Of a stretch of DNA of 64,000 nucleotides, positions 1-64,000 are shown piece after piece (positions within the stretch are counted from its first letter, which is position 1; every line of letters starts with the position of its first letter). Location of the stretch: positions 1 through 64,000 of the forward strand of contig JAADER010000062.1 in assembly GCA_013153275.1 (NCBI GenBank). The letters are read 5' to 3'. Made by a program: the position numbers and the translations under genes. The notes beneath the pieces were generated by a model that ran no database searches, was not told the origin of the DNA, and saw nothing but the letters and a program-made list of their open reading frames with translations. Source of the stretch: Thermoproteota archaeon. Its GTDB lineage: Archaea > Thermoproteota > Thermoprotei > Thermoproteales > Thermocladiaceae.

Positions 1-1
1 A

Positions 2-3000
2 CTAGCAACGATAATAATAGCAACACTCCTAACAGTGGTAGCACTAGTAACATTACTACCAATAGGAGGAAAACCACTAGTAGCAGCAACATCCTCGTCC
101 TCATCATCTTCCACCACGACTACGACAGTAGGCGGCACATTCAAGATAGTGAGCGGGAGAACATGCTCCATCTATACTAACCCACTGTTCCCGCCACAGG
201 CTCGCTCACTACTTGAGGCAGGCCCATACTGTACAGAAGTAATAAAACCAGAGAAACCGTTCGCAAGCTTCACAGTCGAGGTACTACCAGAGAAGTCACT
301 AACATTTGAGGAGGGACAGACATTTACACTCGAGATATACCTGAAGCCACAGTCAGATACTGTGTTCGATATCCTCAAGATAAGCAGAATAGATGTAAAG
401 ATGGCCTCTGCATCCTCGCCTGATAGCTACTTCGCAGAGTCATCCTCATGTACAGTAACCGTGAAGAGTGTAGAGGGAGTAAAGGAGTACTACATAAGCT
501 GCTCCATGAGAACGAGCAAGACCGTGAAGAACCTCAACGACTTCTACATATATGTCAACATGACTCAGACCTCATTATCACTGTCTAAGGCAGAGTACAT
601 AGAGCTTGATCTAGCAAAGCTAGTAATATCACCACTGAAATACCAGAGCGGTATATACTTTGTAGAGTCAGATCATGGTCAGCTAGTAATAACCACTCCA
701 GCATCTGGAACATCAACAGTAGTGAAACTCAACGCACTACCGTTCGTGTCGATAACACTAAACAAGTACGCATTTGAGGCAAACACGAAGAGCACTCTAG
801 AGATAACGATCTATGGAAACTGGTCGGAGAGCACATATTCAGAGATATCTGCAATCAAGCTAACAAGCGGACAGAACGGTTATCCAATCAAGATACTTGG
901 AGGAGTATGCAAGGAGACTGCTGGAACACAGACAATAGCGGTATACCCAGTGCCAGAGCAGTCTGATACCACAGTATACATACCGGCTCAGGGCCAGTCT
1001 ATAGACAAGTTCACACAGGGCGTAAAGGTCGTATGTACGGTATATGTGAACTTCACTCTACCTAAGGGAGTATCTGTAGAGGCACCTAAACTAACAGTAG
1101 ACATAAAGGCACCATCCGGATCCATATTCCAGGCATCGACCTCGACCTTCACAGTATCAGAAGTAACGCGCACACTATACCTAATGGTATACAAGCCGAC
1201 GAAGTCCATAACCATACAGGAGACAGAGAAGGAATCAACATCGCCAATATATGTGAAGTCGCTAGACATGACACTGATAAACAACACGATATCAGTATCC
1301 TATACAGACAATGTCTACAGCACGCTGTCGTCAGTAAATAACAAGTGGACTGCATCAACCTCTATAGAAACAGCAACTCTAACAGCACCATTCTACAACA
1401 TGTATAACCCAACAACAACTCTAACAGCATGTGTTGAGACGCTAAGTGGAAAGGTGCTTGCATGCAAGTCAGTAAGCTACAGCCTATCAACATCATCGCC
1501 ACCATCACTAGCAGTAGACCTACTAATAATGAAGAACGGCAAGGTCAACGAGACAATGCTCAAGCTACTAGAGATGAACGACAACGTCTCAGTAATAGTA
1601 GAAGCAAAGTCACCATACTCAACACTGAGTAGCACAACATATCACATAATACCATACAGAGGACCTATAACAACACTAGAGAACGTCACAGCAAGCGGAA
1701 AGAAGTTAACATATGCTAAGGGATACTACTGGTTCACAAAGAAGGACAAGACCGTGACACTATATGTAGTGGTAAATGTAACAGGAAAACACGAGAGCAG
1801 CTCATACTTCACAAGCCACGTGACCGAGAACGTATACATAAACGGCTCACTAACCAGCATAAGCTGTAGTATACCAAAGAATGAGAAGCCAACATTCAGC
1901 AAGAAGACAACGACAACATCAATAATAATCAAGTGTCCAATATCCACAAGCAATCTAGGAAACATGGCTAACGTATCTGTGAAGGTTATAGAGAACTCAA
2001 GCTACTACACATGGCTAAATGTAAGTCTAAGAAAGGTCACCGTAACACCACCAGTCGCAACATTCAAGTATCTGAAGGAGGTAGGATATAACGTAGGAGT
2101 ATACGACATAAAGCCAAAGGAGACACCAACAGTCGGAATAGACCACTACAACCTGACACTAATAGTCAACGGTAAGAAGTACCTAGAGGTAGAGGCACCC
2201 GTAAAGGAGCTAGAGAGTCCATACTACTACTTCTGCACAAACTTCACAGTAGAAGTAACATACACGCCACAGGGCTCAACTAAGCCAAAGACAGAGACTC
2301 TAGTAGTCACCGCATGCCTACCTGCTAACGTATCGCTAGTAACAACAACGAACAGCACGCTAGCTAAGCTACTGAAGCCAGTCGTGAAGCCGATAGTTAG
2401 CTCGAAGTTCAAGGTCACGAAGTTCTCACTAACAGTGAAGTCTGCAGACACTGCAAAGTCTGGAGCAATAGTATTTGGAGACAATGAGGTACTAGTCGTG
2501 CCACCAGCCGGTGTAGAGAAGGTTACACTGAACATAACGTCGGTAAACATTGGAGGCATACCAAGTGAGCCAGTATCTGCAACGATAGACTATGGAGTTG
2601 CACCAGATGCATACTACATACTATATCTACAGAAGGGTCTAAACATGTTCGCAATGCCAGGAGCACTAGAGCCAGGATGGACAGCAATAATGAAGGACAA
2701 CGTGAGCAGCGTAGTAGTATCCGCATACTGTCTAAAGCCTGGAGCAATCACAGCACTAGAGCCATGTATAGTATACAAGGTCAAGCCAGTGACAACAACC
2801 ACGACCGGTGAGATCAAGCCAACAGTATACTATGTCCTAGCAAAGAAGAATGCAGTGTTCGTGATACCGGTAACATACCACTACATGGGTCTACCAATGG
2901 CAATGCCGGTCACAGTATCAGCATTCAGCTACAACGTGATACCGATGGGTCTATCCAAGATGCCACTGCTAAACATGACAAGCACGATAGTGCCAGCGCC

Positions 3001-3175
3001 ATCAGATGTCGTAATGTGGGTATACATATGGAACGCTACAGAGCAGAAGTTCGTCTACGCATCAACATACAAGACAGGTAAATGGACTGCTGACAAGATA
3101 TTTGTGCCACTAGGAAGCATAGTGATAGCGTATCCGACGAAGTCAGTAACTGTACCAATAGTACCAACAAGCTAA
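2..3175 (+). CDS. Large secreted S-layer-like envelope protein, partial at the left window edge
   Basis: The frame is open to the first base of the window, so the start lies upstream. The visible N-terminus is the hydrophobic core of a signal peptide (about 20 residues of L, T, V, I, A), followed by a serine run and a threonine run. The remaining roughly 1,030 residues are rich in T, S, V, K and Y with many N-X-S/T sequons and paired cysteines, as in archaeal surface glycoproteins. No C-terminal membrane anchor is visible. The C-terminal part (KGLNMFAMPG, LEPGW, then VMWVYIWN and a closing strand) resembles the end of the next gene, so the two may share a terminal domain. Codons are strongly A-ending (ACA, GTA, CTA, ATA), as expected for an abundant protein. 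Whether it forms the lattice itself is inferred. Confidence 0.75.
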   Translation, partial: LATIIIATLLTVVALVTLLPIGGKPLVAATSSSSSSSTTTTTVGGTFKIVSGRTCSIYTNPLFPPQARSLLEAGPYCTEVIKPEKPFASFTVEVLPEKSLTFEEGQTFTLEIYLKPQSDTVFDILKISRIDVKMASASSPDSYFAESSSCTVTVKSVEGVKEYYISCSMRTSKTVKNLNDFYIYVNMTQTSLSLSKAEYIELDLAKLVISPLKYQSGIYFVESDHGQLVITTPASGTSTVVKLNALPFVSITLNKYAFEANTKSTLEITIYGNWSESTYSEISAIKLTSGQNGYPIKILGGVCKETAGTQTIAVYPVPEQSDTTVYIPAQGQSIDKFTQGVKVVCTVYVNFTLPKGVSVEAPKLTVDIKAPSGSIFQASTSTFTVSEVTRTLYLMVYKPTKSITIQETEKESTSPIYVKSLDMTLINNTISVSYTDNVYSTLSSVNNKWTASTSIETATLTAPFYNMYNPTTTLTACVETLSGKVLACKSVSYSLSTSSPPSLAVDLLIMKNGKVNETMLKLLEMNDNVSVIVEAKSPYSTLSSTTYHIIPYRGPITTLENVTASGKKLTYAKGYYWFTKKDKTVTLYVVVNVTGKHESSSYFTSHVTENVYINGSLTSISCSIPKNEKPTFSKKTTTTSIIIKCPISTSNLGNMANVSVKVIENSSYYTWLNVSLRKVTVTPPVATFKYLKEVGYNVGVYDIKPKETPTVGIDHYNLTLIVNGKKYLEVEAPVKELESPYYYFCTNFTVEVTYTPQGSTKPKTETLVVTACLPANVSLVTTTNSTLAKLLKPVVKPIVSSKFKVTKFSLTVKSADTAKSGAIVFGDNEVLVVPPAGVEKVTLNITSVNIGGIPSEPVSATIDYGVAPDAYYILYLQKGLNMFAMPGALEPGWTAIMKDNVSSVVVSAYCLKPGAITALEPCIVYKVKPVTTTTTGEIKPTVYYVLAKKNAVFVIPVTYHYMGLPMAMPVTVSAFSYNVIPMGLSKMPLLNMTSTIVPAPSDVVMWVYIWNATEQKFVYASTYKTGKWTADKIFVPLGSIVIAYPTKSVTVPIVPTS

Positions 3176-3203
3176 TCTAAACGTAGCTCTCTAATATATC
3201 CTA

Positions 3204-3224
3204 ATTTTCCTTCTCTTTTGTTTT
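3204..3224 (+). terminator. T-rich tract after the first envelope gene
   Basis: A pyrimidine tract with several T runs lies 29-50 bases past the stop codon. Archaeal transcription commonly ends at T-rich tracts without a hairpin. A new TATA-like element follows, so this is a plausible transcript boundary. Confidence 0.4.
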
Positions 3225-3290
3225 AAATTTCTAATATTTCTCTCTTTAGTTTTCTTTATCCTACTTTTAGGTTTAGACTATTGAGTAATG

Positions 3291-3301
3291 CTTTTAAATT
3301 T
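3291..3301 (+). promoter_or_regulatory. TATA box of the cohesin-like envelope gene
   Basis: The element CTTTTAAATTT has its centre about 25 bases ahead of the ATG codons at 3318 and 3324. In leaderless archaeal transcripts this spacing puts the start of transcription at the start codon. It argues against the in-frame ATG at 3288, which lies upstream of the box. Confidence 0.5.
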
Positions 3302-3317
3302 CTTCACGATCCTAGTA

Positions 3318-6059
3318 ATGAGTATGAATAGACGTACACTACTAACGATACTGGTTCCGCTAGTAATAGTTATGGCATCACTAATGACTGTACCCCTAAA
3401 TGCTCAGTCAACTATGGTAACAATTAAGGGAACAGTGTACGTGTACTATAACACCACTAAGACGTATGTTCCCATAGCGAAGGTTCCTGGAGTAAACGTG
3501 AGCAAGCTTGTAATATTCTTCAAGCCTACATTAACAAGCTTCGAGATCTATAAGAACTCTACATATGTGGCTCAGGTTCCAGCTGAGAAGCCTATATCAG
3601 TATATATTGCACTTGCTGAGAATCCTCTAACAAAGAACGTTCCAGCATACTTCAACATTAGTGGAGTACTAATGCACACGTACACGTTCCTACCAACACT
3701 CTTCGGAGCTCCATCAACGGTGAACATAGTAGTTAACTACTCTGAGCTCATGAAGATCATTCCACCACCAGCAGTATTCAAGGTATCGGTCGTCAAGACA
3801 ATTCCAACAACAGTAACTGTAGGAGAGACATATGTGCTAAGTGTAAGTGTGAAGAACGTTGGTAAGGCGACTGGAACAGACAACCTGTGCCTATATATTA
3901 ACAAGACATGCGTATGTAAGAAAGTCACAGTATCACCTGGCGAGACCAAGACAGTAGACTTTGCAGTGAAGTTCAATGCTACTGGAACTTATCTACTTAA
4001 GCTCACTTCAAATGGTGCAAAGGTCTGGTCAGAGACTGTTAAGGCTATATCTAAGCCGAAGTATGCCTACAAGGTAGTCTCAGTACAAGTGCCCTCTCAG
4101 TTCATATCAGACGTGCCTGGAACAGTCACTGTAACGATAGAGAATACAGGAACAGCACCAGTAACCCTAGCAGTTAAGGCTGTAGCCCTCCTAAAGTCTC
4201 CCGTAGGCAACATAACCTCATCTACAGTATCTAAGAACGTAAGGATAGAGCCCGGAAAGACAGCAAAAGTATGTCTGAGCGTTGTATTCCACGGTGTAGG
4301 TACAGGATATGTTGACGTGTATGTGAACAAGAGCCTAGTCTACTCGAAGTCTGTTAAAGTGATCTATGTATCTGTTAAGGTAGCTTTTGCAAAGAAGAGC
4401 TACATACTGACACTTGGAGAAGAGAAGAATGTAACTCTACTCTTACTAAACGGTTCAAAGGCTGCTGGAGTCAGCGTGACGATACGCTATAATTCAAGTG
4501 TGATAAATGTAGTTGCCGTCAAAGCTGGAGACTTCAAGAGCAGGGTCAGTGGACTAGCTACATACAGTATAAACAACAAGAAGGGAATAGTAAAGATAGT
4601 GATAGCTGGATCCACTGCATGCGGAGTAAATAAGACAGTCATAGCCTACATAACGTTGAAGGCAGTATCCGTAGGAAAGACAACACTAAGAGTAAACGGA
4701 ACATGGTCAAACGTTAACGGTCAGGTATTCCCAGTAATGGGAGTACCAGCAAACGTGACAGTAACAAAGAAGGTCGCAATATTCAATGGAACAATATCAG
4801 CACCATCAACAGCATATGCTGGCGTACCATTCAACGTCAAGGTCACAGTAAAGAATATTGGTAATGCTCCAGGAAAGGCATCGGTCGAGATAAAGTACGA
4901 TAATAAGGTATGTGCTGGACCCGTAGTAACTCCAGTACTGTCACCAGGAGAGACGTGGACACACACGTTCAAGTGCACCATATCTACAACTGGAACATAC
5001 ACACTATCACTAGTAGTCAATGGCACAGTTAAGGCAACAACATCTGTCACGGTGAAGAAGGTTCCACCATACAAGGTATACATGACAGTCATGCCAAAGA
5101 TGTATGTGTACTGGGCAGGATATCCAGTAACACTGAACGTGACAGTGGTGCCAAAGGTCAAGACAAGCACTGCAATAAACATAACAGTCGTAGAGGTTAC
5201 ACCATATGAGGTCAAGGTCGTAGGCTCTCTATTTGAGCCTCTAGTAGTAGGAAAGGCATACTCAATAGTCAAGAAGATACTACTACCAACATACACGACA
5301 ACTGGAGAGATAATAGTATATGTGAACGGTGTACCTGTTAACAGGACAAGCTTCAAGACAACTGGAGTAGCCGTAGTAGTAAAGCCACGTACATACGAGC
5401 TGATATCAGTACCAGTACTACCACTATCATATGCATCAGAAAGCCAGTCACTACCAGCCCCACCACCAGGTTCAGCACCAGTAAAGCTACCAACCCTCGC
5501 ACAAGTATTCTCGCTAGTATATGATGTGAGAACAGGAAAGAAGGTCAACCCATGGTCAGCAATCGCAGTATACTACTATAATAGGGCGGCATCATCAGCA
5601 CCATTCTACGTAGCTATATCACCAACATCGACACCGGTGAGACCAGGAATGGGCCTAGTAGTGTACTCAGCATATCCACATGAGCTGGTACTGATAGTGC
5701 CAATAAACGTCACAGCAGTATCCTCAACAACACTCAAGACACTACTAATGAAGACTCTAGAACTAGCATACGTACCATCACCACTAGAGCCAGGATGGGC
5801 AATAGTAGGACCAATAGGACTAGTACCAGTAAAGCTACTGCCATCAAAGTTCCTGAACCTGACACTATACTACACAGAGTCAACAAGCAACAGCGCCTGG
5901 ACAACTGTAGAGACAGTGACAACAGGAGACTACGTATATCCAGGAAAGGGCTACTGGATATTCTGGAACCTACTGACAATACATGCACTACACCAGAACA
6001 TGGAGAGCTACCTATCACAGTACTATTCAGTCCTAGGATTCGCCAAGTCCTGCAAGTAA
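3318..6059 (+). CDS. Secreted envelope protein with CARDB-type repeats and a cohesin-like domain
   Basis: About 913 residues from the ATG at 3318. ATG codons at 3288 and 3324 are alternatives; the TATA box at 3291 favours 3318 or 3324. Residues 1-30 are a signal peptide ending near LNAQS. Three CARDB/APHP-like beta-sandwich repeats lie at about 153-243, 250-348 and 488-585, each with a VTVGE- or SPGET-like turn and a KNVG or KNIG motif. Residues about 352-485 look like a cohesin fold: a VSVTIRYNSS strand, VVAVKAGDF, then GIVKIVIAG and KTVIAYITLKA, the hallmark cohesin order. The C-terminus has the ELISVPV...LEPGW...GKGYWIFWN pattern common in prokaryotic surface proteins. It follows another envelope gene on the same strand. 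A partner bearing a dockerin is encoded at 30401-33214. The cohesin call rests on pattern reading only. Confidence 0.7.
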   Translation: MSMNRRTLLTILVPLVIVMASLMTVPLNAQSTMVTIKGTVYVYYNTTKTYVPIAKVPGVNVSKLVIFFKPTLTSFEIYKNSTYVAQVPAEKPISVYIALAENPLTKNVPAYFNISGVLMHTYTFLPTLFGAPSTVNIVVNYSELMKIIPPPAVFKVSVVKTIPTTVTVGETYVLSVSVKNVGKATGTDNLCLYINKTCVCKKVTVSPGETKTVDFAVKFNATGTYLLKLTSNGAKVWSETVKAISKPKYAYKVVSVQVPSQFISDVPGTVTVTIENTGTAPVTLAVKAVALLKSPVGNITSSTVSKNVRIEPGKTAKVCLSVVFHGVGTGYVDVYVNKSLVYSKSVKVIYVSVKVAFAKKSYILTLGEEKNVTLLLLNGSKAAGVSVTIRYNSSVINVVAVKAGDFKSRVSGLATYSINNKKGIVKIVIAGSTACGVNKTVIAYITLKAVSVGKTTLRVNGTWSNVNGQVFPVMGVPANVTVTKKVAIFNGTISAPSTAYAGVPFNVKVTVKNIGNAPGKASVEIKYDNKVCAGPVVTPVLSPGETWTHTFKCTISTTGTYTLSLVVNGTVKATTSVTVKKVPPYKVYMTVMPKMYVYWAGYPVTLNVTVVPKVKTSTAINITVVEVTPYEVKVVGSLFEPLVVGKAYSIVKKILLPTYTTTGEIIVYVNGVPVNRTSFKTTGVAVVVKPRTYELISVPVLPLSYASESQSLPAPPPGSAPVKLPTLAQVFSLVYDVRTGKKVNPWSAIAVYYYNRAASSAPFYVAISPTSTPVRPGMGLVVYSAYPHELVLIVPINVTAVSSTTLKTLLMKTLELAYVPSPLEPGWAIVGPIGLVPVKLLPSKFLNLTLYYTESTSNSAWTTVETVTTGDYVYPGKGYWIFWNLLTIHALHQNMESYLSQYYSVLGFAKSCK

Positions 6060-6135
6060 GAAATAGAAACACCTTTCTCATTCTCTCAAACCTCTCAATG
6101 TATAACATATAAATCCTCTTTCTCTCTCCTTGTAC

Positions 6136-6576
6136 ATGAGACGTAGTATCCTGCTCATGCTATCCTTTCTATTTCTAATACTTTCCCTAGCTCTCACAGC
6201 ACCAACACTAGCACAATCGCTACCACCCCCACCATCACCATCCACAGTAACAACAAATAACACAAACATATATAAGATAATTCAGACAAACAATAACATA
6301 ACAATAAACGTAACAAGCAGCAACGGAATAATAAAGAACGTAACAATAATAATACCTCACAAAACAGTGAAACAAAAGCAGACTAGAACACCACCAGCCA
6401 CTACTAGCGTCACGAAAAAGACCACAATAGTACAGCATAATGTTACGATAAACAGGGAGATAAGTGAAGAAAAGGCAGGTCACAGCTTCCTCATATTTAT
6501 AGTTCTCGCCTGCATCATAATCATAGTAGTAGCCGTAGTCGCTATAGTAGCTATACTACGTAGAGGAAAAAGGTGA
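6136..6576 (+). CDS. Small secreted protein with a C-terminal membrane anchor
   Basis: About 146 residues from the ATG at 6136; a TTG six bases upstream is an alternative. It has an N-terminal signal peptide (MRRSILLML onward, cleavage near TLAQS), a proline, threonine and asparagine rich extracellular stretch with several N-X-T sites, then a hydrophobic segment of about 25 residues near the end and a short basic tail (RRGKR). The layout is a single-pass anchored stalk. Its place directly after two envelope genes suggests it anchors or caps the surface layer, but no family is recognised. Its stop codon overlaps the C box of a sRNA at 6573. Confidence 0.65.
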   Translation: MRRSILLMLSFLFLILSLALTAPTLAQSLPPPPSPSTVTTNNTNIYKIIQTNNNITINVTSSNGIIKNVTIIIPHKTVKQKQTRTPPATTSVTKKTTIVQHNVTINREISEEKAGHSFLIFIVLACIIIIVVAVVAIVAILRRGKR

Positions 6577-6622
6577 TGTATCCTAGACCAGGCTGAAAAG
6601 TGATGAAGTAATCGGGTACTGA
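6573..6622 (+). ncRNA. Box C/D sRNA candidate
   Basis: All four boxes occur in order with standard spacing: C GTGATGT (6573-6579), guide of 13 nt, D' CTGA (6593-6596), spacer AAA, C' GTGATGA (6600-6606), guide AGTAATCGGGTA (12 nt), D CTGA (6619-6622). Flanks GAGG (6563-6566) and CCTC can pair as a terminal stem, with a second short A/T pairing inside. Such RNAs guide 2'-O-methylation of rRNA or tRNA with L7Ae, Nop5 and fibrillarin. I could not assign the targets by eye. The C box overlaps the stop codon of the upstream gene. Confidence 0.72.
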
Positions 6623-6624
6623 GT

Positions 6625-7803
6625 TTAACCTCTCTCGCTTAATGGAACATATCTGAGACCTATAGGTCCAATATAGCGCTCTAACGGTCTTATCAATCTA
6701 TTATGCTTCCAGTACTCTAACACGTGTGCAACCCATCCTACTATCCTGGATATTGCAAATATTGCAGGATTATAATCTGGAGGTATATCAAGAAGATAGA
6801 GGAGGACACCCGCATAGAGATCAACGTTTGGTCTGACCCCCTTACCTCCTAACCTTGATGTGACCTCGTTCTCGAGCTTCTCAGCTATCCTATAGACCTT
6901 CAGATATTTTCCACCCTTCTTCTCTGCTAACTTTCTCGCAACCTCTTTAAGAATAGGTACTCTAGGATCCCCACGTGTAGAGGACTTATATACCCTGTGA
7001 CCAAAACCCATTATCCTCTCTTTTCTCTCAATCTTCTCACTGACAAACTTCTCAACATTCGACTCGTCACCTATCTCAAGTATCATGTTCACAACCTCAC
7101 GGTTCGCACCACCATGTAGCGGACCTTTCAGGCTTGATAATGCTGCCACTATTGCAGATCCTAGATCAGATAGTGTTGATGCAACCGTTATTGCTGTAAA
7201 TGTAGAGTTCGCTAGACTATGGTCAGCATATATTATGAAGATCGTCTTCACGGCCTCATACTCTACAGGATCCGGCTCACGGCCCATCATCATGTAGTAG
7301 AAGTTTGCTGGATGATCAAACTCCTCTCTTGGAAGAACCACGTCGAGACCCTTGCTTATACGGTAGAAATATGCGAGCACTACAGGAAGCTTGCTTATGA
7401 GGTCTATTGCTAGGTCATAGTTATCTTTGAGAGAGCCCGTATTTATGAACTTCCTACGAGTACAATAGAAGTCTATACTGAGTCTCAGGACGTCTATAGG
7501 GTATGCATCTGATGGAAGCATCTTCAATAGGTCTATCACCGCACTATCTATGAACCTCCTGGACCTTAAGTCTCTTGAGAACTCTTCAAGCTCTACCGAG
7601 CTCGGAAGCTTGCCATATATGAGCAGGTATGCCACTTCTTCAAAAGATGCGTTCCTTACCAGGTCCTCCAGATCGTAGCCTCTGTAGTATATCTTGCCGC
7701 TGTCATTATCTATATAACATATCTCTGTCTCATTGACATAGAGACCCTCAAGTCCCCAGAAAACCTTTTTACTCTCACCATCAATATGTTGACATAGAGA
7801 CAT
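6625..7803 (-). CDS. gltA: Citrate synthase
   Basis: A 392-residue protein of the archaeal type II citrate synthase size. It condenses acetyl-CoA and oxaloacetate into citrate in the cytoplasm. Catalytic residues are visible: the histidine in GPLHGGANREV (about residue 230), the histidine in GFGHRVYK (about 269) and the aspartate in RPNVDLYAG (about 328). The ADHSLANST motif is also conserved. It is a single gene on the minus strand, converging on the envelope cluster, with a TATA-rich gap of 140 bases to the divergent thiolase gene. A 2-methylcitrate synthase activity cannot be excluded from sequence, since archaeal members are often bifunctional. Confidence 0.93.
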   Translation of the reverse strand: MSLCQHIDGESKKVFWGLEGLYVNETEICYIDNDSGKIYYRGYDLEDLVRNASFEEVAYLLIYGKLPSSVELEEFSRDLRSRRFIDSAVIDLLKMLPSDAYPIDVLRLSIDFYCTRRKFINTGSLKDNYDLAIDLISKLPVVLAYFYRISKGLDVVLPREEFDHPANFYYMMMGREPDPVEYEAVKTIFIIYADHSLANSTFTAITVASTLSDLGSAIVAALSSLKGPLHGGANREVVNMILEIGDESNVEKFVSEKIERKERIMGFGHRVYKSSTRGDPRVPILKEVARKLAEKKGGKYLKVYRIAEKLENEVTSRLGGKGVRPNVDLYAGVLLYLLDIPPDYNPAIFAISRIVGWVAHVLEYWKHNRLIRPLERYIGPIGLRYVPLSERG

Positions 7804-7943
7804 TATCTACAAGCTAGGTGTAGTGCTTATCTAAAATATAAACATTAATATCCCTCATAGATGATAACTATACTTTACGATACTTCGCTAATACTCAATT
7901 AGGAATAGTGTAGAAGACTAACCTTAAAACAAGGCAGAGAGAA

Positions 7944-8888
7944 ATGATAGTGAGAGGAAGAGACGTGAGAGCTAGATGCACCTTCTGTAACGAGGAGGCT
8001 ATATACATAGTCAAGCACCGTAAGCTCAGACTCTGTAGAGAACACTTCATAGATTATGTTAAGACGGAGGTAGAGAACACTATCTACAGGTTTGAAATGT
8101 TAAAAAACGTTAAGAAACTTCTAATAGCAGTATCCGGAGGTAAAGATAGTGTAACAATGCTACACATACTCCACCAGATCTGTAGAGAACTTGGGACAGA
8201 GATTCTCGGACTAACCATAGATACAGAAATAGGAGAGTTCTCCAGAAAACAGGTAGAGACCTCTGTTCAAGTGTTCAAGAGTCTAGGTATTCCCTATAGA
8301 GTCGAGAGGTTCTCAGATTATGGAATAGACCTACTCAGACCTGACCTTGAGAAAATTACCAGACGTCCACCATGCTCAGTATGTGGAATAGCTAAGAGAT
8401 ACATAATGAACAGGGTAGCTCTAGAAGAGAACTGTCAAGCAATCGCTACGGGACACAACATGATTGACATAGCACAGTACGCCATAGCTAACATATTGAC
8501 GGGAAGCTTAGAATACCTCACAAAACTGTTACCAAAGGTAGAGGAGGGACCTAGAATGGCTAGAAGATTGAGACCTCTCTACTTTATAGATGAGAAGGAG
8601 ACGAAGCTATATGTAGAGACAGTGAAGCTACCATATGTGGCAGATCGATGCCCACTTTCAGATTCTAGAGAGACCATGCAGGACACAGTGCGAGCACTGG
8701 TGAGAGAGCTGGAGGATAGACATCCAGGATCTATAAGATCGTTCGTCGATAAGCTTGTACGTAGGATAATACCTTCTCTTAAGGTTCCTGAGGAGAGGTA
8801 TGGGACCTGTAAGATATGTGGAATGCCCTCAAAAGGGGAGGTGTGCTCGTTCTGCAGGATACGTATGTTACTGAGAGGAGAGACATGA
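7944..8888 (+). CDS. tRNA 2-thiolation enzyme of the TtuA/Ncs6/TtcA family
   Basis: A 314-residue protein. The PP-loop SGGKDS at residues 64-69 binds ATP to adenylate a tRNA uridine before sulfur transfer. Two zinc-finger pairs flank the core: CTFC plus CREH at the N-terminus and CKIC plus CSFC at the C-terminus. PPCSVCG and the later GHNMID match the TtuA/Ncs6 branch, where such cysteines hold a 4Fe-4S cluster. TtuA thiolates m5U54 for heat stability, and Ncs6 acts on the wobble uridine; I cannot separate the two by eye. The stop overlaps the next ATG (ATGA), so the serine kinase gene is translationally coupled. Confidence 0.85.
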   Translation: MIVRGRDVRARCTFCNEEAIYIVKHRKLRLCREHFIDYVKTEVENTIYRFEMLKNVKKLLIAVSGGKDSVTMLHILHQICRELGTEILGLTIDTEIGEFSRKQVETSVQVFKSLGIPYRVERFSDYGIDLLRPDLEKITRRPPCSVCGIAKRYIMNRVALEENCQAIATGHNMIDIAQYAIANILTGSLEYLTKLLPKVEEGPRMARRLRPLYFIDEKETKLYVETVKLPYVADRCPLSDSRETMQDTVRALVRELEDRHPGSIRSFVDKLVRRIIPSLKVPEERYGTCKICGMPSKGEVCSFCRIRMLLRGET

Positions 8889-9517
8889 GAATAGAATTGA
8901 AACGCATCAGAATAAGCAAGCTCATCCCACATGAGTCGACGATAGAGGAGAGAGTTAGAGAGCTCATAGAGAGCATAAGAAGAACAGGATTACAGGAACC
9001 TATAATAGTAGACTCAGAAACATATATGATAATAGACGGACACCACAGAGTAGAAGCATGTAAGAGACTCGGAATAACGAAGATACCTGCACTACTCGTA
9101 AACTACCTCGACGATGATATAGAGCTTAGAAGATGGCTATACGTGTACAAGATGAGGAACGAGCCTATAGACAAGTATTATCAGAACAGCATGGAGATAC
9201 CTACAAGAATAGTCCAGAAAATACTCTATAACCTACGTCCTGGAAACGTCGAGACAATAATAAAGACCATAAGGTCAACAACGAAGATATATCACGACAA
9301 TGTGAACGAGATGTACTGGCTACTTCATGAGGCTATAGAGAACATACCAGAGCTTTCGAAGGTTCCTGAAGATCAGTACGATGGAACGCTCCCGGTAGTA
9401 TATACACCGATAATCTTCAAGCAGATAGTGATCTACTATGCAAAGATGGGAAAAGTATTCCCACCTAAGACAACTAGGCACATAGTCCCGTACAGCGTGA
9501 GCCTGATAAGACGCTAG
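8885..9517 (+). CDS. ParB-like free serine kinase (SerK family)
   Basis: About 210 residues from the ATG at 8885, which overlaps the previous stop. An upstream in-frame start (8816) would lie deep in the preceding gene and is unlikely. The N-terminal 90 residues form a ParB/sulfiredoxin-like domain with IDGHHRVEACKRLG. The all-helical rest and total length match archaeal SerK, a kinase that phosphorylates free L-serine to O-phosphoserine, rather than chromosomal ParB, which has a helix-turn-helix. O-phosphoserine feeds cysteine synthesis; a cysteine synthase homologue is at 25690 and SerA at 40047. A ParB-like nuclease or regulator role remains possible. Confidence 0.65.
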   Translation: MRIELKRIRISKLIPHESTIEERVRELIESIRRTGLQEPIIVDSETYMIIDGHHRVEACKRLGITKIPALLVNYLDDDIELRRWLYVYKMRNEPIDKYYQNSMEIPTRIVQKILYNLRPGNVETIIKTIRSTTKIYHDNVNEMYWLLHEAIENIPELSKVPEDQYDGTLPVVYTPIIFKQIVIYYAKMGKVFPPKTTRHIVPYSVSLIRR

Positions 9518-11289
9518 CAGGTTCTAGGTATGTTCCAGGGTATCGAGCTGTAGGATGGTACAGACATCAGAGCCCAGTAGAAGCCGTAGACTACGAGAAG
9601 AGCAAGCACTAGAGCTACTAGAGTCCTAGAGATCCTGCTCTCGAACATATGTAGAAGACTGAACAGGAACACGCCCACAAATATATGAGGAAAAACGTTA
9701 ATTATGACTCTGAGAGGCTGAGATAGAAATGGAAACAAGGACACGAACAACAGCGTGTCAAGGTAGTTAAGCCTCTCCTTCACATGTGTAAGATAGAGAA
9801 GAGCGCTTATACCGGCAAGATAGAAGAAGAGTACTGAGACAGAGCCCCATACAAACACGTTAAATTGAAACCACATGAAGGACGGTAGCTGAGACACGTG
9901 ACCTGTAGTAACTACACCTATAACCGGCATCGCAACTGACCTCAGAGCCTTAAGATGGTAGAGCAGCCTTGCAGCACCGCACACGGTCGATATCAGTATG
10001 AAGGTCCAGAGCTTTCTCATGGAGGAACCTCTCTTTCGGAGATGTAGAATTATTGCATATATCACGAGCCCAGCAGTAAGCTGAACCCATACCCATGGAT
10101 GTATAAAGAGAACTAGTATAGATATTATACAGGAAAGCACAAAACGAGGAGACCTGACATCTCTAGCAGAGAACAGTAGAATCAGACATATCATGAGAAG
10201 AGATAGAGCAAAGAGATTAGCATGAAAACCACCATAGAGAAACGTTATGAAGCTTATAGATAATGGACATACGAAGGTTGCAAATGCTGCAATGAGATCA
10301 TTCTTAAATATAGCCTTCGTAAAGAAGTATGTAGTGATAGTAAAGAGTATCAGAAGAGGAACAATATGGTACATCGATACTGCCCATATTGGTACCCCAG
10401 CCAGATGTATAAGGTAGAGCAATGTGAGATATATTGGTCTAAGACCCATGTCGGTAACGTATGCATATGCTATACCATGCCTCTCTATCGTCACTAGCCA
10501 CCTATAGTAATAGTATGTGTCCACAGATATGGGGACCCCACTAGGATTTACGAGAGGCGTCAGCGGAAGAACGGGTAGCAGTATAGAGAGAGCAATGCCT
10601 AGATATGTCAGAATCTTGCAGAGACCCCTCCTGTGAGAGCCAGGTTCTACAGAAAGGATGTCTCCATTGTGTCTTGATGTGACTATCCTCATAATTGACA
10701 GAAGGAGGAAGGCGAAGGCTAGGAAAATTGAAAGATCGTTCACAGCTACAGGAACCGCAGCAAGCCAGATCATTCCAGAGGCCGCGAAAAGATACCCTAA
10801 AATGAGATCGAGAAGAACAACGATAGCGAATATACTGAAGAACCTATATAAAGAATCAATAACACCTTTCGATAATTCTCTAAATATTGTATAACCATAG
10901 AGAATAATCAACACTACAATCACAAATTGCTGAACAAAATTAACAACAGGTACGAATAAGCTCGGAAGATCAACGATAAGGCTCAAAATAACGTATATCA
11001 AGCTCATAGATATTCTCCTATCTCGAAACTCTACAAATCCTAAGATAGCAAGACAGACAAGAGCGAGGCCAATGAGTACTCTCGAGTCTATATAACAGCT
11101 GAAGCTTTTTCCCGATAATAGGTAGTATGTTATGTCTAAGTTAAAATGTCTATATATTATTGATACAATATATATAACTCTCTTATATAATACATATGAA
11201 ACTCCGAAGAGCGACACCGAGAATAGTATCAATGATGTAACTATCACTATCGATGCTAGTACAGCTTTAGTAATTGCTTCTTTTTTCAC
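9514..11289 (-). CDS. Polytopic membrane protein, possible GT-C glycosyltransferase
   Basis: A 591-residue protein made mostly of hydrophobic helices, perhaps 13 or more. Between membrane segments is a loop with SVDTYYYYRW and MGLRPIYLTLLY, resembling the acidic external loop of GT-C type glycosyltransferases and oligosaccharyltransferase-like enzymes that use dolichol-linked sugars. No clear WWDYG motif is visible, so the activity is only a suggestion. Its 3' end overlaps the convergent serine kinase gene by four bases, and its start overlaps the end of the upstream THUMP gene by 23 bases, so it is probably co-transcribed with that gene. Confidence 0.55.
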   Translation of the reverse strand: MKKEAITKAVLASIVIVTSLILFSVSLFGVSYVLYKRVIYIVSIIYRHFNLDITYYLLSGKSFSCYIDSRVLIGLALVCLAILGFVEFRDRRISMSLIYVILSLIVDLPSLFVPVVNFVQQFVIVVLIILYGYTIFRELSKGVIDSLYRFFSIFAIVVLLDLILGYLFAASGMIWLAAVPVAVNDLSIFLAFAFLLLSIMRIVTSRHNGDILSVEPGSHRRGLCKILTYLGIALSILLPVLPLTPLVNPSGVPISVDTYYYYRWLVTIERHGIAYAYVTDMGLRPIYLTLLYLIHLAGVPIWAVSMYHIVPLLILFTITTYFFTKAIFKNDLIAAFATFVCPLSISFITFLYGGFHANLFALSLLMICLILLFSARDVRSPRFVLSCIISILVLFIHPWVWVQLTAGLVIYAIILHLRKRGSSMRKLWTFILISTVCGAARLLYHLKALRSVAMPVIGVVTTGHVSQLPSFMWFQFNVFVWGSVSVLFFYLAGISALLYLTHVKERLNYLDTLLFVSLFPFLSQPLRVIINVFPHIFVGVFLFSLLHMFESRISRTLVALVLALLVVYGFYWALMSVPSYSSIPWNIPRTC

Positions 11290-12400
11290 GCTTTCTCATA
11301 TGGTGTGTAACATATTTTTCAAGTATTCCCGCCTCCTCTAATGCTGATACTATTCCTATCACGGTCGAAGTTATAGCATAATCAGTCGATATTGTTACCT
11401 GAGGTATCAGGTCTACTACTAGGGTAGCAAACCTGAATATTCCTACAGGTATTCCCTCTCTAGCACCTACAAGAATATGCACTCTATCACTCTTCTTAAA
11501 TATCTCTGCAAGCTTATCCTTAACATGCATCACATACTCGCCTTTTGGATCTGTAACGATTATTGGTTCATCCTTATGTTCTCTCACGTACTGAAATAGC
11601 TCGTACACGCTCACAGGAACCTTATGTACGGGTCTTCCATAGCATCTTCTCTGTATATCGTATCTGGACTCTATACCCTCAATAACGCCCTCTAAGAAGC
11701 TTACAAGCTCTCTAGCACTCACGGGTCTGTAATGAGCAACATATAGTTCACCTATCTCAAAAGTCTGTACTGCTCTTCCAATTCTCTCACCCATCTTTCT
11801 ACATGCTTCAAGAGGTCCGGTGTACGGCATCTGGACGATAACCATCTTCCTCAGTATAGGGAGAGGAAGTGGCTTCCCAGGTCTAAGCTTCCTATACTCT
11901 TCTTCGCCCGGTACAACACATATTGCAGCTATATCATCAAATATCTCTACGTATATAGCCTTACTAGGGCACTCAAGATCAACTTCGGCCCCAGTCGCCT
12001 CCTGTACCACTTTACCTGCAAGAACGTTGACATCCACAGACGTGAAGTCATGTTTCCCTCTTCTATTGGTCCTTATTGCAAAGGTGTCTCCAGGCTTTAT
12101 GACTTGAGACGCGATCTCTCTCACTGCCTCGCATATGTCCTGTAGTCTTGCTGGAACTATCTTGTACGCTACCAGCACGTGAGAGGCTTCCGGTACCTCT
12201 CTCTTTATGATCTCAGCAGCTTCAAACTTTCTATCTCCTAGCCCGGAGACGAACACTATTCCCAGCCATCTGTCGGTGTCCACTATGACCTTAGGATTGA
12301 AGCCATGGTTTCTGAGCACCTCCTCTATATGCGATGCAGCAATCTTCTCCATCTCCTTAGGTACCTTCACAATTAGGTCGAACATCATAGATCTGACCAC
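11267..12400 (-). CDS. THUMP domain plus SPOUT-like RNA methyltransferase
   Basis: A 377-residue protein. The N-terminal half contains a ferredoxin-like and THUMP region (ending near GKVVQEATGAEVDLECP) that binds RNA. The C-terminal 160 residues look like a SPOUT fold, with ILVGAREGIPVGIFR and a late VTISTDYAIT segment in the place of the knotted SAM-binding loop. Archaeal THUMP-SPOUT proteins are predicted RNA methyltransferases with unassigned targets. It overlaps the following membrane-protein gene. ATG codons at positions 1, 5 and 6 compete for the start. SAM binding is inferred from topology, not from a short signature. Confidence 0.7.
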   Translation of the reverse strand: MVRSMMFDLIVKVPKEMEKIAASHIEEVLRNHGFNPKVIVDTDRWLGIVFVSGLGDRKFEAAEIIKREVPEASHVLVAYKIVPARLQDICEAVREIASQVIKPGDTFAIRTNRRGKHDFTSVDVNVLAGKVVQEATGAEVDLECPSKAIYVEIFDDIAAICVVPGEEEYRKLRPGKPLPLPILRKMVIVQMPYTGPLEACRKMGERIGRAVQTFEIGELYVAHYRPVSARELVSFLEGVIEGIESRYDIQRRCYGRPVHKVPVSVYELFQYVREHKDEPIIVTDPKGEYVMHVKDKLAEIFKKSDRVHILVGAREGIPVGIFRFATLVVDLIPQVTISTDYAITSTVIGIVSALEEAGILEKYVTHHMRKREKRSNY

Positions 12401-12470
12401 GAGGCTCTATTAAACTGAGATGCGGTGATGTATTTCTCTTTATTGTACGTTTATTCGCATAAACGTTGTA

Positions 12471-13286
12471 CTAATAGGATGAGAAGAGCATAGATATCAG
12501 ATTGATCACGGAGATGCATAGTACTATTCCTCCAACTATCATAAGTATTCCTCCAATGGTTGCTATCTGGTAGAGTAGACCTCCTATCATGGACGCGGTA
12601 GACGTCATGTAGTATCCTAGTATTATCACGAATATTGCACAAGTTATGAACCCTATCACCTTGAGCACCCTAGATACGACACTTGCAACATCGTTCTCGC
12701 CAAACAGTATCTCTATGAGGTTTCCCACAGATGCTATCAGGACTCCGACGAAGAGTATTGTCAATGCTCCTCCGGTAACTAGTGATAGACACGATGCTAT
12801 TATAGCCAGCACGGTCCCTGTAGTGGAGCTAGCATCGTTAATGAGGATGTTAGCAGCTATCGGATACATTATTGCTCCAGCTATGAGAGCTAGCACCGTA
12901 GTTGTGGAGGTGTTAACCATGAACATGTCTATTATGTATGTCATTATTGATGGAGTTGGAAGCCCGATAAGATATATTATTGCGAGAAATATTATTATTA
13001 CCGAGAACATGGTAACAGTCTTAACGACAGTCTCCTCAGGAAGGAGACCGCTCCTCCTGTACTCATTAGAGACGTCGACTATTAGAAGGCCGAAGAAGGC
13101 CATAACTATTAGATAAGCAATGGTGAGAACGTCTCCTAGGCTCACGTGAAGTCTGATGATGTCTAGCAGAGTTGAGAATACTGGAGGTATTGAGAACAGT
13201 AGGAATCCAAGACCGACGAGCGTGCCTGCAATGCAGCCTAGCTCCTTCTCTCTGATTATTCTGTACACGTATTCGTAACAAGACAA
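12471..13286 (-). CDS. Integral membrane protein of unknown function
   Basis: A 271-residue protein with about seven or eight hydrophobic helices and short loops rich in S and T. The N-terminal 15 residues are charged and likely cytoplasmic. There are no transporter, protease or redox motifs that I recognise. It is encoded alone, divergent from ribosomal protein L6 with only 39 bases between the two starts. They therefore share a promoter region containing an AAATATTTAATAA element. Codon use is like its neighbours, with no sign of transfer. Confidence 0.6.
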   Translation of the reverse strand: MSCYEYVYRIIREKELGCIAGTLVGLGFLLFSIPPVFSTLLDIIRLHVSLGDVLTIAYLIVMAFFGLLIVDVSNEYRRSGLLPEETVVKTVTMFSVIIIFLAIIYLIGLPTPSIMTYIIDMFMVNTSTTTVLALIAGAIMYPIAANILINDASSTTGTVLAIIASCLSLVTGGALTILFVGVLIASVGNLIEILFGENDVASVVSRVLKVIGFITCAIFVIILGYYMTSTASMIGGLLYQIATIGGILMIVGGIVLCISVINLISMLFSSY

Positions 13287-13325
13287 ATATTTAATAAGCC
13301 TTTTGTAAGAGGAGGATGGATAAGG

Positions 13326-13907
13326 ATGAAGGTTCCGTACGTTAGAGAAGAAGTTGAGATACCTCCAGGAGTAGATGTACAGGTCGAGTCGAACGGCAGA
13401 CTCATAGTCAAGGTGAAGGGTCCGCTAGGAGAGCTTGTCAAGGACTTTGGCAGTGTTCCAATAATGGTCAGAAGAGAGGACAATAAGCTCGTTCTCGAGA
13501 CGTATTTTGCGAGAAAGTTCGAGAGAGCACTAGTAGGGACGATAGCCTCTAGAATAAGGAACATGATAAAGGGAGTCACAAAAGGATGGAGATACAAGCT
13601 CAAGATAGTGTACTCTCACTTCCCAATAATGGTTAAAGTACAGGGAGACAAGCTCATAATAGAGAACCTTCTTGGAAGAAAGGACAAGATAGTGCTACAG
13701 ATACCTAAGGGAATCAAGGTCCAGGTAACGAAGGACGACATAATAGTCGAGGGAATAGATAGAGACCTCGTAAGCCAGTTCGCAGCAAACATAGAGGAAG
13801 CAACAACACTGAGAGGAGATGAGAGACCATGCCCACACGGAAGAGAGGGAGGTCCGGGAGTGCTCGATGGAATATACGTATACGCTGTAGAGCACGTCAA
13901 GGCGTAA
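13326..13907 (+). CDS. rpl6: Large subunit ribosomal protein L6 (uL6)
   Basis: A 193-residue protein matching archaeal L6p along its length: IPPGVDVQVESNGRLIVKVKGPLGEL near the start is the family N-terminus (quoted here in part), and IVLQIPKGIKVQV with VSQFAANIEEAT marks the second repeat. It binds 23S rRNA near the sarcin-ricin loop. A purine-rich GAGGAGG precedes the start. The gene stands alone; in most archaea it sits between S8 and L32e in the spc operon. Solitary ribosomal genes are typical of Thermoproteales. Its 3' end overlaps the convergent NAD kinase gene by 11 bases. Confidence 0.95.
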   Translation: MKVPYVREEVEIPPGVDVQVESNGRLIVKVKGPLGELVKDFGSVPIMVRREDNKLVLETYFARKFERALVGTIASRIRNMIKGVTKGWRYKLKIVYSHFPIMVKVQGDKLIIENLLGRKDKIVLQIPKGIKVQVTKDDIIVEGIDRDLVSQFAANIEEATTLRGDERPCPHGREGGPGVLDGIYVYAVEHVKA

Positions 13908-14691
13908 ACAGTCTCCTCCTCAACCTATCATAGAACCTGTAGCTGCGAGTACGTACAAAACGGACAGACCTGTCAGCCCTATCGACAACTATCCTCTGAG
14001 ACCTACCATAGAGAATACCATCACAGACAATCATGCAGTCTCCCCGTGACTCCACTATAACCCTGACATCCATGGGATGTACAATAGGTACAAGAGCTGG
14101 AGAGAAAGGGGCAACAGGAATTATCACCTTAACAGTCTGAATCCTATAATCAACAACAGGACCACCAAGAGCAAGAAGATACGCAGTAGAACCGGTAGGC
14201 GTGGCAACGATCACACCATCCATACGTCCCTGAAGAACCACCTCTCCACTAGGCTCGGTAACATAGAACTCAACTATCTTGCCAGGATTAACGTATCTCA
14301 TAACAACTTCATTCAGCGTTACTATCCTCTCATTGTCCATATACGTATATATGAGAGCCCTCTCATCTATGGCAAATCTACCGTTTCTAAGATCCTCAAA
14401 AATTTCTCTACTGAGCTCCTCTACTGTTATGTCAGCAAAGAAGTTTACTTTACCCGTACCTATATGCAGTATAGGTATATTAAGAATATTATCCTTCATA
14501 AAGGTCTCATCATGCACGTACTGAAGTATTGATCCGTCACCTCCAAGCACTATAACCACGTCAGGTCTCGGATCCAGCTCACATATTCTGACGTCTATTC
14601 CCACATCTCTACATAGACTAACAATCTTGTCTATATACTGTCTATCCCTGTCCCTATAATAGATCAATGATGCAAGCTCTATCTGTCTCAT
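13897..14691 (-). CDS. nadK: NAD kinase
   Basis: A 264-residue ATP- or polyphosphate-dependent kinase that makes NADP from NAD. The GGDGS motif (about residues 50-54) holds the catalytic aspartate, NEVV binds the adenosine ribose, and DGVIVATPTGSTAYLLALGG is the conserved glycine-rich loop. Length is normal for the archaeal enzyme. It lies between L6 (convergent, overlapping) and a divergent zinc-ribbon gene 45 bases away. It provides NADP, and the NAD(P)H repair enzyme encoded at 59014 works on the same pool. Confidence 0.93.
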   Translation of the reverse strand: MRQIELASLIYYRDRDRQYIDKIVSLCRDVGIDVRICELDPRPDVVIVLGGDGSILQYVHDETFMKDNILNIPILHIGTGKVNFFADITVEELSREIFEDLRNGRFAIDERALIYTYMDNERIVTLNEVVMRYVNPGKIVEFYVTEPSGEVVLQGRMDGVIVATPTGSTAYLLALGGPVVDYRIQTVKVIIPVAPFSPALVPIVHPMDVRVIVESRGDCMIVCDGILYGRSQRIVVDRADRSVRFVRTRSYRFYDRLRRRLFTP

Positions 14692-14736
14692 ACATGTGAC
14701 TATAGTTAAAAAGATATGACTAATATGTGATACGTC

Positions 14737-15060
14737 ATGTCATGTCCAAAATGTGGCTCTACAGACATAGCTATCTCGGGAACAGAGTCACTCACTTTCA
14801 GGTGTAAAAGATGTGGACATACATGGTCAGTAGAGCAGAAGAACCTCGCAATAGTTAACACACCCTCTGGACCAGTACACTGGACAGTTCACACATATTA
14901 TAAGGAGCTTGCATTACAGGACGCGATAGATATGATAATAAATAATAAAGATATTAACACAATAGTTGAAGAACTTAAGAAAAACTACTCGAAATATCTC
15001 TCGGAAGAGGATATTAGAAAGATAGTAGAAAAAGCTAGAAAAATAGCCCAATACCTATAG
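14737..15060 (+). CDS. Small zinc-ribbon protein
   Basis: A 107-residue protein. Residues 3-26 form a C4 zinc ribbon (CPKC...CKRC). The remainder has a short beta section (GPVHWTVHTY) and two charged helices. A TTAAAAAG element is centred about 28 bases ahead of the ATG, which suggests a leaderless transcript. The ribbon resembles those in transcription or RNA-binding proteins, but the family is not recognised. It is divergent from NAD kinase and converges with trmY, ending two bases short of it. Confidence 0.65.
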   Translation: MSCPKCGSTDIAISGTESLTFRCKRCGHTWSVEQKNLAIVNTPSGPVHWTVHTYYKELALQDAIDMIINNKDINTIVEELKKNYSKYLSEEDIRKIVEKARKIAQYL

Positions 15061-15062
15061 AA

Positions 15063-15575
15063 CTATCTTAGAGATCTATCACATATTATATTAACCACCA
15101 CAACCTCCTGCTCCGGCCTCATGCTCTCTCCAAACACGACCTGCATATGATCGACCTCGAGAGAGCCTAGATACCCAGTAATGTACATGAACGCTCTTAA
15201 ACTAGAGAATGCTCTCATAACATCTATACCAACGTTAGATCTTGCAAGAACCTTATCAACTTTGAACTTCTTAACCACATCTCTAAGACTTACATCTCTA
15301 TCTATGAACACACCCGTATGAGGTCTTCTATGTCTGCTCTTGAGAGCCTTCTTTATGATTCCCCATGCTGATGCTTCGTCTGCTCTCAACTGTCTTATCT
15401 CTGAACCGTATAGTGAGATCAAGGTTCTATTATCTTTAAGGTATATGCATGATACTGCATCTTTTCGTACAGAGCGTGATATTAATAATGATGATACAAC
15501 AAATCTAGATGCAATACCTTTTCTTCTATATACGCTCTCCATATCTGTTACTAGAACAAACACTCTCATTCGCAA
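15063..15575 (-). CDS. trmY: tRNA pseudouridine-54 N1-methyltransferase, TrmY-like
   Basis: A 170-residue protein. The segment LYGSEIRQLRADEASAWGII is a close match to the TrmY signature GSELRxLxPDE followed by IKKAL, part of the SPOUT SAM-binding region. Upstream, SSLLISRSVRKDAV corresponds to the helix carrying the conserved R. TrmY converts pseudouridine 54 in the tRNA T-loop to N1-methylpseudouridine, the archaeal substitute for m5U54. It is somewhat shorter than the usual roughly 200 residues, and the N-terminal glycine-rich loop is weak. The gene is divergent from AK6, with 36 bases between starts. Confidence 0.75.
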   Translation of the reverse strand: MRMRVFVLVTDMESVYRRKGIASRFVVSSLLISRSVRKDAVSCIYLKDNRTLISLYGSEIRQLRADEASAWGIIKKALKSRHRRPHTGVFIDRDVSLRDVVKKFKVDKVLARSNVGIDVMRAFSSLRAFMYITGYLGSLEVDHMQVVFGESMRPEQEVVVVNIICDRSLR

Positions 15576-15611
15576 AGTTAGGAAAATATTGAGCTCAACT
15601 TAAAGGTTCCT

Positions 15612-16220
15612 GTGAGAGTAATTGTAACAGGAACTCCCGGCACTGGAAAGACAACTGTAGGGAAAAGGCTGTCTGAGATACTTAACTACGTCTATGTTAA
15701 TCTTAACGAGGAGCTTATACGTAGAGGAGCGTGCACTTATAATCCCATACTAGATACATATGAGGTGATGGATAGAGAGATTGCAGAGAGGATTGCAGAT
15801 GAGGTTATTGAAATCTCTAGAAATCTAGTGATAGATACTATTGCATTATCAGTGATCGATCCTGATAAGGTTGATCTAGTCATAGTGCTGCGATTACATC
15901 CTCTAGAGCTTTTTAAACGCTTAAAATATACCAAAATGTGGAAAGGAACAAAATTATGTAGTAACGTGATGGCTGAAGTACTTGACTACTTTCTTATAGA
16001 GGCTGTCGATTGTTTTGGAGAGGAGAAGGTAGCAGAAGTTGATACTACCGGTAAGTCCGTGGAGGAGGTTGTTGATGAGTGTCTAAGCATTATTTATGGA
16101 AAAAAGGAGAGGAGAAGAGGCATCGTGTCCTGGCTCTCTCTTCTTGATCCCGATGTTGTTGCTAGACTGGACATGTGTGCTAGGGGTGAGGTATCGGATG
16201 ATGTTCTAGTAGTCGGCTGA
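15612..16220 (+). CDS. Adenylate kinase AK6/Fap7 homologue
   Basis: A 202-residue P-loop kinase. The Walker A GTPGTGKTTVGKRL is at residues 7-20. The NMP-binding part is short and the lid is reduced, with RLKYTKMWKG in the usual place and VMAEVLDYFLIEAVD following, as in AK6/Fap7 proteins (COG1936). These act as adenylate kinases or ATPases in small-subunit rRNA maturation with S11. The last 35 residues (after the YGKKERRRG segment) extend beyond the core. The end overlaps the convergent gene at 16206 by 15 bases. Confidence 0.85.
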   Translation: MRVIVTGTPGTGKTTVGKRLSEILNYVYVNLNEELIRRGACTYNPILDTYEVMDREIAERIADEVIEISRNLVIDTIALSVIDPDKVDLVIVLRLHPLELFKRLKYTKMWKGTKLCSNVMAEVLDYFLIEAVDCFGEEKVAEVDTTGKSVEEVVDECLSIIYGKKERRRGIVSWLSLLDPDVVARLDMCARGEVSDDVLVVG

Positions 16221-16604
16221 TGCTTTGCGTGCTAGTTTACGTATCTCGAATAGTAGTATACGGTTCCACCCGAATCTCTCTAATCTCTTGACTATGTGTC
16301 TAAGTGCTCCGCTCCCGAAGGATAGTATGAGCACCTTAACCGCTTTTCCTTCCTCGTCTATGTATAGTCTTATGAGGATGCTTTTCTTGCTGACTTCTGC
16401 TATGTAGTCGACTGTCTGCAGGTTTGCTGGTATGTATTTCCGGAACTCTTTCTCTACTGTCTCTATGTGTTTCAGGTACTCTTCTGGGAGGCTCTCTACC
16501 TCTACTATGTTCTTCACGCCGGCTATCTGTAGTTCCAGCAGCACTACGTCAGGATCTTTTCTCAGCTCAAATACTGCTATACCATATACTCTAATTGCTG
16601 ACAC
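16206..16604 (-). CDS. Hypothetical protein
   Basis: A 132-residue cytoplasmic protein, mixed alpha/beta, with no signal peptide or cysteine motif. A TTTTTAATAAAC element sits about 25 bases upstream of its start on this strand, supporting expression from its own promoter. It overlaps the end of the convergent AK6 gene and is divergent from the next pair. I do not recognise the family. The strand-helix order with a C-terminal basic helix (IRKLARKASADY) would suit nucleic-acid binding, but that is a guess. Confidence 0.55.
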   Translation of the reverse strand: MSAIRVYGIAVFELRKDPDVVLLELQIAGVKNIVEVESLPEEYLKHIETVEKEFRKYIPANLQTVDYIAEVSKKSILIRLYIDEEGKAVKVLILSFGSGALRHIVKRLERFGWNRILLFEIRKLARKASADY

Positions 16605-16685
16605 CCGACCTACCTATACCTTCGTTTATTAAAAAGCTTTTTGTTACTAATACCCGTATCCTCTACTAGTCTATACTGCAAGGGG

Positions 16686-16693
16686 TATATAAA
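16686..16693 (+). promoter_or_regulatory. TATA box of the 16736-17540 gene pair
   Basis: TATATAAA preceded by a purine-rich AAGGGG that could be a BRE. The predicted start of transcription is near 16716, leaving a leader of about 20 bases with GGGGAGAG just before the ATG at 16736. Confidence 0.6.
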
Positions 16694-16735
16694 GGATACA
16701 GTCAATAACGGAATGTATACAGACGTGGGGAGAGA

Positions 16736-17233
16736 ATGGCTTATATTTTCCATACTGGAAGTATAAGGCTAGAAGAGCAGGCCATGACAAAGATACTTCT
16801 AGATCCTCAAGAAGAGTATATAATACTTCCTGTAAGGATAGTAGAGAAGCTTGTGAGATATGCGCTCACGCTATGTCAGGACAGGTGCCCTACAGAGAGA
16901 GACCCAGAGACATGTATGTACCTTGTGAAGCTCTGCAAGATCCTCGGACTTGGAGGACCACCATGTCTAGAAGAGTATGAGAACTTCTCTCCGGTAACCT
17001 TCAGGACAGTGATAAGAGATATAGAGAGAAAGTACGGTATGAGAATAGAGGAGTTTCTAAGAAAAATGAGGAGCAGGGGACCGAGAAGTCTCGAAGAGAA
17101 TACAGATCTCATGGAGGCGGAGTTCGCTCTAGGAGTGATCAAGGCTCTCTCCCGTAGAGCACACATATACGTGGTTAAGGGATCTGACATAAGGATAAGC
17201 GTGGAGAAGGAGACCCAGAGACATGGTACATAA
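16736..17233 (+). CDS. Hypothetical cysteine-containing protein
   Basis: A 165-residue soluble protein with no recognised family. Five cysteines cluster in the first half (LCQDRCPTERDPETC, KLC, GPPC), which could bind a metal. The second half is helical and basic (RKMRSRGPRSLEENTD). A good TATA box and purine-rich leader precede the ATG; a second ATG at 16784 is possible. The end overlaps the next gene by 11 bases in another frame, so both are probably made from one mRNA. Confidence 0.6.
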   Translation: MAYIFHTGSIRLEEQAMTKILLDPQEEYIILPVRIVEKLVRYALTLCQDRCPTERDPETCMYLVKLCKILGLGGPPCLEEYENFSPVTFRTVIRDIERKYGMRIEEFLRKMRSRGPRSLEENTDLMEAEFALGVIKALSRRAHIYVVKGSDIRISVEKETQRHGT

Positions 17234-17540
17234 TAGTACGCTAGTACTAATATATGTTGACAAGCGTAGAAAGATAAGATTCGAAATAGACGTGGACTGC
17301 CTATCAGAGATAGTGAAGGATCTACTAGATCTGGAGAACGTGTTCGACATAGCATCACACATAGGGCTCATAGTGCAGACACTTCTCGAGAAGATAGATG
17401 AGGGATATCAGCCACGTAGAGCCATATACTCAGCACTGTATGTGCTTCTCCAGGATCTCGGAGTGAGAAAATACTTCGACTTCGCTGAGAGAGTAGACAA
17501 GGCATCAAGATGCGTCACATATAGTGAGCTGAAAGATTAG
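17223..17540 (+). CDS. Hypothetical protein, second gene of the pair
   Basis: A 105-residue, mainly helical soluble protein. It begins with a short beta hairpin (LVLIYVDKRRKIRFEIDV) followed by three or four amphipathic helices. Its start lies inside the end of the previous gene, so translation is coupled. No family is recognised. Its end overlaps the convergent small gene at 17537 by four bases. Confidence 0.6.
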   Translation: MVHNSTLVLIYVDKRRKIRFEIDVDCLSEIVKDLLDLENVFDIASHIGLIVQTLLEKIDEGYQPRRAIYSALYVLLQDLGVRKYFDFAERVDKASRCVTYSELKD

Positions 17541-17821
17541 GTACCTGTAGACGCGATCCTGCATAGGAGCTCATGGACGAGCTTCCTGATCTCCTCGAGA
17601 GAGCAAGTCTTAGGGCGAACCATGACCACTCTGCCGTCATATGCTATCCACATTCTATCGACACCAAATCTCACATGTACTACTTGATCACCAACCTTAA
17701 CTGAGGCATCCCAGGATGAGCCTTCTAAAACGACCTTCGATATATCAGGATCGAGGATAGAGACCTCGAATATCCTATGACTAAGCTTGACTCTCCTAAT
17801 CATCATTATCTCAGCTCTCAC
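17537..17821 (-). CDS. Small hypothetical protein
   Basis: A 94-residue protein, mostly beta-strands followed by one C-terminal helix with a cysteine (LVHELLCRIAS). No known motif. It lies 21 bases downstream of the YkgJ-like gene on the same strand, so it is probably the second gene of that transcript. Codon use is normal for the region. Confidence 0.5.
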   Translation of the reverse strand: MRAEIMMIRRVKLSHRIFEVSILDPDISKVVLEGSSWDASVKVGDQVVHVRFGVDRMWIAYDGRVVMVRPKTCSLEEIRKLVHELLCRIASTGT

Positions 17822-17841
17822 AGAACATATAGGACAACTAG

Positions 17842-18504
17842 TTAAAATAAGTAGCTGTACATGATCTCGACATTACGTATAGCATGCTCCCTAAACTTCT
17901 CTAGACTGCCATCGACGGAGCACCTCCTGAGCTGAGATAGCACAAGCATAACATGTTCTTTTCTCCTCAAATCCGATAAAGAAGACCAACACTTAAACAA
18001 CCTGCAGAACGAAGGTCTAACAGGATATATAACACATCTCGTAACACACCTCTCCTCCTCACCTAGGAAAGGACAAGGACGTAGAAACCGCACATGTGCG
18101 TTCCATATAACAAAAAGCTGAACGTCAGACACGATATTGATGTCAGAGATCTTCGAGAAATAGTTAACAATGACATCACGATAAGAGGAAGACATCATTA
18201 ACGCAGCATCCTCAAGCGTGATACAGGGAGCACCATTAACACAACAGAGCCCACACCTGACACACAGATCATACTTATCCAAAAACTCATCAACAATATT
18301 TAAAACATCACGACCAAAAGACCTCTCAATAAAATCGAAAAACCTACTAAAACTATCAAAAGATAATGAGCTACCCCTCACATTAACATATATCTCAGTA
18401 AATGGAGCACAATCCTTAAGATATCTCTTAACATCAACATGAATACTAACCCTCCCTCTAATCACATCAAAGCAACATCTCTTTAAGAGATCTCTCACAA
18501 ACAC
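17842..18504 (-). CDS. YkgJ-family CxxCxxCC protein
   Basis: A 220-residue protein. The motif CVRCGLCCVNGAPCITLED at about residue 95 is the metal-chelating signature of the YkgJ/Fli B-like family. It is completed downstream by CPFLG...CVTRCVIY and RPSFCRLF. These proteins are thought to bind zinc or an iron-sulfur cluster; their substrates are mostly unknown. The N-terminal 90 residues have no counterpart that I recognise. The start at 18504 is close to a symmetric TATATAAT element, so a slightly later start is possible. Confidence 0.75.
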   Translation of the reverse strand: MFVRDLLKRCCFDVIRGRVSIHVDVKRYLKDCAPFTEIYVNVRGSSLSFDSFSRFFDFIERSFGRDVLNIVDEFLDKYDLCVRCGLCCVNGAPCITLEDAALMMSSSYRDVIVNYFSKISDINIVSDVQLFVIWNAHVRFLRPCPFLGEEERCVTRCVIYPVRPSFCRLFKCWSSLSDLRRKEHVMLVLSQLRRCSVDGSLEKFREHAIRNVEIMYSYLF

Positions 18505-18510
18505 CCAACA

Positions 18511-18518
18511 TATATAAT
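18511..18518. promoter_or_regulatory. Symmetric TATA element between the YkgJ gene and a C/D sRNA
   Basis: TATATAAT is nearly palindromic. Counting 26 bases rightward from its centre gives about 18541, four bases before the C box of the sRNA at 18545. Leftward it could also serve the YkgJ gene. Confidence 0.5.
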
Positions 18519-18544
18519 AGAGACAGAAAAATAAACATTAACGA

Positions 18545-18593
18545 ATGATGAGAAAAGGGCCTCAGACCAAATGAAGAAACCTCGTTGAACTGA
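18545..18593 (+). ncRNA. Box C/D sRNA candidate
   Basis: Order and spacing fit a dual guide: C ATGATGA (18545-18551), 11 nt guide GAAAAGGGCCT, D' CAGA (18563-18566), 4 nt spacer, C' ATGAAGA (18571-18577, one mismatch), 12 nt guide AACCTCGTTGAA, D CTGA (18590-18593). A TATA element is centred 30 bases upstream of the C box. No strong terminal stem is seen. Targets could not be assigned without the rRNA sequences. Confidence 0.68.
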
Positions 18594-18663
18594 AAAAGAC
18601 AAAAAACCTCAGAAAAACACGTAAATACACTCTTTACAGCTCTTTTTTAAACCCCCTGTAAGG

Positions 18664-20306
18664 ATGTATTTCGTGGGTCTCTCGGACGTAAATCCATGGT
18701 GGAGACTTGAAGGATTGAAAGATAGCAGGCTCGTCAAAGAAATTGAAAATATAGTAGAAAGCGATCGCGAGCTACGTGACTATGCGTATGGCATGGTAAA
18801 GGTAGATTATCCCTTTCCAGATATCTTGTTTAGGAAAAGAGTAAGGTTTTAGAGAAAAACCGTCCCCATTATAGGCCTACCTGTTGTAATAACCGTTAGA
18901 GGACCACGTCAGACAGGTAAAACCACTAGACTTAAGCTATTAATATTAAGATTGATAGGTATTCAAATACGTTCTAGGAGATTTAGTAATAAGCCATATG
19001 CTGTTAAGTATGATAAGAATAATGCTCTCACAAGACCTAGACTTATCCTGTATGTTGATTGCGATAAATTGATGATAATAAACCCAAGAGAATTAATAGA
19101 TCTTGTTAACGATTATATTAGGCTTTATAAAAGAGAACACCTATATATCGTTATCGACGAAATAAGTAACGTAAAGGAATGGACTAGAGCACTTAAGGCA
19201 GTTTCAGAGATAGTTATATCAAACAGATGTACGTTAATAGTATCTGGAAGCTGTAGTTTTGATATAAATAAGGTATCAGAAACGATAGCTGGAAGAAGAG
19301 GAGAGGAAATCCTATTTAGAAAGGGATTGCACACAGGTCCCGACATAGAGTTCCTTCCGATCCTATTTAGAGACTATGTAAAGACCTGCGATAAATCTAT
19401 AAAAAAGATTCTAGTAAATTTGGACGTTCTCCGTGTTAGATCAAGGATAGATATATTACAGGGTATGCTAAGAGGACAGAATGATAAAATATCTAAACTT
19501 AGAATTCTTCAAAAAGAGACAGGAGAATCTTTGAAAAACTTCTAAGAAATTATATGATTACTGGAGGAGTACCATCCTCTATGGAAGACTTTTATAAGAA
19601 AGGTAAGATAGGCAGAGTAATATATGAGAGAATATTTGAGCTTATTAGTAGAGACTGTCAACGGTATGGTTTCTCACGAGAATTATTAAGAATATTCTTA
19701 AAAAATCTTACAAATGAGACACCAGATCCTATAGGTCTAGAAAAGCTTAGCTCAAAGATTGGTGTCTCGAGACTAACACTTCAACAATTAATAGATTTTT
19801 TAGAACAGTCGTATATAATATTCTACATCTATGCATACGATATAGAGAAGGATAAGGTCTATATTACAGGATATCCCCGAAAGTATTATTTTACAGATCC
19901 TTTCTACTATCATGTTTTTAGATATCTCTTTCTCAATGTAGATCCTTATTCAGCATCTAGTTTATGCGTGGAAGATCCAGAAGAATCAGGTAAACTTCTT
20001 GAGAACATTGTTGCCTCTCATCTAAGAAACTTTGTTAAGAATATAGTAGGAACATCCTTACTATATCATAAGGATTTTCTATATTTCGGGCTCGTTAAAG
20101 GCAATGAATTTGATTTCTATGTTAGAGTTAATCAGAATAACACTCTAATAGTTGAGGTCTCTAGAAGAGAAAAAGATAAGAAAGGATTTTTAAAAGCTCT
20201 AGCAAAACTTAAATCAAAAGGCATCCTTGTGACGCTTGAGGACAATATCGAGATGTATTATAGTTATATTGAGATCCCAGCATGGATTTTTCTACTATTG
20301 GTATAA
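18664..20306 (+). pseudogene. Broken AAA_14/DUF4143-type ATPase gene
   Basis: Three pieces of one gene are visible. Piece 1 (18664-18849) has the NPWW motif near the start of crenarchaeal members. It ends at an in-frame TAG (18850-18852). Reading past the TAG in the same frame gives VVITVRGPRQTGKTT (Walker A), then LYIVIDE (Walker B) and an AGRRGEE motif, to a stop at 19545. Before that stop the homologous frame changes, near a run of five A at 19511-19515; the other frame continues through MITGGVPSS and the DUF4143 nuclease-like half with VKGNEFDF and EVSRRE to 20306. Such ATPases are of unknown cellular role and often mobile. One nonsense codon plus one frameshift suggest decay. The region is more AT-rich than its surroundings. 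Confidence 0.8.
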
Positions 20307-20662
20307 TACCTAGCTGGACCTGAAGGTTGCTCTCGATATCTGTATGAGAAATCTTGCCTTGTGTGAATAGAATCTATAAATTATTGATAATTCTACATAT
20401 CAGTATATGTGTTAATCTATTATTAATATAAAATTAGCCATTACTCGAATATGTTTTCAATTGGAAAATACTGCTAGTCAGTATTATTCTGGATAATTCT
20501 TAGTAGGATTTCGAACAGGTATGAGACCTAGCAGTTAGATTAGTATTCTTTATATAGTAGAGTACACGTCATATTTTAAGAGTCTTACTAGATATTGTTG
20601 AACGGTTCTCGGATAGTGTTAGAGAATAATGTTTAATACAGTGAACGTGCTCTGATGTCTCG
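20307..20662. other. Intergenic stretch ahead of purP
   Basis: About 356 AT-rich bases with no credible gene. It holds a near-palindrome around TTTTCAATTGGAAAA at 20452-20466. It also holds the purP TATA element GTTTAATACA at 20631-20640, centred about 27 bases ahead of the ATG at 20663. I see no RNA gene or repeat array here; the rest may be debris from the broken ATPase upstream. Confidence 0.5.
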
Positions 20663-21721
20663 ATGATGGAGGTCTCTATTGGTGTTCTTGGATCTCATTC
20701 TGCTCTTGATGTTCTTGATGGCGCTAAGGATGAGGGGTTTAGGACTGTTGTTGTGTGTCAGCGTGGTCGTGAGAAGCCTTATCTGATGTTTCCTGTTGCT
20801 GATGAGGTTGTTGTTCTTGATAAGTTTGTTGACATGGTTCGTGAGGATGTTGTCGAGAAATTGAAAGAATTGAACACCATCTTCGTTCCCAATAGGAGCT
20901 TTGCAGTATATGTTGGTTATGATAATATTGAGAACAAGTTCCCGATACCTATCTTCGGTAACAGGAGGCTGCTGAGATGGGAGGAGAGAGTTGGAGAGAA
21001 GAACTATTATAGGCTCCTTGATCATGCTGGTATAAGGAGACCTAAGACGTTCAACAGAATTGATGAGGTTGATAGACCTGTAATGGTGAAGATCCCCGAA
21101 GCTAGGAGGAGGGTCGAGCGCGGTTTCTTCATTGCTAGAGATAGAGATGATCTTCTTAGGAAAGCTAAGAAGCTTGAGGAAGAGGGTATAATAAAGATAG
21201 AGGATCTTGAGAAAAATGCCTCAATAGAGGAGTTCATAGTGGGTGCACATTTCAACGTCAACTACTTCTATAGTCCTATACTTAACAGACTTGAGCTGCA
21301 TAGCATAGATAGGAGAATACAGACCAACCTTGATGGAATAGTGAGACTGCCCGCAGACGTTCAGCTAGAGCTGAGACCAACGATGAGAATGATAGAGATA
21401 GGACACATACCATGCACAATAAGGGAGAGCCAGCTACAGAAGATATTTGACATAGGTGAACGCTTTGTAAAAGCAACACAGGAGCTGGAGCCTCCCGGAA
21501 TAATCGGTCCATTCACATTACAGATACTGGTGACACCAGAGCTGGAGGTCGTTGTCTACGATGTCGCTCCAAGAATAGGAGGTGGAACAAACGCATATAT
21601 GGGCATAGGAGGACAATATAGCAAGCTCTACTGGAGAAGACCGATATCTATGGGTAGGAGAATAGCTATAGAGATCAAACTGGCTCTAGAACAGGACAAG
21701 ATAGAGAAGATCGTCACCTAG
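20663..21721 (+). CDS. purP: FAICAR synthetase PurP
   Basis: A 352-residue ATP-grasp enzyme that formylates AICAR with formate and ATP in archaeal purine synthesis. The N-terminal [17 protein letters not shown] is the family signature, and the C-terminal [16 protein letters not shown] is the conserved substrate and metal loop. ATG codons at 20663 and 20666 are both 23-26 bases past the TATA box, so the transcript is probably leaderless. It stands alone, convergent with cas6 by five bases. Codon choice changes along the gene: 26 of the first 40 codons end in T against about 7 of 40 near the end. Confidence 0.92.
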
Positions 21722-21725
21722 CGAC

Positions 21726-22556
21726 TCATCCTGCAACTATCCTCTCTATACGTAGCCTACCAAAGCCGAGCGCTCTGGATATGCCTACACCCACTATTTC
21801 AGCAAACTTGAAGAGCATTAATAATAAATGAACGATATTCGATCTTCCTGAGACCACATATACTACTCTTCCCATAAAGGCCGGCACTCTCCTACCCTCC
21901 CCGATGTCGACAAGAAGCTTGACGATCTTCAATATGTTGCTTATGTCCATTATCTTGGAAACTTGGTCACATACATGTTTGAGGTCCATACCTGTTAAGT
22001 AAGTGTAGAACTTAGCTATATTATATACAAGCCTCATAGGACTTGGATAGAGGATATCGTTTCCGTGAAGCATGAAGCAGGTAGGAGTTCTGAAAGATAC
22101 TAATATTCTGATAGTGCACCAATCACCTGACGCTTCACTACATATGTTCGGAACCTCCAGCTCTTCAAATGTTAGACCTCTAATAAACAGTTCTGTACGT
22201 GGAAGAGCTACTATATCGCTCATGAGTAGCGCCTCTAGGAGTCTCTGAGAGAGCTCGCTTTCTGTGATGTAGAGGTTGAGAGAGAATCGTGTTCCCGGTT
22301 CGAGGACTTTCATGCTGTTCCTGGTACTAATGATATCATCACGATCTCTCTCATATATCCCTGCCAGTATGTATCTGCCGTCTCTGAGTGGAGGCTCAAT
22401 TATGAGTGGTTTCTTTTCTCTCTTTGCAAAGTCTATGCCGACTCTATGGAGAAGGTCGTAAACTATCTTGAGCATTAGAGAGCCTGGCCATACAGTGATT
22501 ATTAGGGGCCTATCAGCTATCTCAAACGTTACATTTATCCTATATATGTTAACCAT
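21726..22556 (-). CDS. cas6: CRISPR RNA endonuclease Cas6
   Basis: A 276-residue RAMP protein. The last 25 residues contain GVGISRALGFGRLRI, the glycine-rich loop diagnostic of Cas6, and an upstream WCTIRILVSF strand with LYPSPMRLVYNIAKFY matches the second ferredoxin-like domain. A histidine lies in LLHRVG (about residue 37), the region where the catalytic histidine of Cas6 is usually found. Cas6 cuts pre-crRNA in the repeats. It follows csa3 by eight bases on the same strand, so the two form an operon. No array, effector or adaptation gene is adjacent. Confidence 0.85.
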   Translation of the reverse strand: MVNIYRINVTFEIADRPLIITVWPGSLMLKIVYDLLHRVGIDFAKREKKPLIIEPPLRDGRYILAGIYERDRDDIISTRNSMKVLEPGTRFSLNLYITESELSQRLLEALLMSDIVALPRTELFIRGLTFEELEVPNICSEASGDWCTIRILVSFRTPTCFMLHGNDILYPSPMRLVYNIAKFYTYLTGMDLKHVCDQVSKIMDISNILKIVKLLVDIGEGRRVPAFMGRVVYVVSGRSNIVHLLLMLFKFAEIVGVGISRALGFGRLRIERIVAG

Positions 22557-22564
22557 TTTTCAAT

Positions 22565-23260
22565 TTATATGAGAAGCTTGCATATATGTTTTGCCCTGGC
22601 CCTCATAGGCTTTCCTCGTGTTATCTCTACTAGTCCAAGCTCTTCGAGACTGTCTAGGTGACGCCTCACTGTTGATACATCTAGTTTGAAGATCTCTGAG
22701 AGAGATTGAGCATCAGCCTCTCCTCGCTCTAAGAGAGCCTTTATTATTCTGAGCTTCTCGTTCGTTATCCTATCTATCAGTCTGCTCACCAGTATTATCT
22801 CGGGCGGTATGTTTATCAGACTGTTCCCGTCCTCCCGCTCAACCTCTATTATCAGGTTCCTACCATTGAACAGCGATCTCGGTATAAATAGCAGTGCTGT
22901 GTAGGTGGCTAGAACTAGGACCCTCATGCCTCCCGTCAGATTTATTACAACTGTGCTATGTTTTGTGATCTCAGAGGTTATCTTGAGCTTGATCTCCGAT
23001 ACCAGACCTTCGAAGTCCTCGATCTTCAGAGGTATGAGCTCGATGTCGGCCTTATCTTCTCCGAAGTATTTCTCTACGAAATCTCTAACTATATTGTATG
23101 CACTCTTAACCTTATCTATTACCGGGTCCACCGTGAAGAGCATTATTTTACTTCGATCAGAGTGCGGTCTAGATTCCAATATACCTCTGCTATGTCTCAT
23201 GAGAGACCTTAATACAAACTTTTCATCGAAACCAAAAGTATAGACCATTAGTTGGGACAT
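22565..23260 (-). CDS. csa3: Csa3-type CARF-HTH regulator
   Basis: A 231-residue protein. The N-terminal 150 residues form a CARF-like Rossmann domain, with VVINLTGGMRVLVLATYTAL as the ligand-binding loop. The C-terminal 70 residues are a winged helix (AQSLSEIFKLDVSTVRRHLD). Csa3 proteins in crenarchaea bind cyclic oligoadenylate and control transcription of CRISPR adaptation and crRNA genes. It heads the operon with cas6. The long upstream region contains a 10 bp perfect hairpin at 23392-23418 and an imperfect repeat pair, which could be binding sites. Csa3a and Csa3b types cannot be separated here. Confidence 0.82.
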   Translation of the reverse strand: MSQLMVYTFGFDEKFVLRSLMRHSRGILESRPHSDRSKIMLFTVDPVIDKVKSAYNIVRDFVEKYFGEDKADIELIPLKIEDFEGLVSEIKLKITSEITKHSTVVINLTGGMRVLVLATYTALLFIPRSLFNGRNLIIEVEREDGNSLINIPPEIILVSRLIDRITNEKLRIIKALLERGEADAQSLSEIFKLDVSTVRRHLDSLEELGLVEITRGKPMRARAKHICKLLI

Positions 23261-23351
23261 ACATAGACTTTGTATAGAGGGTTTTTAACATACACCTTAA
23301 TGCATGTTCAATACACGTTGTTTGTATATGAAAATTAGGAAATATCTCCTG

Positions 23352-23376
23352 AAAACGCGGTAAGAAATCCTAACCA
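23352..23376. repeat. Imperfect 25 nt repeat, copy 1
   Basis: Matches 23708-23732 at 21 of 25 positions, with an uninterrupted shared block TAAGAAAT and then CTAACCA after one mismatch. The copies are 356 bases apart in the same orientation, upstream of csa3. The size is that of a crenarchaeal CRISPR repeat, but only two copies are seen. Confidence 0.45.
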
Positions 23377-23391
23377 GAGCGGGTGCAAAAG

Positions 23392-23418
23392 GTAAGATGC
23401 ATAGTAGTTGCATCTTAC
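23392..23418. promoter_or_regulatory. Perfect inverted repeat upstream of csa3-cas6
   Basis: GTAAGATGCA (23392-23401), a 7 nt gap TAGTAGT, then TGCATCTTAC (23409-23418). Ten perfect base pairs. It lies 130 bases ahead of the csa3 start. It could be an operator for a dimeric winged-helix protein such as Csa3, or an RNA hairpin. Confidence 0.5.
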
Positions 23419-23707
23419 TATCTAAAGTAGCATGTACACAAAATTTAAATACAGAGCATGAATATTACATCATGTCTAACGTGAGTGCAACATACGCTAT
23501 CTCTACACAATATAGCAAACAAAAGCAATGTGGACACGTATGATGAGTTACATAGAGCATGCGTATACATAGTGTACGTCACAAGCATTTTAAGAGTCTA
23601 TAATGCATTTACACAGAGAAGATCCTTAGTCAACACATATAACAGATAGAGCAGAGGCCAAACAATCACGTTATCAGAATGTTAGACTTTTTAAATGTAT
23701 CTAATAC

Positions 23708-23732
23708 AAAAAGAGATAAGAAATTCTAACCA
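23708..23732. repeat. Imperfect 25 nt repeat, copy 2
   Basis: Second copy of the repeat described at 23352, sharing TAAGAAAT and CTAACCA blocks. No further copies are seen in the interval. Confidence 0.45.
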
Positions 23733-23942
23733 AGAAGAAACATCATCATATTAGGTTATTACAGAACAGTTATGAGCGAGCAAAGTCAGTACAGTATTCT
23801 AAACATTAATAATAATGTTGACACACTATGACATATAATATGCTTGATCTCTCATCTATAAGTTCGAGAACCATAGAGGAGCTAAGGTAGCGGCTCGAGA
23901 AGAATAGAGGCGGATTAGATAAATTTTGTATAAAGACTTCTG

Positions 23943-23993
23943 TCAGTGGTACTCCCTGTCTTCATCTTTTCTGCATAATCCTCTGGTCATCAT
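23943..23993 (-). ncRNA. Box C/D sRNA candidate, minus strand
   Basis: Read on the minus strand: C ATGATGA (23993-23987), 13 nt guide CCAGAGGATTATG, D' CAGA (23973-23970), short A spacer, C' AAGATGA (23968-23962, one mismatch), 15 nt guide, D CTGA (23946-23943). A symmetric AT element at 24018-24028 is centred 26 bases before 23997, exactly where a TATA box would place its 5' end. The same element serves pheS in the other direction. Confidence 0.68.
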
Positions 23994-24017
23994 TCTCTCT
24001 ATATGTCGAGAGGTATG

Positions 24018-24028
24018 TTTTAAATTTT
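24018..24028. promoter_or_regulatory. Bidirectional TATA element between a C/D sRNA and pheS
   Basis: TTTTAAATTTT is self-complementary in its core. Leftward it predicts a transcript start near 23997, four bases before the sRNA C box. Rightward it predicts one near 24049, which would exclude a TTG start at 24033 and favour the GTG at 24060 for pheS. Confidence 0.55.
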
Positions 24029-24059
24029 TGTCTTGTCGTCCTTTTCTTCTCGGTGGTTT

Positions 24060-25640
24060 GTGATTGTTTCTGGGCGTAGTGAGGATATCATTGTGCTGCC
24101 TGAGGAGTATGTTCGTATTTTGGAGATCGTTTATGAGAGAGGATGTGTTCCTGTCGAGGATGTCGCCTCTGCGATAGGTCGTGACGTGAGCTCCCTCATG
24201 AGAGTGCTTGGCGAGCTCGAGTTCAGGGGGCTGATAAGGACCTTACGTAGCAGTGTCAGGTTCGTAGAGCTCAGTGACGAAGGACTGAACTATGCTGAGG
24301 TCGGTCTTCCCGAGCTGAGACTTCTCAGCTATGTTAAAGAGAAGTTCGGATCAGATGTTCATGAGGTTCCTCTTGATCTCTTTCTTCAGTGTTGTAGAGA
24401 GATGTTTAGTGAGAAGATGTGTAGTATTATTCTGAGCAATCTAGTCCGTAGTGGTCTATGCAGAGTGAACGGGAGGGCCGTGAAGTTTCTGGGAACCGTG
24501 AATGAGGCTCTCGAGCGTGTGTTAAGGAAGCAGAGAGTTCTTGAGAAGTTGAAGAATGAGGGTGTTGTTGAAGTATCTTCTATTCCTACAGATGTTCTCC
24601 AAGAGTTTCAGAAAAGAAGGCTAGTACGTATTCGTGAGCGTGCTAGGATAGTTATCGAGCTCACAGACCTAGGACGTAGGTTGATGTCTGAGAAGAAGAT
24701 TGTTCCTGCAAAGATAGTGACTGCTCTGACTCCAGAGATTTTGCGAAGTGGAGAGTGGAGTAGGGTTATTTTAAAGGAGTTTGACCTCAATATTGAGGTT
24801 CCAGAAGCAGAGGTCTCTGTCCCTCACTTTATGAGAGAGTTTCTTGAGATAGTGAGAGATATATTTGTAGAGCTTGGATTCGAGGAGGCTCATGGGCCGA
24901 TATGTGAGATAGAGTTCTGGAACTTTGATGCTCTCTTTCAAGCTCAGGATCACCCTGCTAGAGAAGTTCATGATACGTTCTTCATAAAGCACCCCATTCT
25001 TGGATCCCCGCCCCCGGACGAGATCATGGAGAAGGTTGGGAGAGTGCACGAGGATGGGTGGGAGACAGGTAGTAGAGGCTGGAGGTATAGGTGGTCTCCT
25101 GAGAGAGCGTTAAGGCTCATTCTTAGAACTCAGACTACTGCCGTCACCGTAAGAGCACTCTACGAGAGGGGGGAGGGAGAGTATCGTGTCTTCACCATCG
25201 GGAAGGTGTTCAGGCCAGAGACGCTCGATCCTAAGCATGCTATGGAGTTCTATCAGGCAGATGGCATCGTTGTTGGTAGGAATGTAAGATTTAGACATCT
25301 CTTATCGATATTGGAGACTTTTGTGAGAAAGCTAGGAATAGAGAGAGTGAGGTTCAAGCCTGCATACTTTCCCTTCACCTGCCCATCTGCTGAAGGATAC
25401 ATATGGCACGAGAGGCTTGGGTGGGTCGAGTTCGTTGGATGCGGCGTGTTCAGGCCAGAGGTCACCTATCCTGCTGGGGTGAGAGAGAGCAGGGTTCTAG
25501 CGTTTGGTATGGGTCTTGATAGGCTTGCCATGACTATTCTGGAGATAGATGATATAAGGTACATACATGCTGGCGATGTTGATAAATTGAAAGAATGCTA
25601 CTCGAAGCTCATACGAAAAATGAAGACCATCAGATCATGA
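24060..25640 (+). CDS. pheS: Phenylalanyl-tRNA synthetase alpha subunit
   Basis: About 526 residues from the GTG at 24060 (a TTG at 24033 is an alternative but lies too near the TATA box). The N-terminal third holds winged-helix DNA-binding-like domains typical of archaeal and eukaryotic PheS. The catalytic class II core follows: motif 2 near FTIGKVFRPETLDPKHAMEF (quoted to 20), FKPAYFPFTCPSAEGY for Phe recognition, and motif 3 in GFGMGLDRLAM-like AFGMGLDRLAMTILEI. The substrate-binding FDALFQAQDHPAREVHD segment is intact. pheT is not nearby. It is followed by a cysteine synthase homologue 49 bases downstream with its own TATA element. Confidence 0.95.
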   Translation: MIVSGRSEDIIVLPEEYVRILEIVYERGCVPVEDVASAIGRDVSSLMRVLGELEFRGLIRTLRSSVRFVELSDEGLNYAEVGLPELRLLSYVKEKFGSDVHEVPLDLFLQCCREMFSEKMCSIILSNLVRSGLCRVNGRAVKFLGTVNEALERVLRKQRVLEKLKNEGVVEVSSIPTDVLQEFQKRRLVRIRERARIVIELTDLGRRLMSEKKIVPAKIVTALTPEILRSGEWSRVILKEFDLNIEVPEAEVSVPHFMREFLEIVRDIFVELGFEEAHGPICEIEFWNFDALFQAQDHPAREVHDTFFIKHPILGSPPPDEIMEKVGRVHEDGWETGSRGWRYRWSPERALRLILRTQTTAVTVRALYERGEGEYRVFTIGKVFRPETLDPKHAMEFYQADGIVVGRNVRFRHLLSILETFVRKLGIERVRFKPAYFPFTCPSAEGYIWHERLGWVEFVGCGVFRPEVTYPAGVRESRVLAFGMGLDRLAMTILEIDDIRYIHAGDVDKLKECYSKLIRKMKTIRS

Positions 25641-25689
25641 GATAACACTTAAACTACTCTACACAACCTATAGAGGGGAGATCAATATT

Positions 25690-26619
25690 GTGTCGAGAGA
25701 GGAGAACCCACAACAGGACAATGGAAACCTGGAGATATACGAGAGCGTGCTCGAGCTAGCTAAGAGACACAGACCAACACCACTAGTGAGACTACGAACA
25801 TTTGGAGATGTCTGGGCAAAACTAGAGTTCTACAATCCTCTAAGTAGAAGCATCAAGGACAGAGTAGCATTATACATGATAGAGCATGTGAGAGGAAGAT
25901 GCAGAAGAGTAATTGACGCCTCATCGGGAAATTACGGTATTGCACTTGCAGTGCTCGGAAAGCTGTACGGAATCAACGTGACAGTGCTGCTTCCACGTAA
26001 GGTTGAGAGATATGTTAAGACGATACTTAAGATACTTGGAGCAGAATGTATAGAGACAGATATTGAGATGAATAATGACGACATGATAAGACTATGTAGA
26101 GAGGTAGCAGATAGATATGAGGCATGTTTCATAGACCAGTTCGAGAACACACTGAACCCAGAGGCTCACTATCTCTCTACAGGAAGAGAACTCGTTAAGC
26201 AACTTAAAGCTCTATCAAAAGCTCCTGACGTGCTTATTGCTGCTGTTGGAACTAGTGGACATATATGTGGTATAGGTAGGGCGCTTCGCGAGGAGTTTCC
26301 AAATGTTAAGATAGTAGGTGTAGCATGTAGAGAGAGCGATCATATACCTGGAATGAAGCCACTATCTGCAAGACCTAGATGGATCGATGCCGTCGACGAG
26401 ATTGTTGAGCTAGGTATAAGAGATGCTGTACGAGGCGTCGTGAAGCTTGCTAGGAGCGAGGGTCTGTTGGTTGGTCTGAGCAGTGGTGCAGTGATCTCCG
26501 CTCTTGAGAAGATTATTGATAGGGTGGGAAGAGATGCTACATACGTTGTGGTATTTCCTGACGATGTCTTCAAGTATGTTGATACTATTGATAGACTGCT
26601 GAGCGAGGTATATCTATGA
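25690..26619 (+). CDS. Cysteine synthase family PLP enzyme (possible O-phosphoserine sulfhydrylase)
   Basis: A 309-residue fold-type II PLP enzyme. NPLSRSIKDRVA holds the PLP lysine, SSGNYGIALA is the substrate loop, AVGTSGHICGIGRAL is the phosphate cup and GLSSGAV binds the ring nitrogen. Archaeal members, known best from Aeropyrum, use O-phosphoserine instead of O-acetylserine. A SerK-like serine kinase (8885) and SerA (40047) in the window make that substrate plausible here. Start is GTG preceded by a purine-rich GAGGGGAG. A cystathionine beta-synthase or threonine dehydratase role is less likely because of the conserved sulfhydrylase loops. Confidence 0.85.
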   Translation: MSREENPQQDNGNLEIYESVLELAKRHRPTPLVRLRTFGDVWAKLEFYNPLSRSIKDRVALYMIEHVRGRCRRVIDASSGNYGIALAVLGKLYGINVTVLLPRKVERYVKTILKILGAECIETDIEMNNDDMIRLCREVADRYEACFIDQFENTLNPEAHYLSTGRELVKQLKALSKAPDVLIAAVGTSGHICGIGRALREEFPNVKIVGVACRESDHIPGMKPLSARPRWIDAVDEIVELGIRDAVRGVVKLARSEGLLVGLSSGAVISALEKIIDRVGRDATYVVVFPDDVFKYVDTIDRLLSEVYL

Positions 26620-26704
26620 GAGAGTTTTCCGAAAGTTTTGGACCTCTCTATAAGTAATCTTTTGCGATACTTTAAAAAGTAAGTTTACGCTAAGTATACG
26701 TAGA

Positions 26705-26944
26705 ATGTTTAGAGTATACATTAACCATATTAAGGGAAGAGTACTAATAAGCGGGAGAAGGACAGACCTCGATCTCTCAAAACAGGGGTGGAAGATAATA
26801 TATAAGGCAGACACATGGAAGAAAGCCTACAATTATGCTAGAAAGATAGCACTAAAATATGACTACGTGCTAGAGTGGTATCTTGAGGAGATGATAACGT
26901 TCTCCGAAGAGAAAGTCTCAACAAAGCTCCTTAGCCTTAACTAG
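26705..26944 (+). CDS. Small basic hypothetical protein
   Basis: A 79-residue basic protein, two strands followed by two helices (WKKAYNYARKIALKYDY). An ACTTTAAAAAGT element centred about 30 bases upstream supports expression. It overlaps the convergent winged-helix gene by 27 bases. No family is recognised; the size and charge would suit a nucleic-acid or ribosome-associated protein. Confidence 0.5.
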   Translation: MFRVYINHIKGRVLISGRRTDLDLSKQGWKIIYKADTWKKAYNYARKIALKYDYVLEWYLEEMITFSEEKVSTKLLSLN

Positions 26945-27838
26945 ACCCAGAAGCGTGGGAAGCACGACAACTCTACCATCAGGAAGATACCGAAGCTCCA
27001 CCAAGCCCATTCTCTCAAGCTTGAGAACACAGGAGTCAACAACGCTCTTATCAACACCAAGCTGATGTGCAACGCTCTCACGTAAGGCATTGAGAGACAT
27101 GAACCCAAGCTCGGAAAGAGACGATAATATCTCTCTAGAGACATCATCCAGCTTAGTCACGCTGAAAGAGATAGATATAGGAGAGGAGCAGACAAGTAGA
27201 TCAGTAGGAGTACATCTGACTACTATATCGTTCCTTATCTTGACTATACCATACTTATCTATACGTGGAGGTACATATATGTATGCCTCATCGAAAAACT
27301 CGAGCCTCGAAGCTCTAAGAGAGAACACATATAGCTCCATTCTACGAAACATCAGTAACATATCGATAACGTTGTCAACACTGGTTAAGTAGATAAGTAC
27401 GGGCCTATCTATATTATGCTGATAGAAGTATAATAATGCTGATAATGTTAAGAAAGTGCAGAAAGGATCTGTGGGCCAGGTACGTACGTAGCTAAGGTCT
27501 TCCTGATATCTTCTCTGTGCCGTTATATCTCTATAAAGATCTACAAGATAGTTCAAGTTAACATCTCTAAAGTTATGATTTCCTATTCTATTGAAAAAAT
27601 CTTTAAGAGTCTGTGATTCTGCTAACGACTCTCTAATTATAGAGTACTCCTCTCGTTCTATTTTAAATAGCTTCAGCATTAATGTAAAAACGATATGTTT
27701 TACATATGTATTTTCTATTCTAATCTTCTCGTATACTTCAAAACCACCTTCAAATGGCGATATTATGATACCTCTCTCTTTTCTAACTTTGTTATAGATT
27801 ACGTCCAGCGTCTTCAGACCTGTCACTAGCTTCAGCAT
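26918..27838 (-). CDS. Winged-helix protein divergent from a Cas4-like gene
   Basis: A 306-residue protein. The last 85 residues form a winged helix (SREILSSLSELGFMSLNALR and LERMGLVELRYLPDGR). The first 220 residues have alternating strands and helices, including IIISPFEGGFEV and RPVLIYLTSVDNVIDML, which could be a Rossmann-like ligand domain, but CARF identity is not demonstrable by eye. The start is 73 bases from the divergent Cas4-like gene, so the protein may control that promoter. Related architecture to Csa3 (ligand domain then HTH) is suggestive only. Confidence 0.6.
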   Translation of the reverse strand: MLKLVTGLKTLDVIYNKVRKERGIIISPFEGGFEVYEKIRIENTYVKHIVFTLMLKLFKIEREEYSIIRESLAESQTLKDFFNRIGNHNFRDVNLNYLVDLYRDITAQRRYQEDLSYVRTWPTDPFCTFLTLSALLYFYQHNIDRPVLIYLTSVDNVIDMLLMFRRMELYVFSLRASRLEFFDEAYIYVPPRIDKYGIVKIRNDIVVRCTPTDLLVCSSPISISFSVTKLDDVSREILSSLSELGFMSLNALRESVAHQLGVDKSVVDSCVLKLERMGLVELRYLPDGRVVVLPTLLGLVKAKELC

Positions 27839-27910
27839 GTCTATAGAGACGTTAGTAGGAGTAGAAAGAGTTTATGTTTAAAAATACTCTGCCACGAGTC
27901 TAGTCAGGTA

Positions 27911-28549
27911 ATGATAGCTCACGAGATATTGAGCAAACTTGCTAAATACTACGTTGATAAGTACTTTAGCTGGCTATTTCAGGGACCTAGAGAGAACCAG
28001 TTTGCTGTGTATGAGGTTCTAGAGTGTCGAAGTAAGGTTATGTTCACTAGAGCTCTCCCATACACTATAATAAATACCATATTATCACCATCCTCAATAA
28101 TAGGTATGTTACTGCACGAAGGTTTTGGAACAGTATTCTCTGAAGAGTGTGCTGGATACTGTAAAATATATTCGAGAGAGATAGAGGTTGACGGCATGAG
28201 ATACACTATCAATGGCTGGCCAGATTACTATGATGGTAGAAAGATAATAGAGCTCAAGTACACTGGTCATCCTGTTAAGGAGCCAGAGCAGAGGCATGTT
28301 CAACAGGTAAGAATGTACATGTGGCTTACAGGTGCCAAGGTGGGATATCTGCTCTACGTTACTCCACGCAAGATGTATGAGTTTGAGATAACTGATCCCA
28401 TGACTGATGCTGAGGTGGTAGAGCTTCTTAGAAGCTGGACATCACCGAGAGACCCGTCGGAGTGTTCTCAATGTGTTTTCAGGAGTGTGTGCCCATACTC
28501 GGTTGAGAAGTCTAGGGAGCATTCTACTCAAGACCGAGAGTCTCGGTGA
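27911..28549 (+). CDS. Cas4-like PD-(D/E)XK nuclease
   Basis: A 212-residue protein. GWPDYYDGRKIIELKYT is the D...ExK active site of RecB-type nucleases (D about residue 101, ELK about 112-114). The C-terminus has a cysteine cluster CSQCVFRSVC, and an early cysteine group (C38 and CAGYC) could complete a 4Fe-4S site as in Cas4. Cas4 trims prespacers during CRISPR adaptation, but no cas1 or cas2 is near, so this may be a solo Cas4 with another repair role. A GTTTAAAAATACT element lies about 30-40 bases upstream. Its end overlaps the convergent MBL gene by 26 bases. Confidence 0.78.
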   Translation: MIAHEILSKLAKYYVDKYFSWLFQGPRENQFAVYEVLECRSKVMFTRALPYTIINTILSPSSIIGMLLHEGFGTVFSEECAGYCKIYSREIEVDGMRYTINGWPDYYDGRKIIELKYTGHPVKEPEQRHVQQVRMYMWLTGAKVGYLLYVTPRKMYEFEITDPMTDAEVVELLRSWTSPRDPSECSQCVFRSVCPYSVEKSREHSTQDRESR

Positions 28550-29255
28550 TTAAGGACTCGACCTCTGTAGCTATTATTGATCTCTGCTCACCAAATTTGA
28601 AGGGTTCTCCATGTCCTGGAAGGACCAGTGTACTATCTGTGAAAGTATTTAGAAGCCTCCTTATTGATCTAATCATTCTTGAGGGATTTGAATGCGGAAG
28701 ATCTATTCTGCCTATACCCCCGTTAAGTATGACGTCCCCTGTGAAAGCTAAGTCTAGCTCTGGTGAGTATAGCACAGAGCTTCCTAGAGTATGTCCGGGA
28801 GAGTGTATCAATAAGAAGCTTACGTCTCCAATATTTAGACGTGCATTATCTTCAAGCAACATGTCTGGACTATGTCTTCGGGATCCAAATAGCTCGGGAG
28901 CATAATCGTAGAGACCTAATGTCACTCTTATCAGGTCATGTTCCGTATAGTCTTCTAGCAGGTAGGCATCAGCTCTATGTATCATTATTATTATCGATTT
29001 GTTTAGATCTTTGAAATCCATATTAGCACATGAGTGATCTAGGTGACCATGTGTGTTGAATATGTACTTGTTCTCGCAGGATCTGACGTATCTATCATAT
29101 ATGTACTTCACCATGTATTTTCTAGTGATGTCGAATCCTGGGTCTACTATGAGTGCATCTAGTCCTGATATTACTACGTACGTGTTTGTCCTATAGTGGT
29201 TAGATACTGATCTATATATGGTTATTTCTTTCTCTCTTAGAATTTCCTCTATCAT
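28524..29255 (-). CDS. MBL-fold metal-dependent hydrolase
   Basis: A 243-residue metallo-beta-lactamase-fold protein of the glyoxalase II-like branch. The metal ligands are visible in order: THGHLDHS, HSPGHTLGS, FTGDV and LPGHGE. The substrate could be a thioester or another ester. It lies four bases downstream of nmd3 on the same strand, so the two are co-transcribed. It ends overlapping the convergent Cas4-like gene. Confidence 0.83.
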   Translation of the reverse strand: MIEEILREKEITIYRSVSNHYRTNTYVVISGLDALIVDPGFDITRKYMVKYIYDRYVRSCENKYIFNTHGHLDHSCANMDFKDLNKSIIIMIHRADAYLLEDYTEHDLIRVTLGLYDYAPELFGSRRHSPDMLLEDNARLNIGDVSFLLIHSPGHTLGSSVLYSPELDLAFTGDVILNGGIGRIDLPHSNPSRMIRSIRRLLNTFTDSTLVLPGHGEPFKFGEQRSIIATEVESLITETLGLE

Positions 29256-29259
29256 TGTC

Positions 29260-30306
29260 TCACTCCATTATAATTATCTCTTCATCTATAGGTATGATCT
29301 TGCTGTCAAGAATTACTACCTTTACTAACGATCCTTCAGGAATATCTCTTGAACCTAGATCAACGATCTTGTCGCCGTACATGACTAATGTCTTATCACC
29401 TTTCTTGATAACCTTCCCATATCCTGTCTCTGTACTTATCTTTCTTATGTTTCTTCTCAGTATCTCTCCTATGCTCATCCTCACGTTCTCACGTGTCTCA
29501 AGATCCTTCAAGTATATGCTACTTCTCGAGACCGCTAGAACATAGTACCTTCCTCTCCCATCTAGTGTCACTATGTCTCCCTTCTTGAGATTTAGCACAT
29601 GTATGCTTATTGTGAGACGAGTGATCGGTTTACCGCTTCTATCCATGCCTATGAGCTTATGCGACTCAATCATCTTACTTGGGAAGGATCTATGTATTGC
29701 CGATGCTATGGCCTTAGCTATCGTGTTGTTAGTCAGCTTTATATCGAAACCTGATCCAGACTCTTCTATGTCTATTACTGCTCCTCTCTGAACTTCCTCG
29801 CTCTTTGCAAGAACCTGACTTATTATGTGACGAAGAACGAGAAGATCCTCCCTACTATGCCTATCTCCGACATACCTCACCTGGATTAAAGCACGCTCCT
29901 TGCCCATTGCAATGCTTCTACATGTAGGACAGATGTCGGGAACAAGCTTCACATATACCTTATACGTCTCACAGTAGTCCTCTCTCATGTTCTCGCTTGC
30001 TCTGCCACAGATCTTGACCTCGACCTCCTGTTCGCCCTCCTCTAAAGATATCTCTCCAATCTCTATCTTACTGATGAGTCCTCTAGTCTTAACGAGGTCG
30101 AGTATATGTCTCTTGATGACGTCTAGTCTTCTTGTCCATCTGCCTTTATAGAGAACCGAGCCGCATACGACACATACTCTGAATGTCAATCTATCAATTC
30201 TAGGAAGATCTCTGACGAGAGGGTTACTTCTACGGTAACATTCCTCGCAGAGACCGTCAACTAGGCGATCAACTTCTCTACCGCATACTGGGCAGATTCT
30301 CCTCAT
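29260..30306 (-). CDS. NMD3 family ribosome biogenesis protein
   Basis: A 348-residue protein. The N-terminus carries paired zinc sites (CPVCGREVD, CEECY, CVVCGS and later CPTCRSI) as in NMD3. The middle has the eIF5A-like and SH3-like domains that bind the large subunit at the tRNA sites. In eukaryotes Nmd3 is an export adaptor; in archaea it likely guards large-subunit maturation. The gene leads a two-gene operon with the MBL hydrolase. Its promoter region faces that of the dockerin protein gene across 94 bases. Confidence 0.85.
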   Translation of the reverse strand: MRRICPVCGREVDRLVDGLCEECYRRSNPLVRDLPRIDRLTFRVCVVCGSVLYKGRWTRRLDVIKRHILDLVKTRGLISKIEIGEISLEEGEQEVEVKICGRASENMREDYCETYKVYVKLVPDICPTCRSIAMGKERALIQVRYVGDRHSREDLLVLRHIISQVLAKSEEVQRGAVIDIEESGSGFDIKLTNNTIAKAIASAIHRSFPSKMIESHKLIGMDRSGKPITRLTISIHVLNLKKGDIVTLDGRGRYYVLAVSRSSIYLKDLETRENVRMSIGEILRRNIRKISTETGYGKVIKKGDKTLVMYGDKIVDLGSRDIPEGSLVKVVILDSKIIPIDEEIIIME

Positions 30307-30351
30307 CTATGATAGACATAGGGTAGGCTCTTCATAACCTTTTTTGCATTA

Positions 30352-30381
30352 CTATTCCTTACGGAATAGCTTATTAATCCT
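30352..30381 (+). promoter_or_regulatory. Palindrome followed by TATA box of the dockerin gene
   Basis: CTATTCC (30352-30358), gap TTAC, GGAATAG (30363-30369): seven perfect base pairs. It abuts CTTATTAAT, a TATA box centred about 26 bases before the ATG at 30401, giving a leaderless start. The palindrome sits where BRE and TFB bind, so a regulator bound here would block or alter initiation. Confidence 0.55.
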
Positions 30382-30400
30382 ACAAACATGATAGCACTTT

Positions 30401-33214
30401 ATGAGTACTAGGTTCTATATAGCGCTTCTAGTAGCTATAACGTTAGCGATAACAGCCACAGCATACGGTCTCGCAACCATACCGAAGTTCATTTACCATA
30501 CCTCCTACATGACGTACAAGGGAAAGAAGATCCTAGTCATGTATCCTGAAAAAGCCCTAAAGAAGCTACATGAGCTACAGCCAGGAAGTGTGACGATCAT
30601 ACCCTTCGTAGAAGAGACAATTGTAACAGAGAATACAAAATTCACGCTATACGCAGTAGCTCTCAGATACGGCGAGGGGCCTATAAGCAACTACCCACTC
30701 GAGTTCAAGGTATACTGCAACAACAAGCTAATAGTAGATAGGTACGTCACGACAGACAAGTATGGACTAGCAAAGCTCACCATAACGACACCTAGCAAAG
30801 CAGGAGAATGCTGGGTAGATGTATGCCATAACGGGCAATGTGTTGGTGAGTGGTGGTGGATGTCCTACTTCGCAGTAACAAACGCACTATCCATACCACC
30901 ATACTTCAAGGAGACCAAAGATAACATTAGAAGAACATATATAGCACTAATAAAACCTGTAACAGGAACGCCATATAACGGCATCCTTCCCATAACCGTA
31001 TCAGGAAAGAGAGAGACCTTATATGTTAAGAATGGAGTTACGAAAATAAGCCTAGATCTTCACAGACTTGGAAGCTTCAGCATATCTTACCAAGGCCTAG
31101 ACCTCCTACATTATGACGTATATCCAAGCCTAGGAACGACAATGCCCACCTTTGATATCTGGAACTTCTATGGAAGAACCATAAAGCTCATGATACTACT
31201 CTTCAACGAGAACTTTACCGCACTATCGGGCGTAGTAACATTAACCGTTACGGTGGACTTTATTAATGGTTCACTTCGTACGATTAGCAACGAAAACGTC
31301 ACTGTGAAGAATGGCATAGGCTTTGCAACGATTACGATACCTAGTGAGTTAATGAAGAACATAACAGATCTATTCGTGTCAGTATACTATGCTGGTCTGT
31401 GGCTAGGTTCGTTCTCCGTATACCTATTCTCACCACCAAAACCCTATCGTCCACCACCTCCAACTCCATATATATCATTAAACGATTATTGCTCTTCTAA
31501 TGGAGTATGTACCATAGATGCATATCTCTATAACGGTACCAAGCCAATGCCGAACCAGACAATATGGATCTACACGAGCTGGGGATTCGAAACCGCACTA
31601 AAGACGAACAAGAGTGGAGAAGTATTTGTTAAGGTGAGAGCACCATTAAGATACTTCATAGGTAACTACTTCATAGTTGTAGCATCCAGATGGACATACA
31701 CGACAGACTCTATATTAAGATGGCATAACGTCAACTACTACACCAACGTTACAAATAATAAGATCTACATAGATCTAAATACAACTGAACCCACAGTATT
31801 AAGTTATGAGAAGATCGCGCCACCATGGCTAGATACCGCCAAGGTAATCTATACGGAGATCCTAAACAGGAATACAACCATAGAGCTTCCAAAATATAAC
31901 AACTACGGCATATACTGCGTAGAGCTATATTTCAGCCAGTGGTCTGCTTATCTACCATACTGCTATGCGGTCCTTCCTCTGAAACTCATATATGAAACTC
32001 CAAGCATAGAATACACGACATCCGGTCCCGTACTAACGTTCCGCGTTCTAAATACAGAAAACAGAACCGTACCTGGAGCTAAGGTATGCGTCTTAGCCTA
32101 CTACACTGCAGATATACCATACAAGGGCAAGTACGTAGAGGCCTCCCTACAGATGATGGCTAAGTGCGGTGTCACGAACAATAATGGTGAGGTAACGATA
32201 AGGCTACCGAAGCTAAACTTCTCTAACGCAAGAAATGTAGTATTGAACTATTATGCTGTAGCATCAGCTAACGGCTATATATCTAACTTCACGTCCGCGA
32301 CCGTCCAGATAATAAATGTCAGTCTACCAGACTTGACGGTGGAGAACCTCACAATTGTACCGAGATATCCTGTAAATGGAGACCTTGTGAAGGCCATGTT
32401 CGAGATATGTAATATAGGTACCAAGAATGCGAGCGACGTAGAGTATCAGGTTCTTCTCAATAATGAGGTAATTAATGAGAGCACTATAAGCCTAGTAGCA
32501 GCTGGAGAGTGCATACCTGTAACAGTGTCTCTTGGAAAATTAAGCTCTGGATACTACACTGTGCAGGTCATAGTTAATCCATATAACACTATAAGGGAGG
32601 TCACTACAGAGAACAATGTTGCATGGCAGGCAGTACAAGTATTCTCTCCAAGCAGCTGCATCATAAGGATACTACCATCATCAATATTTGCAAACATAAC
32701 GATGCCTCTGAAAGTAGAGCTCTATAACTGTCCCTGGGTAAAGTCAATAAACATAACGTTGAGCTTGAACGGTGTACCTGTCAAAGTGAAGAACGTAACC
32801 GCCGGTCCAGGAGTCAGATGCATGAATGGCTCACTATCCAGCGTCATAAAGAACAACGTCATAGAGATAGAGGTGAAAGGAAGAAAGAGCTGTGGAAACT
32901 TCACAACAGTGATAGCATATGTATACGTTAACGCATCAAAGACCGGAACACTAACAGTAAAGTACGCGGGATCGCTCATGGACGCTGAAGGAAGAATATT
33001 TAAGACAAAGGTTCAGACGAGCAACATAACTGTTAAGAAAGTCCTAGAATGCGACTTCAACTTAAATGGTCGTCTTGATGTTGGTGATGTTGTTCTGCTA
33101 CTACGTATACTTGTAGGAAAGTACCACAGCATAATACCATGCGACCTCAATCACAACGGTAGATTAGACATCGGAGACGCAGTACTGCTCCTTAGAAAGC
33201 TCGCAAGCATCTGA
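30401..33214 (+). CDS. Secreted multidomain protein with CARDB, cohesin-like and dockerin modules
   Basis: A 937-residue secreted protein with an N-terminal signal helix (about residues 5-26). The first 640 residues are beta-sandwich repeats with sequons and cysteine pairs. A CARDB-like domain follows (about 643-755, PDLTVENLTI to TTENNVAWQAV). Residues about 757-880 resemble a cohesin fold (INITLSLNGVPVKVKNV, FTTVIAYVYVNASKTG). The C-terminus (about 880-937) is a dockerin: two copies of a calcium loop, DFNLNGRLDVGD and DLNHNGRLDIGD, each followed by VVLLLR or AVLLLR helices. Dockerins bind cohesins through calcium-stabilised loops. The candidate partner is encoded at 3318. It has its own promoter with a palindrome. 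Confidence 0.78.
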   Translation: MSTRFYIALLVAITLAITATAYGLATIPKFIYHTSYMTYKGKKILVMYPEKALKKLHELQPGSVTIIPFVEETIVTENTKFTLYAVALRYGEGPISNYPLEFKVYCNNKLIVDRYVTTDKYGLAKLTITTPSKAGECWVDVCHNGQCVGEWWWMSYFAVTNALSIPPYFKETKDNIRRTYIALIKPVTGTPYNGILPITVSGKRETLYVKNGVTKISLDLHRLGSFSISYQGLDLLHYDVYPSLGTTMPTFDIWNFYGRTIKLMILLFNENFTALSGVVTLTVTVDFINGSLRTISNENVTVKNGIGFATITIPSELMKNITDLFVSVYYAGLWLGSFSVYLFSPPKPYRPPPPTPYISLNDYCSSNGVCTIDAYLYNGTKPMPNQTIWIYTSWGFETALKTNKSGEVFVKVRAPLRYFIGNYFIVVASRWTYTTDSILRWHNVNYYTNVTNNKIYIDLNTTEPTVLSYEKIAPPWLDTAKVIYTEILNRNTTIELPKYNNYGIYCVELYFSQWSAYLPYCYAVLPLKLIYETPSIEYTTSGPVLTFRVLNTENRTVPGAKVCVLAYYTADIPYKGKYVEASLQMMAKCGVTNNNGEVTIRLPKLNFSNARNVVLNYYAVASANGYISNFTSATVQIINVSLPDLTVENLTIVPRYPVNGDLVKAMFEICNIGTKNASDVEYQVLLNNEVINESTISLVAAGECIPVTVSLGKLSSGYYTVQVIVNPYNTIREVTTENNVAWQAVQVFSPSSCIIRILPSSIFANITMPLKVELYNCPWVKSINITLSLNGVPVKVKNVTAGPGVRCMNGSLSSVIKNNVIEIEVKGRKSCGNFTTVIAYVYVNASKTGTLTVKYAGSLMDAEGRIFKTKVQTSNITVKKVLECDFNLNGRLDVGDVVLLLRILVGKYHSIIPCDLNHNGRLDIGDAVLLLRKLASI

Positions 33215-33336
33215 AAGTTCCGGTCTCACTCTTCGAATCAGGTTCATAACTATTTTTCTAGACGAGTCTCTTCATACTTAAACTATTTCAGATAACTTTA
33301 GAAATATGATGAGTGTAAGATCCCCGCGGCTCGTCA

Positions 33337-33376
33337 GGTAGCCTCATTGGAAGCCGCCTCGGCTTCCTCAGCTACC
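33337..33376 (+). ncRNA. Stable RNA hairpin after the dockerin gene
   Basis: GGTAGC, a 6 nt internal loop, GGAAGCCG, loop CCT, CGGCTTCC, a 3 nt loop, then GCTACC. Fourteen base pairs, G+C rich against an AT-rich background. It lies 120 bases beyond the dockerin stop and just upstream of a TATA box. It could be the mRNA 3' end structure or part of a separate small RNA. It lacks a K-turn and a correctly placed ACA, so H/ACA is not supported. Confidence 0.5.
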
Positions 33377-33397
33377 GAACCTATCAATATGGGAACA

Positions 33398-33408
33398 TAT
33401 TTATAAAG
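33398..33408 (+). promoter_or_regulatory. TATA box of the structured leader and HD gene
   Basis: ATATTTATAAA predicts a transcript start near 33430. That leaves about 160 bases before the GTG of the HD gene, unusual for a genome in which most promoters sit right at the start codon. Confidence 0.55.
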
Positions 33409-33429
33409 GTTTTCTGAACACATCTTAAT

Positions 33430-33598
33430 GTCCCAGCACAGCCGATAAGTGAGGAGGGGTCTCTCGGCCTGAGAGAGTGATGTCTTGAGAAAATTGAGTG
33501 ATGAGCTGGACCTTCTATGATCGGTGATTAGGCTGAGCTAAGCTGAGAGATCAGCTTAATAAGAGACACCCCCGTAGAGTCTTGTAGGACGCGTGCTG
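33430..33598 (+). ncRNA. Structured leader or independent ncRNA ahead of the HD gene
   Basis: CAGCAC (33434-33439) can pair with GTGCTG (33593-33598), which contains the GTG start codon of the HD gene. Inside, GGG+GTCTCT (33456-33464) can pair with AGAGAC+CCC (33562-33571) with one bulged A. The same TCTCTC can instead form a local hairpin with GAGAGA (33471-33476). AAGCTGA-GAGA-TCAGCTT (33540-33557) is a perfect hairpin with a GNRA loop. Mutually exclusive helices and start-codon pairing look like a switch. No known RNA family is recognised; box C-like GTGATGA at 33498 lacks a proper partner set. Confidence 0.45.
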
Positions 33599-35392
33599 AG
33601 ATATTCTAAACAGGTCAGAGATCCCGTGCTTGGATGGATATGGCTTACAGATGAGGAAGTGCGATTTATGGATGGTTGTGCATTCATTCAGAGACTAAGA
33701 TATGTGAACCAGCTAGGCCTTGCGCATCTAGTCTATCCTACTGCTAGACACACGAGGTTTGAACATAGTCTAGGGGTTGTACATCTTGTCTCAAAGATTT
33801 TTCAGGTCTTTATTGAGAGAGAGACCTCTAGAAAGATATTGAATGATCTTATCGACGAACTTAATGTGAAGGATCAAGGACTTCCGTATATATTGAAGAA
33901 TCTTAGAATAGCTGCGCTTTTACACGATATTGGACATTACCCATTCTCTCACAGCTTGGAGAACTATCTTGCATATATTCTCGTGAGAGAGGTAGAGAAT
34001 GATAATAGTAAGAGGAGAATCCTAGACATAGATGAGGAACATCTTAACAGGTTGAGAGAGATAACTATGTCTTTATATGTTGCTAAGGAGCACGAGCTTG
34101 TAACTTACATGATATTAACATATAATGAAGATCTTAAGAAAAGCATTATTGATAATATACCGGATGTATGTATAGATCTCATAAAGGATGTGCTCTTCAT
34201 AAAGGTATTCAACAAGATTCTTCGCATAAATGCCTCTCTAAAAAGTATGGAGAACGATCTTCAGAGAGTTAGGAAATATAGTAAGAACGTGATGAGGGGG
34301 CTTAAACTGCTTAATAGTGCAATATCTAGCACGTTAGATGCTGATAGAGTAGACTACATGCTCAGAGACCTATACTTCACAGGAGCAAGCGTTAGCACTA
34401 ACATAACTCTGGGAGATGTTGAGAGGATTCTTGCAAACATGAACGTGGTAGAGAGAGACTCTGATGACGTCTTGATAGCGTTTAACGAGAAAGCTAGACC
34501 ATCTCTCGAAGGATTTATCATAGCTAGGTACAATCTCTATAAGTGGGTATATCTTCACCATAAAGTTACGTTAATGTCCACATTAATAAGAATGCTATAC
34601 AGCCTCATCATAAGAAACCTTGAGGAGCTCGAGAGCCTGGACCTCGTTAGAGAACACATCAGAGACCTAGCACAGTTCGCCTGCGGCATAATAGGAAGCA
34701 GAGAGGCTCTCAGACTCACCGACTACTTCCTGTTCACGATACTGTCAACCTACTACGACGACATCTCCAGAGTCCTAGGCGAGATAGGTAGAAAGATCGT
34801 GGATAGCATACTACTCAGAAAAAGCTTCTACAGACCAATATGGAAACGTGACGTCGAGTTTGAGAGCACGCTCAAGAACGCAACTGGAGAAACAGCTCTC
34901 CAGTTTAATCAGCGGATAGGAGCGTTAATATATGAGATATGTAAGAACCCTGAAGTCCTTGAGGAGCTTCTCTCAATATTCTATAGGAGACTGGTCACAG
35001 AGCTAAAGATATCTATAGAGATATACAACATTGAGGAGAGAGCTCTAGAGATCATAGAGAACATATGTAAAAATATTGAGGAGAACCGTTCAACAACAGT
35101 TATTATTGGCTTCGCATACTTCGAACCTGACATAAACATATACATAACATCGAGAGAAAGCGGCTCACCTATCGAGCTTAGAGAGATCTCTCCACTCACA
35201 AGCTCTGTGAAAGATGCTTGGGACAGATCCCCAAAAATGTTCATATATATCGACACAAGCAATATTCTAAACGATAGGAGAGTGATAAACATATTACAGA
35301 TATGTACGATAAAGGCACTAGACGCAGCAATAAAGGATCTAGTAAACATTCACTCTAGCGTTTCACCATGTACACCCCAAGACCTTCAATAA
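33593..35392 (+). CDS. HD-domain phosphohydrolase, SAMHD1-like
   Basis: A 599-residue protein. RDPVLGWIWLT near the N-terminus is the usual beginning of this family. The HD site is visible as TRFEHSLGV, LLHDIGHYPFSH and DADRVDYMLRD. Relatives hydrolyse dNTPs or act on other phosphorylated ligands. The C-terminal 200 residues are helical with a final mixed domain and no known motif. The GTG start can pair with the proposed leader. It converges on a methyltransferase gene, overlapping by 38 bases. Confidence 0.82.
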   Translation: MLRYSKQVRDPVLGWIWLTDEEVRFMDGCAFIQRLRYVNQLGLAHLVYPTARHTRFEHSLGVVHLVSKIFQVFIERETSRKILNDLIDELNVKDQGLPYILKNLRIAALLHDIGHYPFSHSLENYLAYILVREVENDNSKRRILDIDEEHLNRLREITMSLYVAKEHELVTYMILTYNEDLKKSIIDNIPDVCIDLIKDVLFIKVFNKILRINASLKSMENDLQRVRKYSKNVMRGLKLLNSAISSTLDADRVDYMLRDLYFTGASVSTNITLGDVERILANMNVVERDSDDVLIAFNEKARPSLEGFIIARYNLYKWVYLHHKVTLMSTLIRMLYSLIIRNLEELESLDLVREHIRDLAQFACGIIGSREALRLTDYFLFTILSTYYDDISRVLGEIGRKIVDSILLRKSFYRPIWKRDVEFESTLKNATGETALQFNQRIGALIYEICKNPEVLEELLSIFYRRLVTELKISIEIYNIEERALEIIENICKNIEENRSTTVIIGFAYFEPDINIYITSRESGSPIELREISPLTSSVKDAWDRSPKMFIYIDTSNILNDRRVINILQICTIKALDAAIKDLVNIHSSVSPCTPQDLQ

Positions 35393-36236
35393 CCCTGAGC
35401 ACGTCGAACCCCACCTCTCTGAGCCTTCTAACGACGCTCTTGATAATGTTCAATCCCCTATATTTAGAACCTGTGGCGCCAGTATAGTGGAAGAGTATCC
35501 CACCTCTCTTAAGGACCCTATGAAACTCTCTGTAGAGCTCTCTACCATATAGATCACCGGTATCAGACATTAAACGTGGAGGATCATGAAGAACATAATC
35601 AAAAGACATATCCCTAAGCTCACATACAACATCTAGAATAGAATCATTCGCCAGATCCACAAGCGATCGAGAGAACACTCTTCGACTCACAGGGTTTATC
35701 TCGGCAAGACGTATCACATTGATATCAATTTCAACAGAGAGAACATATCTTGCACCTTTCTCAATACAACAGTACGCTGTGTACCCAAGACAGGCACATG
35801 TATCTAGAACTCGATAACCTTTCTTCACATATGCTACCTTAGCTCTAGAGTAGTTTAGAGGATCCTTAAGCAACGTATGCATAACTATACCGTTTATCAT
35901 TAAGGTAGGTGACCAATCTTCATAAACTTGACACAGCTTATAGAAAGCACCATCAGATACTATAGTCCTCCTAAGCTCACCATCTTCAACACATATGAGC
36001 GACTTACAGGTCTCTTCACTCTCCCTCTCGACATATCTTTCGAGGAATGTCCTTGCTCCATCTCTGCTGATATGTTCACCGTTGATGCATAGTCCATGTT
36101 TGCTGACTCTGATCTCGTAGCCATACACGTTCACATATTTCAATTCTCTATCTCTCACAAGCGCGTCCAAGATCCTCCTCGCATCCCAGTAGGTTATTAC
36201 AGGAACGTCCTCGCTCCTGAAGACTAAAACTTTCAT
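35355..36236 (-). CDS. Class I SAM-dependent methyltransferase (COG2521-like)
   Basis: About 293 residues from the ATG at 36236, which has GAGGT five bases upstream; an ATG at 36269 is possible. Motif I appears as RVLDTCACLGYTAYC, the acidic residue after beta-2 in VLSVEIDIN, and motif IV as HDPPR, where NPPY-like motifs act in amino or RNA methylation. This matches an archaeal conserved methyltransferase group of unknown substrate. An N-terminal domain of about 120 residues precedes the fold and might bind RNA. Confidence 0.75.
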   Translation of the reverse strand: MKVLVFRSEDVPVITYWDARRILDALVRDRELKYVNVYGYEIRVSKHGLCINGEHISRDGARTFLERYVERESEETCKSLICVEDGELRRTIVSDGAFYKLCQVYEDWSPTLMINGIVMHTLLKDPLNYSRAKVAYVKKGYRVLDTCACLGYTAYCCIEKGARYVLSVEIDINVIRLAEINPVSRRVFSRSLVDLANDSILDVVCELRDMSFDYVLHDPPRLMSDTGDLYGRELYREFHRVLKRGGILFHYTGATGSKYRGLNIIKSVVRRLREVGFDVLRVIEGLGVYMVKR

Positions 36237-36300
36237 AGACCTCACTATATAACGTATAGTAAACAACACCCCTTAATACCACATTTCCAGTATACTAATC

Positions 36301-36516
36301 GTGAGAAGCCTCGCCCTAAGACTAAGCATTGTACGAGAACTTGCAAAAAGAGACGTACCTCTCGAAGAGCTTGAGAAGATACTCAGAGAGAACATGACAG
36401 AGAGAGACATAGAGAAGCTGAAAATCATGATAGCAGACCTCATACATGTAGAGGATAGAAGAGTCACACTGAGCGGAGAGGGAAGGCTCCTTCTTAGACT
36501 AATCTCAGAAAAATAA
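36301..36516 (+). CDS. Small helical hypothetical protein
   Basis: A 71-residue charged protein, probably a winged-helix or helical hairpin (VRELAKRDVPLEELEKILRE, then a terminal LLLRLISEK). It starts at a GTG 65 bases from the divergent methyltransferase and overlaps the convergent permease gene by 23 bases. No family is recognised. Confidence 0.5.
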   Translation: MRSLALRLSIVRELAKRDVPLEELEKILRENMTERDIEKLKIMIADLIHVEDRRVTLSGEGRLLLRLISEK

Positions 36517-37621
36517 ACAACAGCCCCACTACTATGGAGAACGCGAAGATAGGTAACGCATACTTATGATATCTGGACACACTTCCTCTTGAGAGACGCA
36601 CCGCTATGAAATTAGCTAGAGAACCTATTATCGTTCCGAGACCGCCGACATTCACTCCATAGAGAAGTGCTGTAAGTATCGTGCTCTCATGTACATAATG
36701 TATGAATATTATTGTTGCAGGAACGTTACTGATAAACTGTGATATCCCTATACTAAGTAGATACGTCAGCATGGGATGCGTGAGAATAGTCTTGAACTGT
36801 GTGAAACCTGACAGTATCTCTGATATCTTTCCAAAATCTACGAACATGAGTACGAATACTAAAATCAGGGCATAGTCAAGTTTTCTGAACACTCTTCTAT
36901 CTATTATCGCTATGGCGACTATTGTTGTTGCCAGAGCTATCAGTACCTTGTTCATTTCTATAAGCACTATATCTGTTACAAGAAGTATTATACAGATTAT
37001 AAGCAGTCTCTTATTTATCTTTATACTCTCTTTGTAAAGTCTTAACTGATTTGTTGATGCATTTTTTGTATATGTTAAAAATATTGCTAGCAGACCTAGG
37101 AGAAGTACTGTTACTAGTGGAGCTGTAATTCTGCAGAATTCGAGTACTGGTATCTTACTTGCTCTCCATATTATTATGTTCTGTGGATTTCCGAATGGTG
37201 TGAGTGCTGATCCTATGTTTGCTGCTGCTGCTACTCCTGTTATCATTACTGTTCTATCTATTTCTAGTATGTCTGCTATATATAGTGAGAGAGGTGTGAA
37301 CATTATTACTGCACAATCATTCATTATGAGCATTGACGCCACTGCTATTATCAGTATGAGAAGTATCAGCACTTTCTTAGGGTTTCTTGAGAATCTTCTT
37401 ACTGTATATGTTGCTAGTCTCTGGAATGCTCCTGATTCTTCGAATGATCTTGATAGTATTATGAATATGAATATTATGATTATTGTGTTTATATCTACGA
37501 GGCTGGGTATCTGTCTGATGAGCTCTGTCCTGTATGTTGCTAGCAGTATTAGGAATATTGAGGCTAGTGCTAGGAGGAGTGTCTCCCTTCTGAGCGTTTC
37601 TTTCAATTTCTTTGTTATCAT
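36494..37621 (-). CDS. ArsB/NhaD-type anion permease
   Basis: A 375-residue membrane protein with about ten or eleven helices. The segment AANIGSALTPFGNPQNIII is the re-entrant motif of the ion transporter superfamily (ArsB, SLC13, NhaD). A second half-repeat has GGLGTIIGSLANFIAVRL, its equivalent. Substrate may be arsenite, sodium/proton or a dicarboxylate; it cannot be told from sequence. The first residues (MITKKLKETLRRE) are basic and cytoplasmic. It is divergent from rps10 with about 118 bases between starts. Confidence 0.78.
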   Translation of the reverse strand: MITKKLKETLRRETLLLALASIFLILLATYRTELIRQIPSLVDINTIIIIFIFIILSRSFEESGAFQRLATYTVRRFSRNPKKVLILLILIIAVASMLIMNDCAVIMFTPLSLYIADILEIDRTVMITGVAAAANIGSALTPFGNPQNIIIWRASKIPVLEFCRITAPLVTVLLLGLLAIFLTYTKNASTNQLRLYKESIKINKRLLIICIILLVTDIVLIEMNKVLIALATTIVAIAIIDRRVFRKLDYALILVFVLMFVDFGKISEILSGFTQFKTILTHPMLTYLLSIGISQFISNVPATIIFIHYVHESTILTALLYGVNVGGLGTIIGSLANFIAVRLSRGSVSRYHKYALPIFAFSIVVGLLFIFLRLV

Positions 37622-37739
37622 CCTCTGATTTGTAAGATTATGATTATACGTAGGGTTAATTAAATCTAGTTTGTAAGCTTCCTGTCAATGAGGTACGATG
37701 AGGCAATGTTTAAAGAGGGTCTCTAGCTCATGATTATGA

Positions 37740-38048
37740 ATGCCTAGAAAGGCTAGGATCAGAATTTGGGGAACAGACCATAAAAAGGTTGAGGAGCTTG
37801 CTCGAGAGATAGTTGACATAGCTAAGAAGTGTGGAGTCAACGTGTCCGGTCCCATACCCTTGCCGACGCGTAGACTGGTGGTCACTGTCAGGAGAGCTCC
37901 CAGTGGCCAGGGATACCACACTTTTGACCATTGGGAGCTCAGGATCCACAAGAGGCTAATCGACATGGATGCAGATGAGAGAGCTCTAAAACAGCTCATG
38001 AGAATAAGGGTTCCAGAGGACGTTAAGATAGAGATAGAGCTCATATAG
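37740..38048 (+). CDS. rps10: Small subunit ribosomal protein S10 (uS10)
   Basis: A 102-residue protein matching archaeal S10 throughout: KARIRIWGTDHKKVEELARE, GPIPLPTR and HTFDHWELRIHKRLID. A GTTTAAAG element centred about 28 bases before the ATG suggests a leaderless mRNA. In most archaea S10 follows EF-1 alpha; here no such gene is adjacent. It converges on the DHH gene with three bases between them. Confidence 0.95.
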   Translation: MPRKARIRIWGTDHKKVEELAREIVDIAKKCGVNVSGPIPLPTRRLVVTVRRAPSGQGYHTFDHWELRIHKRLIDMDADERALKQLMRIRVPEDVKIEIELI

Positions 38049-38051
38049 CCC

Positions 38052-39068
38052 TCACCTAGGTCTAACCTTTCTAAGTCTCTGATTAAGCATTTCAGAAAGA
38101 ACACGTACAACATCCCTCATAAGTCTTCTAAGCCTGACATCACCACTCTTGGGTATCGCTGCTGCACCAGCCCTATCATGACCACCGCCCTGCCCCATGT
38201 AACGTGATGCAACTCTCTGACACAGCTCTGCCATAGACACATTGTCAAGCCTAGACCTAGCTATTATACGGAACTCGCTCTCATGCTCTGACACCACTAC
38301 CGCTATGTCACATCCGGCATCGAGTAGTAGTCTCGCTAACGATGCTTCATGAGCGCTGACATGGCTTACACATAGTATATTATTGTTGAACCTGTACGCC
38401 TCTGTTCTAAGCATGCCTTTTATTCTAGCCATCTTCTCGTCAAAAGGCATCTCTCGTTGAAAGATTGCACTGATAATCTTCTCATACATGTTCTCAACAT
38501 TCTTAACAAGTCTTGAAAGTATCTGAAACGTTGTTGAGCTAGCTTTTGCTAATCTCCTACTATCTACAAATATTGCAGCAATGGATAGAACTGTGAGCTC
38601 AATGCTCATGTTCTCGAGGAGCTCAGGTAGCTCTCGAAGTATTATCTCACAGGTCGAGGTCGCGTTTCTATCTGATATAATGTGCATGTTCCTGATCTGC
38701 ATGTTGTTGCTTACCCTGATAGAGTGGTGATCTATCCACACGAGGTTCTCTACCTCTCTAATAATGTTAGCGAACTCTCCCACCTGAGATAGGGAGCTCG
38801 TATCGACCAGCACACAGGAACGTGGTCTCACAGTGATGCCCTCAGCCTTCTCTATTACTCTTCTCTCAGGTATGTTGAGTCTTCTCAGTAGATCTCTAAC
38901 AGGTCTCGAGACACCTTCTGGAACCGCAAGTATCAGATCTCTCTTTCCTAGATCTGTTAGCGCCTTCTCGATTAGGAGTAGTGACGCATATCCGTCGAAG
39001 TCTGTGTTTCTATGTGCTATTATGATTACTGGTTCTGGAACACTCTTCAATAATTCTCTCAAGCTCAT
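38052..39068 (-). CDS. DHH/DHHA1 family phosphoesterase
   Basis: A 338-residue protein. HRNTDFDGYAS is the first metal motif, VLVDTSS and IDHHSIR supply the DHH motif, and GGGHDRAGAA marks the DHHA1 substrate domain. Relatives degrade oligonucleotides (NrnA) or pAp and archaeal ones include RecJ-like nucleases. It is the last gene of the serA-pcc1-pfdB-DUF3194 cluster and overlaps DUF3194 by 59 bases, an unusually long overlap. A later start would shorten that overlap but would remove part of the N-terminal strand. Confidence 0.82.
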   Translation of the reverse strand: MSLRELLKSVPEPVIIIAHRNTDFDGYASLLLIEKALTDLGKRDLILAVPEGVSRPVRDLLRRLNIPERRVIEKAEGITVRPRSCVLVDTSSLSQVGEFANIIREVENLVWIDHHSIRVSNNMQIRNMHIISDRNATSTCEIILRELPELLENMSIELTVLSIAAIFVDSRRLAKASSTTFQILSRLVKNVENMYEKIISAIFQREMPFDEKMARIKGMLRTEAYRFNNNILCVSHVSAHEASLARLLLDAGCDIAVVVSEHESEFRIIARSRLDNVSMAELCQRVASRYMGQGGGHDRAGAAAIPKSGDVRLRRLMRDVVRVLSEMLNQRLRKVRPR

Positions 39069-39381
39069 GAAGACTCACTCTCATGTTTCTGCTCAGTATA
39101 TAACTCATAACCTTGTCAAGAATAGAGAAGCCATAGTCCACGGCCTCGCTTGCTACTCTATTCAGGTAGTAGTCCGGCACCAGTAGATCCGTATCAACAT
39201 TGACCTCTATATCGAAGAGAAGCTTCTCATAGTCAAGTATACGTACTTTGACATCAAGTGTCCTTATTCTCCGTCCTCTCAGCTTTGCTATCACGTAGTC
39301 CGTTATCTTCTGTGCTAGTAGCGTTGATAGGTGTTGCAGAAGTTCTCTCTCAGCCTCCTCCACCACCTGGCGCTCCACCAC
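39010..39381 (-). CDS. DUF3194-like archaeal protein
   Basis: A 123-residue helical and strand protein. Its position between prefoldin beta and a DHH phosphoesterase is the conserved archaeal location of DUF3194, and the size fits. The C-terminal LHELERIIEECSRTSNHN lies over the start of the DHH gene. Function is unknown; conserved linkage suggests a role with translation or folding factors. It overlaps prefoldin beta by 32 bases. Confidence 0.7.
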   Translation of the reverse strand: MVERQVVEEAERELLQHLSTLLAQKITDYVIAKLRGRRIRTLDVKVRILDYEKLLFDIEVNVDTDLLVPDYYLNRVASEAVDYGFSILDKVMSYILSRNMRVSLHELERIIEECSRTSNHNST

Positions 39382-39733
39382 CCATTCCTGCCTGTCTCAG
39401 AGCCTCACTTATCTTCATTCTGAGCTCCTCTATCTGCTTTCTGAGCATTGATTCCTGCTTCGATAGGCTTGTGAGATTCAGCTTCAGAAGCTCCTCACGC
39501 TCCTTAAGCTCGTTCAAGGCCTGTTCCTTAGAGATCGATATTAGGAACGTTCCAACAACCTTAAAGATCTTCGAGTCTGGAGGAACCTTCTCAAGCTCGC
39601 TGATCGTTCTCTCTATCTCCTTAAGCTCGCTCTCGACCTGCTGTTTCAGAACTAGAACGTTCTGGAGCTGCGCTTGAAGTGCCTGGAGTCTCTCTATTTC
39701 CGACTGTAGTGATGGAGGTATCTGACCACTCAT
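39350..39733 (-). CDS. pfdB: Prefoldin beta subunit
   Basis: A 127-residue protein: two long coiled-coil helices (residues about 10-50 and 75-115) around a central beta hairpin (KIFKVVGTFLISISKEQA), and a glycine-rich tail (GGGAPGGGGG). Prefoldin beta makes the hexameric chaperone with alpha subunits and hands unfolded proteins to the thermosome. It lies in the pcc1 cluster and overlaps the downstream gene. Confidence 0.93.
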   Translation of the reverse strand: MSGQIPPSLQSEIERLQALQAQLQNVLVLKQQVESELKEIERTISELEKVPPDSKIFKVVGTFLISISKEQALNELKEREELLKLNLTSLSKQESMLRKQIEELRMKISEALRQAGMGGGAPGGGGG

Positions 39734-39761
39734 AGTACTGACTACATGTCAGATCAAATAT

Positions 39762-40046
39762 TTATTTATTTACTCTCAGATCCTCCACCATCACCATATA
39801 TGACAAATATAGACACTTAAGTAAACCATTGATCACGCTTCTCAGACTGGTTACATCCCTTGCATAGCCCTCAAGAACTAGCCTACCATCCTCAGCACGT
39901 ACTCTAGAGAAACCTCTATGAAACCTCAGCTCCTTCTCGAGAGGCTTCAGAGCCCTGTACAGCATCACTATGAGACTACTATCAGGACTCTCAAGAACCA
40001 TCGTAGTGTTGAAGTCCCAGGCCTCAGCTTTCGTTCCCTTCTTCAC
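39762..40046 (-). CDS. KEOPS complex subunit Pcc1
   Basis: A 94-residue protein with the Pcc1 pattern: a first strand, then SSLIVMLYRALKPLEKEL, LVLEGYARDVTSLRSVINGLL. Pcc1 dimerises the KEOPS complex that forms t6A37 in tRNAs. The GTG start at 40046 is one base past the serA stop. An ATG at 40001 would cut off the first strand and is less likely. A C/D sRNA (40024-40073) overlaps its start: the C' box begins at the GTG codon. Confidence 0.8.
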   Translation of the reverse strand: MKKGTKAEAWDFNTTMVLESPDSSLIVMLYRALKPLEKELRFHRGFSRVRAEDGRLVLEGYARDVTSLRSVINGLLKCLYLSYMVMVEDLRVNK

Positions 40047-40073
40047 CTATCTGTCCCCGTGAAGGGTCATCAC
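40024..40073 (-). ncRNA. Box C/D sRNA candidate spanning the serA-pcc1 junction
   Basis: On the minus strand: C GTGATGA (40073-40067), 13 nt guide CCCTTCACGGGGA, D' CAGA (40053-40050), spacer TAG, C' GTGAAGA (40046-40040, one mismatch), 12 nt guide AGGGAACGAAAG, D CTGA (40027-40024). Box order and spacing are complete. It overlaps the last codons of serA and the first codons of pcc1, so it would be cut from the mRNA or made from an internal promoter. Coding constraint could produce some of this by chance. Confidence 0.55.
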
Positions 40074-40997
40074 CATTCTGAGCGCGTTAGACACCTTATC
40101 TGCAAGCAGTTTCGCTATCCTTCTCCTTGCCTCATATGTCTCAGATCCTATGTGAGGCGTAACTATGACTCTGGGATGCCTCACAAGCTCTAGCTCCCAC
40201 TCCTCTCTAGGAGGCTCGTTCTCGAGCACATCGAGAGCAGCTACACCTATCTTCCCGCTCTTAAGGGCCTCAAGTAGGGCCTTAGTATCGACTATCTCTC
40301 CTCTGCTAGTGTTTATGAATATTACACCGTCCTTCATGAGGTCGAACTCCCTCTTAGATATCATACGGTACGTAGTCTTGGTTAAAGGTACATGTAACGT
40401 GACTACATCACATTTTGGAAGCATCTCATCCAGAGTCCTAGCCAGGTCTATTCCAAGCTTCTCCGCACGCTCCTTGACGTCTGCAACATCGTAAGCTATT
40501 ATGTGCATTCCTATCACCTTAGCTATCTCCGCAACCCTACTCCCGATCCTTCCAAGACCTATTATACCGAGAGTCTTTCCCTGAAGCTCAAATCCCACAT
40601 ATTTTCCTTTAGGCCACTTCCCCTCCTTGACAAGTCTGTCGAAGGTTGTTATGTATCTTGCTGCAGCAATCATGAGCCCTATCGTGAGCTCTGCTACCGA
40701 CTCTGTAGGCCCTTCAGGAGTGTTTATGACCTGTATCCCCCTATTTCTAGCATATTCAACGTCTATGTTGTCTAGTCCAACTCCAGCTCTCGCTATTATT
40801 CTGAGTTTCCTAGCCCTGTCTATGACTTCCTTATCGACCTTTGTCCTGCTTCTCACTATGAGGACATCATAGTTCTGTACTATCTGTAGAAGCTCGTCTC
40901 TACGTATTCCCGGTCTATAATCTACGTCAAGCCCTCTGCTAACTAGCTCAGATATTAACTCCTCATCTACAGTGTCTGTTATCAAGATTCGGGCCAT
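40047..40997 (-). CDS. serA: D-3-phosphoglycerate dehydrogenase
   Basis: A 316-residue short-type SerA without an ACT domain. The NAD-binding GIIGLGRIGSRVAEIA is at about residues 149-164. Catalytic residues are seen as NTSRGEIVD (R), LENEPP (E) and TPHIGSETYE (H). It oxidises 3-phosphoglycerate to phosphohydroxypyruvate, the precursor of O-phosphoserine. It heads the operon with pcc1, prefoldin beta, DUF3194 and the DHH gene. Related glycerate dehydrogenases share the motifs, so the substrate is likely but not certain. Confidence 0.88.
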   Translation of the reverse strand: MARILITDTVDEELISELVSRGLDVDYRPGIRRDELLQIVQNYDVLIVRSRTKVDKEVIDRARKLRIIARAGVGLDNIDVEYARNRGIQVINTPEGPTESVAELTIGLMIAAARYITTFDRLVKEGKWPKGKYVGFELQGKTLGIIGLGRIGSRVAEIAKVIGMHIIAYDVADVKERAEKLGIDLARTLDEMLPKCDVVTLHVPLTKTTYRMISKREFDLMKDGVIFINTSRGEIVDTKALLEALKSGKIGVAALDVLENEPPREEWELELVRHPRVIVTPHIGSETYEARRRIAKLLADKVSNALRMVMTLHGDR

Positions 40998-41133
40998 CTC
41001 GTGCTTCGATACATATACTTAGACTAATTTAAGAGCTTTAACCACGGTTCACCTCAAGTATACCTCTCTAGCACCTGGATGAACATGAGAAGAATACTAA
41101 TAAGACAGGACACTGAGTAGTAATAAGATAGGT

Positions 41134-41835
41134 ATGCCAGAGAGAATAGTGATCAAGGGTAGACCTGAAGAACTAGAAAAGGCAGCCACAGAGGAAGCAA
41201 TAGAGAGAGGAGAAGCAAGATCAGTCGTAGAGGAGGTCGAGGGACGACGTGTCCTCCGTATAAGGTGGATAACTGGAAAGACCTCCGCCGGAAGACTCTT
41301 CGGAAGATATGGAAAGGAGGGCAGACCAGACTTCTTCAGGCTCCTATTCGGAGCAATAGCAGGAAGCTTGAGAGAGCAGTTCGGAGAGGAGGGAGAGGAG
41401 CTCTTCAACAAGCTCAGAGAGTCCAGAGAGTTCAAGCAGAGCGTGTCGAAGCTCTTTGAAGAGATGAAGAACTGGTTCTTCAATGAGATAGTTCCAAAAT
41501 ACGGCATAGAGCCAGGAGACATATTTGTCATAACTGCAGAGATAGAGGTCGACCTTGAGACTGGTAGAATAACCTGGAACAAGGAGAAGACGAGCGTGAT
41601 ATACTGGGTTAGGAGCGACAAGCTTCCTGAGAAGTGTCGAGAGATAATGGGTACCGTGTCAGGTTCGGAGGAGGTTGAGAAGCTGAGAAAGATGTTAGAG
41701 GAGAAAGATAAGGAGATAGAGAGACTCAAGAAGGAGATAGAGGAGTTGAAGAGAAAGCTCAGGGAGAGAGAGGAAGAGCTAGAGGAGGCTGAGGAAGAAG
41801 AGATCGAAGAAGAGGAGGAAGAAGAGGAAGAGTGA
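41134..41835 (+). CDS. Hypothetical protein with an acidic coiled-coil tail
   Basis: A 233-residue protein. The first 165 residues are mixed alpha/beta (including TSAGRLFGRYGKEGRPDFF and GDIFVITAEIEV). From about residue 170 a coiled coil of E/K heptads runs for 50 residues and ends in an almost pure glutamate tail. No family is recognised with confidence. The acidic tail and coil resemble histone or ribosome chaperone-like proteins in composition only. It is a single gene before mrp with 55 bases between. Confidence 0.6.
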   Translation: MPERIVIKGRPEELEKAATEEAIERGEARSVVEEVEGRRVLRIRWITGKTSAGRLFGRYGKEGRPDFFRLLFGAIAGSLREQFGEEGEELFNKLRESREFKQSVSKLFEEMKNWFFNEIVPKYGIEPGDIFVITAEIEVDLETGRITWNKEKTSVIYWVRSDKLPEKCREIMGTVSGSEEVEKLRKMLEEKDKEIERLKKEIEELKRKLREREEELEEAEEEEIEEEEEEEEE

Positions 41836-41890
41836 ACATATTGAATAAAACGTTAAAATTTAGACAGGTGCAAGTAGGGGCGATAGAACG

Positions 41891-42748
41891 ATGGCAGAGA
41901 AACCTGTCGCAAAGCCTATCTCGTTCGAGGAAATTAAACAGAGAGTACATGAGTCAATTAGGAACATCAAAGTGAAGATAGCTGTCATATCGGGAAAAGG
42001 TGGAGTAGGCAAGAGCTTCATATCAGCAAGCCTCGCGATAGGATTCGCTCTCAGAGGATTCAAGGTAGGCGTCATCGATGCAGACGTCTACGGGCCAACC
42101 ATACCTAAGATGCTTGGAGTAGCTAGACCAAGGGAGATACTTGTTGATCAGACGGTGGAGAAGATCATACCACCCCACGGTCCACTAGGGATAAGAGTGA
42201 TGTCGACAGATTTCCTGTTACCTAGCGAGGAGACTCCCGTCATATGGAGGGGACCTCTCGTAGCTAGGCTTCTCGAGGAGTTCTTCACGAAGGTCTACTG
42301 GGGGGATCTTGACTTCCTCGTCATAGATCTTCCTCCAGGTACAGGAGATGAGCCTCTAACAATAGCTCAGCTACTTGCAGAGCAGCTTGACGGTACCGTC
42401 ATCGTTACTATTCCTAGCGAGATCTCGAAGAGGATCGTGAGAAAAGCTATAGAGTTCGCTAAGAGGGTCGAGGTTCCCATACTTGGCCTAGTAGAGAACA
42501 TGAGCTACTTCTACTGTCCGAAATGTGGAGAGAGGTACTACATCTTTGGAAAGGAGATAGGTAGAGCTCTCGCTGAGGAGGCTGGGATACCGTTCCTGGG
42601 AGCGGTACCGCTCGATCCTAGGATAAGTGAGGCTAATGATTCAGGGATACCGTTTCTATTGAAGTATCCTGACACTGAGGCGTCTAAGGCTATTCTTGAG
42701 ATAGTTGATAGACTTCTAGAGAAGTTTAAGCCTAAGCTCGCAAAGTAA
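41891..42748 (+). CDS. Mrp/NBP35 family iron-sulfur carrier ATPase
   Basis: A 285-residue MinD-like P-loop protein. The deviant Walker A SGKGGVGKSFISASLA is at about residues 35-50, GVIDADVYGPTIPKML is the switch I region and IDLPPGTGDEPL is Walker B. YCPKCGERYY near residue 220 holds the CxxC that carries a 4Fe-4S cluster. It delivers clusters to apoproteins, here possibly the NuoB-type cluster and TtuA-like thiolase. A GTTAAAATTT element lies about 35 bases upstream of the ATG. Confidence 0.92.
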   Translation: MAEKPVAKPISFEEIKQRVHESIRNIKVKIAVISGKGGVGKSFISASLAIGFALRGFKVGVIDADVYGPTIPKMLGVARPREILVDQTVEKIIPPHGPLGIRVMSTDFLLPSEETPVIWRGPLVARLLEEFFTKVYWGDLDFLVIDLPPGTGDEPLTIAQLLAEQLDGTVIVTIPSEISKRIVRKAIEFAKRVEVPILGLVENMSYFYCPKCGERYYIFGKEIGRALAEEAGIPFLGAVPLDPRISEANDSGIPFLLKYPDTEASKAILEIVDRLLEKFKPKLAK

Positions 42749-42771
42749 GCTTAGGATACCTACATAACAAA

Positions 42772-42781
42772 CTTTATTAAT
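42772..42781 (+). promoter_or_regulatory. TATA box of glyA
   Basis: CTTTATTAAT is centred 26 bases before the GTG at 42803, so the mRNA is probably leaderless and the GTG is the true start. Confidence 0.6.
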
Positions 42782-42802
42782 CCACTGCACAAGTCTTAGA
42801 CA

Positions 42803-44119
42803 GTGTCTCCAAGTATAGACGACTCATCGCTAATTGACATGGCACGGGAGGTGCTAAACATAGTGGCAGAACACAACAGGTGGAGGAGACTTGAGACCAT
42901 AAACCTGATAGCGAGCGAGAACGTGATGTCACCACTAGCAGAGTACGTGTACCTGAACGACATGATGGGAAGATATGCTGAGGGGCCTACTGGGAACAAG
43001 TTTTACCAGGGAACAAAATATATGGATATGCTTGAACGGATCTGCAACAACCTGATGTCCAGACTCTTCAACGCTAAGCATGTAGACGTGAGACCAGTAT
43101 CTGGAACTGTGGCAAACATAGCCGCACTATACGCGGTCACGGATGCTGGAGATCTCGTGGCATCTTTACCGATATCAGCAGGAGCACATATAAGTCACAG
43201 GAAGGTTGGTGCAGTAGGCGTGCTGAGGCTGAGAACGGTCGATCTGCCATGGGACCCAGAGACTCTGAACATAGACCTTGACAAGGCAGTGAAGATAATA
43301 GAGGAGAGGAGACCTAAGGTCGTCATACTTGGAGCCTCAGTATACTTGTTCCCTCACCCCATGAGAGAGATAGCAGAGGTAGCACACAGTGTAGGAGCCT
43401 TAGTAATGCACGATTCAGCACATGTGCTAGGCCTGATAGCTGGGAGAGTATTTCCGAACCCTCTCGAGAACGGTTGCGACATAATGACAGCAAGCACCCA
43501 TAAGACGTTTCCAGGCCCTCAGGGAGGTGTAGTGTTCACTAACAGGAGCGATATCGCAGATAAGATAGATAAGGCCATATTTCCAGGCGTAACATCCAAC
43601 TATCACCAGCATAGGTATCCCTCACTAGCGATAACAACGATAGAGATGTTAAGATACGGCGAAGACTATGCGAGACAGATCGTTAGAAACGCACAACGTC
43701 TAGCGGAGGCACTAGCAGAGAGAGGATTCAAGGTTCTCGGCGAGCCACTGGGATACACTAGGACACATCAAGTTCTGTTGGACGTTTCGAAGCTGGGTGG
43801 AGGAGCAAGATGCGCTTCGCTTCTCGAGGAGGCTAACATCATAGTGAACAAGAACATGCTGCCTGGAGATAAGGCGCCGGACAATCCATCAGGAATCAGG
43901 ATAGGAGTACAGGAGATGACCAGATTCGGAATGAAGGAACAGGAAATGGAGACAATAGCAGACTTCATGACGAAGATACTCATAGAAGGTAGGGATCCAG
44001 CAGAGATAAGGCCAAAGGTCATAGACTTCAGAAAAGAATTCACAAGAATACACTATGGATTCACTATAAGAGAGTTCGAGAACATAAAACTATGCAACCT
44101 TATACCACTCCTAGAGTAA
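42803..44119 (+). CDS. glyA: Serine hydroxymethyltransferase
   Basis: A 438-residue PLP enzyme that interconverts serine and glycine with a pterin C1 carrier. NLIASENVMSP, AEGPTGNKFYQGTKY, and STHKTFPGPQGG (PLP lysine) are visible; the histidine in MHDSAHVLGLIAG stacks on PLP. The length is normal for archaea. The leaderless GTG start is supported by the TATA box. With SerA in the same window it forms part of serine and C1 metabolism. It ends one base before the convergent membrane-anchored gene. Confidence 0.95.
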   Translation: MSPSIDDSSLIDMAREVLNIVAEHNRWRRLETINLIASENVMSPLAEYVYLNDMMGRYAEGPTGNKFYQGTKYMDMLERICNNLMSRLFNAKHVDVRPVSGTVANIAALYAVTDAGDLVASLPISAGAHISHRKVGAVGVLRLRTVDLPWDPETLNIDLDKAVKIIEERRPKVVILGASVYLFPHPMREIAEVAHSVGALVMHDSAHVLGLIAGRVFPNPLENGCDIMTASTHKTFPGPQGGVVFTNRSDIADKIDKAIFPGVTSNYHQHRYPSLAITTIEMLRYGEDYARQIVRNAQRLAEALAERGFKVLGEPLGYTRTHQVLLDVSKLGGGARCASLLEEANIIVNKNMLPGDKAPDNPSGIRIGVQEMTRFGMKEQEMETIADFMTKILIEGRDPAEIRPKVIDFRKEFTRIHYGFTIREFENIKLCNLIPLLE

Positions 44120-45811
44120 CTATCTTACATCTGCCACAAGAATACTTGAAGGAACATACATCTCACAATCCTTAACAATATAGTGCGATAGATACCTCAC
44201 AGATATTCCATAGACAAGCAGGTTTAAACGTCTCTTAATTGAGCTTAATGTATGAATATCAACGCGATAATCTATACCTGGAAATCCAGCGTTACTATAT
44301 ACAATATAGAACAGGTCTCCCGAGAGACCTCCAGCTGAGGCGTCTACAAGCGAGAGAGGTATGGCTATCCCTGCAAGAGCAGTATTGTTAATATGTTCCT
44401 CATCTGTAGTGAAATAGAAGAATATCTTCTCAGGTTCCATTACTGGAGCTGTAGTTCCCTTATATATGAGATTGAGAGAGACCTTACCTATCAGATCTGA
44501 AAGATCCAGAGAGTTACCATTAACAATACGAGCTCCAGACAAATTAAAAAGTGCTACATAGTATAACGGGATCTCCGATTCTAGCGGCACCACTACCCAA
44601 TAGCGATGACCGTCAATTCCTAACTTCTCTACATAGCATAGCACAAATGAGGCTAGGCCAATCTTATAAAGTTTGAAAGGGACGGAGAGAAAAGTCCAAG
44701 GATATTTACAGGTATCACAGTATATTTTTGTAATCCAATTCTCTCTATGTAGCTTATCGTGTCCTAGAACAATGAATCCTAGAAACGCCATACCTGAAGT
44801 ATATTTATCGAATAGAGGTTCTGTGACGCAGGAACACGATTCAAGCGGCATAACGGTACTACACTTGAGGTAGAGTCCTAGAGTGACGTTTCCAGAAACT
44901 ATCTCAGGGTTTCTAAGTGCTGTTACTACGTTTATACCATCACTATAGTTTATAAACCTGAACGTACATAAAATAGCTCTATATGGATCGTACATGTCAG
45001 TCGGATAGAGATAGATATGAAACTTCGAGCTGCTGCCCGGAGTGACCATCAGGACATCACTACAGGTACTCACCTGCCTGAGCTTCATGATCCTCGATCT
45101 CAGGATAAGCTTTCTCAGAGTTACACCATATCTATCTTCTACATACTTCTCTACAGCATTTCTCACGATATCTGTCATATTTATATACATAACATCATCT
45201 TTATCCGCTATTATGAGAAGCGGCTGCCTAAATATGCGTAATGGGTCGCTTAGCGCCTCTTTAGCAGACTCTATATAGTTCTTAGTCATCGTGAATAGCA
45301 ACGTTAGAGTGTCGTAACCGTACGACCCTAGGTATATATGTCCATGCCTGTCATACATGTAGAATGTGAACCATACTGTAGGCAGAGGCATGTCACCTTT
45401 CTCGTATGTGTTCTCAATCTTAAGATACGTATAATACTTCTGAAATTCTTTCACGGCTTCTGAGACATCTATACATAGTGTTCTCTGGTTCTCTATTCTG
45501 TACGTCCATACATGAACTCCATATGGTGTTACTATAGATATCTGTAGTATTCCTCTAAGTCTCGTATTACCGTAGTATAGTGCTGACTTATCTATTCTTA
45601 TGGTTATCTTATGAAAGTACCCGTCGATCCCTATCGAGGGCAATGAACATGTTGTAAATGCTATGTATGTCTTCATGTTTATTGTTCGGCCTGTTATGTA
45701 TAGGCAGTACAGGTAGGTTACGAGGGCCATGACTGCCATGGTTATGATGGGTATAGCTATCTTGAGCTTATTTACTGCTCTCTTTGTCTTATTCTTCTCT
45801 TCTCTATACAT
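44120..45811 (-). CDS. Membrane-anchored extracytoplasmic protein, unknown
   Basis: A 563-residue protein with a basic N-terminus (MYREEKNKTKRAVNKLK), one transmembrane helix at about residues 18-38, and a large outside part with tyrosines, sequons and several cysteine pairs (for example SCSCVTE and CDTCKYPW). That is a type II signal-anchor layout. No enzymatic motif is recognised. It is probably an envelope protein. It converges on glyA and is divergent from the next pair by 67 bases. Confidence 0.6.
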   Translation of the reverse strand: MYREEKNKTKRAVNKLKIAIPIITMAVMALVTYLYCLYITGRTINMKTYIAFTTCSLPSIGIDGYFHKITIRIDKSALYYGNTRLRGILQISIVTPYGVHVWTYRIENQRTLCIDVSEAVKEFQKYYTYLKIENTYEKGDMPLPTVWFTFYMYDRHGHIYLGSYGYDTLTLLFTMTKNYIESAKEALSDPLRIFRQPLLIIADKDDVMYINMTDIVRNAVEKYVEDRYGVTLRKLILRSRIMKLRQVSTCSDVLMVTPGSSSKFHIYLYPTDMYDPYRAILCTFRFINYSDGINVVTALRNPEIVSGNVTLGLYLKCSTVMPLESCSCVTEPLFDKYTSGMAFLGFIVLGHDKLHRENWITKIYCDTCKYPWTFLSVPFKLYKIGLASFVLCYVEKLGIDGHRYWVVVPLESEIPLYYVALFNLSGARIVNGNSLDLSDLIGKVSLNLIYKGTTAPVMEPEKIFFYFTTDEEHINNTALAGIAIPLSLVDASAGGLSGDLFYIVYSNAGFPGIDYRVDIHTLSSIKRRLNLLVYGISVRYLSHYIVKDCEMYVPSSILVADVR

Positions 45812-45878
45812 TTATCAGGTCTATATATTGGGGTAATATCTTTTAAGTGTTCTGTCTATTTATTAATTAGCTATGTGA

Positions 45879-46424
45879 GTGTTCACTACTGTGGGCTTAA
45901 CTTCTCTTAGAAGAATTTTGAAGGTGCTTGCAGTCATATTTGGGGAGGATGAGGGACTGTACATCTGTATACCTTCGTCGACTGTTCATAAGGTCTTTGA
46001 AAAGCTTAGTTTTGAGGGGTGGGATAAAAATCTTATAGATCTGGTTAATGAGGGAGTGTTGAGGGTTCAGAGGTTTGGTCGAGGTTCAAGGTTGTGTATT
46101 CGTAAGGATGATGAGCTCGTCAAGATCAGGGACTTCATATTTAGTCCGGAGTCTTTCAGCTCGATCAGTCTTGAGGAGTTTGAAAGAATTTTTGATGATG
46201 CTTTAACGAAGCTCAAGAGTAGCTCCGTGACAGGTTTTGTAGATCTCGGCAAGGTGAGAGACTTTTTAATGAGAAACTACGGTATTCCTGAGGACATGTT
46301 CGTGAAGTATGTTAGCAAGCTAATAACGTCAAAGAGGTGGAAGTACGCTATATGTCATGGTGGAAGCCTCAGGCTCAAAGTTGGTGGAGTCCAGATAGGG
46401 CTTGTTAAGCTGGTGAGAAGATGA
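45879..46424 (+). CDS. Hypothetical winged-helix-like protein coupled to an ATPase
   Basis: A 181-residue protein. The sequence suggests two winged-helix-like units: LRRILKVLAVIFG...NEGVLRVQRFGRGSR and a later FLMRNYGIPEDMFVKYVSKL with RLKVGGVQIG. No family is recognised. The start is GTG; TCTTTTAAGTG about 35 bases upstream is a TATA candidate. Its stop overlaps the ATG of the ATPase gene (ATGA), so the pair is translated together. The pairing of a small DNA-binding-like protein with a P-loop ATPase is found in several defence and replication modules, which is only an analogy. Confidence 0.6.
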   Translation: MFTTVGLTSLRRILKVLAVIFGEDEGLYICIPSSTVHKVFEKLSFEGWDKNLIDLVNEGVLRVQRFGRGSRLCIRKDDELVKIRDFIFSPESFSSISLEEFERIFDDALTKLKSSSVTGFVDLGKVRDFLMRNYGIPEDMFVKYVSKLITSKRWKYAICHGGSLRLKVGGVQIGLVKLVRR

Positions 46425-47269
46425 GACACCTGATAGCATCTAGCAGGAGAGCTGGGCAGATAGCTGGGAGGAGATGGATCGAGGCTAGGGACCTCGCAGT
46501 GAAGTATGTTAGACAGGGTAGGCCTCTAGTAGCTATTGTTGGGAGAGCTGGGTGTGGGAAGACTCACATAATGCTCTCCATGTATGAAGAATTGAAAGAT
46601 TACGTGAGGTCCTTCATAGACACCACCACCCTCGAGAACCGTACGCTAAGCACAATAGCTGGAGCAGTAGCATCGACACAGCTCATAATAAACCTCATAA
46701 AATATGCAAAATGCTCAAGATCTGAAGACTACTGTAAGAGACTTAGAGAAGTATACTCATCAGGAGTACATAACCTAATAGAGTACGCAAGAAGATGGCC
46801 CACAGACTTCTTGAGGGACCTCACACGACTCTCACAGTCGAGAGGTTACAAGGGTCTCATAATATTTATAGACGAAGGAGCAATATCAAGCGATGATCCT
46901 CAGATACCTCAATACATAAGGACTCTACACGCATTCAGAAACATATGCTCACAGATAGATGGACTACACGTAGTCTTCAGCATACTTCCCGACGTGCTGG
47001 AATACATAGCAAAGGTAGATGTGCCACTGATGGACATAATAAGGACAGGAGTCGTCTACCTGCCAGACTACGTAGAGAGAGACGAGATACAGGAGCTAGC
47101 AAAGATATATCCATCGAGAGAGGACTGCCTGACAAAGCTCCTAGACAACTACGAGATGCTTCCACCCCTAACAGTCAGACAAGTACTATGCCTACTCCAG
47201 GAATGTGACAATCCAACAATATGCGGAATAGAAGAGAGTCTAGAGGTAAGAGTAGAGGAGCAACAGTAG
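46421..47269 (+). CDS. P-loop ATPase of unknown family, Orc/STAND-like
   Basis: A 282-residue ATPase. Walker A is IVGRAGCGKTHIML (about residues 39-52) and Walker B LIIFIDEGAIS (about 146-156), with an acidic catalytic residue. A sensor-like FSILPDVLEYIA follows. The C-terminal 60 residues may be a small helical domain with cysteines (LLQECDNPTICG). The fold is like AAA+ or STAND ATPases such as Orc1/Cdc6, but no winged helix is attached; the preceding gene may supply it. The gene ends 42 bases before RNase P RNA. Codon choice shifts from T-ending to A/C-ending near nucleotide 46,590. Confidence 0.65.
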   Translation: MRHLIASSRRAGQIAGRRWIEARDLAVKYVRQGRPLVAIVGRAGCGKTHIMLSMYEELKDYVRSFIDTTTLENRTLSTIAGAVASTQLIINLIKYAKCSRSEDYCKRLREVYSSGVHNLIEYARRWPTDFLRDLTRLSQSRGYKGLIIFIDEGAISSDDPQIPQYIRTLHAFRNICSQIDGLHVVFSILPDVLEYIAKVDVPLMDIIRTGVVYLPDYVERDEIQELAKIYPSREDCLTKLLDNYEMLPPLTVRQVLCLLQECDNPTICGIEESLEVRVEEQQ

Positions 47270-47274
47270 GAGAA

Positions 47275-47285
47275 GCATATATAAA
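47275..47285 (+). promoter_or_regulatory. TATA box of RNase P RNA
   Basis: GCATATATAAA lies just past the ATPase stop, centred about 31 bases before the P1 stem at 47312, so the RNA has its own promoter. Confidence 0.6.
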
Positions 47286-47311
47286 CCCAGAACAGGACTA
47301 CACTAACGACG

Positions 47312-47532
47312 CGGTGTCCCGCGGACAAGCAAGAAGCCGGGCACCCTCGGCGACGGGGTGCCTGAGGAAACTCCCCCACCTATCCGCGGGCCCGTGGGGG
47401 TAACCCTAGCGGGAGACCGCACCACGGGCGGTGGCTCAAATAAGGGCCGATGAACCACCGCGGGGAGATGGCCCGGGTAGAGCCTGAGAGGAATACTACA
47501 GAAGGGGGGTTACGCTTGTCCGCGGGACACCG
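47312..47532 (+). ncRNA. rnpB: RNase P RNA, short archaeal (type T-like) form
   Basis: The ends form a perfect 18 bp P1 helix (47312-47329 with 47515-47532). GAGGAAACTCCCCC (47364-47377) and ACAGAAGGGGGGTTAC (47498-47513) are conserved regions I and V and form P4. GCACCC...GGGTGC is P3. CCCGTGG/CCACGGG makes P7, enclosing two small hairpins, GGG-TAA-CCC and GCGG-GAGA-CCGC (P8 and P9 positions). P10-P12 appear absent. The total of about 221 nt is well under the roughly 300 nt of common archaeal type A. The RNA removes 5' leaders of pre-tRNAs. High G+C against the local background supports a structural RNA. Confidence 0.92.
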
Positions 47533-47540
47533 TGGTACAT

Positions 47541-48104
47541 TTAGAACTTCTTCCAGGATATCACTGACCTAGCCTTCTCTATACAGGTCTTACAGTACTT
47601 GGCTTCCTTATAATCAACGTCATATATAGTGTTAGAGAACGACATTACACATCTCTTATTTGGACAGTGTTCTAGACATAATGTGTGACCTATCTCATGT
47701 AGGATCTCTTTAGTCAGTCTCTCGTAGAATAGCTTTCCTATGTCTACCGTGTCTCCTAGATATGAGATCTTGAGTCTATGTGTGAACACTATCGCAATGT
47801 TTCCGCAGAGCTCCGCTACTCCAAATACAAAATTTAGACCTGGTACATAACCATCATCGTCAATCACTATGACCATCTTATTGTTAAACTCTCTAACTCC
47901 TAGTACTTCTCTCAATGTGTTTAGGAGCTTCTCCGCGTTAACTTGATTGCGAGATGCATCTCTGAACTTCTCTACTATCTCTGTGAGATCTATGTCCTCT
48001 ACTATGTTGACCTCTGTCGGCGCTATCTCTGAGAGGGTGTTCTCGATATGTTCAAGTACTGGATCTGGTATCTCTATCTCGGATATTATGTCTACCTTAA
48101 GCAT
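47541..48104 (-). CDS. amzA: Archaemetzincin zinc metallopeptidase
   Basis: A 187-residue protein. EILHEIGHTLCLEHC is the extended HExxHxxGxxH-type zinc site, followed by the family-specific cysteines NKRCVMSFSNTI and KYCKTC that bind a second zinc. Archaemetzincins are aminopeptidase-like; cellular substrates are unknown. It is downstream of the NUDIX gene on the same strand, with a plus-strand C/D sRNA in the gap between. It ends nine bases before the RNase P RNA end on the opposite strand. Confidence 0.93.
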   Translation of the reverse strand: MLKVDIISEIEIPDPVLEHIENTLSEIAPTEVNIVEDIDLTEIVEKFRDASRNQVNAEKLLNTLREVLGVREFNNKMVIVIDDDGYVPGLNFVFGVAELCGNIAIVFTHRLKISYLGDTVDIGKLFYERLTKEILHEIGHTLCLEHCPNKRCVMSFSNTIYDVDYKEAKYCKTCIEKARSVISWKKF

Positions 48105-48105
48105 G

Positions 48106-48155
48106 GTGATGACTGGTCCCCTCGACAGAGTGGTGAAGAGCCATTGCAGTGCTGA
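48106..48155 (+). ncRNA. Box C/D sRNA candidate filling the amzA-NUDIX gap
   Basis: C GTGATGA (48106-48112), 13 nt guide CTGGTCCCCTCGA, D' CAGA (48126-48129), spacer GTG, C' GTGAAGA (48133-48139, one mismatch), 12 nt guide GCCATTGCAGTG, D CTGA (48152-48155). It fits exactly in the 51-base gap between two minus-strand genes, but runs on the plus strand. No strong TATA box is seen at the right distance, and the terminal stem is weak. Targets not assigned. Confidence 0.65.
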
Positions 48156-48686
48156 TCATCTTTTAAGCATCTCGTACGCTAATATGCCAATTATGGTTTT
48201 TCCATCAACTATCTCACCTCTCCTAATCATCTCTAAGGCAGTATCGATATCGACCTCCCTGATCTCCATGTACTTCTCCTCTGGACTCATCTCTGCCTGT
48301 GGCTTCTCTCTTCTCTCTAGGTCACGCATGATCACTATATGAATGATCTCGTTAGTATATCCAGGAGTTGGGTAGAAACTTATGAGCTTCTCGATCCTCC
48401 TAGCTTCATAACCCGTCTCTTCTAACAGCTCCCTCTTAGCGCACTCCTCAATACTTTCACCGGGCTTCAGGATTCCGGCAGGAAGCTCATATATATGTTT
48501 ATCAAGCGCAGGCCTGTACCTGTACTCGAGAAGTATAGTATTGTCCTTCACAAACGCTAACATGGCTACGGCTCCTCTATGCTCAACTATGTCACGCTCC
48601 TGTAAGCCTTCAGGTGTCTCGATAACGTATCTGCACAATCTTATTATCCTTCCTTCATATATGGTCCCCCTCTTCACTACCTTCAT
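48156..48686 (-). CDS. NUDIX hydrolase, ADP-ribose pyrophosphatase-like
   Basis: A 176-residue protein. The Nudix box GxxxxxExxxxREUxEExG is present as GESIEECAKRELLEETGYEA-like sequence near residues 77-96. ELPAGILKPGE before it and FYPTPGYTNE after it (proline about 15 residues beyond the box) match ADP-ribose pyrophosphatases. It would hydrolyse ADP-ribose to AMP and ribose 5-phosphate, limiting NAD breakdown products. It is upstream of amzA on the same strand. Confidence 0.88.
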   Translation of the reverse strand: MKVVKRGTIYEGRIIRLCRYVIETPEGLQERDIVEHRGAVAMLAFVKDNTILLEYRYRPALDKHIYELPAGILKPGESIEECAKRELLEETGYEARRIEKLISFYPTPGYTNEIIHIVIMRDLERREKPQAEMSPEEKYMEIREVDIDTALEMIRRGEIVDGKTIIGILAYEMLKR

Positions 48687-48719
48687 GCCTACATGTTCCG
48701 CATGTAAGATATTTCAAAG

Positions 48720-49559
48720 TTAAGTCCTCACATATGCAATATAGACGACAGAGCATGTACTAGAGTCAGATATGTCCTCTAGATCAACATTGCTTATCGT
48801 TACCGAGTCTCCATCACGTGACACTCTGAGAAGTCTAAATACGCTGTTAAGGTTCAGATCTGCAAGGGTGCTAGATATCACGAGCTCAGTAGAGGGATCT
48901 CTCTTGAAGCGAAATCTCTTTCTACAGGGAAAGTCTAGAAGGTTGAGAGCAATATGTATTGGAGATATGTTGCTGACATAGTATATGTTCTCCTTACATT
49001 CTAATAGGTTTGCTATATTATTAAATATGTCTGAGTCCAATATCTTATCAATAAGTATCACTCTCACGTCAGAATCGATGAGCGATAGATACCTACGAAG
49101 CTCATACTGAGATAACTTCGAGAGATCTTCAATATGTTCAGCAGCAGCTATCTCAATTATCCTCTGCGGAACATTTGGTGAGTAAAGTATCTGATTCGCA
49201 GATCGGAGAAGTCTTATGGATTTTATGTTCAAGTACTTAGGCAAACCTAGACCTATATCCACAATATATACTCCCGGCTTTATATCGTCGGTCCTCTCTA
49301 CACATCTGACCTTACCCGCATTTAGTGTATATAGCGTCCTACGATTGCTAGATATGTCAAATACTGTCTTAACAAGATTGAGCTGTCTAAGTATCTTTAA
49401 TGCTCTCCTAATTGTCTTAGGTGATAGACCTGTGCCGTTGACTATGTCCTGAAAAGAAAGGTATTGTCTACAGTTGAGTAAGTGCTCTAGAAGCATGTAG
49501 TTTATTATACATCTCACAGTCTTAGAAGATGTAATGTCGCTGTTATCGCAGGTATTCAT
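48720..49559 (-). CDS. Winged-helix protein fused to a tetrapyrrole-methylase-like domain
   Basis: A 279-residue protein with two parts. Residues about 18-85 are a winged helix (LSFQDIVNGTGLSPKTIRRA, then LKILRQLNLVKTVFD). From about residue 93, VYIVDIGLGLPKYLNIKSI and LLRSANQILYSP resemble the first strand, GxGxG loop and helix of the tetrapyrrole methylase/Dph5 fold. Later segments (VRVILIDKIL, NIYYVSNISPIHIAL) fit its alternating pattern, although the usual GDP loop is altered. The product could be a ligand-sensing regulator. Start and operon with the gene at 49602 are not firmly set; a 42-base gap separates them. Confidence 0.55.
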   Translation of the reverse strand: MNTCDNSDITSSKTVRCIINYMLLEHLLNCRQYLSFQDIVNGTGLSPKTIRRALKILRQLNLVKTVFDISSNRRTLYTLNAGKVRCVERTDDIKPGVYIVDIGLGLPKYLNIKSIRLLRSANQILYSPNVPQRIIEIAAAEHIEDLSKLSQYELRRYLSLIDSDVRVILIDKILDSDIFNNIANLLECKENIYYVSNISPIHIALNLLDFPCRKRFRFKRDPSTELVISSTLADLNLNSVFRLLRVSRDGDSVTISNVDLEDISDSSTCSVVYIAYVRT

Positions 49560-49601
49560 AATTCTTCACGATAGATAAGTTGCAGACTATATTTTTAAGG
49601 A

Positions 49602-50045
49602 TTAGTCTATAAACTTTGTATGTTTATCAAAAGTAGTAACCAGTGAAGAATATAGGTCTTCGATACAGAATCTAATCATACGTAACAAATTATTAATTAT
49701 CAACACCAAGCTGACAAAAACCTGAGAGCAACGGGACCTCAGAAGCGAGTCCCTGAGAAGCTGAGATAAGTCCTCGAGGAGGAACCTGTACCTCATAATG
49801 CTATACACGAGGCTCCTATCTATGTTCTCAACGTTTAAAAGCTTTCCTAAAACACTATTAAGCTTCATCGTAAAAACACGAACCTGATTATATACATATT
49901 GGCAAAGCTCCTCATTAAGAACCGCTAGATACCTTGTACAGGTCATCTGCATTGTAAGAACATCAGCTAACAATATACAACATGTCATTGCAAGATTATG
50001 GAGACGTTCCACATATAATATATCTACCACTCTAGACATAGTCAA
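49602..50045 (-). CDS. Helical hypothetical protein
   Basis: A 147-residue protein predicted to be nearly all helix, with scattered cysteines (MTCCILLADVLTMQMTC). It could be a four-helix bundle. The start overlaps the end of the upstream phosphoesterase gene by 14 bases; ATG codons at residues 1 and 3 both fit. No family is recognised. It probably shares a transcript with the phosphoesterase and possibly the winged-helix fusion. Confidence 0.5.
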   Translation of the reverse strand: MTMSRVVDILYVERLHNLAMTCCILLADVLTMQMTCTRYLAVLNEELCQYVYNQVRVFTMKLNSVLGKLLNVENIDRSLVYSIMRYRFLLEDLSQLLRDSLLRSRCSQVFVSLVLIINNLLRMIRFCIEDLYSSLVTTFDKHTKFID

Positions 50046-50826
50046 GTATCGACGATCCTCTCCTCTTAACGTCCTCGATGGGTTCGAACTTGACTATCTC
50101 GCCGCTACTCTTAAGAATCGTTACATCGACATGACTGGGCAGGACGTCAATGATGTAGAGGTCGTAGATTTCTGGGAAGGCTGCATTTATGATTATTGAT
50201 CTTCCTAACTTAACTATCCTCTTGCGTGATCGATGAGCATGACCGTGAACTGTTATCAGGTTCCTGTTAGAGATGTAGCTCTCAAGTTTTGATGTGCCAA
50301 GGTAGCACCATATTCTACTGTTCTCGCCTTCGAGAGTCCTATATGTTGGCGCGTAGTGCAGGAGAAGAATGTTTATGGAGCTCTCGTTCAAGCTCTCTAT
50401 TAATCTTATCAGAAGTTCCAGTCTTCTCCTGTAGATCTCCTCTATGTTTCTTATATGTTTAGTCTGCCAGGGAGTTGGCTTGTCTAGTACTCCCTTGCTT
50501 CCGACTATACATAGCTTCTGTCCTCCATGTTCTACCTCTATCTTCTCGTCGATTATCCACCTGACATCTCTTATCATTGTCTTTGCCTTCTCCACTGTCT
50601 CGTCATAGTCCTCGTTTCCCGGACAGGCATATATTGGTGCTTGCGTTACCTTCCTTATGGTACTCACTAGCTGTCTTAGACCTCCAATGTTTCCTTTCTC
50701 CATTAGGTCGCCTGCTATCAGTACTATGTCTAAGATCTCGATTTCTCGTTTATAAATGTTTATTAGTCTCTCAAACTTCTTAAGATACTTGGGCGAGTGA
50801 ATGTCAGCCGTAGCCAGTATCCTCAT
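50032..50826 (-). CDS. Calcineurin-like metallophosphoesterase
   Basis: A 264-residue protein. The metal ligands occur in order: ATADIHSP (D, H), LIAGDLME (GD), CPGNEDYD (GNxD, with E replacing the usual H), LLLHYAPT (H) and VHGHAHRS (GHxH). The E in place of H in GNHD also occurs in other members of this superfamily. The natural substrate is unknown. It heads a minus-strand group with two unknown genes. Confidence 0.8.
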   Translation of the reverse strand: MRILATADIHSPKYLKKFERLINIYKREIEILDIVLIAGDLMEKGNIGGLRQLVSTIRKVTQAPIYACPGNEDYDETVEKAKTMIRDVRWIIDEKIEVEHGGQKLCIVGSKGVLDKPTPWQTKHIRNIEEIYRRRLELLIRLIESLNESSINILLLHYAPTYRTLEGENSRIWCYLGTSKLESYISNRNLITVHGHAHRSRKRIVKLGRSIIINAAFPEIYDLYIIDVLPSHVDVTILKSSGEIVKFEPIEDVKRRGSSILDYV

Positions 50827-50889
50827 AGTGTAACCTATCTATCATTAATTAAAACATTTTAGACACTACCACACTCTCTGTGTCAGAGT

Positions 50890-51564
50890 ATGCATAGACT
50901 AAACGTGACCATAGAGTTCAAGAACGGTAACGAGAGAGATATAGAGATAGCAGTAAACGAGCTCATAGTCTTCTCTTGGACGGGAAGGAATATAGATATA
51001 GTGAAGAAGCTTGTCGAAGAGAGAGAAAAGTATGGCATAAAACCTAGAACTATACCAGAGTACTATAGGCTACAGCCATACCTGATAACGACAAGCAACT
51101 ACATACGAAAGATATCGGAGACCCATGTCGGAGAGGTGGAGTATGTTCTCCTGATAAGAAACGAGGACGAGATATTTATCACTGTAGGAAGCGATCATAC
51201 GGACATAGACGCTGAAAGATGTAACATACTAGCTGGCAAGCACATGTATCCTAAAGTCGTTGCACGTAGAGCATGGCCGCTAGACGAGGTTGAGGGACAC
51301 ATAGATAAGATAATCCTGAAAAGCTGGATACTTGAGGACAGCAAGAAGACTCTCTATCAAGAAGGAAGTCTAAACATGTTAATAAGACCAGAAAAACTGA
51401 TAGAACAGGTGAGAGAGATCGTGGAGGACATGAGAAACGTTGTAGTGTTCTCTGGAACAATCCCGACAGTATCAGGTCAGCTTAAGGTCAGTGAGTACTT
51501 TGAAATAAAGATGATAGATCCGGTCCTCGATAGAGAGATATCACACTACTACTGGGTTGATTAA
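50890..51564 (+). CDS. DUF2848 family protein
   Basis: A 224-residue protein. VGSDHTDIDAERCNI followed by PKVVARRAW is the core pattern of DUF2848, a family with a fumarylacetoacetate hydrolase-like fold. Function is not established. A TTAATTAAAA element lies about 40 bases upstream of the ATG. The gene overlaps the convergent nuoN-like gene by 77 bases, a long overlap that may interfere with expression of one or the other. Confidence 0.72.
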   Translation: MHRLNVTIEFKNGNERDIEIAVNELIVFSWTGRNIDIVKKLVEEREKYGIKPRTIPEYYRLQPYLITTSNYIRKISETHVGEVEYVLLIRNEDEIFITVGSDHTDIDAERCNILAGKHMYPKVVARRAWPLDEVEGHIDKIILKSWILEDSKKTLYQEGSLNMLIRPEKLIEQVREIVEDMRNVVVFSGTIPTVSGQLKVSEYFEIKMIDPVLDREISHYYWVD

Positions 51565-52795
51565 AAACATGTAAAATATTTACACATTCTCGAAATATCT
51601 CTAACGGAAATAGAAGTCCTAAAACGATTACCAGCACTGTCAGAAGTATCATAAGCACAGTGAGAGCACGAGAGGCCTTCGACGCTTGATAAACCCTTAA
51701 TAGCCTAATATAGTAGGGCACCGATATCGCACTGTTGACCACCACCGCAATAGCAAGCCAGATCTGTCCGCCCTGGATAGCGTACCACACTATGAAGAGC
51801 TTAGGCCAGAAGCCTATAAGAGGTGGTATACCTATGAGAGACAGAGCATTTATAAGCACCATAGATCTCACTCCTCTCCCATCTGAATCTAGTCCAAGAA
51901 ATAATGCACATTTTGATATAGATACAGATAGTATCTGTAGAGCAAGAGCACCGAGACAGAGATCGACGAGAGACCTATCTAGAAAGCATACTGACAGAAC
52001 AGCTATGCCATATCCAGCCTGTGCTATAGAGGAGAAAGCTAAGATACGTTCTACATCGTTTGCAAATAACGCTCCAAGATTTCCTACGATCATAGTTATT
52101 ACAGAAAGGATAGAGATTATGGAAAAAGTTGAGAAACTGCTATCTATTCCTAGGCTAGCTAGAAGCCTTACAAAAACTATTACGGCAACAATCTTCATCA
52201 GAGATGAGAGGAACGCTACGGACTCTCTATCGCTCTTCTTATATACGTCGGGCATCCACATATGTAGCGGAACTACACCAATCTCATATAGTACCCCCAA
52301 CAGTATTAGGACAAGGCTCACAGCCCTCAATGCTGGAGCTACTATGAACATTGTTATACCAATCATCAATAATGTTGATCCTATCGCAGAAAAGGTTACA
52401 TACTTTACACAGGAGTATAGCGACTCTCTCTTCCTGCTTCTAGCCAGCAGAGGCGCGAAGAACGTTGATGCGAGAAGCCATAACGATGCTAGGGCGACAT
52501 AGCTGGATACTAGGAATAGAAATACCGTGAGATACGCTAGAGACACATATATGAGAGACTGCGCATATAGTAGACGTTCTTCAATTACCTCTAGAGAGAT
52601 CGCACATGAGAGAAGTATAATCAACACTGTCGCAATCAGTACAATGTAGTTAGGATAGCAGTACATAAATAGTGTAAATGGTACTGAAGAGAGAATTGGA
52701 GCAATAATCTTTACTACTCTCCTCAGTCTCAGAAGCCAGACTGCTATGATTGTTGAGAGCGAGAAAATTAACAATAGTGTCAACAGGTATAGCAT
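51488..52795 (-). CDS. nuoN: Complex I antiporter-like subunit, NuoN type
   Basis: A 435-residue membrane protein with about 13-14 helices. VVPLHMWMPDVYKKSDRES carries the conserved lysine region of proton-pumping Mrp-like subunits, and ERILAFSSIAQAGY is the second lysine or glutamate area (quoted in pieces). It closes the Nuo cluster and is nine bases after nuoL. NuoN, M and L share ancestry; N is chosen from position and length. Confidence 0.85.
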   Translation of the reverse strand: MLYLLTLLLIFSLSTIIAVWLLRLRRVVKIIAPILSSVPFTLFMYCYPNYIVLIATVLIILLSCAISLEVIEERLLYAQSLIYVSLAYLTVFLFLVSSYVALASLWLLASTFFAPLLARSRKRESLYSCVKYVTFSAIGSTLLMIGITMFIVAPALRAVSLVLILLGVLYEIGVVPLHMWMPDVYKKSDRESVAFLSSLMKIVAVIVFVRLLASLGIDSSFSTFSIISILSVITMIVGNLGALFANDVERILAFSSIAQAGYGIAVLSVCFLDRSLVDLCLGALALQILSVSISKCALFLGLDSDGRGVRSMVLINALSLIGIPPLIGFWPKLFIVWYAIQGGQIWLAIAVVVNSAISVPYYIRLLRVYQASKASRALTVLMILLTVLVIVLGLLFPLEIFRECVNILHVFNQPSSSVISLYRGPDLSSLFQSTH

Positions 52796-52803
52796 GACTA
52801 CAC

Positions 52804-54684
52804 TCAGAATAGTAGAAGTACTATAACTACTACCATCATAATCAGCACTAGCAGGACGCCAACATATGCGAGGTCTCTAACAGCCTTGTCAGTATGCAAC
52901 ATATTCACGATCTTACACAGCTTCTCTACAAAGACTCTCGGCAATCTTATATGGATCTTATAATCGATTTTCAAATCAAAGTTCCTAAATTTCGTAGCAA
53001 CCTTAAGAATATTGATACCATGGATGTAGGCATCTAGAGACATGAAGGCCCTATATATGGACATACAGAGCCTCTTGAATCCAAGTCCCATCACGCGGTC
53101 TACCAGGTATGGAAGTCCAAGTCTGAGCTTCAATATCCTAATTATGCGCATACTCTTCACGTAGTCTCTAAGATAGATACATGCTATGATTGCAGCTATA
53201 GCGACTCCTAGAGAGATACCTGTGAGGACTGTTACTCTCATATATGGGTGGAATAGTACAAGAAGTAGGTAGGGGAGAACCATCATTATTAGTGTGGGGA
53301 TCTCCATCGCGAGATCTTTCAACTCTACCTCGTCTATGCTCTCAACACCTCTACGACGTAGGTCCCAGAACGTGAGAATGATCTTCATGAGCAGAGCTAT
53401 AGATATCACGTGAGATGTGAATAGCAGAGGTATCATATACCAGGGAGAGTACTCTATAGACATCTCTGTCATAAGAAAACCAAGGCTAGGAACTACTACA
53501 CCAAAGAGATTAGCAGACGCCAATATAAGGGCAACAAAGCTAGGTTTAAACCTGAGAAACACTCTAACATCATCGATAAACCTGGTCTTAGATAGGTGCA
53601 TCATGTACCCACAAGTCATGAAGAGACAAGCCTTACTGAGACCGTGTGCAAGCAGGATTATCAGACCAAGCATCATGAGAGACGTGGCTCCAGTAGACCA
53701 GTATAGTAGCGATACGTATAGTAGGAGGCCTACATATATTGTTGTAGATGCTGCAAGTATGACCTTTACCTCTCTTGATGCTACTCCAATGAGACCTGAC
53801 ACTATTGTTGATAATATTACATATATGAGCACGATCTCAAGCAAGAGGCCGTGGGGACAGGGGACGTAGGACCCTATCTTGAATATCGTGAAGGCTCCCG
53901 CATTCACCAGAGTTGTTGAGTGTATCATGGCTGAGGCTGGCGTAGGTCCCGCCATTGCTGTGAAGAGCCACTCAGTAAAGGGGACCTGTGCTGAAGGTAC
54001 AAGAACTGCCAATATTATGAAAATGTCGAACATCATGGATTTTAAATGACGAAGAGAGGTCAGTAATAGAGACCCTGTTCTTGCGAACGCTATGCAGGAT
54101 GCTACAAGCATTGTCGAGGTCCCAAGGCTGGTTATGACTATTGCTCTGTAGGCGGCTGCAGATGGTGACCATAGTAGCACCATATCTCTCATAGATATCC
54201 CCTCTCCAACATATCTCTCAGGCTCGTCACGGTACCAGTGCCCTATCAGCGCGTAGCTACATAGCTCGAGAACGTTCCACGCGATCGTTATTGTTATCAG
54301 GTCTCCAGCAAATAGGAGGAGGAGTGTTCCAAAATGCATTAGCCCGCTGAAGAAGAAGAACCAGCCTCTTCTATAGTCATCCCATAGATATCCTATCGAG
54401 TAGATCTCGACTAGCAGTATTATTAATGTTGCTGCTATAGCATACATATCCCATATGCGGCATATATGTAGCTCGAGCACTATATTGCTGTAACTGAAGT
54501 ACTGTATAGAGAGACCAGTTGCAAGATGTGGAAGACACACGATGAGAAGCGCCAGCGTCAATGCTGTCAGAGTAGTCAGGATTATGCCTCTTCGAGAGAA
54601 TATCTCTGCTAGAGATCCTAGAAGAGGTAGAAGGATTGATATTATGAGAAGCTGCTCTACAGGAACCATATCATCACCTGCCAA
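52804..54684 (-). CDS. nuoL: Complex I antiporter-like subunit, NuoL type
   Basis: A 626-residue membrane protein with the longest C-terminal extension in the cluster. VPFTEWLFTAMAGPTPASA and MIHSTTLVNAGAF are strongly conserved in NuoL/ND5, and HGLSKACLFMTCGYMMH follows. The extra C-terminal part ends in another hydrophobic helix, as in the lateral helix of complex I. It would form a distal proton channel. It overlaps nuoM by 11 bases. Confidence 0.9.
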   Translation of the reverse strand: MAGDDMVPVEQLLIISILLPLLGSLAEIFSRRGIILTTLTALTLALLIVCLPHLATGLSIQYFSYSNIVLELHICRIWDMYAIAATLIILLVEIYSIGYLWDDYRRGWFFFFSGLMHFGTLLLLFAGDLITITIAWNVLELCSYALIGHWYRDEPERYVGEGISMRDMVLLWSPSAAAYRAIVITSLGTSTMLVASCIAFARTGSLLLTSLRHLKSMMFDIFIILAVLVPSAQVPFTEWLFTAMAGPTPASAMIHSTTLVNAGAFTIFKIGSYVPCPHGLLLEIVLIYVILSTIVSGLIGVASREVKVILAASTTIYVGLLLYVSLLYWSTGATSLMMLGLIILLAHGLSKACLFMTCGYMMHLSKTRFIDDVRVFLRFKPSFVALILASANLFGVVVPSLGFLMTEMSIEYSPWYMIPLLFTSHVISIALLMKIILTFWDLRRRGVESIDEVELKDLAMEIPTLIMMVLPYLLLVLFHPYMRVTVLTGISLGVAIAAIIACIYLRDYVKSMRIIRILKLRLGLPYLVDRVMGLGFKRLCMSIYRAFMSLDAYIHGINILKVATKFRNFDLKIDYKIHIRLPRVFVEKLCKIVNMLHTDKAVRDLAYVGVLLVLIMMVVVIVLLLF

Positions 54685-56155
54685 AAACCTTTACGAAATT
54701 GTATAGAATTATCTTACCTATAGCAATATGAGCCACTGGTGGAAACATGAGGACTATCGTCAGTAACGCAAGAACTATTATAGGAACGTCCATTGAGTAT
54801 ACAGGTCTCACTCTATGTATATGACGTGCAACTCCAAAGTAGAGTCTTCTCATAGCATAGAAGCAGTATGCTATTGTTATCATTATAGAAAGTATGTATA
54901 TGGATATTAGACCTATCTTCCATGGATATTGAACTAACATAACTTCGTCAGCTATAGCAAATGTTAGATAAATTTTTGATAAAAGTCCTATATTGAATAC
55001 ACCAGAGAGACTTATGAAGCCTATTATGCCTGCAACAGAGAGAGGCCTATACACATCGTAGAGGCCGAACAGGTTCTCGAAGTCTCTGAACCCGAGCCTG
55101 CTTATGCAGAATCCGCTGAACATGAAGAGGAGGGACTTCGCTAATGCATGTGCTACAAATACCAGTACTAGTGCTGCCTCACCAATATAGTTACACATCG
55201 ATATGCATATGAGCATTGATCCCATGTGCGATATCGATGAGTATGCGAGAAATCTCTTGATATCTCTCTCGCTGAGCGCCATCATTCCTCCATAAATCAT
55301 CGTCACTATGCCATAGGTCATCAAGTATGGAGACATCGCTTTCATGATTGGTACATAGAATGTATGAGTGATCTCCATTAATACGTACCCAGCCACTCCT
55401 ATATGTACTGGACTCAATATAGCGCTCACGGGTGACGGCGCCTCAGCGTGAGCCCATGGTAGCCAGAAATGTACTAAGAACGTTCCCATCTTTATAAGTA
55501 ACCCAACAAGTATGAGACTTAGAGCTATTATAGAGGTAGTATCATATATCGCCGTCACGTGCTCTATCAGGAAGGTGCCAGTCCAGACATGTATTAGCAG
55601 GATACCGCAGAGAACGAGGAGAGATGCCATCTGGCTCCACACTAGGTAGAGGAGAGCTACTCTGTACCTGTTTCCATAACCATAGAAGAGTATCAGAAGG
55701 AAACTCGTTATCGCGGCAAGTTCTAAAAATATGAACATCAGTATGAGATTTCTGCTGTATAACATTCCGAGAAGACCCTGTATATATAGCACGTAGAGTC
55801 CATAATATGTTGATAATTCAGTACTTATATGGAGTTCTTCACATCTATGCTCCATATAGCTTAGAGAGAACACAGAGACAGCTGAGGCAACTACCCCCGA
55901 TACTAGTATCATGAATGCAGAGACAGGCGTTATCCACAGTATCAGAGGACCCACATACGGTGCCCTTACTAGAATCTCACATAGCGTCGTCATGTTGTTA
56001 GCATAGTAGTACAGTGCTGGTACAGTCATTATTATGCAGGCTAGTGTTGAGAGTACACATCTCGTACAGTTGTTTACTATTTTTCCTCTAAGTAAGAAGA
56101 GTAGTACCGCTATGATGAGTGGTATATATATTAGTGATACTGCTATCATGATCAT
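54674..56155 (-). CDS. nuoM: Complex I antiporter-like subunit, NuoM type
   Basis: A 493-residue protein with about 14 helices. GTFLVHFWLPWAHAEAPSPV and SAILSPVHIGVAGYVL are the conserved channel motifs, and ERDIKRFLAYSSISHMGSM follows. It could also be called MrpD-like, since these families intergrade. It overlaps nuoK by four bases (ATGA). Confidence 0.88.
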   Translation of the reverse strand: MIMIAVSLIYIPLIIAVLLFLLRGKIVNNCTRCVLSTLACIIMTVPALYYYANNMTTLCEILVRAPYVGPLILWITPVSAFMILVSGVVASAVSVFSLSYMEHRCEELHISTELSTYYGLYVLYIQGLLGMLYSRNLILMFIFLELAAITSFLLILFYGYGNRYRVALLYLVWSQMASLLVLCGILLIHVWTGTFLIEHVTAIYDTTSIIALSLILVGLLIKMGTFLVHFWLPWAHAEAPSPVSAILSPVHIGVAGYVLMEITHTFYVPIMKAMSPYLMTYGIVTMIYGGMMALSERDIKRFLAYSSISHMGSMLICISMCNYIGEAALVLVFVAHALAKSLLFMFSGFCISRLGFRDFENLFGLYDVYRPLSVAGIIGFISLSGVFNIGLLSKIYLTFAIADEVMLVQYPWKIGLISIYILSIMITIAYCFYAMRRLYFGVARHIHRVRPVYSMDVPIIVLALLTIVLMFPPVAHIAIGKIILYNFVKVFGR

Positions 56156-56460
56156 CTGCTCTCCTCTACTAGGGCTCTATATCCCGATCTTGATAAGTAG
56201 TATACTACTCCAATCAGGAGAGTCGTCTCCATTACCGACGCTGCAAGATATGCAAACACAAGCTCTGAGGCCTGTATTGGCTCTATAAGGTACAGTACTG
56301 ATAGAGACACGAGGCCAGAGAGGAACAGCGTCTCTAGACCTATTATCAGTCTGACGAGGTCTCTGCTCAGTCCTATTATACATGTTCCAGCTGTGAGTAG
56401 CATGAGCGCTGTGGGTAGTAGAATTGTGATAATGTTCACTGTGTGCTCCCTCTTCGGCAC
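56152..56460 (-). CDS. nuoK: Complex I subunit NuoK
   Basis: A 102-residue protein with three helices. It has the acidic residue in LIIGLETLFLSG, the NuoK signature, and a second one in a later helix (AASVMETTL). It belongs to the proton path between the hydrophilic arm and the antiporter subunits. It overlaps nuoJ by 25 bases and nuoM by four. Confidence 0.88.
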   Translation of the reverse strand: MPKREHTVNIITILLPTALMLLTAGTCIIGLSRDLVRLIIGLETLFLSGLVSLSVLYLIEPIQASELVFAYLAASVMETTLLIGVVYYLSRSGYRALVEESR

Positions 56461-56918
56461 AGTTGTGTTACTATTAAAAACATTACTACTGTGAGTACTA
56501 TTATGAGTATCGTGATAGTTCTAAATTCTAAATTATTTAACATTGCTGATACCACGCTAGATATGGAGTAACTTACACCGATATACTTACCACTTGGATA
56601 CTTAATAAACATTCCCAGAAGAGTCCCAAGGACAGTCCCGAGAACAATCATAGCCGCCGCATGTGTAGGACGAAGAGAGGGCTCTACAGACTCCATCGCG
56701 GATGCTGCGACAACTATGAATGTTATTACAACTCCAACATATACTATGAGTATCAGTATCGTTAAGAAGAGGTTCATTGACAAATATGCTAATGCAGCAA
56801 CACAGACAGCCGACACTAACAGTAAGAGCGCTGCGATGACGTTGTCCTTCACTTTGACTATAATGTACGATGACACTATGCAGAGCACAGATATGACTAG
56901 CATTATCAGATAGATCAT
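56436..56918 (-). CDS. nuoJ: Complex I subunit NuoJ
   Basis: A 160-residue protein with about five helices. ILIVYVGVVITFIVVAAS is the conserved third helix of NuoJ. Position between the nuoBD fusion and nuoK is as expected. The C-terminus overlaps nuoK. It follows nuoBD after 34 bases. Confidence 0.85.
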   Translation of the reverse strand: MIYLIMLVISVLCIVSSYIIVKVKDNVIAALLLLVSAVCVAALAYLSMNLFLTILILIVYVGVVITFIVVAASAMESVEPSLRPTHAAAMIVLGTVLGTLLGMFIKYPSGKYIGVSYSISSVVSAMLNNLEFRTITILIIVLTVVMFLIVTQLCRRGSTQ

Positions 56919-56952
56919 TGACCAGTGTATCCAGGCTGAGGATATTTATCTC

Positions 56953-58620
56953 CTATCTGTCGCATTCCGGCGGAAAGTGACCGAAGCTTCCGTATATGGC
57001 TGGAACGTCAGCAAGTCTGTACCCTATCATCGACTGCATCATGCCTAGAAGGTTATAGTACGATGGAGTTACTAGTCTCATCTTATATATGTTCTCTGTG
57101 TCACCTTTACTGATAACATATGTATATGTTAGACCTCTTGCTGCCTCTATCTGTGCCTCAGCGACACCTCTGGGAAGTACGGTGCGTGAAAGTACTCTAA
57201 GAGCGTCCTGAGGTTTCTCTATGTCTATATTGAGTTCTCTAGCGGCTGATATGATTTCACTAGATATGACTGGTCCTTCAGGCATGTTATCGAGTATCTG
57301 TGATATTATTCGCATGCTCTGCTCTATCTCTAATATTCTGATAATCATTCTAGCGTATGCATCCCCAGAATCTTGTACAGGAATCTCGAACTCGACTTTG
57401 TCATAGTACTCGTAGCGTAGATCCTTTCGAACGTCATAGTATATTCCCGAGGCTCTCATGTTTGGTCCAACAATGTTGAGCTTTCTAGCATCATCTCTGG
57501 ATATGACCCCCACATCTCTGAGTCTTGCCTTCACTGCTGCATTTCTCACAAACATGTTTTTGAAAGCTCTTAGCCACTCTGAGAGGTTTCTCAGGTAGCT
57601 ACGGACTAGCTTCATGGTCTCTCTGCTCATGTCATATCGTACTCCTCCTGGGATTATGCATGTTGGTGCGTGTCTAGAGCCTGAGTATCTGCTGAAGATC
57701 TCGCATATTCCTTCTCTGATCTCGAAGCACCACATGTATCCTGTGCTGTGTCCAAGCATTATGGATAGTATTCCAAGATCGTAGAGGTGTGTTCCTATTC
57801 TCGAGAGCTCGGCGAGTAGGGTTCTTATTGCTCTTGCTCTTTCAGGTGTTTCAATTTTGAGGAGCTTCTCCACTGAGTGCACGTAAGGTAGCACGATGTT
57901 TATGGGGTCTGTGAGAGAGACTCTCTCGAGCATTGGTATCACAGATATGTAGTGTCTCTGCTCTGCTATTTTTTCAACTCCTCTATGTACGTATCCTGGA
58001 TCTGGCTCTACATCTCTTATGATGTCTCCCTCCAGAAAGACGGTGAACCTGAAGTGGCCACTCCCAGGATGTTGAGGCCCTATTATGAGGCTTATAAGTC
58101 GCTCGTTATCTGAAAGTTTCTCAACCTTCTCAATTATGAAGAACTCTGTCCTCACCCATCTCTCTCTTCTGCTCTCGCTATCGCTCTTGGATGCCTTCTC
58201 GATAACTCTCCTCTGAAGCTCAACTACTGCCTTTAGGACTGCCTCAGGAAGAGGAGGACAGCCTGGAACATATATGTCGACTGGCACGACGTCACATGCT
58301 CTGACGATATGGTAGCTTCCCGAGAACACGCCGTAGTTTGACGCGCAGGATCCCATCGCTATCACGTACTTCGGCTCCGGCATCTGCTCATATACTAACC
58401 TGACATGTTTCGCCATTTTTATACTTATTGTACCTTCAATGATCATTATATTACACTGTCGGAGAGCCGGCATAGGAAGGACTCCATGTCTCTCAGCATC
58501 AAATCCTGGAGCGAAGACGTGAGCAAACTCTACCCCACAGCATGCAGTGACCAGATGTACAGGCCAGAGTGAGTATCCTATAGCCCATCTAAGTACCTTA
58601 TCTATCACCTTCATACCCAC
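56953..58620 (-). CDS. Fused NuoB-NuoD, complex I-like
   Basis: A 555-residue single frame. Residues 1-150 are NuoB: ACCGVE (C27, C28), MGSCASNYG (C92) and VPGCPP (C121) would hold cluster N2. After a short charged linker (SKSDSESRRERW), residues about 175-555 are NuoD: IGPQHPGSGHFRF, a DPGYVHRGVEKIAE segment, and an ending PPECDR where NiFe hydrogenases have DPCxxC. Both hydrogenase CxxC motifs are missing, so this is a quinone-type NuoD. No NuoC sequence lies between the parts. The fused product would form the quinone site. It overlaps nuoA by 10 bases. Confidence 0.9.
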   Translation of the reverse strand: MGMKVIDKVLRWAIGYSLWPVHLVTACCGVEFAHVFAPGFDAERHGVLPMPALRQCNIMIIEGTISIKMAKHVRLVYEQMPEPKYVIAMGSCASNYGVFSGSYHIVRACDVVPVDIYVPGCPPLPEAVLKAVVELQRRVIEKASKSDSESRRERWVRTEFFIIEKVEKLSDNERLISLIIGPQHPGSGHFRFTVFLEGDIIRDVEPDPGYVHRGVEKIAEQRHYISVIPMLERVSLTDPINIVLPYVHSVEKLLKIETPERARAIRTLLAELSRIGTHLYDLGILSIMLGHSTGYMWCFEIREGICEIFSRYSGSRHAPTCIIPGGVRYDMSRETMKLVRSYLRNLSEWLRAFKNMFVRNAAVKARLRDVGVISRDDARKLNIVGPNMRASGIYYDVRKDLRYEYYDKVEFEIPVQDSGDAYARMIIRILEIEQSMRIISQILDNMPEGPVISSEIISAARELNIDIEKPQDALRVLSRTVLPRGVAEAQIEAARGLTYTYVISKGDTENIYKMRLVTPSYYNLLGMMQSMIGYRLADVPAIYGSFGHFPPECDR

Positions 58621-58961
58621 TCCTCCAGCCTAGAGACATATCGTAGACCGAGAAGAATAGCAAGCGTTGTGAGTACTAGACATGGTGCGAGCACCATCAC
58701 GAGCTGAGTGACCTCCCTACAGATCGATAGGACAAGCATGTACAGTGTCACACACTCGAGGCAGACGGCCATGAACACGTACCCAAAGTACTGCATTATC
58801 AGCTTCTTCTTCACTCTATCCATTGGCGGGTTACCTGCCTCGAACCTCATGGACTTGACATCTCTATACGTTCTATATCTTCTAGACACTATGAAGCCTA
58901 TGGCTACTATAGCTGTTAACAGTAGTATGCATAATCCAGCATATATAATGACCCAGATCAC
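58611..58961 (-). CDS. nuoA: Complex I subunit NuoA
   Basis: A 116-residue protein with three helices. FEAGNPPMDRV and the following QYFGYVFMAVCLE are the NuoA signature loop and helix, where a glutamate at the end belongs to the quinone-coupled proton path. It is the first gene of the cluster, divergent from the NAD(P)H repair gene with 52 bases between starts. Confidence 0.9.
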   Translation of the reverse strand: MIWVIIYAGLCILLLTAIVAIGFIVSRRYRTYRDVKSMRFEAGNPPMDRVKKKLIMQYFGYVFMAVCLECVTLYMLVLSICREVTQLVMVLAPCLVLTTLAILLGLRYVSRLEEWV

Positions 58962-59013
58962 TCGGAGAAAGATGATCTAGCTTAAATAAATGCGTTACTC
59001 CTATATAACCATA

Positions 59014-60612
59014 GTGAGAGCAATAACAGTTACCGAGATGTATACAATAGATAGGAACTGTGAATATATTGGTATACCCAGACGAATACTGATGGAGAAC
59101 GCTGGAAAAGAAGTAGCTAGGTACATAATTAATGAATTTCCAGATAAGAGAAGAATAACGGTCGTAGCAGGTCTCGGAGACAATGGTGGAGACGGAGCAG
59201 TCGCGGCCAGGTACCTTCACGAGAGCGATCGCGAGGTCCGGCTAGTGGTGCTTGGAAGGATCGATGACTCGAGATCGGAGATAGCTAGAGAGAACTTCAG
59301 GATAGCTAGGCTGTTAGGAGTTGAAACTTACGAGGTGACTACTGTATTTGAGCTCTATGCTATAATGGATATAATAGTGACATGGCCAGACATAATAGTG
59401 GATGCAGTACTTGGTACGGGAATAAGAGGAGCGTTACGAGACCTACAGTATAATGCTATACGTCTAATGAACATGTCTAAGGCGACTAAGGTATGTGTAG
59501 ACGTGCCCAGCGGGCTCGATCCTGACACAGGTCAGGTAAGAGACATAGCTGTAAAAGGTGACGTAACTATAACCATGCATAGACCAAAGATAGGACTAAC
59601 GAGGATAGATGCTGAGAAATATGTAGGAAAGCTAGTTGTAGCAGACATAGGGATACCCAGAGAGGCAGAACACATCGTAGGTCCCGGAGACCTCATATAC
59701 CTGAAATGGCAGAGAAAGAGAGAAAGCAAGAAGGGGGATCATGGAAGAGTAGTAATCGTAGGAGGTTCAGACGAGTTCGCTGGAGCACCAGCTCTAGCAG
59801 CATTAACAGCATTCAGGCTAGGAGTAGACATAGTGACAGTGATCTCGCCAAGATCAGCTGCACATGACATAAGATCGCAGACTCCTAACCTCATAGTTAT
59901 ACCAGTAGAAGGCAGATACTTCACAGAGGAACATGTAGACATAGTTTATCAGTACTGTACACGTGCAGACGTGATACTGATAGGTCCTGGAATAAGCACG
60001 AGAGAGGCAACTATGAGTTTTACAGCAAGACTCTTCGAGAAGCTTGTCGAGACAGGTAGGAGGGTCGTGGTCGATGCTGATGGTATAAAAGCGCTGGCAA
60101 CACATGATCTCACAAACAAGATCGGTAAAAACGTTATAGTGACCCCACATGCAAGAGAATACTCACTACTACTTAAGGCAGAGCTTCCGAGAGCAGGAAA
60201 CCCATGGAAGAGAGGGGAAGAAGTAGCAAGACAGGTGGCTGAGAAGTGTAGTGGAGGCACCGTCCTGTTAAAGGGAAACATAGACATAATAACGGATGGA
60301 GAGACCTGGAAGATAAATATGACAGGTAATCCAGGAATGACAGTCGGAGGCACAGGAGACGTGCTTTCTGGAGCTGTCACAGCGCTCTGCACCAAGTGCG
60401 ACTCAGCTTTCCATGCGGCATGCATTGCATCGTTCATAGTTGGTCTTGCCGGGGATCTAGCTGTGAGAGATTTAGGATACCATATTCTGCCTACAGACGT
60501 GATAGAGAGAATTCCAACAGTTATGAGGAGACTACTATCTGAGAATGTTGAGATTGAGAGAGCTCTTCACTATACTTCTAGAGGACTGATGAAGGCGCTA
60601 GATCTCTACTAG
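59014..60612 (+). CDS. nnr: Bifunctional NAD(P)HX epimerase/dehydratase
   Basis: About 532 residues from the GTG at 59014. A CTTAAATAA element centred 28 bases upstream supports this leaderless start; the ATG at 58990 overlaps the box. The N-terminal epimerase domain has GLGDNGGDGAVAARYL and VPSGLDPDTG. The C-terminal ADP-dependent dehydratase has VVIVGGSDEFAGAP, GPGIST, VLLKGNIDIITDG and NPGMTVGGTGDVLSGAV. It repairs hydrated NAD(P)H, which forms quickly at high temperature. It converges on the gene at 60598, overlapping by 15 bases. Confidence 0.93.
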   Translation: MRAITVTEMYTIDRNCEYIGIPRRILMENAGKEVARYIINEFPDKRRITVVAGLGDNGGDGAVAARYLHESDREVRLVVLGRIDDSRSEIARENFRIARLLGVETYEVTTVFELYAIMDIIVTWPDIIVDAVLGTGIRGALRDLQYNAIRLMNMSKATKVCVDVPSGLDPDTGQVRDIAVKGDVTITMHRPKIGLTRIDAEKYVGKLVVADIGIPREAEHIVGPGDLIYLKWQRKRESKKGDHGRVVIVGGSDEFAGAPALAALTAFRLGVDIVTVISPRSAAHDIRSQTPNLIVIPVEGRYFTEEHVDIVYQYCTRADVILIGPGISTREATMSFTARLFEKLVETGRRVVVDADGIKALATHDLTNKIGKNVIVTPHAREYSLLLKAELPRAGNPWKRGEEVARQVAEKCSGGTVLLKGNIDIITDGETWKINMTGNPGMTVGGTGDVLSGAVTALCTKCDSAFHAACIASFIVGLAGDLAVRDLGYHILPTDVIERIPTVMRRLLSENVEIERALHYTSRGLMKALDLY

Positions 60613-61080
60613 CTTCAGTACTCCCATACCATCTCGACACTCGACTCCAGCTATGTCCATTCTCTTATCTAGCTGATGCTCAAACAGGTACTTGAGGAAG
60701 GAGGCGACAGGGCATGGTCTCTTTCCGAACATCTGCTCGTACACGTCCCATCTCATCATGACACAGTTACATAGTCCCTTGAAGACACAGTTCTGGATCT
60801 TTGCTACAAGCTCCCTGTTACTATATGATAGCTCAACGGCATCTGCGGTCTTTATCTTGCTCTGAGTTAAGGCTCTGGTGACACTGTCGAGAAGCTTCTT
60901 TAGATCTCGAGTGTCCTCAACTATCCCGCTCTCTACTGCGAACCTTGCTGCGAGGTCGGCCGCAAGCTCTATTATTGAGGATGTTGTTTCTCCACCCATT
61001 GCTATGTGAGATGCTACTAGTAGGCTCGTGATCGCTAGATCTTTGATATCCTGGACTGGGAGCTGGAGTCTGCCTGCCAT
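60598..61080 (-). CDS. Cysteine-containing protein paired with a roadblock protein
   Basis: A 160-residue protein. The first half is helical; the second has CVFKGLCNCVMMRW, KRPCPVASFL and GVECRDGMG, an arrangement that resembles the V4R ligand-binding or similar small-molecule domain. The identity is uncertain. It lies five bases after the roadblock gene on the same strand, so the two are co-transcribed and may act in a small GTPase or sensory module, as is common for roadblock proteins. Confidence 0.55.
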   Translation of the reverse strand: MAGRLQLPVQDIKDLAITSLLVASHIAMGGETTSSIIELAADLAARFAVESGIVEDTRDLKKLLDSVTRALTQSKIKTADAVELSYSNRELVAKIQNCVFKGLCNCVMMRWDVYEQMFGKRPCPVASFLKYLFEHQLDKRMDIAGVECRDGMGVLKLVEI

Positions 61081-61085
61081 CTATA

Positions 61086-61502
61086 TCACCTTAATATTTC
61101 TCTCACTCTTGAGGCATACCTATCAAGCTCCAGGAATATTAGACCGAGGTTCGCCTCGCTTGGCGTGAGCACACCTATAAATATCTCTCTACCGTCTATA
61201 CTGATAGGCCTAATTATGAGCTTCCCAGAGTCACCCTCTATAAGTATCAGGCTCACGTTCCCATTCTTCAGCTGTCTAAATATTCTCCTCGAGGAGCCTA
61301 CCGCCGCCGTGACCATTGCAGATATAGCCCTCTCATCCATCCTCTGCTCTCTGACCTTGTACGCATATATCACGAGACCGTCAGCTCTCGTTATGACAAG
61401 CCCCTCTATCTCGTTTCCGCACCGTGTGACGAACTCTCGCGACGCCTCTTCAAGCTGGTTAGATACTCCCTCTTGTCTACGTGGGAAGACGTCAACGGAC
61501 AT
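61086..61502 (-). CDS. Roadblock/LC7 domain protein
   Basis: A 138-residue protein. Residues about 20-135 match the roadblock/LC7 fold: EIEGLVITRADGLVIYAY, a central helix with MVTAAVGSSRRIF and strands NVSLILIEGDSGKLIIRPI (quoted in parts). MglB-like roadblock proteins control small GTPases. No GTPase is in the window. It heads a two-gene operon. Confidence 0.8.
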   Translation of the reverse strand: MSVDVFPRRQEGVSNQLEEASREFVTRCGNEIEGLVITRADGLVIYAYKVREQRMDERAISAMVTAAVGSSRRIFRQLKNGNVSLILIEGDSGKLIIRPISIDGREIFIGVLTPSEANLGLIFLELDRYASRVREILR

Positions 61503-61584
61503 CGTTTCTCTCGTAGATAACTACTTAATTACCTCATTAATAAATCTTGTAGTAGAGAGGTACTTCAGAGTAGAAACATTTCTA

Positions 61585-61636
61585 ATGATGACGGATCCCA
61601 GATCTGAGTAATGAGGAGGGTTCCCCCGGGCACTGA
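61585..61636 (+). ncRNA. Box C/D sRNA candidate at the pantoate kinase start
   Basis: C ATGATGA (61585-61591), 12 nt guide CGGATCCCAGAT, D' CTGA (61604-61607), spacer GTA, C' ATGAGGA (61611-61617, one mismatch), 15 nt guide, D CTGA (61633-61636). The C' box coincides with the ATG at 61611 of the next gene. Either the RNA overlaps the coding region, or translation starts later (TTG at 61653). A TTAATAAAT element is centred about 46 bases before the C box, a little too far for a direct start. Confidence 0.55.
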
Positions 61637-62525
61637 ACCGATCCGCAGATACTTGATAAACGTACCGCTCCACATAACAGGAATATGGAAGATATGTTGG
61701 GGAAGAGACGAGTATGAGACAGGATCCATAGGAGCAGGAATAGTGATAGAACCAGGTGTTCGAGCAGTAGTCGAAATATATGACGAGAACTCACCCAAAG
61801 ATCCTATTAGAAAGACAATACTAAACGGGAAGGAAATCAAACTAAGAAACATAGAGATACTTAACAGACTGGTCTCACATAGAAAGTCCATAATTGTTAA
61901 CTGCACAACACCAGCTCCTCTAGGTGCGGGATATGGAGTTAGTGCAGCATTATGTATAATATATAGCTTAGCTATTAACGAATGTACAGATATTAAGAGA
62001 GCCGTAGAGAATGCGCATCTTGCAGAGGTTAAATCTCTTCTTGGTCTAGGAGACGTAATAGCAGAGACTTACGGTGGAGAACTTGAGATAAGGCTCAGAC
62101 CAGGTTCTCCAGGAACAACTGGGAGAATCATTAAGATATGTTATAGAAAGACCTACAATATATTAACTACAGAGCTGAGGAAAAAGCTATATACAGATGA
62201 GATGCTCCGTGAGAGATATAGTGATATTGTTAGAAATTCTGATAATCTTCTGAGAAAAATAATTGAGGAACCTTCATTGGAGAACTTCCTATATTGTTCA
62301 TACATGTTCTCTAAGTTAGTGAGGTTCATTGACGATAGACTTGAAAACATGCTACAGAGGGTTAGAAAGATGATACTTGGGTACTATGCTAAGAAGAGAG
62401 TTCTCGTAATAGTTCCTGAGAAAAACTATCTTGATGAGGTGTACGAACATGTGAGATCTATCTTCAGAATATGTAGAATGTTCAGACTTACTAGAGAAGG
62501 ACTGCACGTGTCTGCTTTATCCTAA
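61611..62525 (+). CDS. Pantoate kinase (GHMP family)
   Basis: About 304 residues from ATG 61611. A TTG at 61653 gives MINVPLHITG, closer to the usual beginning of archaeal pantoate kinase. GHMP motifs are visible: VPLHITGIWK, GSIGAGIVIEPGVRA and APLGAGYGVSAALC, the ATP loop. It phosphorylates pantoate for coenzyme A by the archaeal route. The upstream sRNA occupies the first codons. It converges on the PEP carboxylase gene with a nine-base overlap. Confidence 0.82.
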   Translation: MRRVPPGTEPIRRYLINVPLHITGIWKICWGRDEYETGSIGAGIVIEPGVRAVVEIYDENSPKDPIRKTILNGKEIKLRNIEILNRLVSHRKSIIVNCTTPAPLGAGYGVSAALCIIYSLAINECTDIKRAVENAHLAEVKSLLGLGDVIAETYGGELEIRLRPGSPGTTGRIIKICYRKTYNILTTELRKKLYTDEMLRERYSDIVRNSDNLLRKIIEEPSLENFLYCSYMFSKLVRFIDDRLENMLQRVRKMILGYYAKKRVLVIVPEKNYLDEVYEHVRSIFRICRMFRLTREGLHVSALS

Positions 62526-64000
62526 GCTTCCTCTCACTATGCCGGCCTCTATTAGGTACTTCACGCTCTCGGCTTTACCGAAGTTCTTATAGAACAGCAT
62601 TATTAGCTCTCTATGTTTTTCGACCCACTCTTCTCTTATCGGTTCGACATTAAACATCTCTCTTATCTCTTCTATGTCGTCCATATATAGCTTGAAGGCT
62701 CTGCTATCCATGTACTTCCTAGCAAGTGACGGCTCAAGGAGGGCGAGGTCGAACTCGAGGTCTCTATATATTATTGGTGATAGTTCCCGGATAACGAGCT
62801 CTAGAACCTCGCTTCCGAGCTCTCTCTCGACTCTTCGGAGTCCTCTTCCGAGACCTAGAAGCGTCGGTGCTATGCCCATGGTATAGAGTGCTGCGACGAA
62901 GTTTATTGCTCTAGGTAGTATTATGTTTCTATCTTCCACGATCTCCACTAGCTCCCTATCCTCGCTGAATAGGGCGCTCTCCTGTATACTTCTGGAGTAC
63001 TTTGTCACATCCATTCTATCTCTCCTTTTCGGTATGAAGCTGTTTATTATCAGAATCTTATCTGTCAGCCTTATCACCACGCGCAGGTACTCCGCCACAA
63101 GGATCTTACAGGCCTTTCTAAGAAGCTCCTCCTCCTCGTTGCTGAATATTCTTGGGGCTCTACCTATCTTATCCTGTAGGTTCATTAGGACCTCCCTGAC
63201 CGCGACCGGTCCCATATCGAACCTTATCCCCGACTGTATTGTGACGGTGTAGAACCATCTGTACGTATCAGCAAACTCATTGACCGCCTCCGGGCTCAGG
63301 TGACCTCTAAATGGCAGTCTTCCAACTCCTATTATCGGGTAGATCTTTACCTCAAGTTCCTTCCCTATCTTCCAGAGTCTGGAGAGAGCTATCTTTATGC
63401 TTATTATCGAGGGAGCATGGCCATATACCATTGCTGGGTCAGACTTCCCTATCATCACTCTGACCTCTCCGCGTTCTGTGAACATTGCTGTCTCGATAAG
63501 CCATCTTCTTATCAGGTTATCAATGTTCAACATTACTTCAACATCCTCAACTAGAGGTATCACGGAGACCTCTATCCCAAGCTTTCTACCAGCCTCATCC
63601 TCAAGTAGCCTCTGGATGTTCCAGAGCCTTCTCTGAAGCTTCAACAACTCATCTACTGTACCAGTCATAGGATTTATCACGTACCTCACAGCATCCGGCA
63701 CCTCCAGGTTCGTCACAAGGGACGATATCAGGACTATGAGATGCCTATCTAGATTCTCTAGCCTAGGATTTGGTAGCCTTGGCGTAAGTATGAAGTCCCT
63801 ACCCGCCCTGAACCCTAGTCTAGAGAGCTCCTCAGCGATCCACTTGACCTGATGATATGGAGTGAGCTTGCCCTCATAATCCACCATCTTCTCATCACAG
63901 CAGAAGCCTCCTGAGTCAAAGTCCATTATGTCCTTTACAGCTTCCTGAACCTCCTCATTAGCGTCTATACATCTGCTAGCAGAGTCAGGATGCTGAGTAC
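62517..64000 (-). CDS. ppcA: Archaeal-type phosphoenolpyruvate carboxylase, partial at the right window edge
   Basis: The frame runs through the right edge of the window; an internal ATG at 63926 is not the start. Upstream residues on the minus strand read TQHPDSASRCIDANEEV, the conserved N-terminal MSTQHPD motif of PpcA. Other matches are FCCDEKMVDYEGK, TPRLPNPR, IPLVEDVE, and GRLPFRGHLSPEAV. The enzyme carboxylates PEP to oxaloacetate, feeding citrate synthase. At least 493 residues are seen of about 500-520. It converges on the pantoate kinase gene. Confidence 0.92.
   Translation of the reverse strand, partial: TQHPDSASRCIDANEEVQEAVKDIMDFDSGGFCCDEKMVDYEGKLTPYHQVKWIAEELSRLGFRAGRDFILTPRLPNPRLENLDRHLIVLISSLVTNLEVPDAVRYVINPMTGTVDELLKLQRRLWNIQRLLEDEAGRKLGIEVSVIPLVEDVEVMLNIDNLIRRWLIETAMFTERGEVRVMIGKSDPAMVYGHAPSIISIKIALSRLWKIGKELEVKIYPIIGVGRLPFRGHLSPEAVNEFADTYRWFYTVTIQSGIRFDMGPVAVREVLMNLQDKIGRAPRIFSNEEEELLRKACKILVAEYLRVVIRLTDKILIINSFIPKRRDRMDVTKYSRSIQESALFSEDRELVEIVEDRNIILPRAINFVAALYTMGIAPTLLGLGRGLRRVERELGSEVLELVIRELSPIIYRDLEFDLALLEPSLARKYMDSRAFKLYMDDIEEIREMFNVEPIREEWVEKHRELIMLFYKNFGKAESVKYLIEAGIVRGSLG

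What the first reader, a model, noticed from the sequence alone, without database searches (positions are those of the whole stretch)
3318..33214. Cohesin-like and dockerin modules in crenarchaeal envelope proteins
A secreted protein at 30401 ends in a two-loop dockerin (DFNLNGRLDVGD and DLNHNGRLDIGD), and proteins at 3318 and 30401 carry cohesin-like sandwiches (about 4371-4772 and about 32669-33040). Cohesin-dockerin pairs are known in Archaeoglobus and clostridial cellulosomes, but their use with S-layer-like proteins in a crenarchaeon would be unusual. They could attach a surface protein to the envelope through calcium.
Basis: partly seen in the sequence, partly recalled or inferred. Interest (0 to 1): 0.75.

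Follow-up and report, generated by a model that had tools for sequence, protein, structure and literature searches.

The report
Cohesin–dockerin surface assembly in a crenarchaeon
A little-known heat-loving archaeon carries a small family of secreted proteins, several of them predicted protein-cutting enzymes, that share the calcium-dependent plug-and-socket modules known from bacterial cellulose-digesting machines, probably so that they can be clipped onto the cell surface.

Summary
ORF 3288-6059 has a cohesin at 4371-4769: Pfam PF00963 is over its cut-off, the model has pLDDT 96, and its closest solved structure is the Archaeoglobus fulgidus cohesin 2xdh. ORF 30401-33214 ends in a two-loop dockerin at 33053-33202, preceded by a more divergent cohesin at 32648-33043. 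Profiles built only from other species find all three, and shuffled controls give nothing.

It is larger than described. The window's genome has three complete dockerins and part of a fourth. The two complete ones outside the window sit on predicted HExxH metallopeptidases. Sister species have up to about seven dockerin genes each: peptidases, beta-propeller-like proteins, large Ig-like proteins and cohesin-dockerin adaptors. Among 81 genomes of the class, only this genus has both modules.

Best model: the 3288 protein is the surface receptor. It is the only cohesin protein found here without a dockerin, and a small membrane-anchored gene follows it in three species. Dockerin-tagged secreted proteins dock on it with calcium, and cohesin-dockerin proteins extend the chain. 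Binding, calcium dependence and surface location are inferred. Archaeal cohesin-dockerin systems are known (Archaeoglobus, ANME), so this is a variant of a known kind.

The parts
3288..6059 (+). Cohesin-bearing secreted protein (likely start 3318): signal peptide, CARDB/Ig-like modules, one cohesin, CARDB, conserved C-terminal domain; proposed surface receptor
   Evidence: ORF; CARDB 52 bits; hydrophobic N-terminus, no other membrane segment
4371..4769 (+). Cohesin module 1
   Evidence: PF00963 35.0 bits over cut-off; genus profile 146 bits; leave-genome-out profile 127 bits; pLDDT 96.3, PDB best match cohesin 2xdh TM 0.80
5013..6056 (+). C-terminal region of the cohesin protein, 70-74% identical in two sister species where the middle is only about 31-37%; candidate cell-attachment part
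6130..6576 (+). Small secreted protein with C-terminal membrane helix (residues about 120-137) directly downstream of the cohesin gene; candidate membrane anchor
   Evidence: hydropathy 3.74; same gene order in sister contigs L187 and L186, 51% identity over 88 aa
30401..33214 (+). Secreted Ig-like/CARDB surface protein ending in cohesin-dockerin (P0001)
   Evidence: ORF; CARDB 51 bits; one full-length relative, 62% identical, in a sister species
32327..32623 (+). CARDB module of P0001
   Evidence: PF07705 at residues 643-741
32648..33043 (+). Cohesin module 2 (divergent), almost directly fused to the dockerin
   Evidence: 57.5 bits to a cohesin profile without this genome; pLDDT 93.6, PDB best match 2xdh
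33050..33211 (+). Dockerin: two calcium loops (33053-33088, 33143-33178), each preceded by an invariant Cys
   Evidence: 104 bits with leave-genome-out profile; alignment A1 of 13 dockerins; two helices modelled

Best explanation
A non-cellulosomal cohesin-dockerin assembly on the surface of a Thermoproteales-like crenarchaeon. The 3288 protein is the receptor: it is secreted, carries one cohesin and no dockerin, and is probably held at the membrane with the small membrane protein at 6130. Secreted proteins ending in a dockerin (P0001, two metallopeptidases elsewhere in the genome, and in sister species propeller-like proteins) bind cohesins through calcium-loaded dockerins. Proteins with both modules (P0001, some of the peptidases, dedicated coh-coh-doc proteins) act as adaptors that lengthen the assembly. 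SHOWN: module identity and predicted fold, secretion-type N-termini, extreme C-terminal position of the dockerins, co-occurrence within one genus, conserved cohesin/membrane-protein gene pair. INFERRED: binding, calcium dependence, location, adaptor role, peptidase activity.
For: Cohesin and dockerin identity. In the PDB sequence search all 7 matches of the cohesin profile are cohesins, and the matches of the dockerin profile are dockerins or dockerin-bearing enzymes. In the window's family all matches of the genus cohesin profile lie in genus g1; in the class of 81 genomes no other genus has both modules. Dockerin proteins have hydrophobic N-termini and no C-terminal membrane helix; the 6130 protein has one. 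The 3288/6130 gene pair next to citrate synthase is kept in three species. In G004 a peptidase-coh-coh-doc gene lies directly beside a cohesin-CARDB gene with no dockerin. Peptidase HExxH and downstream E are invariant in 7 sequences. The A. fulgidus pair binds well enough to be used to attach proteins to E. coli surfaces (PMC9705933) and in a hyperthermostable designer cellulosome (PMC6394049).
Against: No binding or complex prediction was possible. The 3288 and P0001 cohesins are only about 22% identical, so one may not bind the same dockerin. G003 of the same genus has no dockerin and only two weak cohesin-like domains. All genomes of the genus are incomplete MAGs (69-89%).
Confidence: 0.7

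Rival explanations
1. The cohesin fused to the dockerin (32648-33043) is not a receptor but a structural partner of its own dockerin, like the X module of type II X-dockerin dyads; only the 3288-type cohesins bind dockerins.
For: The linker to the dockerin is only a few residues and both are modelled with high confidence in one piece. In the peptidases of G000:C31, G001:C32 and G002:C10 the corresponding domain is degenerate (16.7 bits, none and 6.6 bits) while the dockerin stays intact, as expected if it has lost a binding role.
Against: Several dockerin proteins lack it altogether (peptidases L036 and L149, propeller-like L038, L041), so the dockerin does not need it. In G001:C17 and G002:C19 the fused cohesins score about as high as the free-standing type.
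Confidence: 0.3
2. Self-polymerisation: the cohesin of one cohesin-dockerin protein binds the dockerin of the next copy, giving fibres or a sheath rather than cargo docking on a receptor.
For: Cohesin and dockerin sit on the same chain in P0001, G002:C19 (two genes), G001:C17 and others.
Against: It does not explain dockerin-only enzymes and propeller-like proteins, nor cohesin-only proteins (3288; L032 10082-12670).
Confidence: 0.2
3. The dockerin-like tails are only calcium-stabilised EF-hand ends that thermostabilise the C-terminus and bind no cohesin.
For: Weak Pfam score for the window copy and cross-matches to EF-hand models.
Against: Conservation is concentrated in this tail across otherwise unrelated proteins, and genuine cohesins occur in the same genomes. 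Relatives with dockerin but no cohesin are rare in the class.
Confidence: 0.08

Closest known systems
Archaeoglobus fulgidus non-cellulosomal cohesin-dockerin pair (PDB 2xdh; Voronov-Goldman 2011, cited in PMC9705933)
   Same: Hyperthermophilic archaeon; best structural match to both window cohesins; not linked to cellulose
   Different: Host of another phylum; 14-16% identity; no invariant two-Cys dockerin family or peptidase cargo is known to me for it (memory)
ANME cohesin/dockerin proteins (PMC9012536, PMC5244752)
   Same: Archaeal, many dockerin proteins, scaffoldin-like cohesin-dockerin proteins, proposed surface attachment
   Different: Those papers report ABC-transporter binding proteins and S-layer domains as dockerin partners; here predicted metallopeptidases and propeller-like proteins; different phylum
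Clostridial cellulosome (type I/II cohesin-dockerin)
   Same: Same two module families, same loop pattern D-x-N-x-(D/N)-G-x5-D, enzymes tagged by dockerins, an anchoring cohesin protein
   Different: No protein with more than two cohesins, no glycoside hydrolase or cellulose-binding module seen on the dockerin proteins, no SLH anchor
Clostridium perfringens secreted-enzyme cohesin-dockerin complex (2jnk/2ozn dockerin, 2jh2 cohesin)
   Same: Best PDB sequence match of the dockerin profile, sharing the NGKIDIGD stretch; second-best fold match of cohesin 2; not a cellulosome
   Different: Bacterial glycosidases, not archaeal peptidases

Membership tests
Cohesin (PF00963) | Profile match over curated cut-off | tested here: met
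   Cohesin 1: 35.0 bits vs 24.1. Cohesin 2 alone: no Pfam hit, only a genus-profile match
Cohesin (PF00963) | Jelly-roll beta sandwich of cohesin type | tested here: met
   pLDDT 96.3 and 93.6; top PDB matches are cohesins
Cohesin (PF00963) | Binds a dockerin | not testable with these tools
   No complex prediction or assay available
Dockerin type I (PF00404) | Two 12-residue calcium loops, each followed by a helix | tested here: met
   Both loops intact, helices 147-157 and 177-189 of the modelled fragment
Dockerin type I (PF00404) | Profile match over curated cut-off | tested here: inconclusive
   Window copy 17.8 bits, under 22.9; homologous copies in the same genome and genus 23.0-29.9 bits, over it
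Dockerin type I (PF00404) | Calcium-dependent folding and binding | not testable with these tools
   Loop residues present; no assay
Cellulosome | Multi-cohesin scaffoldin with carbohydrate-binding module | tested here: not met
   At most two cohesins per protein in the loci examined; no CBM match in the proteins scanned
Cellulosome | Dockerin-bearing glycoside hydrolases | tested here: not met
   No glycoside hydrolase domain in the dockerin proteins scanned
S-layer protein | Match to an S-layer family or known anchor domain | tested here: not met
   No such Pfam or NCBIfam match for the 35, 3288 or 30401 proteins; does not exclude an unrecognised S-layer protein

The most novel reading that the evidence does not exclude
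This genus has built a cell-surface proteolytic complex, a protein-degrading counterpart of the cellulosome, in which a family of metallopeptidases and propeller-like proteins is plugged into a membrane-held cohesin receptor by a disulphide-locked hyperthermophilic dockerin that spreads between genes as an almost identical DNA cassette.
Probability: 0.3. Interest if true: 0.75.

Novelty: new variant of a known kind. Interest (0 to 1): 0.52.

Why it matters
What non-cellulosomal cohesins and dockerins do in archaea is an open question (PMC5244752, PMC9012536). A compact set with one candidate receptor and a few dockerin proteins in a 1.4 Mb genome makes it directly testable. It would extend a working cohesin-dockerin assembly to true crenarchaea and to peptidase cargo, and would supply heat-stable, Cys-containing binding pairs.

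Tried and rejected
RNA structure in the dockerin DNA: window copy z 0.04, sister copy z 2.3, so no structure. Homology between the C-termini of the 35 and 3288 proteins: only 23.9 bits over 21 residues, not convincing. Homologues of P0001 or the 3288 protein in other genera that might show what anchor replaces the module: none found. PDB relatives of the peptidase domain by sequence: none. Dockerin on plasmids: none. Contamination by a euryarchaeon or bacterium: rejected for the window and C60, because the modules sit beside genes such as NMD3 and citrate synthase (window) and RtcA (C60); the citrate synthase and RtcA neighbourhoods are kept in sister species. Peer et al. 2009, the survey of non-cellulosomal modules, was not held, so its statement on crenarchaea could not be checked.

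Full report
OBSERVATION. The protein at 30401-33214 ends in DFNLNGRLDVGDVVLLLRILVGKYHSIIPCDLNHNGRLDIGDAVLLLRKLASI, two canonical dockerin loops each followed by a helix. The protein at 3288-6059 (likely start 3318) carries a cohesin at 4371-4769: Pfam PF00963, 35.0 bits against a cut-off of 24.1 on the isolated domain, though the whole-protein scan missed it. The second sandwich, 32648-33043, has no Pfam hit. It scores 57.5 bits (E 5e-17) to a cohesin profile built from sister species only; the same kind of profile for dockerins gives 104 bits for the window tail. Twenty shuffles of each of 760 ORFs gave no hit to either.

FOLD. Foldseek against the PDB puts the Archaeoglobus fulgidus cohesin 2xdh first for both; all 50 listed matches of cohesin 1, and most of those of cohesin 2, are cohesins. 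By sequence, all seven PDB matches of the cohesin profile are cohesins, and the matches of the dockerin profile are dockerins or enzymes that carry them.

THE WIDER SYSTEM. The window lies in a 1.39 Mb, 71-contig genome (88.6% complete). It holds three complete dockerins and one fragment at the start of contig C59, and five matches to the genus cohesin profile. The two complete dockerins outside the window end predicted metallopeptidases (L026 15454-17535; L027 6902-9403). Their HExxH motif and a Glu 26 residues downstream are invariant in seven relatives, and Pfam's putative zinc peptidase DUF5700 is the only recurrent weak match. In the sister genomes the dockerin proteins are further peptidases, beta-propeller-like proteins (weak Kelch/WD40 matches), an orthologue of P0001 and adaptor-like proteins with CARDB, one or two cohesins and a dockerin. 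By readable N-termini I count about seven dockerin genes each in G001 and G002, and one in G004.

The window gene pair, cohesin protein followed by a small protein with a C-terminal membrane helix beside citrate synthase, is found in three species. The C-terminal 350 residues of the cohesin protein are 70-74% identical between species while the middle is 31-37%. I read this as a fixed attachment part and a variable display part; that is inference. Between RtcA and CobO, the window's genome has peptidase-coh-coh-doc, whereas G002 has coh-coh-doc plus CARDB-coh-doc, so cargo modules appear to be exchanged at a fixed chromosomal site.

DISTRIBUTION. In the 81 held genomes of the class, PF00963 exceeds its cut-off in four (three of this genus, plus G334) and PF00404 in five (three of this genus, plus G039 and G185). 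No genome outside the genus has both. Across a sample of 400 genomes of the phylum cohesins are not rare (43 over cut-off, almost all in other classes). The unusual point is therefore true crenarchaea (this class), not the phylum. The closest named relatives are Thermoproteota MAGs JAADCU and JAADDN (L_MaxBin.038 and .140). The next dockerin, from an Archaeoglobaceae MAG, scores 52 bits to the genus profile, against 98-118 bits for complete copies in the genus.

A GENUS FEATURE. Every dockerin in the alignment has a Cys immediately before each calcium loop. None of the outside relatives listed keeps both at these places; a few have one. A disulphide clamp across the two loops is likely but not shown.

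MECHANISM. Most likely, dockerin-tagged secreted proteins dock on the membrane-held 3288 cohesin through calcium, and cohesin-dockerin proteins add further sockets. The A. fulgidus pair shows that an archaeal hyperthermophile pair can bind and be used for surface attachment (PMC9705933, PMC6394049). The main uncertainty is whether the cohesin fused to the dockerin is a receptor or an X-module-like support. No complex could be modelled here.

COMPARISON AND VERDICT. The modules are members of the cohesin and dockerin families by fold and sequence; the system is not a cellulosome (no glycoside hydrolases, no large scaffoldin, no CBM). Archaeal non-cellulosomal sets, including adaptor-like proteins, are known in ANME (PMC9012536). 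What is new here is the crenarchaeal class, the predicted peptidase cargo, the two-Cys dockerin and the near-identical dockerin DNA. No held paper joins dockerin with Thermoproteales or Thermoproteota, but most subscription papers are not held.

Noticed in passing
L033, L147, L148, L149, L152, L153 (contig ends in G001, G002): At least six sister-genome contigs start or end inside the dockerin. The DNA there is identical for exactly 91 nt between several different genes, synonymous sites included, which looks like recent copying or gene conversion of the tag that broke the assembly. One 91-nt match is between G001 and G002, whose bins carry names from one binning effort, so misbinning is possible.
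   Followed up: partly
first dockerin repeat, e.g. L027 9242-9313, L038 1434-1505; window 33050-33121 weaker: In this copied dockerin type the first repeat has 17-20 of 24 codons ending in T, against a maximum of 15 in 8,427 windows of 24 codons over window genes; the second repeat is A/C-ending. The two repeats encode nearly the same peptide but share 0-3 codons where about 5-6 are expected. Cause unknown.
   Followed up: partly
window 35-3175: Large secreted Ser/Thr-rich protein upstream of the cohesin gene, no family match, only a partial relative in one sister species; possible S-layer or sheath protein.
   Followed up: partly
L040 10030-10317: Isolated cohesin in a 96-aa open frame in G004, with in-frame stops in the extended match; probably a decayed cohesin gene.
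   Followed up: no
L042 2016-2618: Sister-genome 201-aa open frame with two separated dockerin-like loops embedded in a helical protein, not at the C-terminus; different from the tag type.
   Followed up: no
L189, L190: G003 has two long, near-duplicate proteins beginning with a weak cohesin-like domain and no dockerin found in the genome; may be contamination or a diverged relative.
   Followed up: no
L015, L019 (G039): A genome of another family of the same order has C-terminal dockerin-like pairs (DLNGNGRLDYDDVVRLFRHF) without any detected cohesin.
   Followed up: no

Follow-up and report, generated by a model that had tools for sequence, protein, structure and literature searches.

A nuoB-nuoD fusion conserved in a genus of Thermocladiaceae that keeps nuoC at a separate locus

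Gene fusions that join NuoB, NuoC and NuoD of complex I have been described in both archaeal and wider prokaryotic surveys. Among archaea, 47 assemblies are reported to carry NuoB-NuoC fusions, which in 10 cases extend to NuoD (PMC11237513). For prokaryotic complex I at large, a survey from 2025 lists NuoD fused with NuoC or with NuoB plus NuoC (PMC12361115). For Thermoproteus tenax, a second complex I gene set termed fqo/oor has been described (PMC3189178); it matches the second of two Nuo sets found in Thermoproteaceae-type genomes (family f2), referred to as set 2 in this text. Our literature search, with subscription literature mostly outside its scope, found no prior report of a fusion of NuoB directly to NuoD. 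The list of known fusions in complex I, with C-D, B-C and B-C-D, is extended by such a B-D join. We describe it here from a stretch of 64,000 nucleotides, called the window in the following (contig JAADER010000062.1, positions 1 to 64,000, assembly GCA_013153275.1), which belongs to a heat-loving Thermoproteota archaeon of the family Thermocladiaceae.

The fusion gene, nuoBD, lies on the minus strand at 56953..58620. It starts with GTG, ends with a stop codon at 56953-56955 and encodes 555 aa, with zero stops interrupting the frame from 58620 to 56953. The initial annotation had recognised in this one frame a NuoB with its four cysteines and a quinone-type NuoD, joined by a short linker. Pfam, NCBIfam and motif alignment all agree with that description, and the coordinates it gave are correct; the strand had been absent. 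The NuoB part comprises residues 1-137 (58210..58620, minus strand) and carries the [4Fe-4S] ligand cysteines C27, C28, C92 and C121, which are invariant in an alignment of 6 fused homologues. The linker follows at residues 138-172 (58105..58209, minus strand), and the NuoD part fills residues 173-555 (56956..58104, minus strand). Pfam detected Oxidored_q6 (NuoB) at residues 27-135 (E 4.8e-25) and Complex1_49kDa (NuoD) at 289-555 (E 6.8e-73). The NCBIfam models for NuoB (PRK06411 and TIGR01957) scored above their curated cut-offs across residues 3-144, as did the NuoD model PRK06075 across 177-555. Structural comparison agrees with this layout. Residues 6-140 align to solved mitochondrial NDUFS7 chains and residues 164-555 match solved complex I 49-kDa chains, which were also the best Foldseek hits of the predicted nuoBD model (TM-score on target up to ~0.9), a model with low confidence in its N-terminal B part.

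A NuoC domain inside the fusion, which would have removed the oddity of a B-D join, was ruled out by the Pfam and NCBIfam profiles: the two Pfam families named above are the only ones in the frame, and the NCBIfam model for NuoBCD, PRK13292, reached 386 bits against nuoBD, with a cut-off of 1156.

The window genome also carries two group-4 hydrogenase-type clusters with homologues of NuoC and NuoD, and nuoBD might on that account be part of a hydrogenase-like complex instead of a quinone-reducing complex I. We consider this hardly credible. The CxxC nickel motifs are missing at both ends of the D half, which has ERVSLTDP where hydrogenases have ERICGIC and closes with the quinone-type ending FPPECDR where they have the C-terminal CxxC. 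The D tree, too, places nuoBD inside the Nuo clade, apart from the hydrogenases. It is the only Nuo-type D found in the window genome, the remaining D-like matches being group-4 hydrogenases. Two features of archaeal NuoD emerged from the same alignments. At the position of the quinone-site tyrosine (DRLDYVS in mitochondria), near residue 236 in the NuoD part of nuoBD, nearly all Nuo-type NuoD proteins sampled from these archaea have Leu or Ile; in the GPQHP region of Nuo-type NuoD from the sampled archaea, the second His is displaced by one residue.

On the minus strand, the gene forms part of a run with the order A - BD - J - K - M - L - N, which extends from 58961 to 51488 and in which the genes overlap or nearly touch. 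NuoA (58611..58961, minus strand; Pfam Oxidored_q4 and NCBIfam NuoA models) overlaps the start of nuoBD by 10 nt. Downstream, also on the minus strand, follow NuoJ (56436..56918), with a weak NCBIfam NuoJ match (E 1.7e-4) and the same place in relatives, and a NuoK-like small membrane protein (56152..56460) that had no Pfam or NCBIfam profile match and is homologous to the K genes found at the same position in relatives; both calls rest mainly on position and weak matches. Three antiporter-like subunits complete the run on this strand, namely NuoM-type (54674..56155; Pfam Proton_antipo_M, 5.5e-48, and NCBIfam NDH_I_M), NuoL-type (52804..54684; Pfam/NCBIfam) and NuoN-type (51488..52795; Pfam/NCBIfam). 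NuoC, NuoH and NuoI are all missing from it, so that three subunits are lacking there and not NuoC alone. The NuoI gene of the window genome was found on a third contig (C41:1355-1819); a NuoI gene was retrieved for G000-G002, and in G003 and G004 there is a match beside nuoA. No 2-oxoacid oxidoreductase genes were recognised among the open frames of the window between 50000 and 64000. NuoF (PF01512) and NuoE (PF01257) of the NADH module were unmatched in G000-G003, which are incomplete MAGs, while control genomes were positive.

Close relatives have B and D as adjacent unfused genes, some of them overlapping or one stop apart, and it is conceivable that a lost stop or a frameshift merged two such genes during sequencing or assembly. 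Aligning the relatives, as the initial annotation had proposed, leaves this artefact with next to no probability. Intact nuoBD is present in each of the five species sampled from the genus, at 62-82% protein identity and with zero stops, and the linker differs between them by insertions and deletions in multiples of three, so that the frame is kept. The fusion is thus fixed in the genus; five intact copies from separate species assemblies rule out an assembly error, and the suspected sequence error at the B-D junction is set aside by the same copies. These genomes are incomplete MAGs (69-88.6% complete), that of the window, G000, having 1.39 Mb in 71 contigs and a completeness of 88.6%. Compared between G001 and G002, each half of nuoBD has a dN/dS far below 1, and purifying selection spans both. 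A search of the genome contigs with the nuoBD protein gave matches in only two genomes, both of the same genus, and in a plasmid search there were just ordinary Nuo genes among the matches listed.

The linker, about 35 residues long, is the least conserved part of nuoBD (21-71% identity between species) and had zero matches to Pfam families even at E 0.1. Its residues 146-165 have a pLDDT <50 and are predicted to be disordered. A charged and variable linker of this kind should tolerate cleavage, and separate NuoB and NuoD polypeptides could be made from the fused gene by proteolysis or from an internal start. We regard this as quite improbable, since the five species share no in-frame ATG, GTG or TTG at the junction and each of them preserves the reading frame.

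To place the fusion, we compared it with the Nuo genes of other Thermoproteota. Of the two Nuo sets in the Thermoproteaceae-type genomes, set 1 is split between two loci, one with B-C and the other with D-H-I-J-K-M-L-N. Set 2 typically has the order J-K-M-L-N, then three 2-oxoacid oxidoreductase genes, then I, H, A, B, D; here B directly neighbours D, and C is lacking. In a phylogeny of the concatenated B, D and H proteins, the window genus is sister to Thermoproteaceae set 2 (support 100/99), and a grouping of its Nuo proteins with those of its own family was rejected (p-AU 0.0036). In single-gene trees of B and D this relation is moderately supported (91/96 and 86/81), while those of A and C leave it unsettled. 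In the other genera of the family to which the window belongs (g2-g4), B is fused with C and D comes next, for example at L046:7576-8847, L048:9098-10222 and L054:8402-9493; NuoH lies at a distant locus in those genomes where this was checked (G005, G007). That C normally bridges B and D, as the initial annotation stated, is no requirement: in unfused relatives the two genes are adjacent with no C between them.

A second B-D fusion was found inside set 2 of G034, a complete genome from a Thermoproteus-type genus; the five other genomes of that genus have none. The AU test rejects a single clade, and with it a common origin, for the window and G034 fusions (p-AU 1.2e-5). Before the fusion, nuoB and nuoD had become neighbours in this branch of complex I, with no nuoC separating them, and the fusion would have arisen because of this; judged from gene order and trees, B-D adjacency appears to have come first and fusion afterwards, at least twice. 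A third case is provided by I-B-D triple fusions of 666-687 aa in G274, G376 and G379 (L071:4707-6770, L075:5205-7214 and L076:5877-7877), which belong to a distant clade and have a separate NuoC gene nearby. At the CxxC sites of hydrogenases, their D half has a single cysteine each (RVCVLD, DNCPADHDR). Together these cases show that direct B-D joins have at least three origins within Thermoproteota, with NuoC a separate gene each time.

A search of all 71 contigs of the window genome located the NuoC family in three places. Two of them are the group-4 hydrogenase-type clusters, on C47 (L006) and C51 (L005), whose large subunits have the RICGIC motif. In the C47 cluster, a fused NuoC-NuoD-type large subunit adjoins a gene that by eye resembles CO dehydrogenase. 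The third place is G000:C52:2729-3148 (L004), where nuoC is followed by nuoH (3145-4122) with a 4-base overlap. In trees, both proteins fall among the Nuo proteins of Thermoproteales and not with the hydrogenases. The initial annotation had called NuoC missing, which is true of the nuoBD gene cluster and wrong for the genome; its alternative, that C may be elsewhere, was borne out by this nuoC, which also rules out a loss from the genome. All five species have nuoC directly upstream of nuoH on a contig separate from nuoBD. Contigs can in principle be mis-binned in MAGs; that the C-H pair recurs in all five bins speaks against it here. The NuoC of the genus is under purifying selection in the pairs for which this was measured, with dN/dS about 0.1-0.2 (G001-G002: dN 0.115, dS 1.49). 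Further along C52, at L004:9799-12791, genes resembling by eye adenylylsulfate reductase B and A and a heterodisulfide-reductase-like iron-sulfur protein suggest a possible dissimilatory sulfur metabolism.

In all five species, NuoC ends right after a 'PxRK' motif ('PLRKD'; L004:2729-3148 and the equivalents in L050-L053), and the C-terminal tail of ~12-20 residues present in relatives' NuoC is lost in the window genus. Set 2 lacks an own NuoC in every genome examined (L044:718-12112, L055, L086, L087, L088), and the genomes of this family have one full NuoC each, beside set-1 NuoB. Both observations could be taken to favour a C-less complex I, in which the linker or an altered B-D interface does the job of NuoC. 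We judge such a complex very improbable. The linker, proposed initially as a replacement for NuoC, is short, unconserved, without a family and disordered by prediction, and NuoC is kept in all five species of the genus, paired with NuoH and under purifying selection. A weaker form of the idea is that the Q-module of set 2 and the window genus is largely independent of NuoC, set 2 being C-less or borrowing the set-1 NuoC, and that the B-D link and the tail-less NuoC reflect a loosened need for a scaffold. This, too, seems unlikely to us, if less remote.

Instead, it is very probable that the product of the lineage-fixed nuoB-nuoD fusion is a two-domain Q-module protein within an 11-subunit NuoABCDHIJKLMN complex, with NuoC supplied by the nuoC-nuoH pair and NuoI by a third locus, and that gene adjacency preceded the fusion. 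All 11 subunits customary in archaea (A, B, C, D, H, I, J-N) are encoded in the window genome, divided among three contigs. In the assembled enzyme, the terminal iron-sulfur cluster would sit in the B half, and the quinone pocket at the B-D interface would be completed by the D half, as in any complex I. The flexible linker of ~35 residues would merely tether B to D, while NuoC and NuoI would join from their separate loci. We infer that the products of the three loci assemble into one complex and that this complex reduces quinone; its electron donor would be reduced ferredoxin or a 2-oxoacid oxidoreductase.

In the structure of complex I, NuoB and NuoD lie directly side by side. The puzzle of a B-D fusion without C largely dissolves because of this and because the same genome has a nuoC that is under selection and paired with nuoH. 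We therefore read the system as an otherwise ordinary 11-subunit complex I that is mildly rearranged and in which adjacent genes have fused. The repeated B-D joins fit the direct contact of the two subunits. They also come with a warning, namely that the absence of NuoC from a cluster does not mean its absence from the complex.

How does nuoBD relate to the systems described so far? In NuoCD of E. coli and in NuoBCD (PRK13292), NuoD is likewise joined to another Q-module subunit. There, however, C is the middle or the N-terminal partner, and a NuoC domain is what the window fusion lacks. The archaeal Fpo/Fqo fusions B-C and B-C-D (cluster 482, PMC11237513; FqoBC of Archaeoglobus) also join neighbouring Q-module subunits within an 11-subunit complex, but they keep C beside B, whereas the window fusion links B straight to D. 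More similar in this respect is the I-B-D fusion, in which B is joined directly to D and C is separate. It differs by a NuoI-like domain in front, by an identity of only 33-35%, by its distant clade and by its adjacent C gene.

Closest to the window genus by the tree of B, D and H are the fqo/oor set of T. tenax (TTX_0203-0215; PMC3189178) and its Pyrobaculum-type counterparts. In these as in the window genus, B lies next to D with no C between, although in set 2 the two genes are unfused except in G034. The fqo/oor genes share a single cluster with NuoI and 2-oxoacid oxidoreductase genes and lack an own NuoC, whereas in the window genus the cluster has no such oxidoreductase next to it and a NuoC of its own is present.
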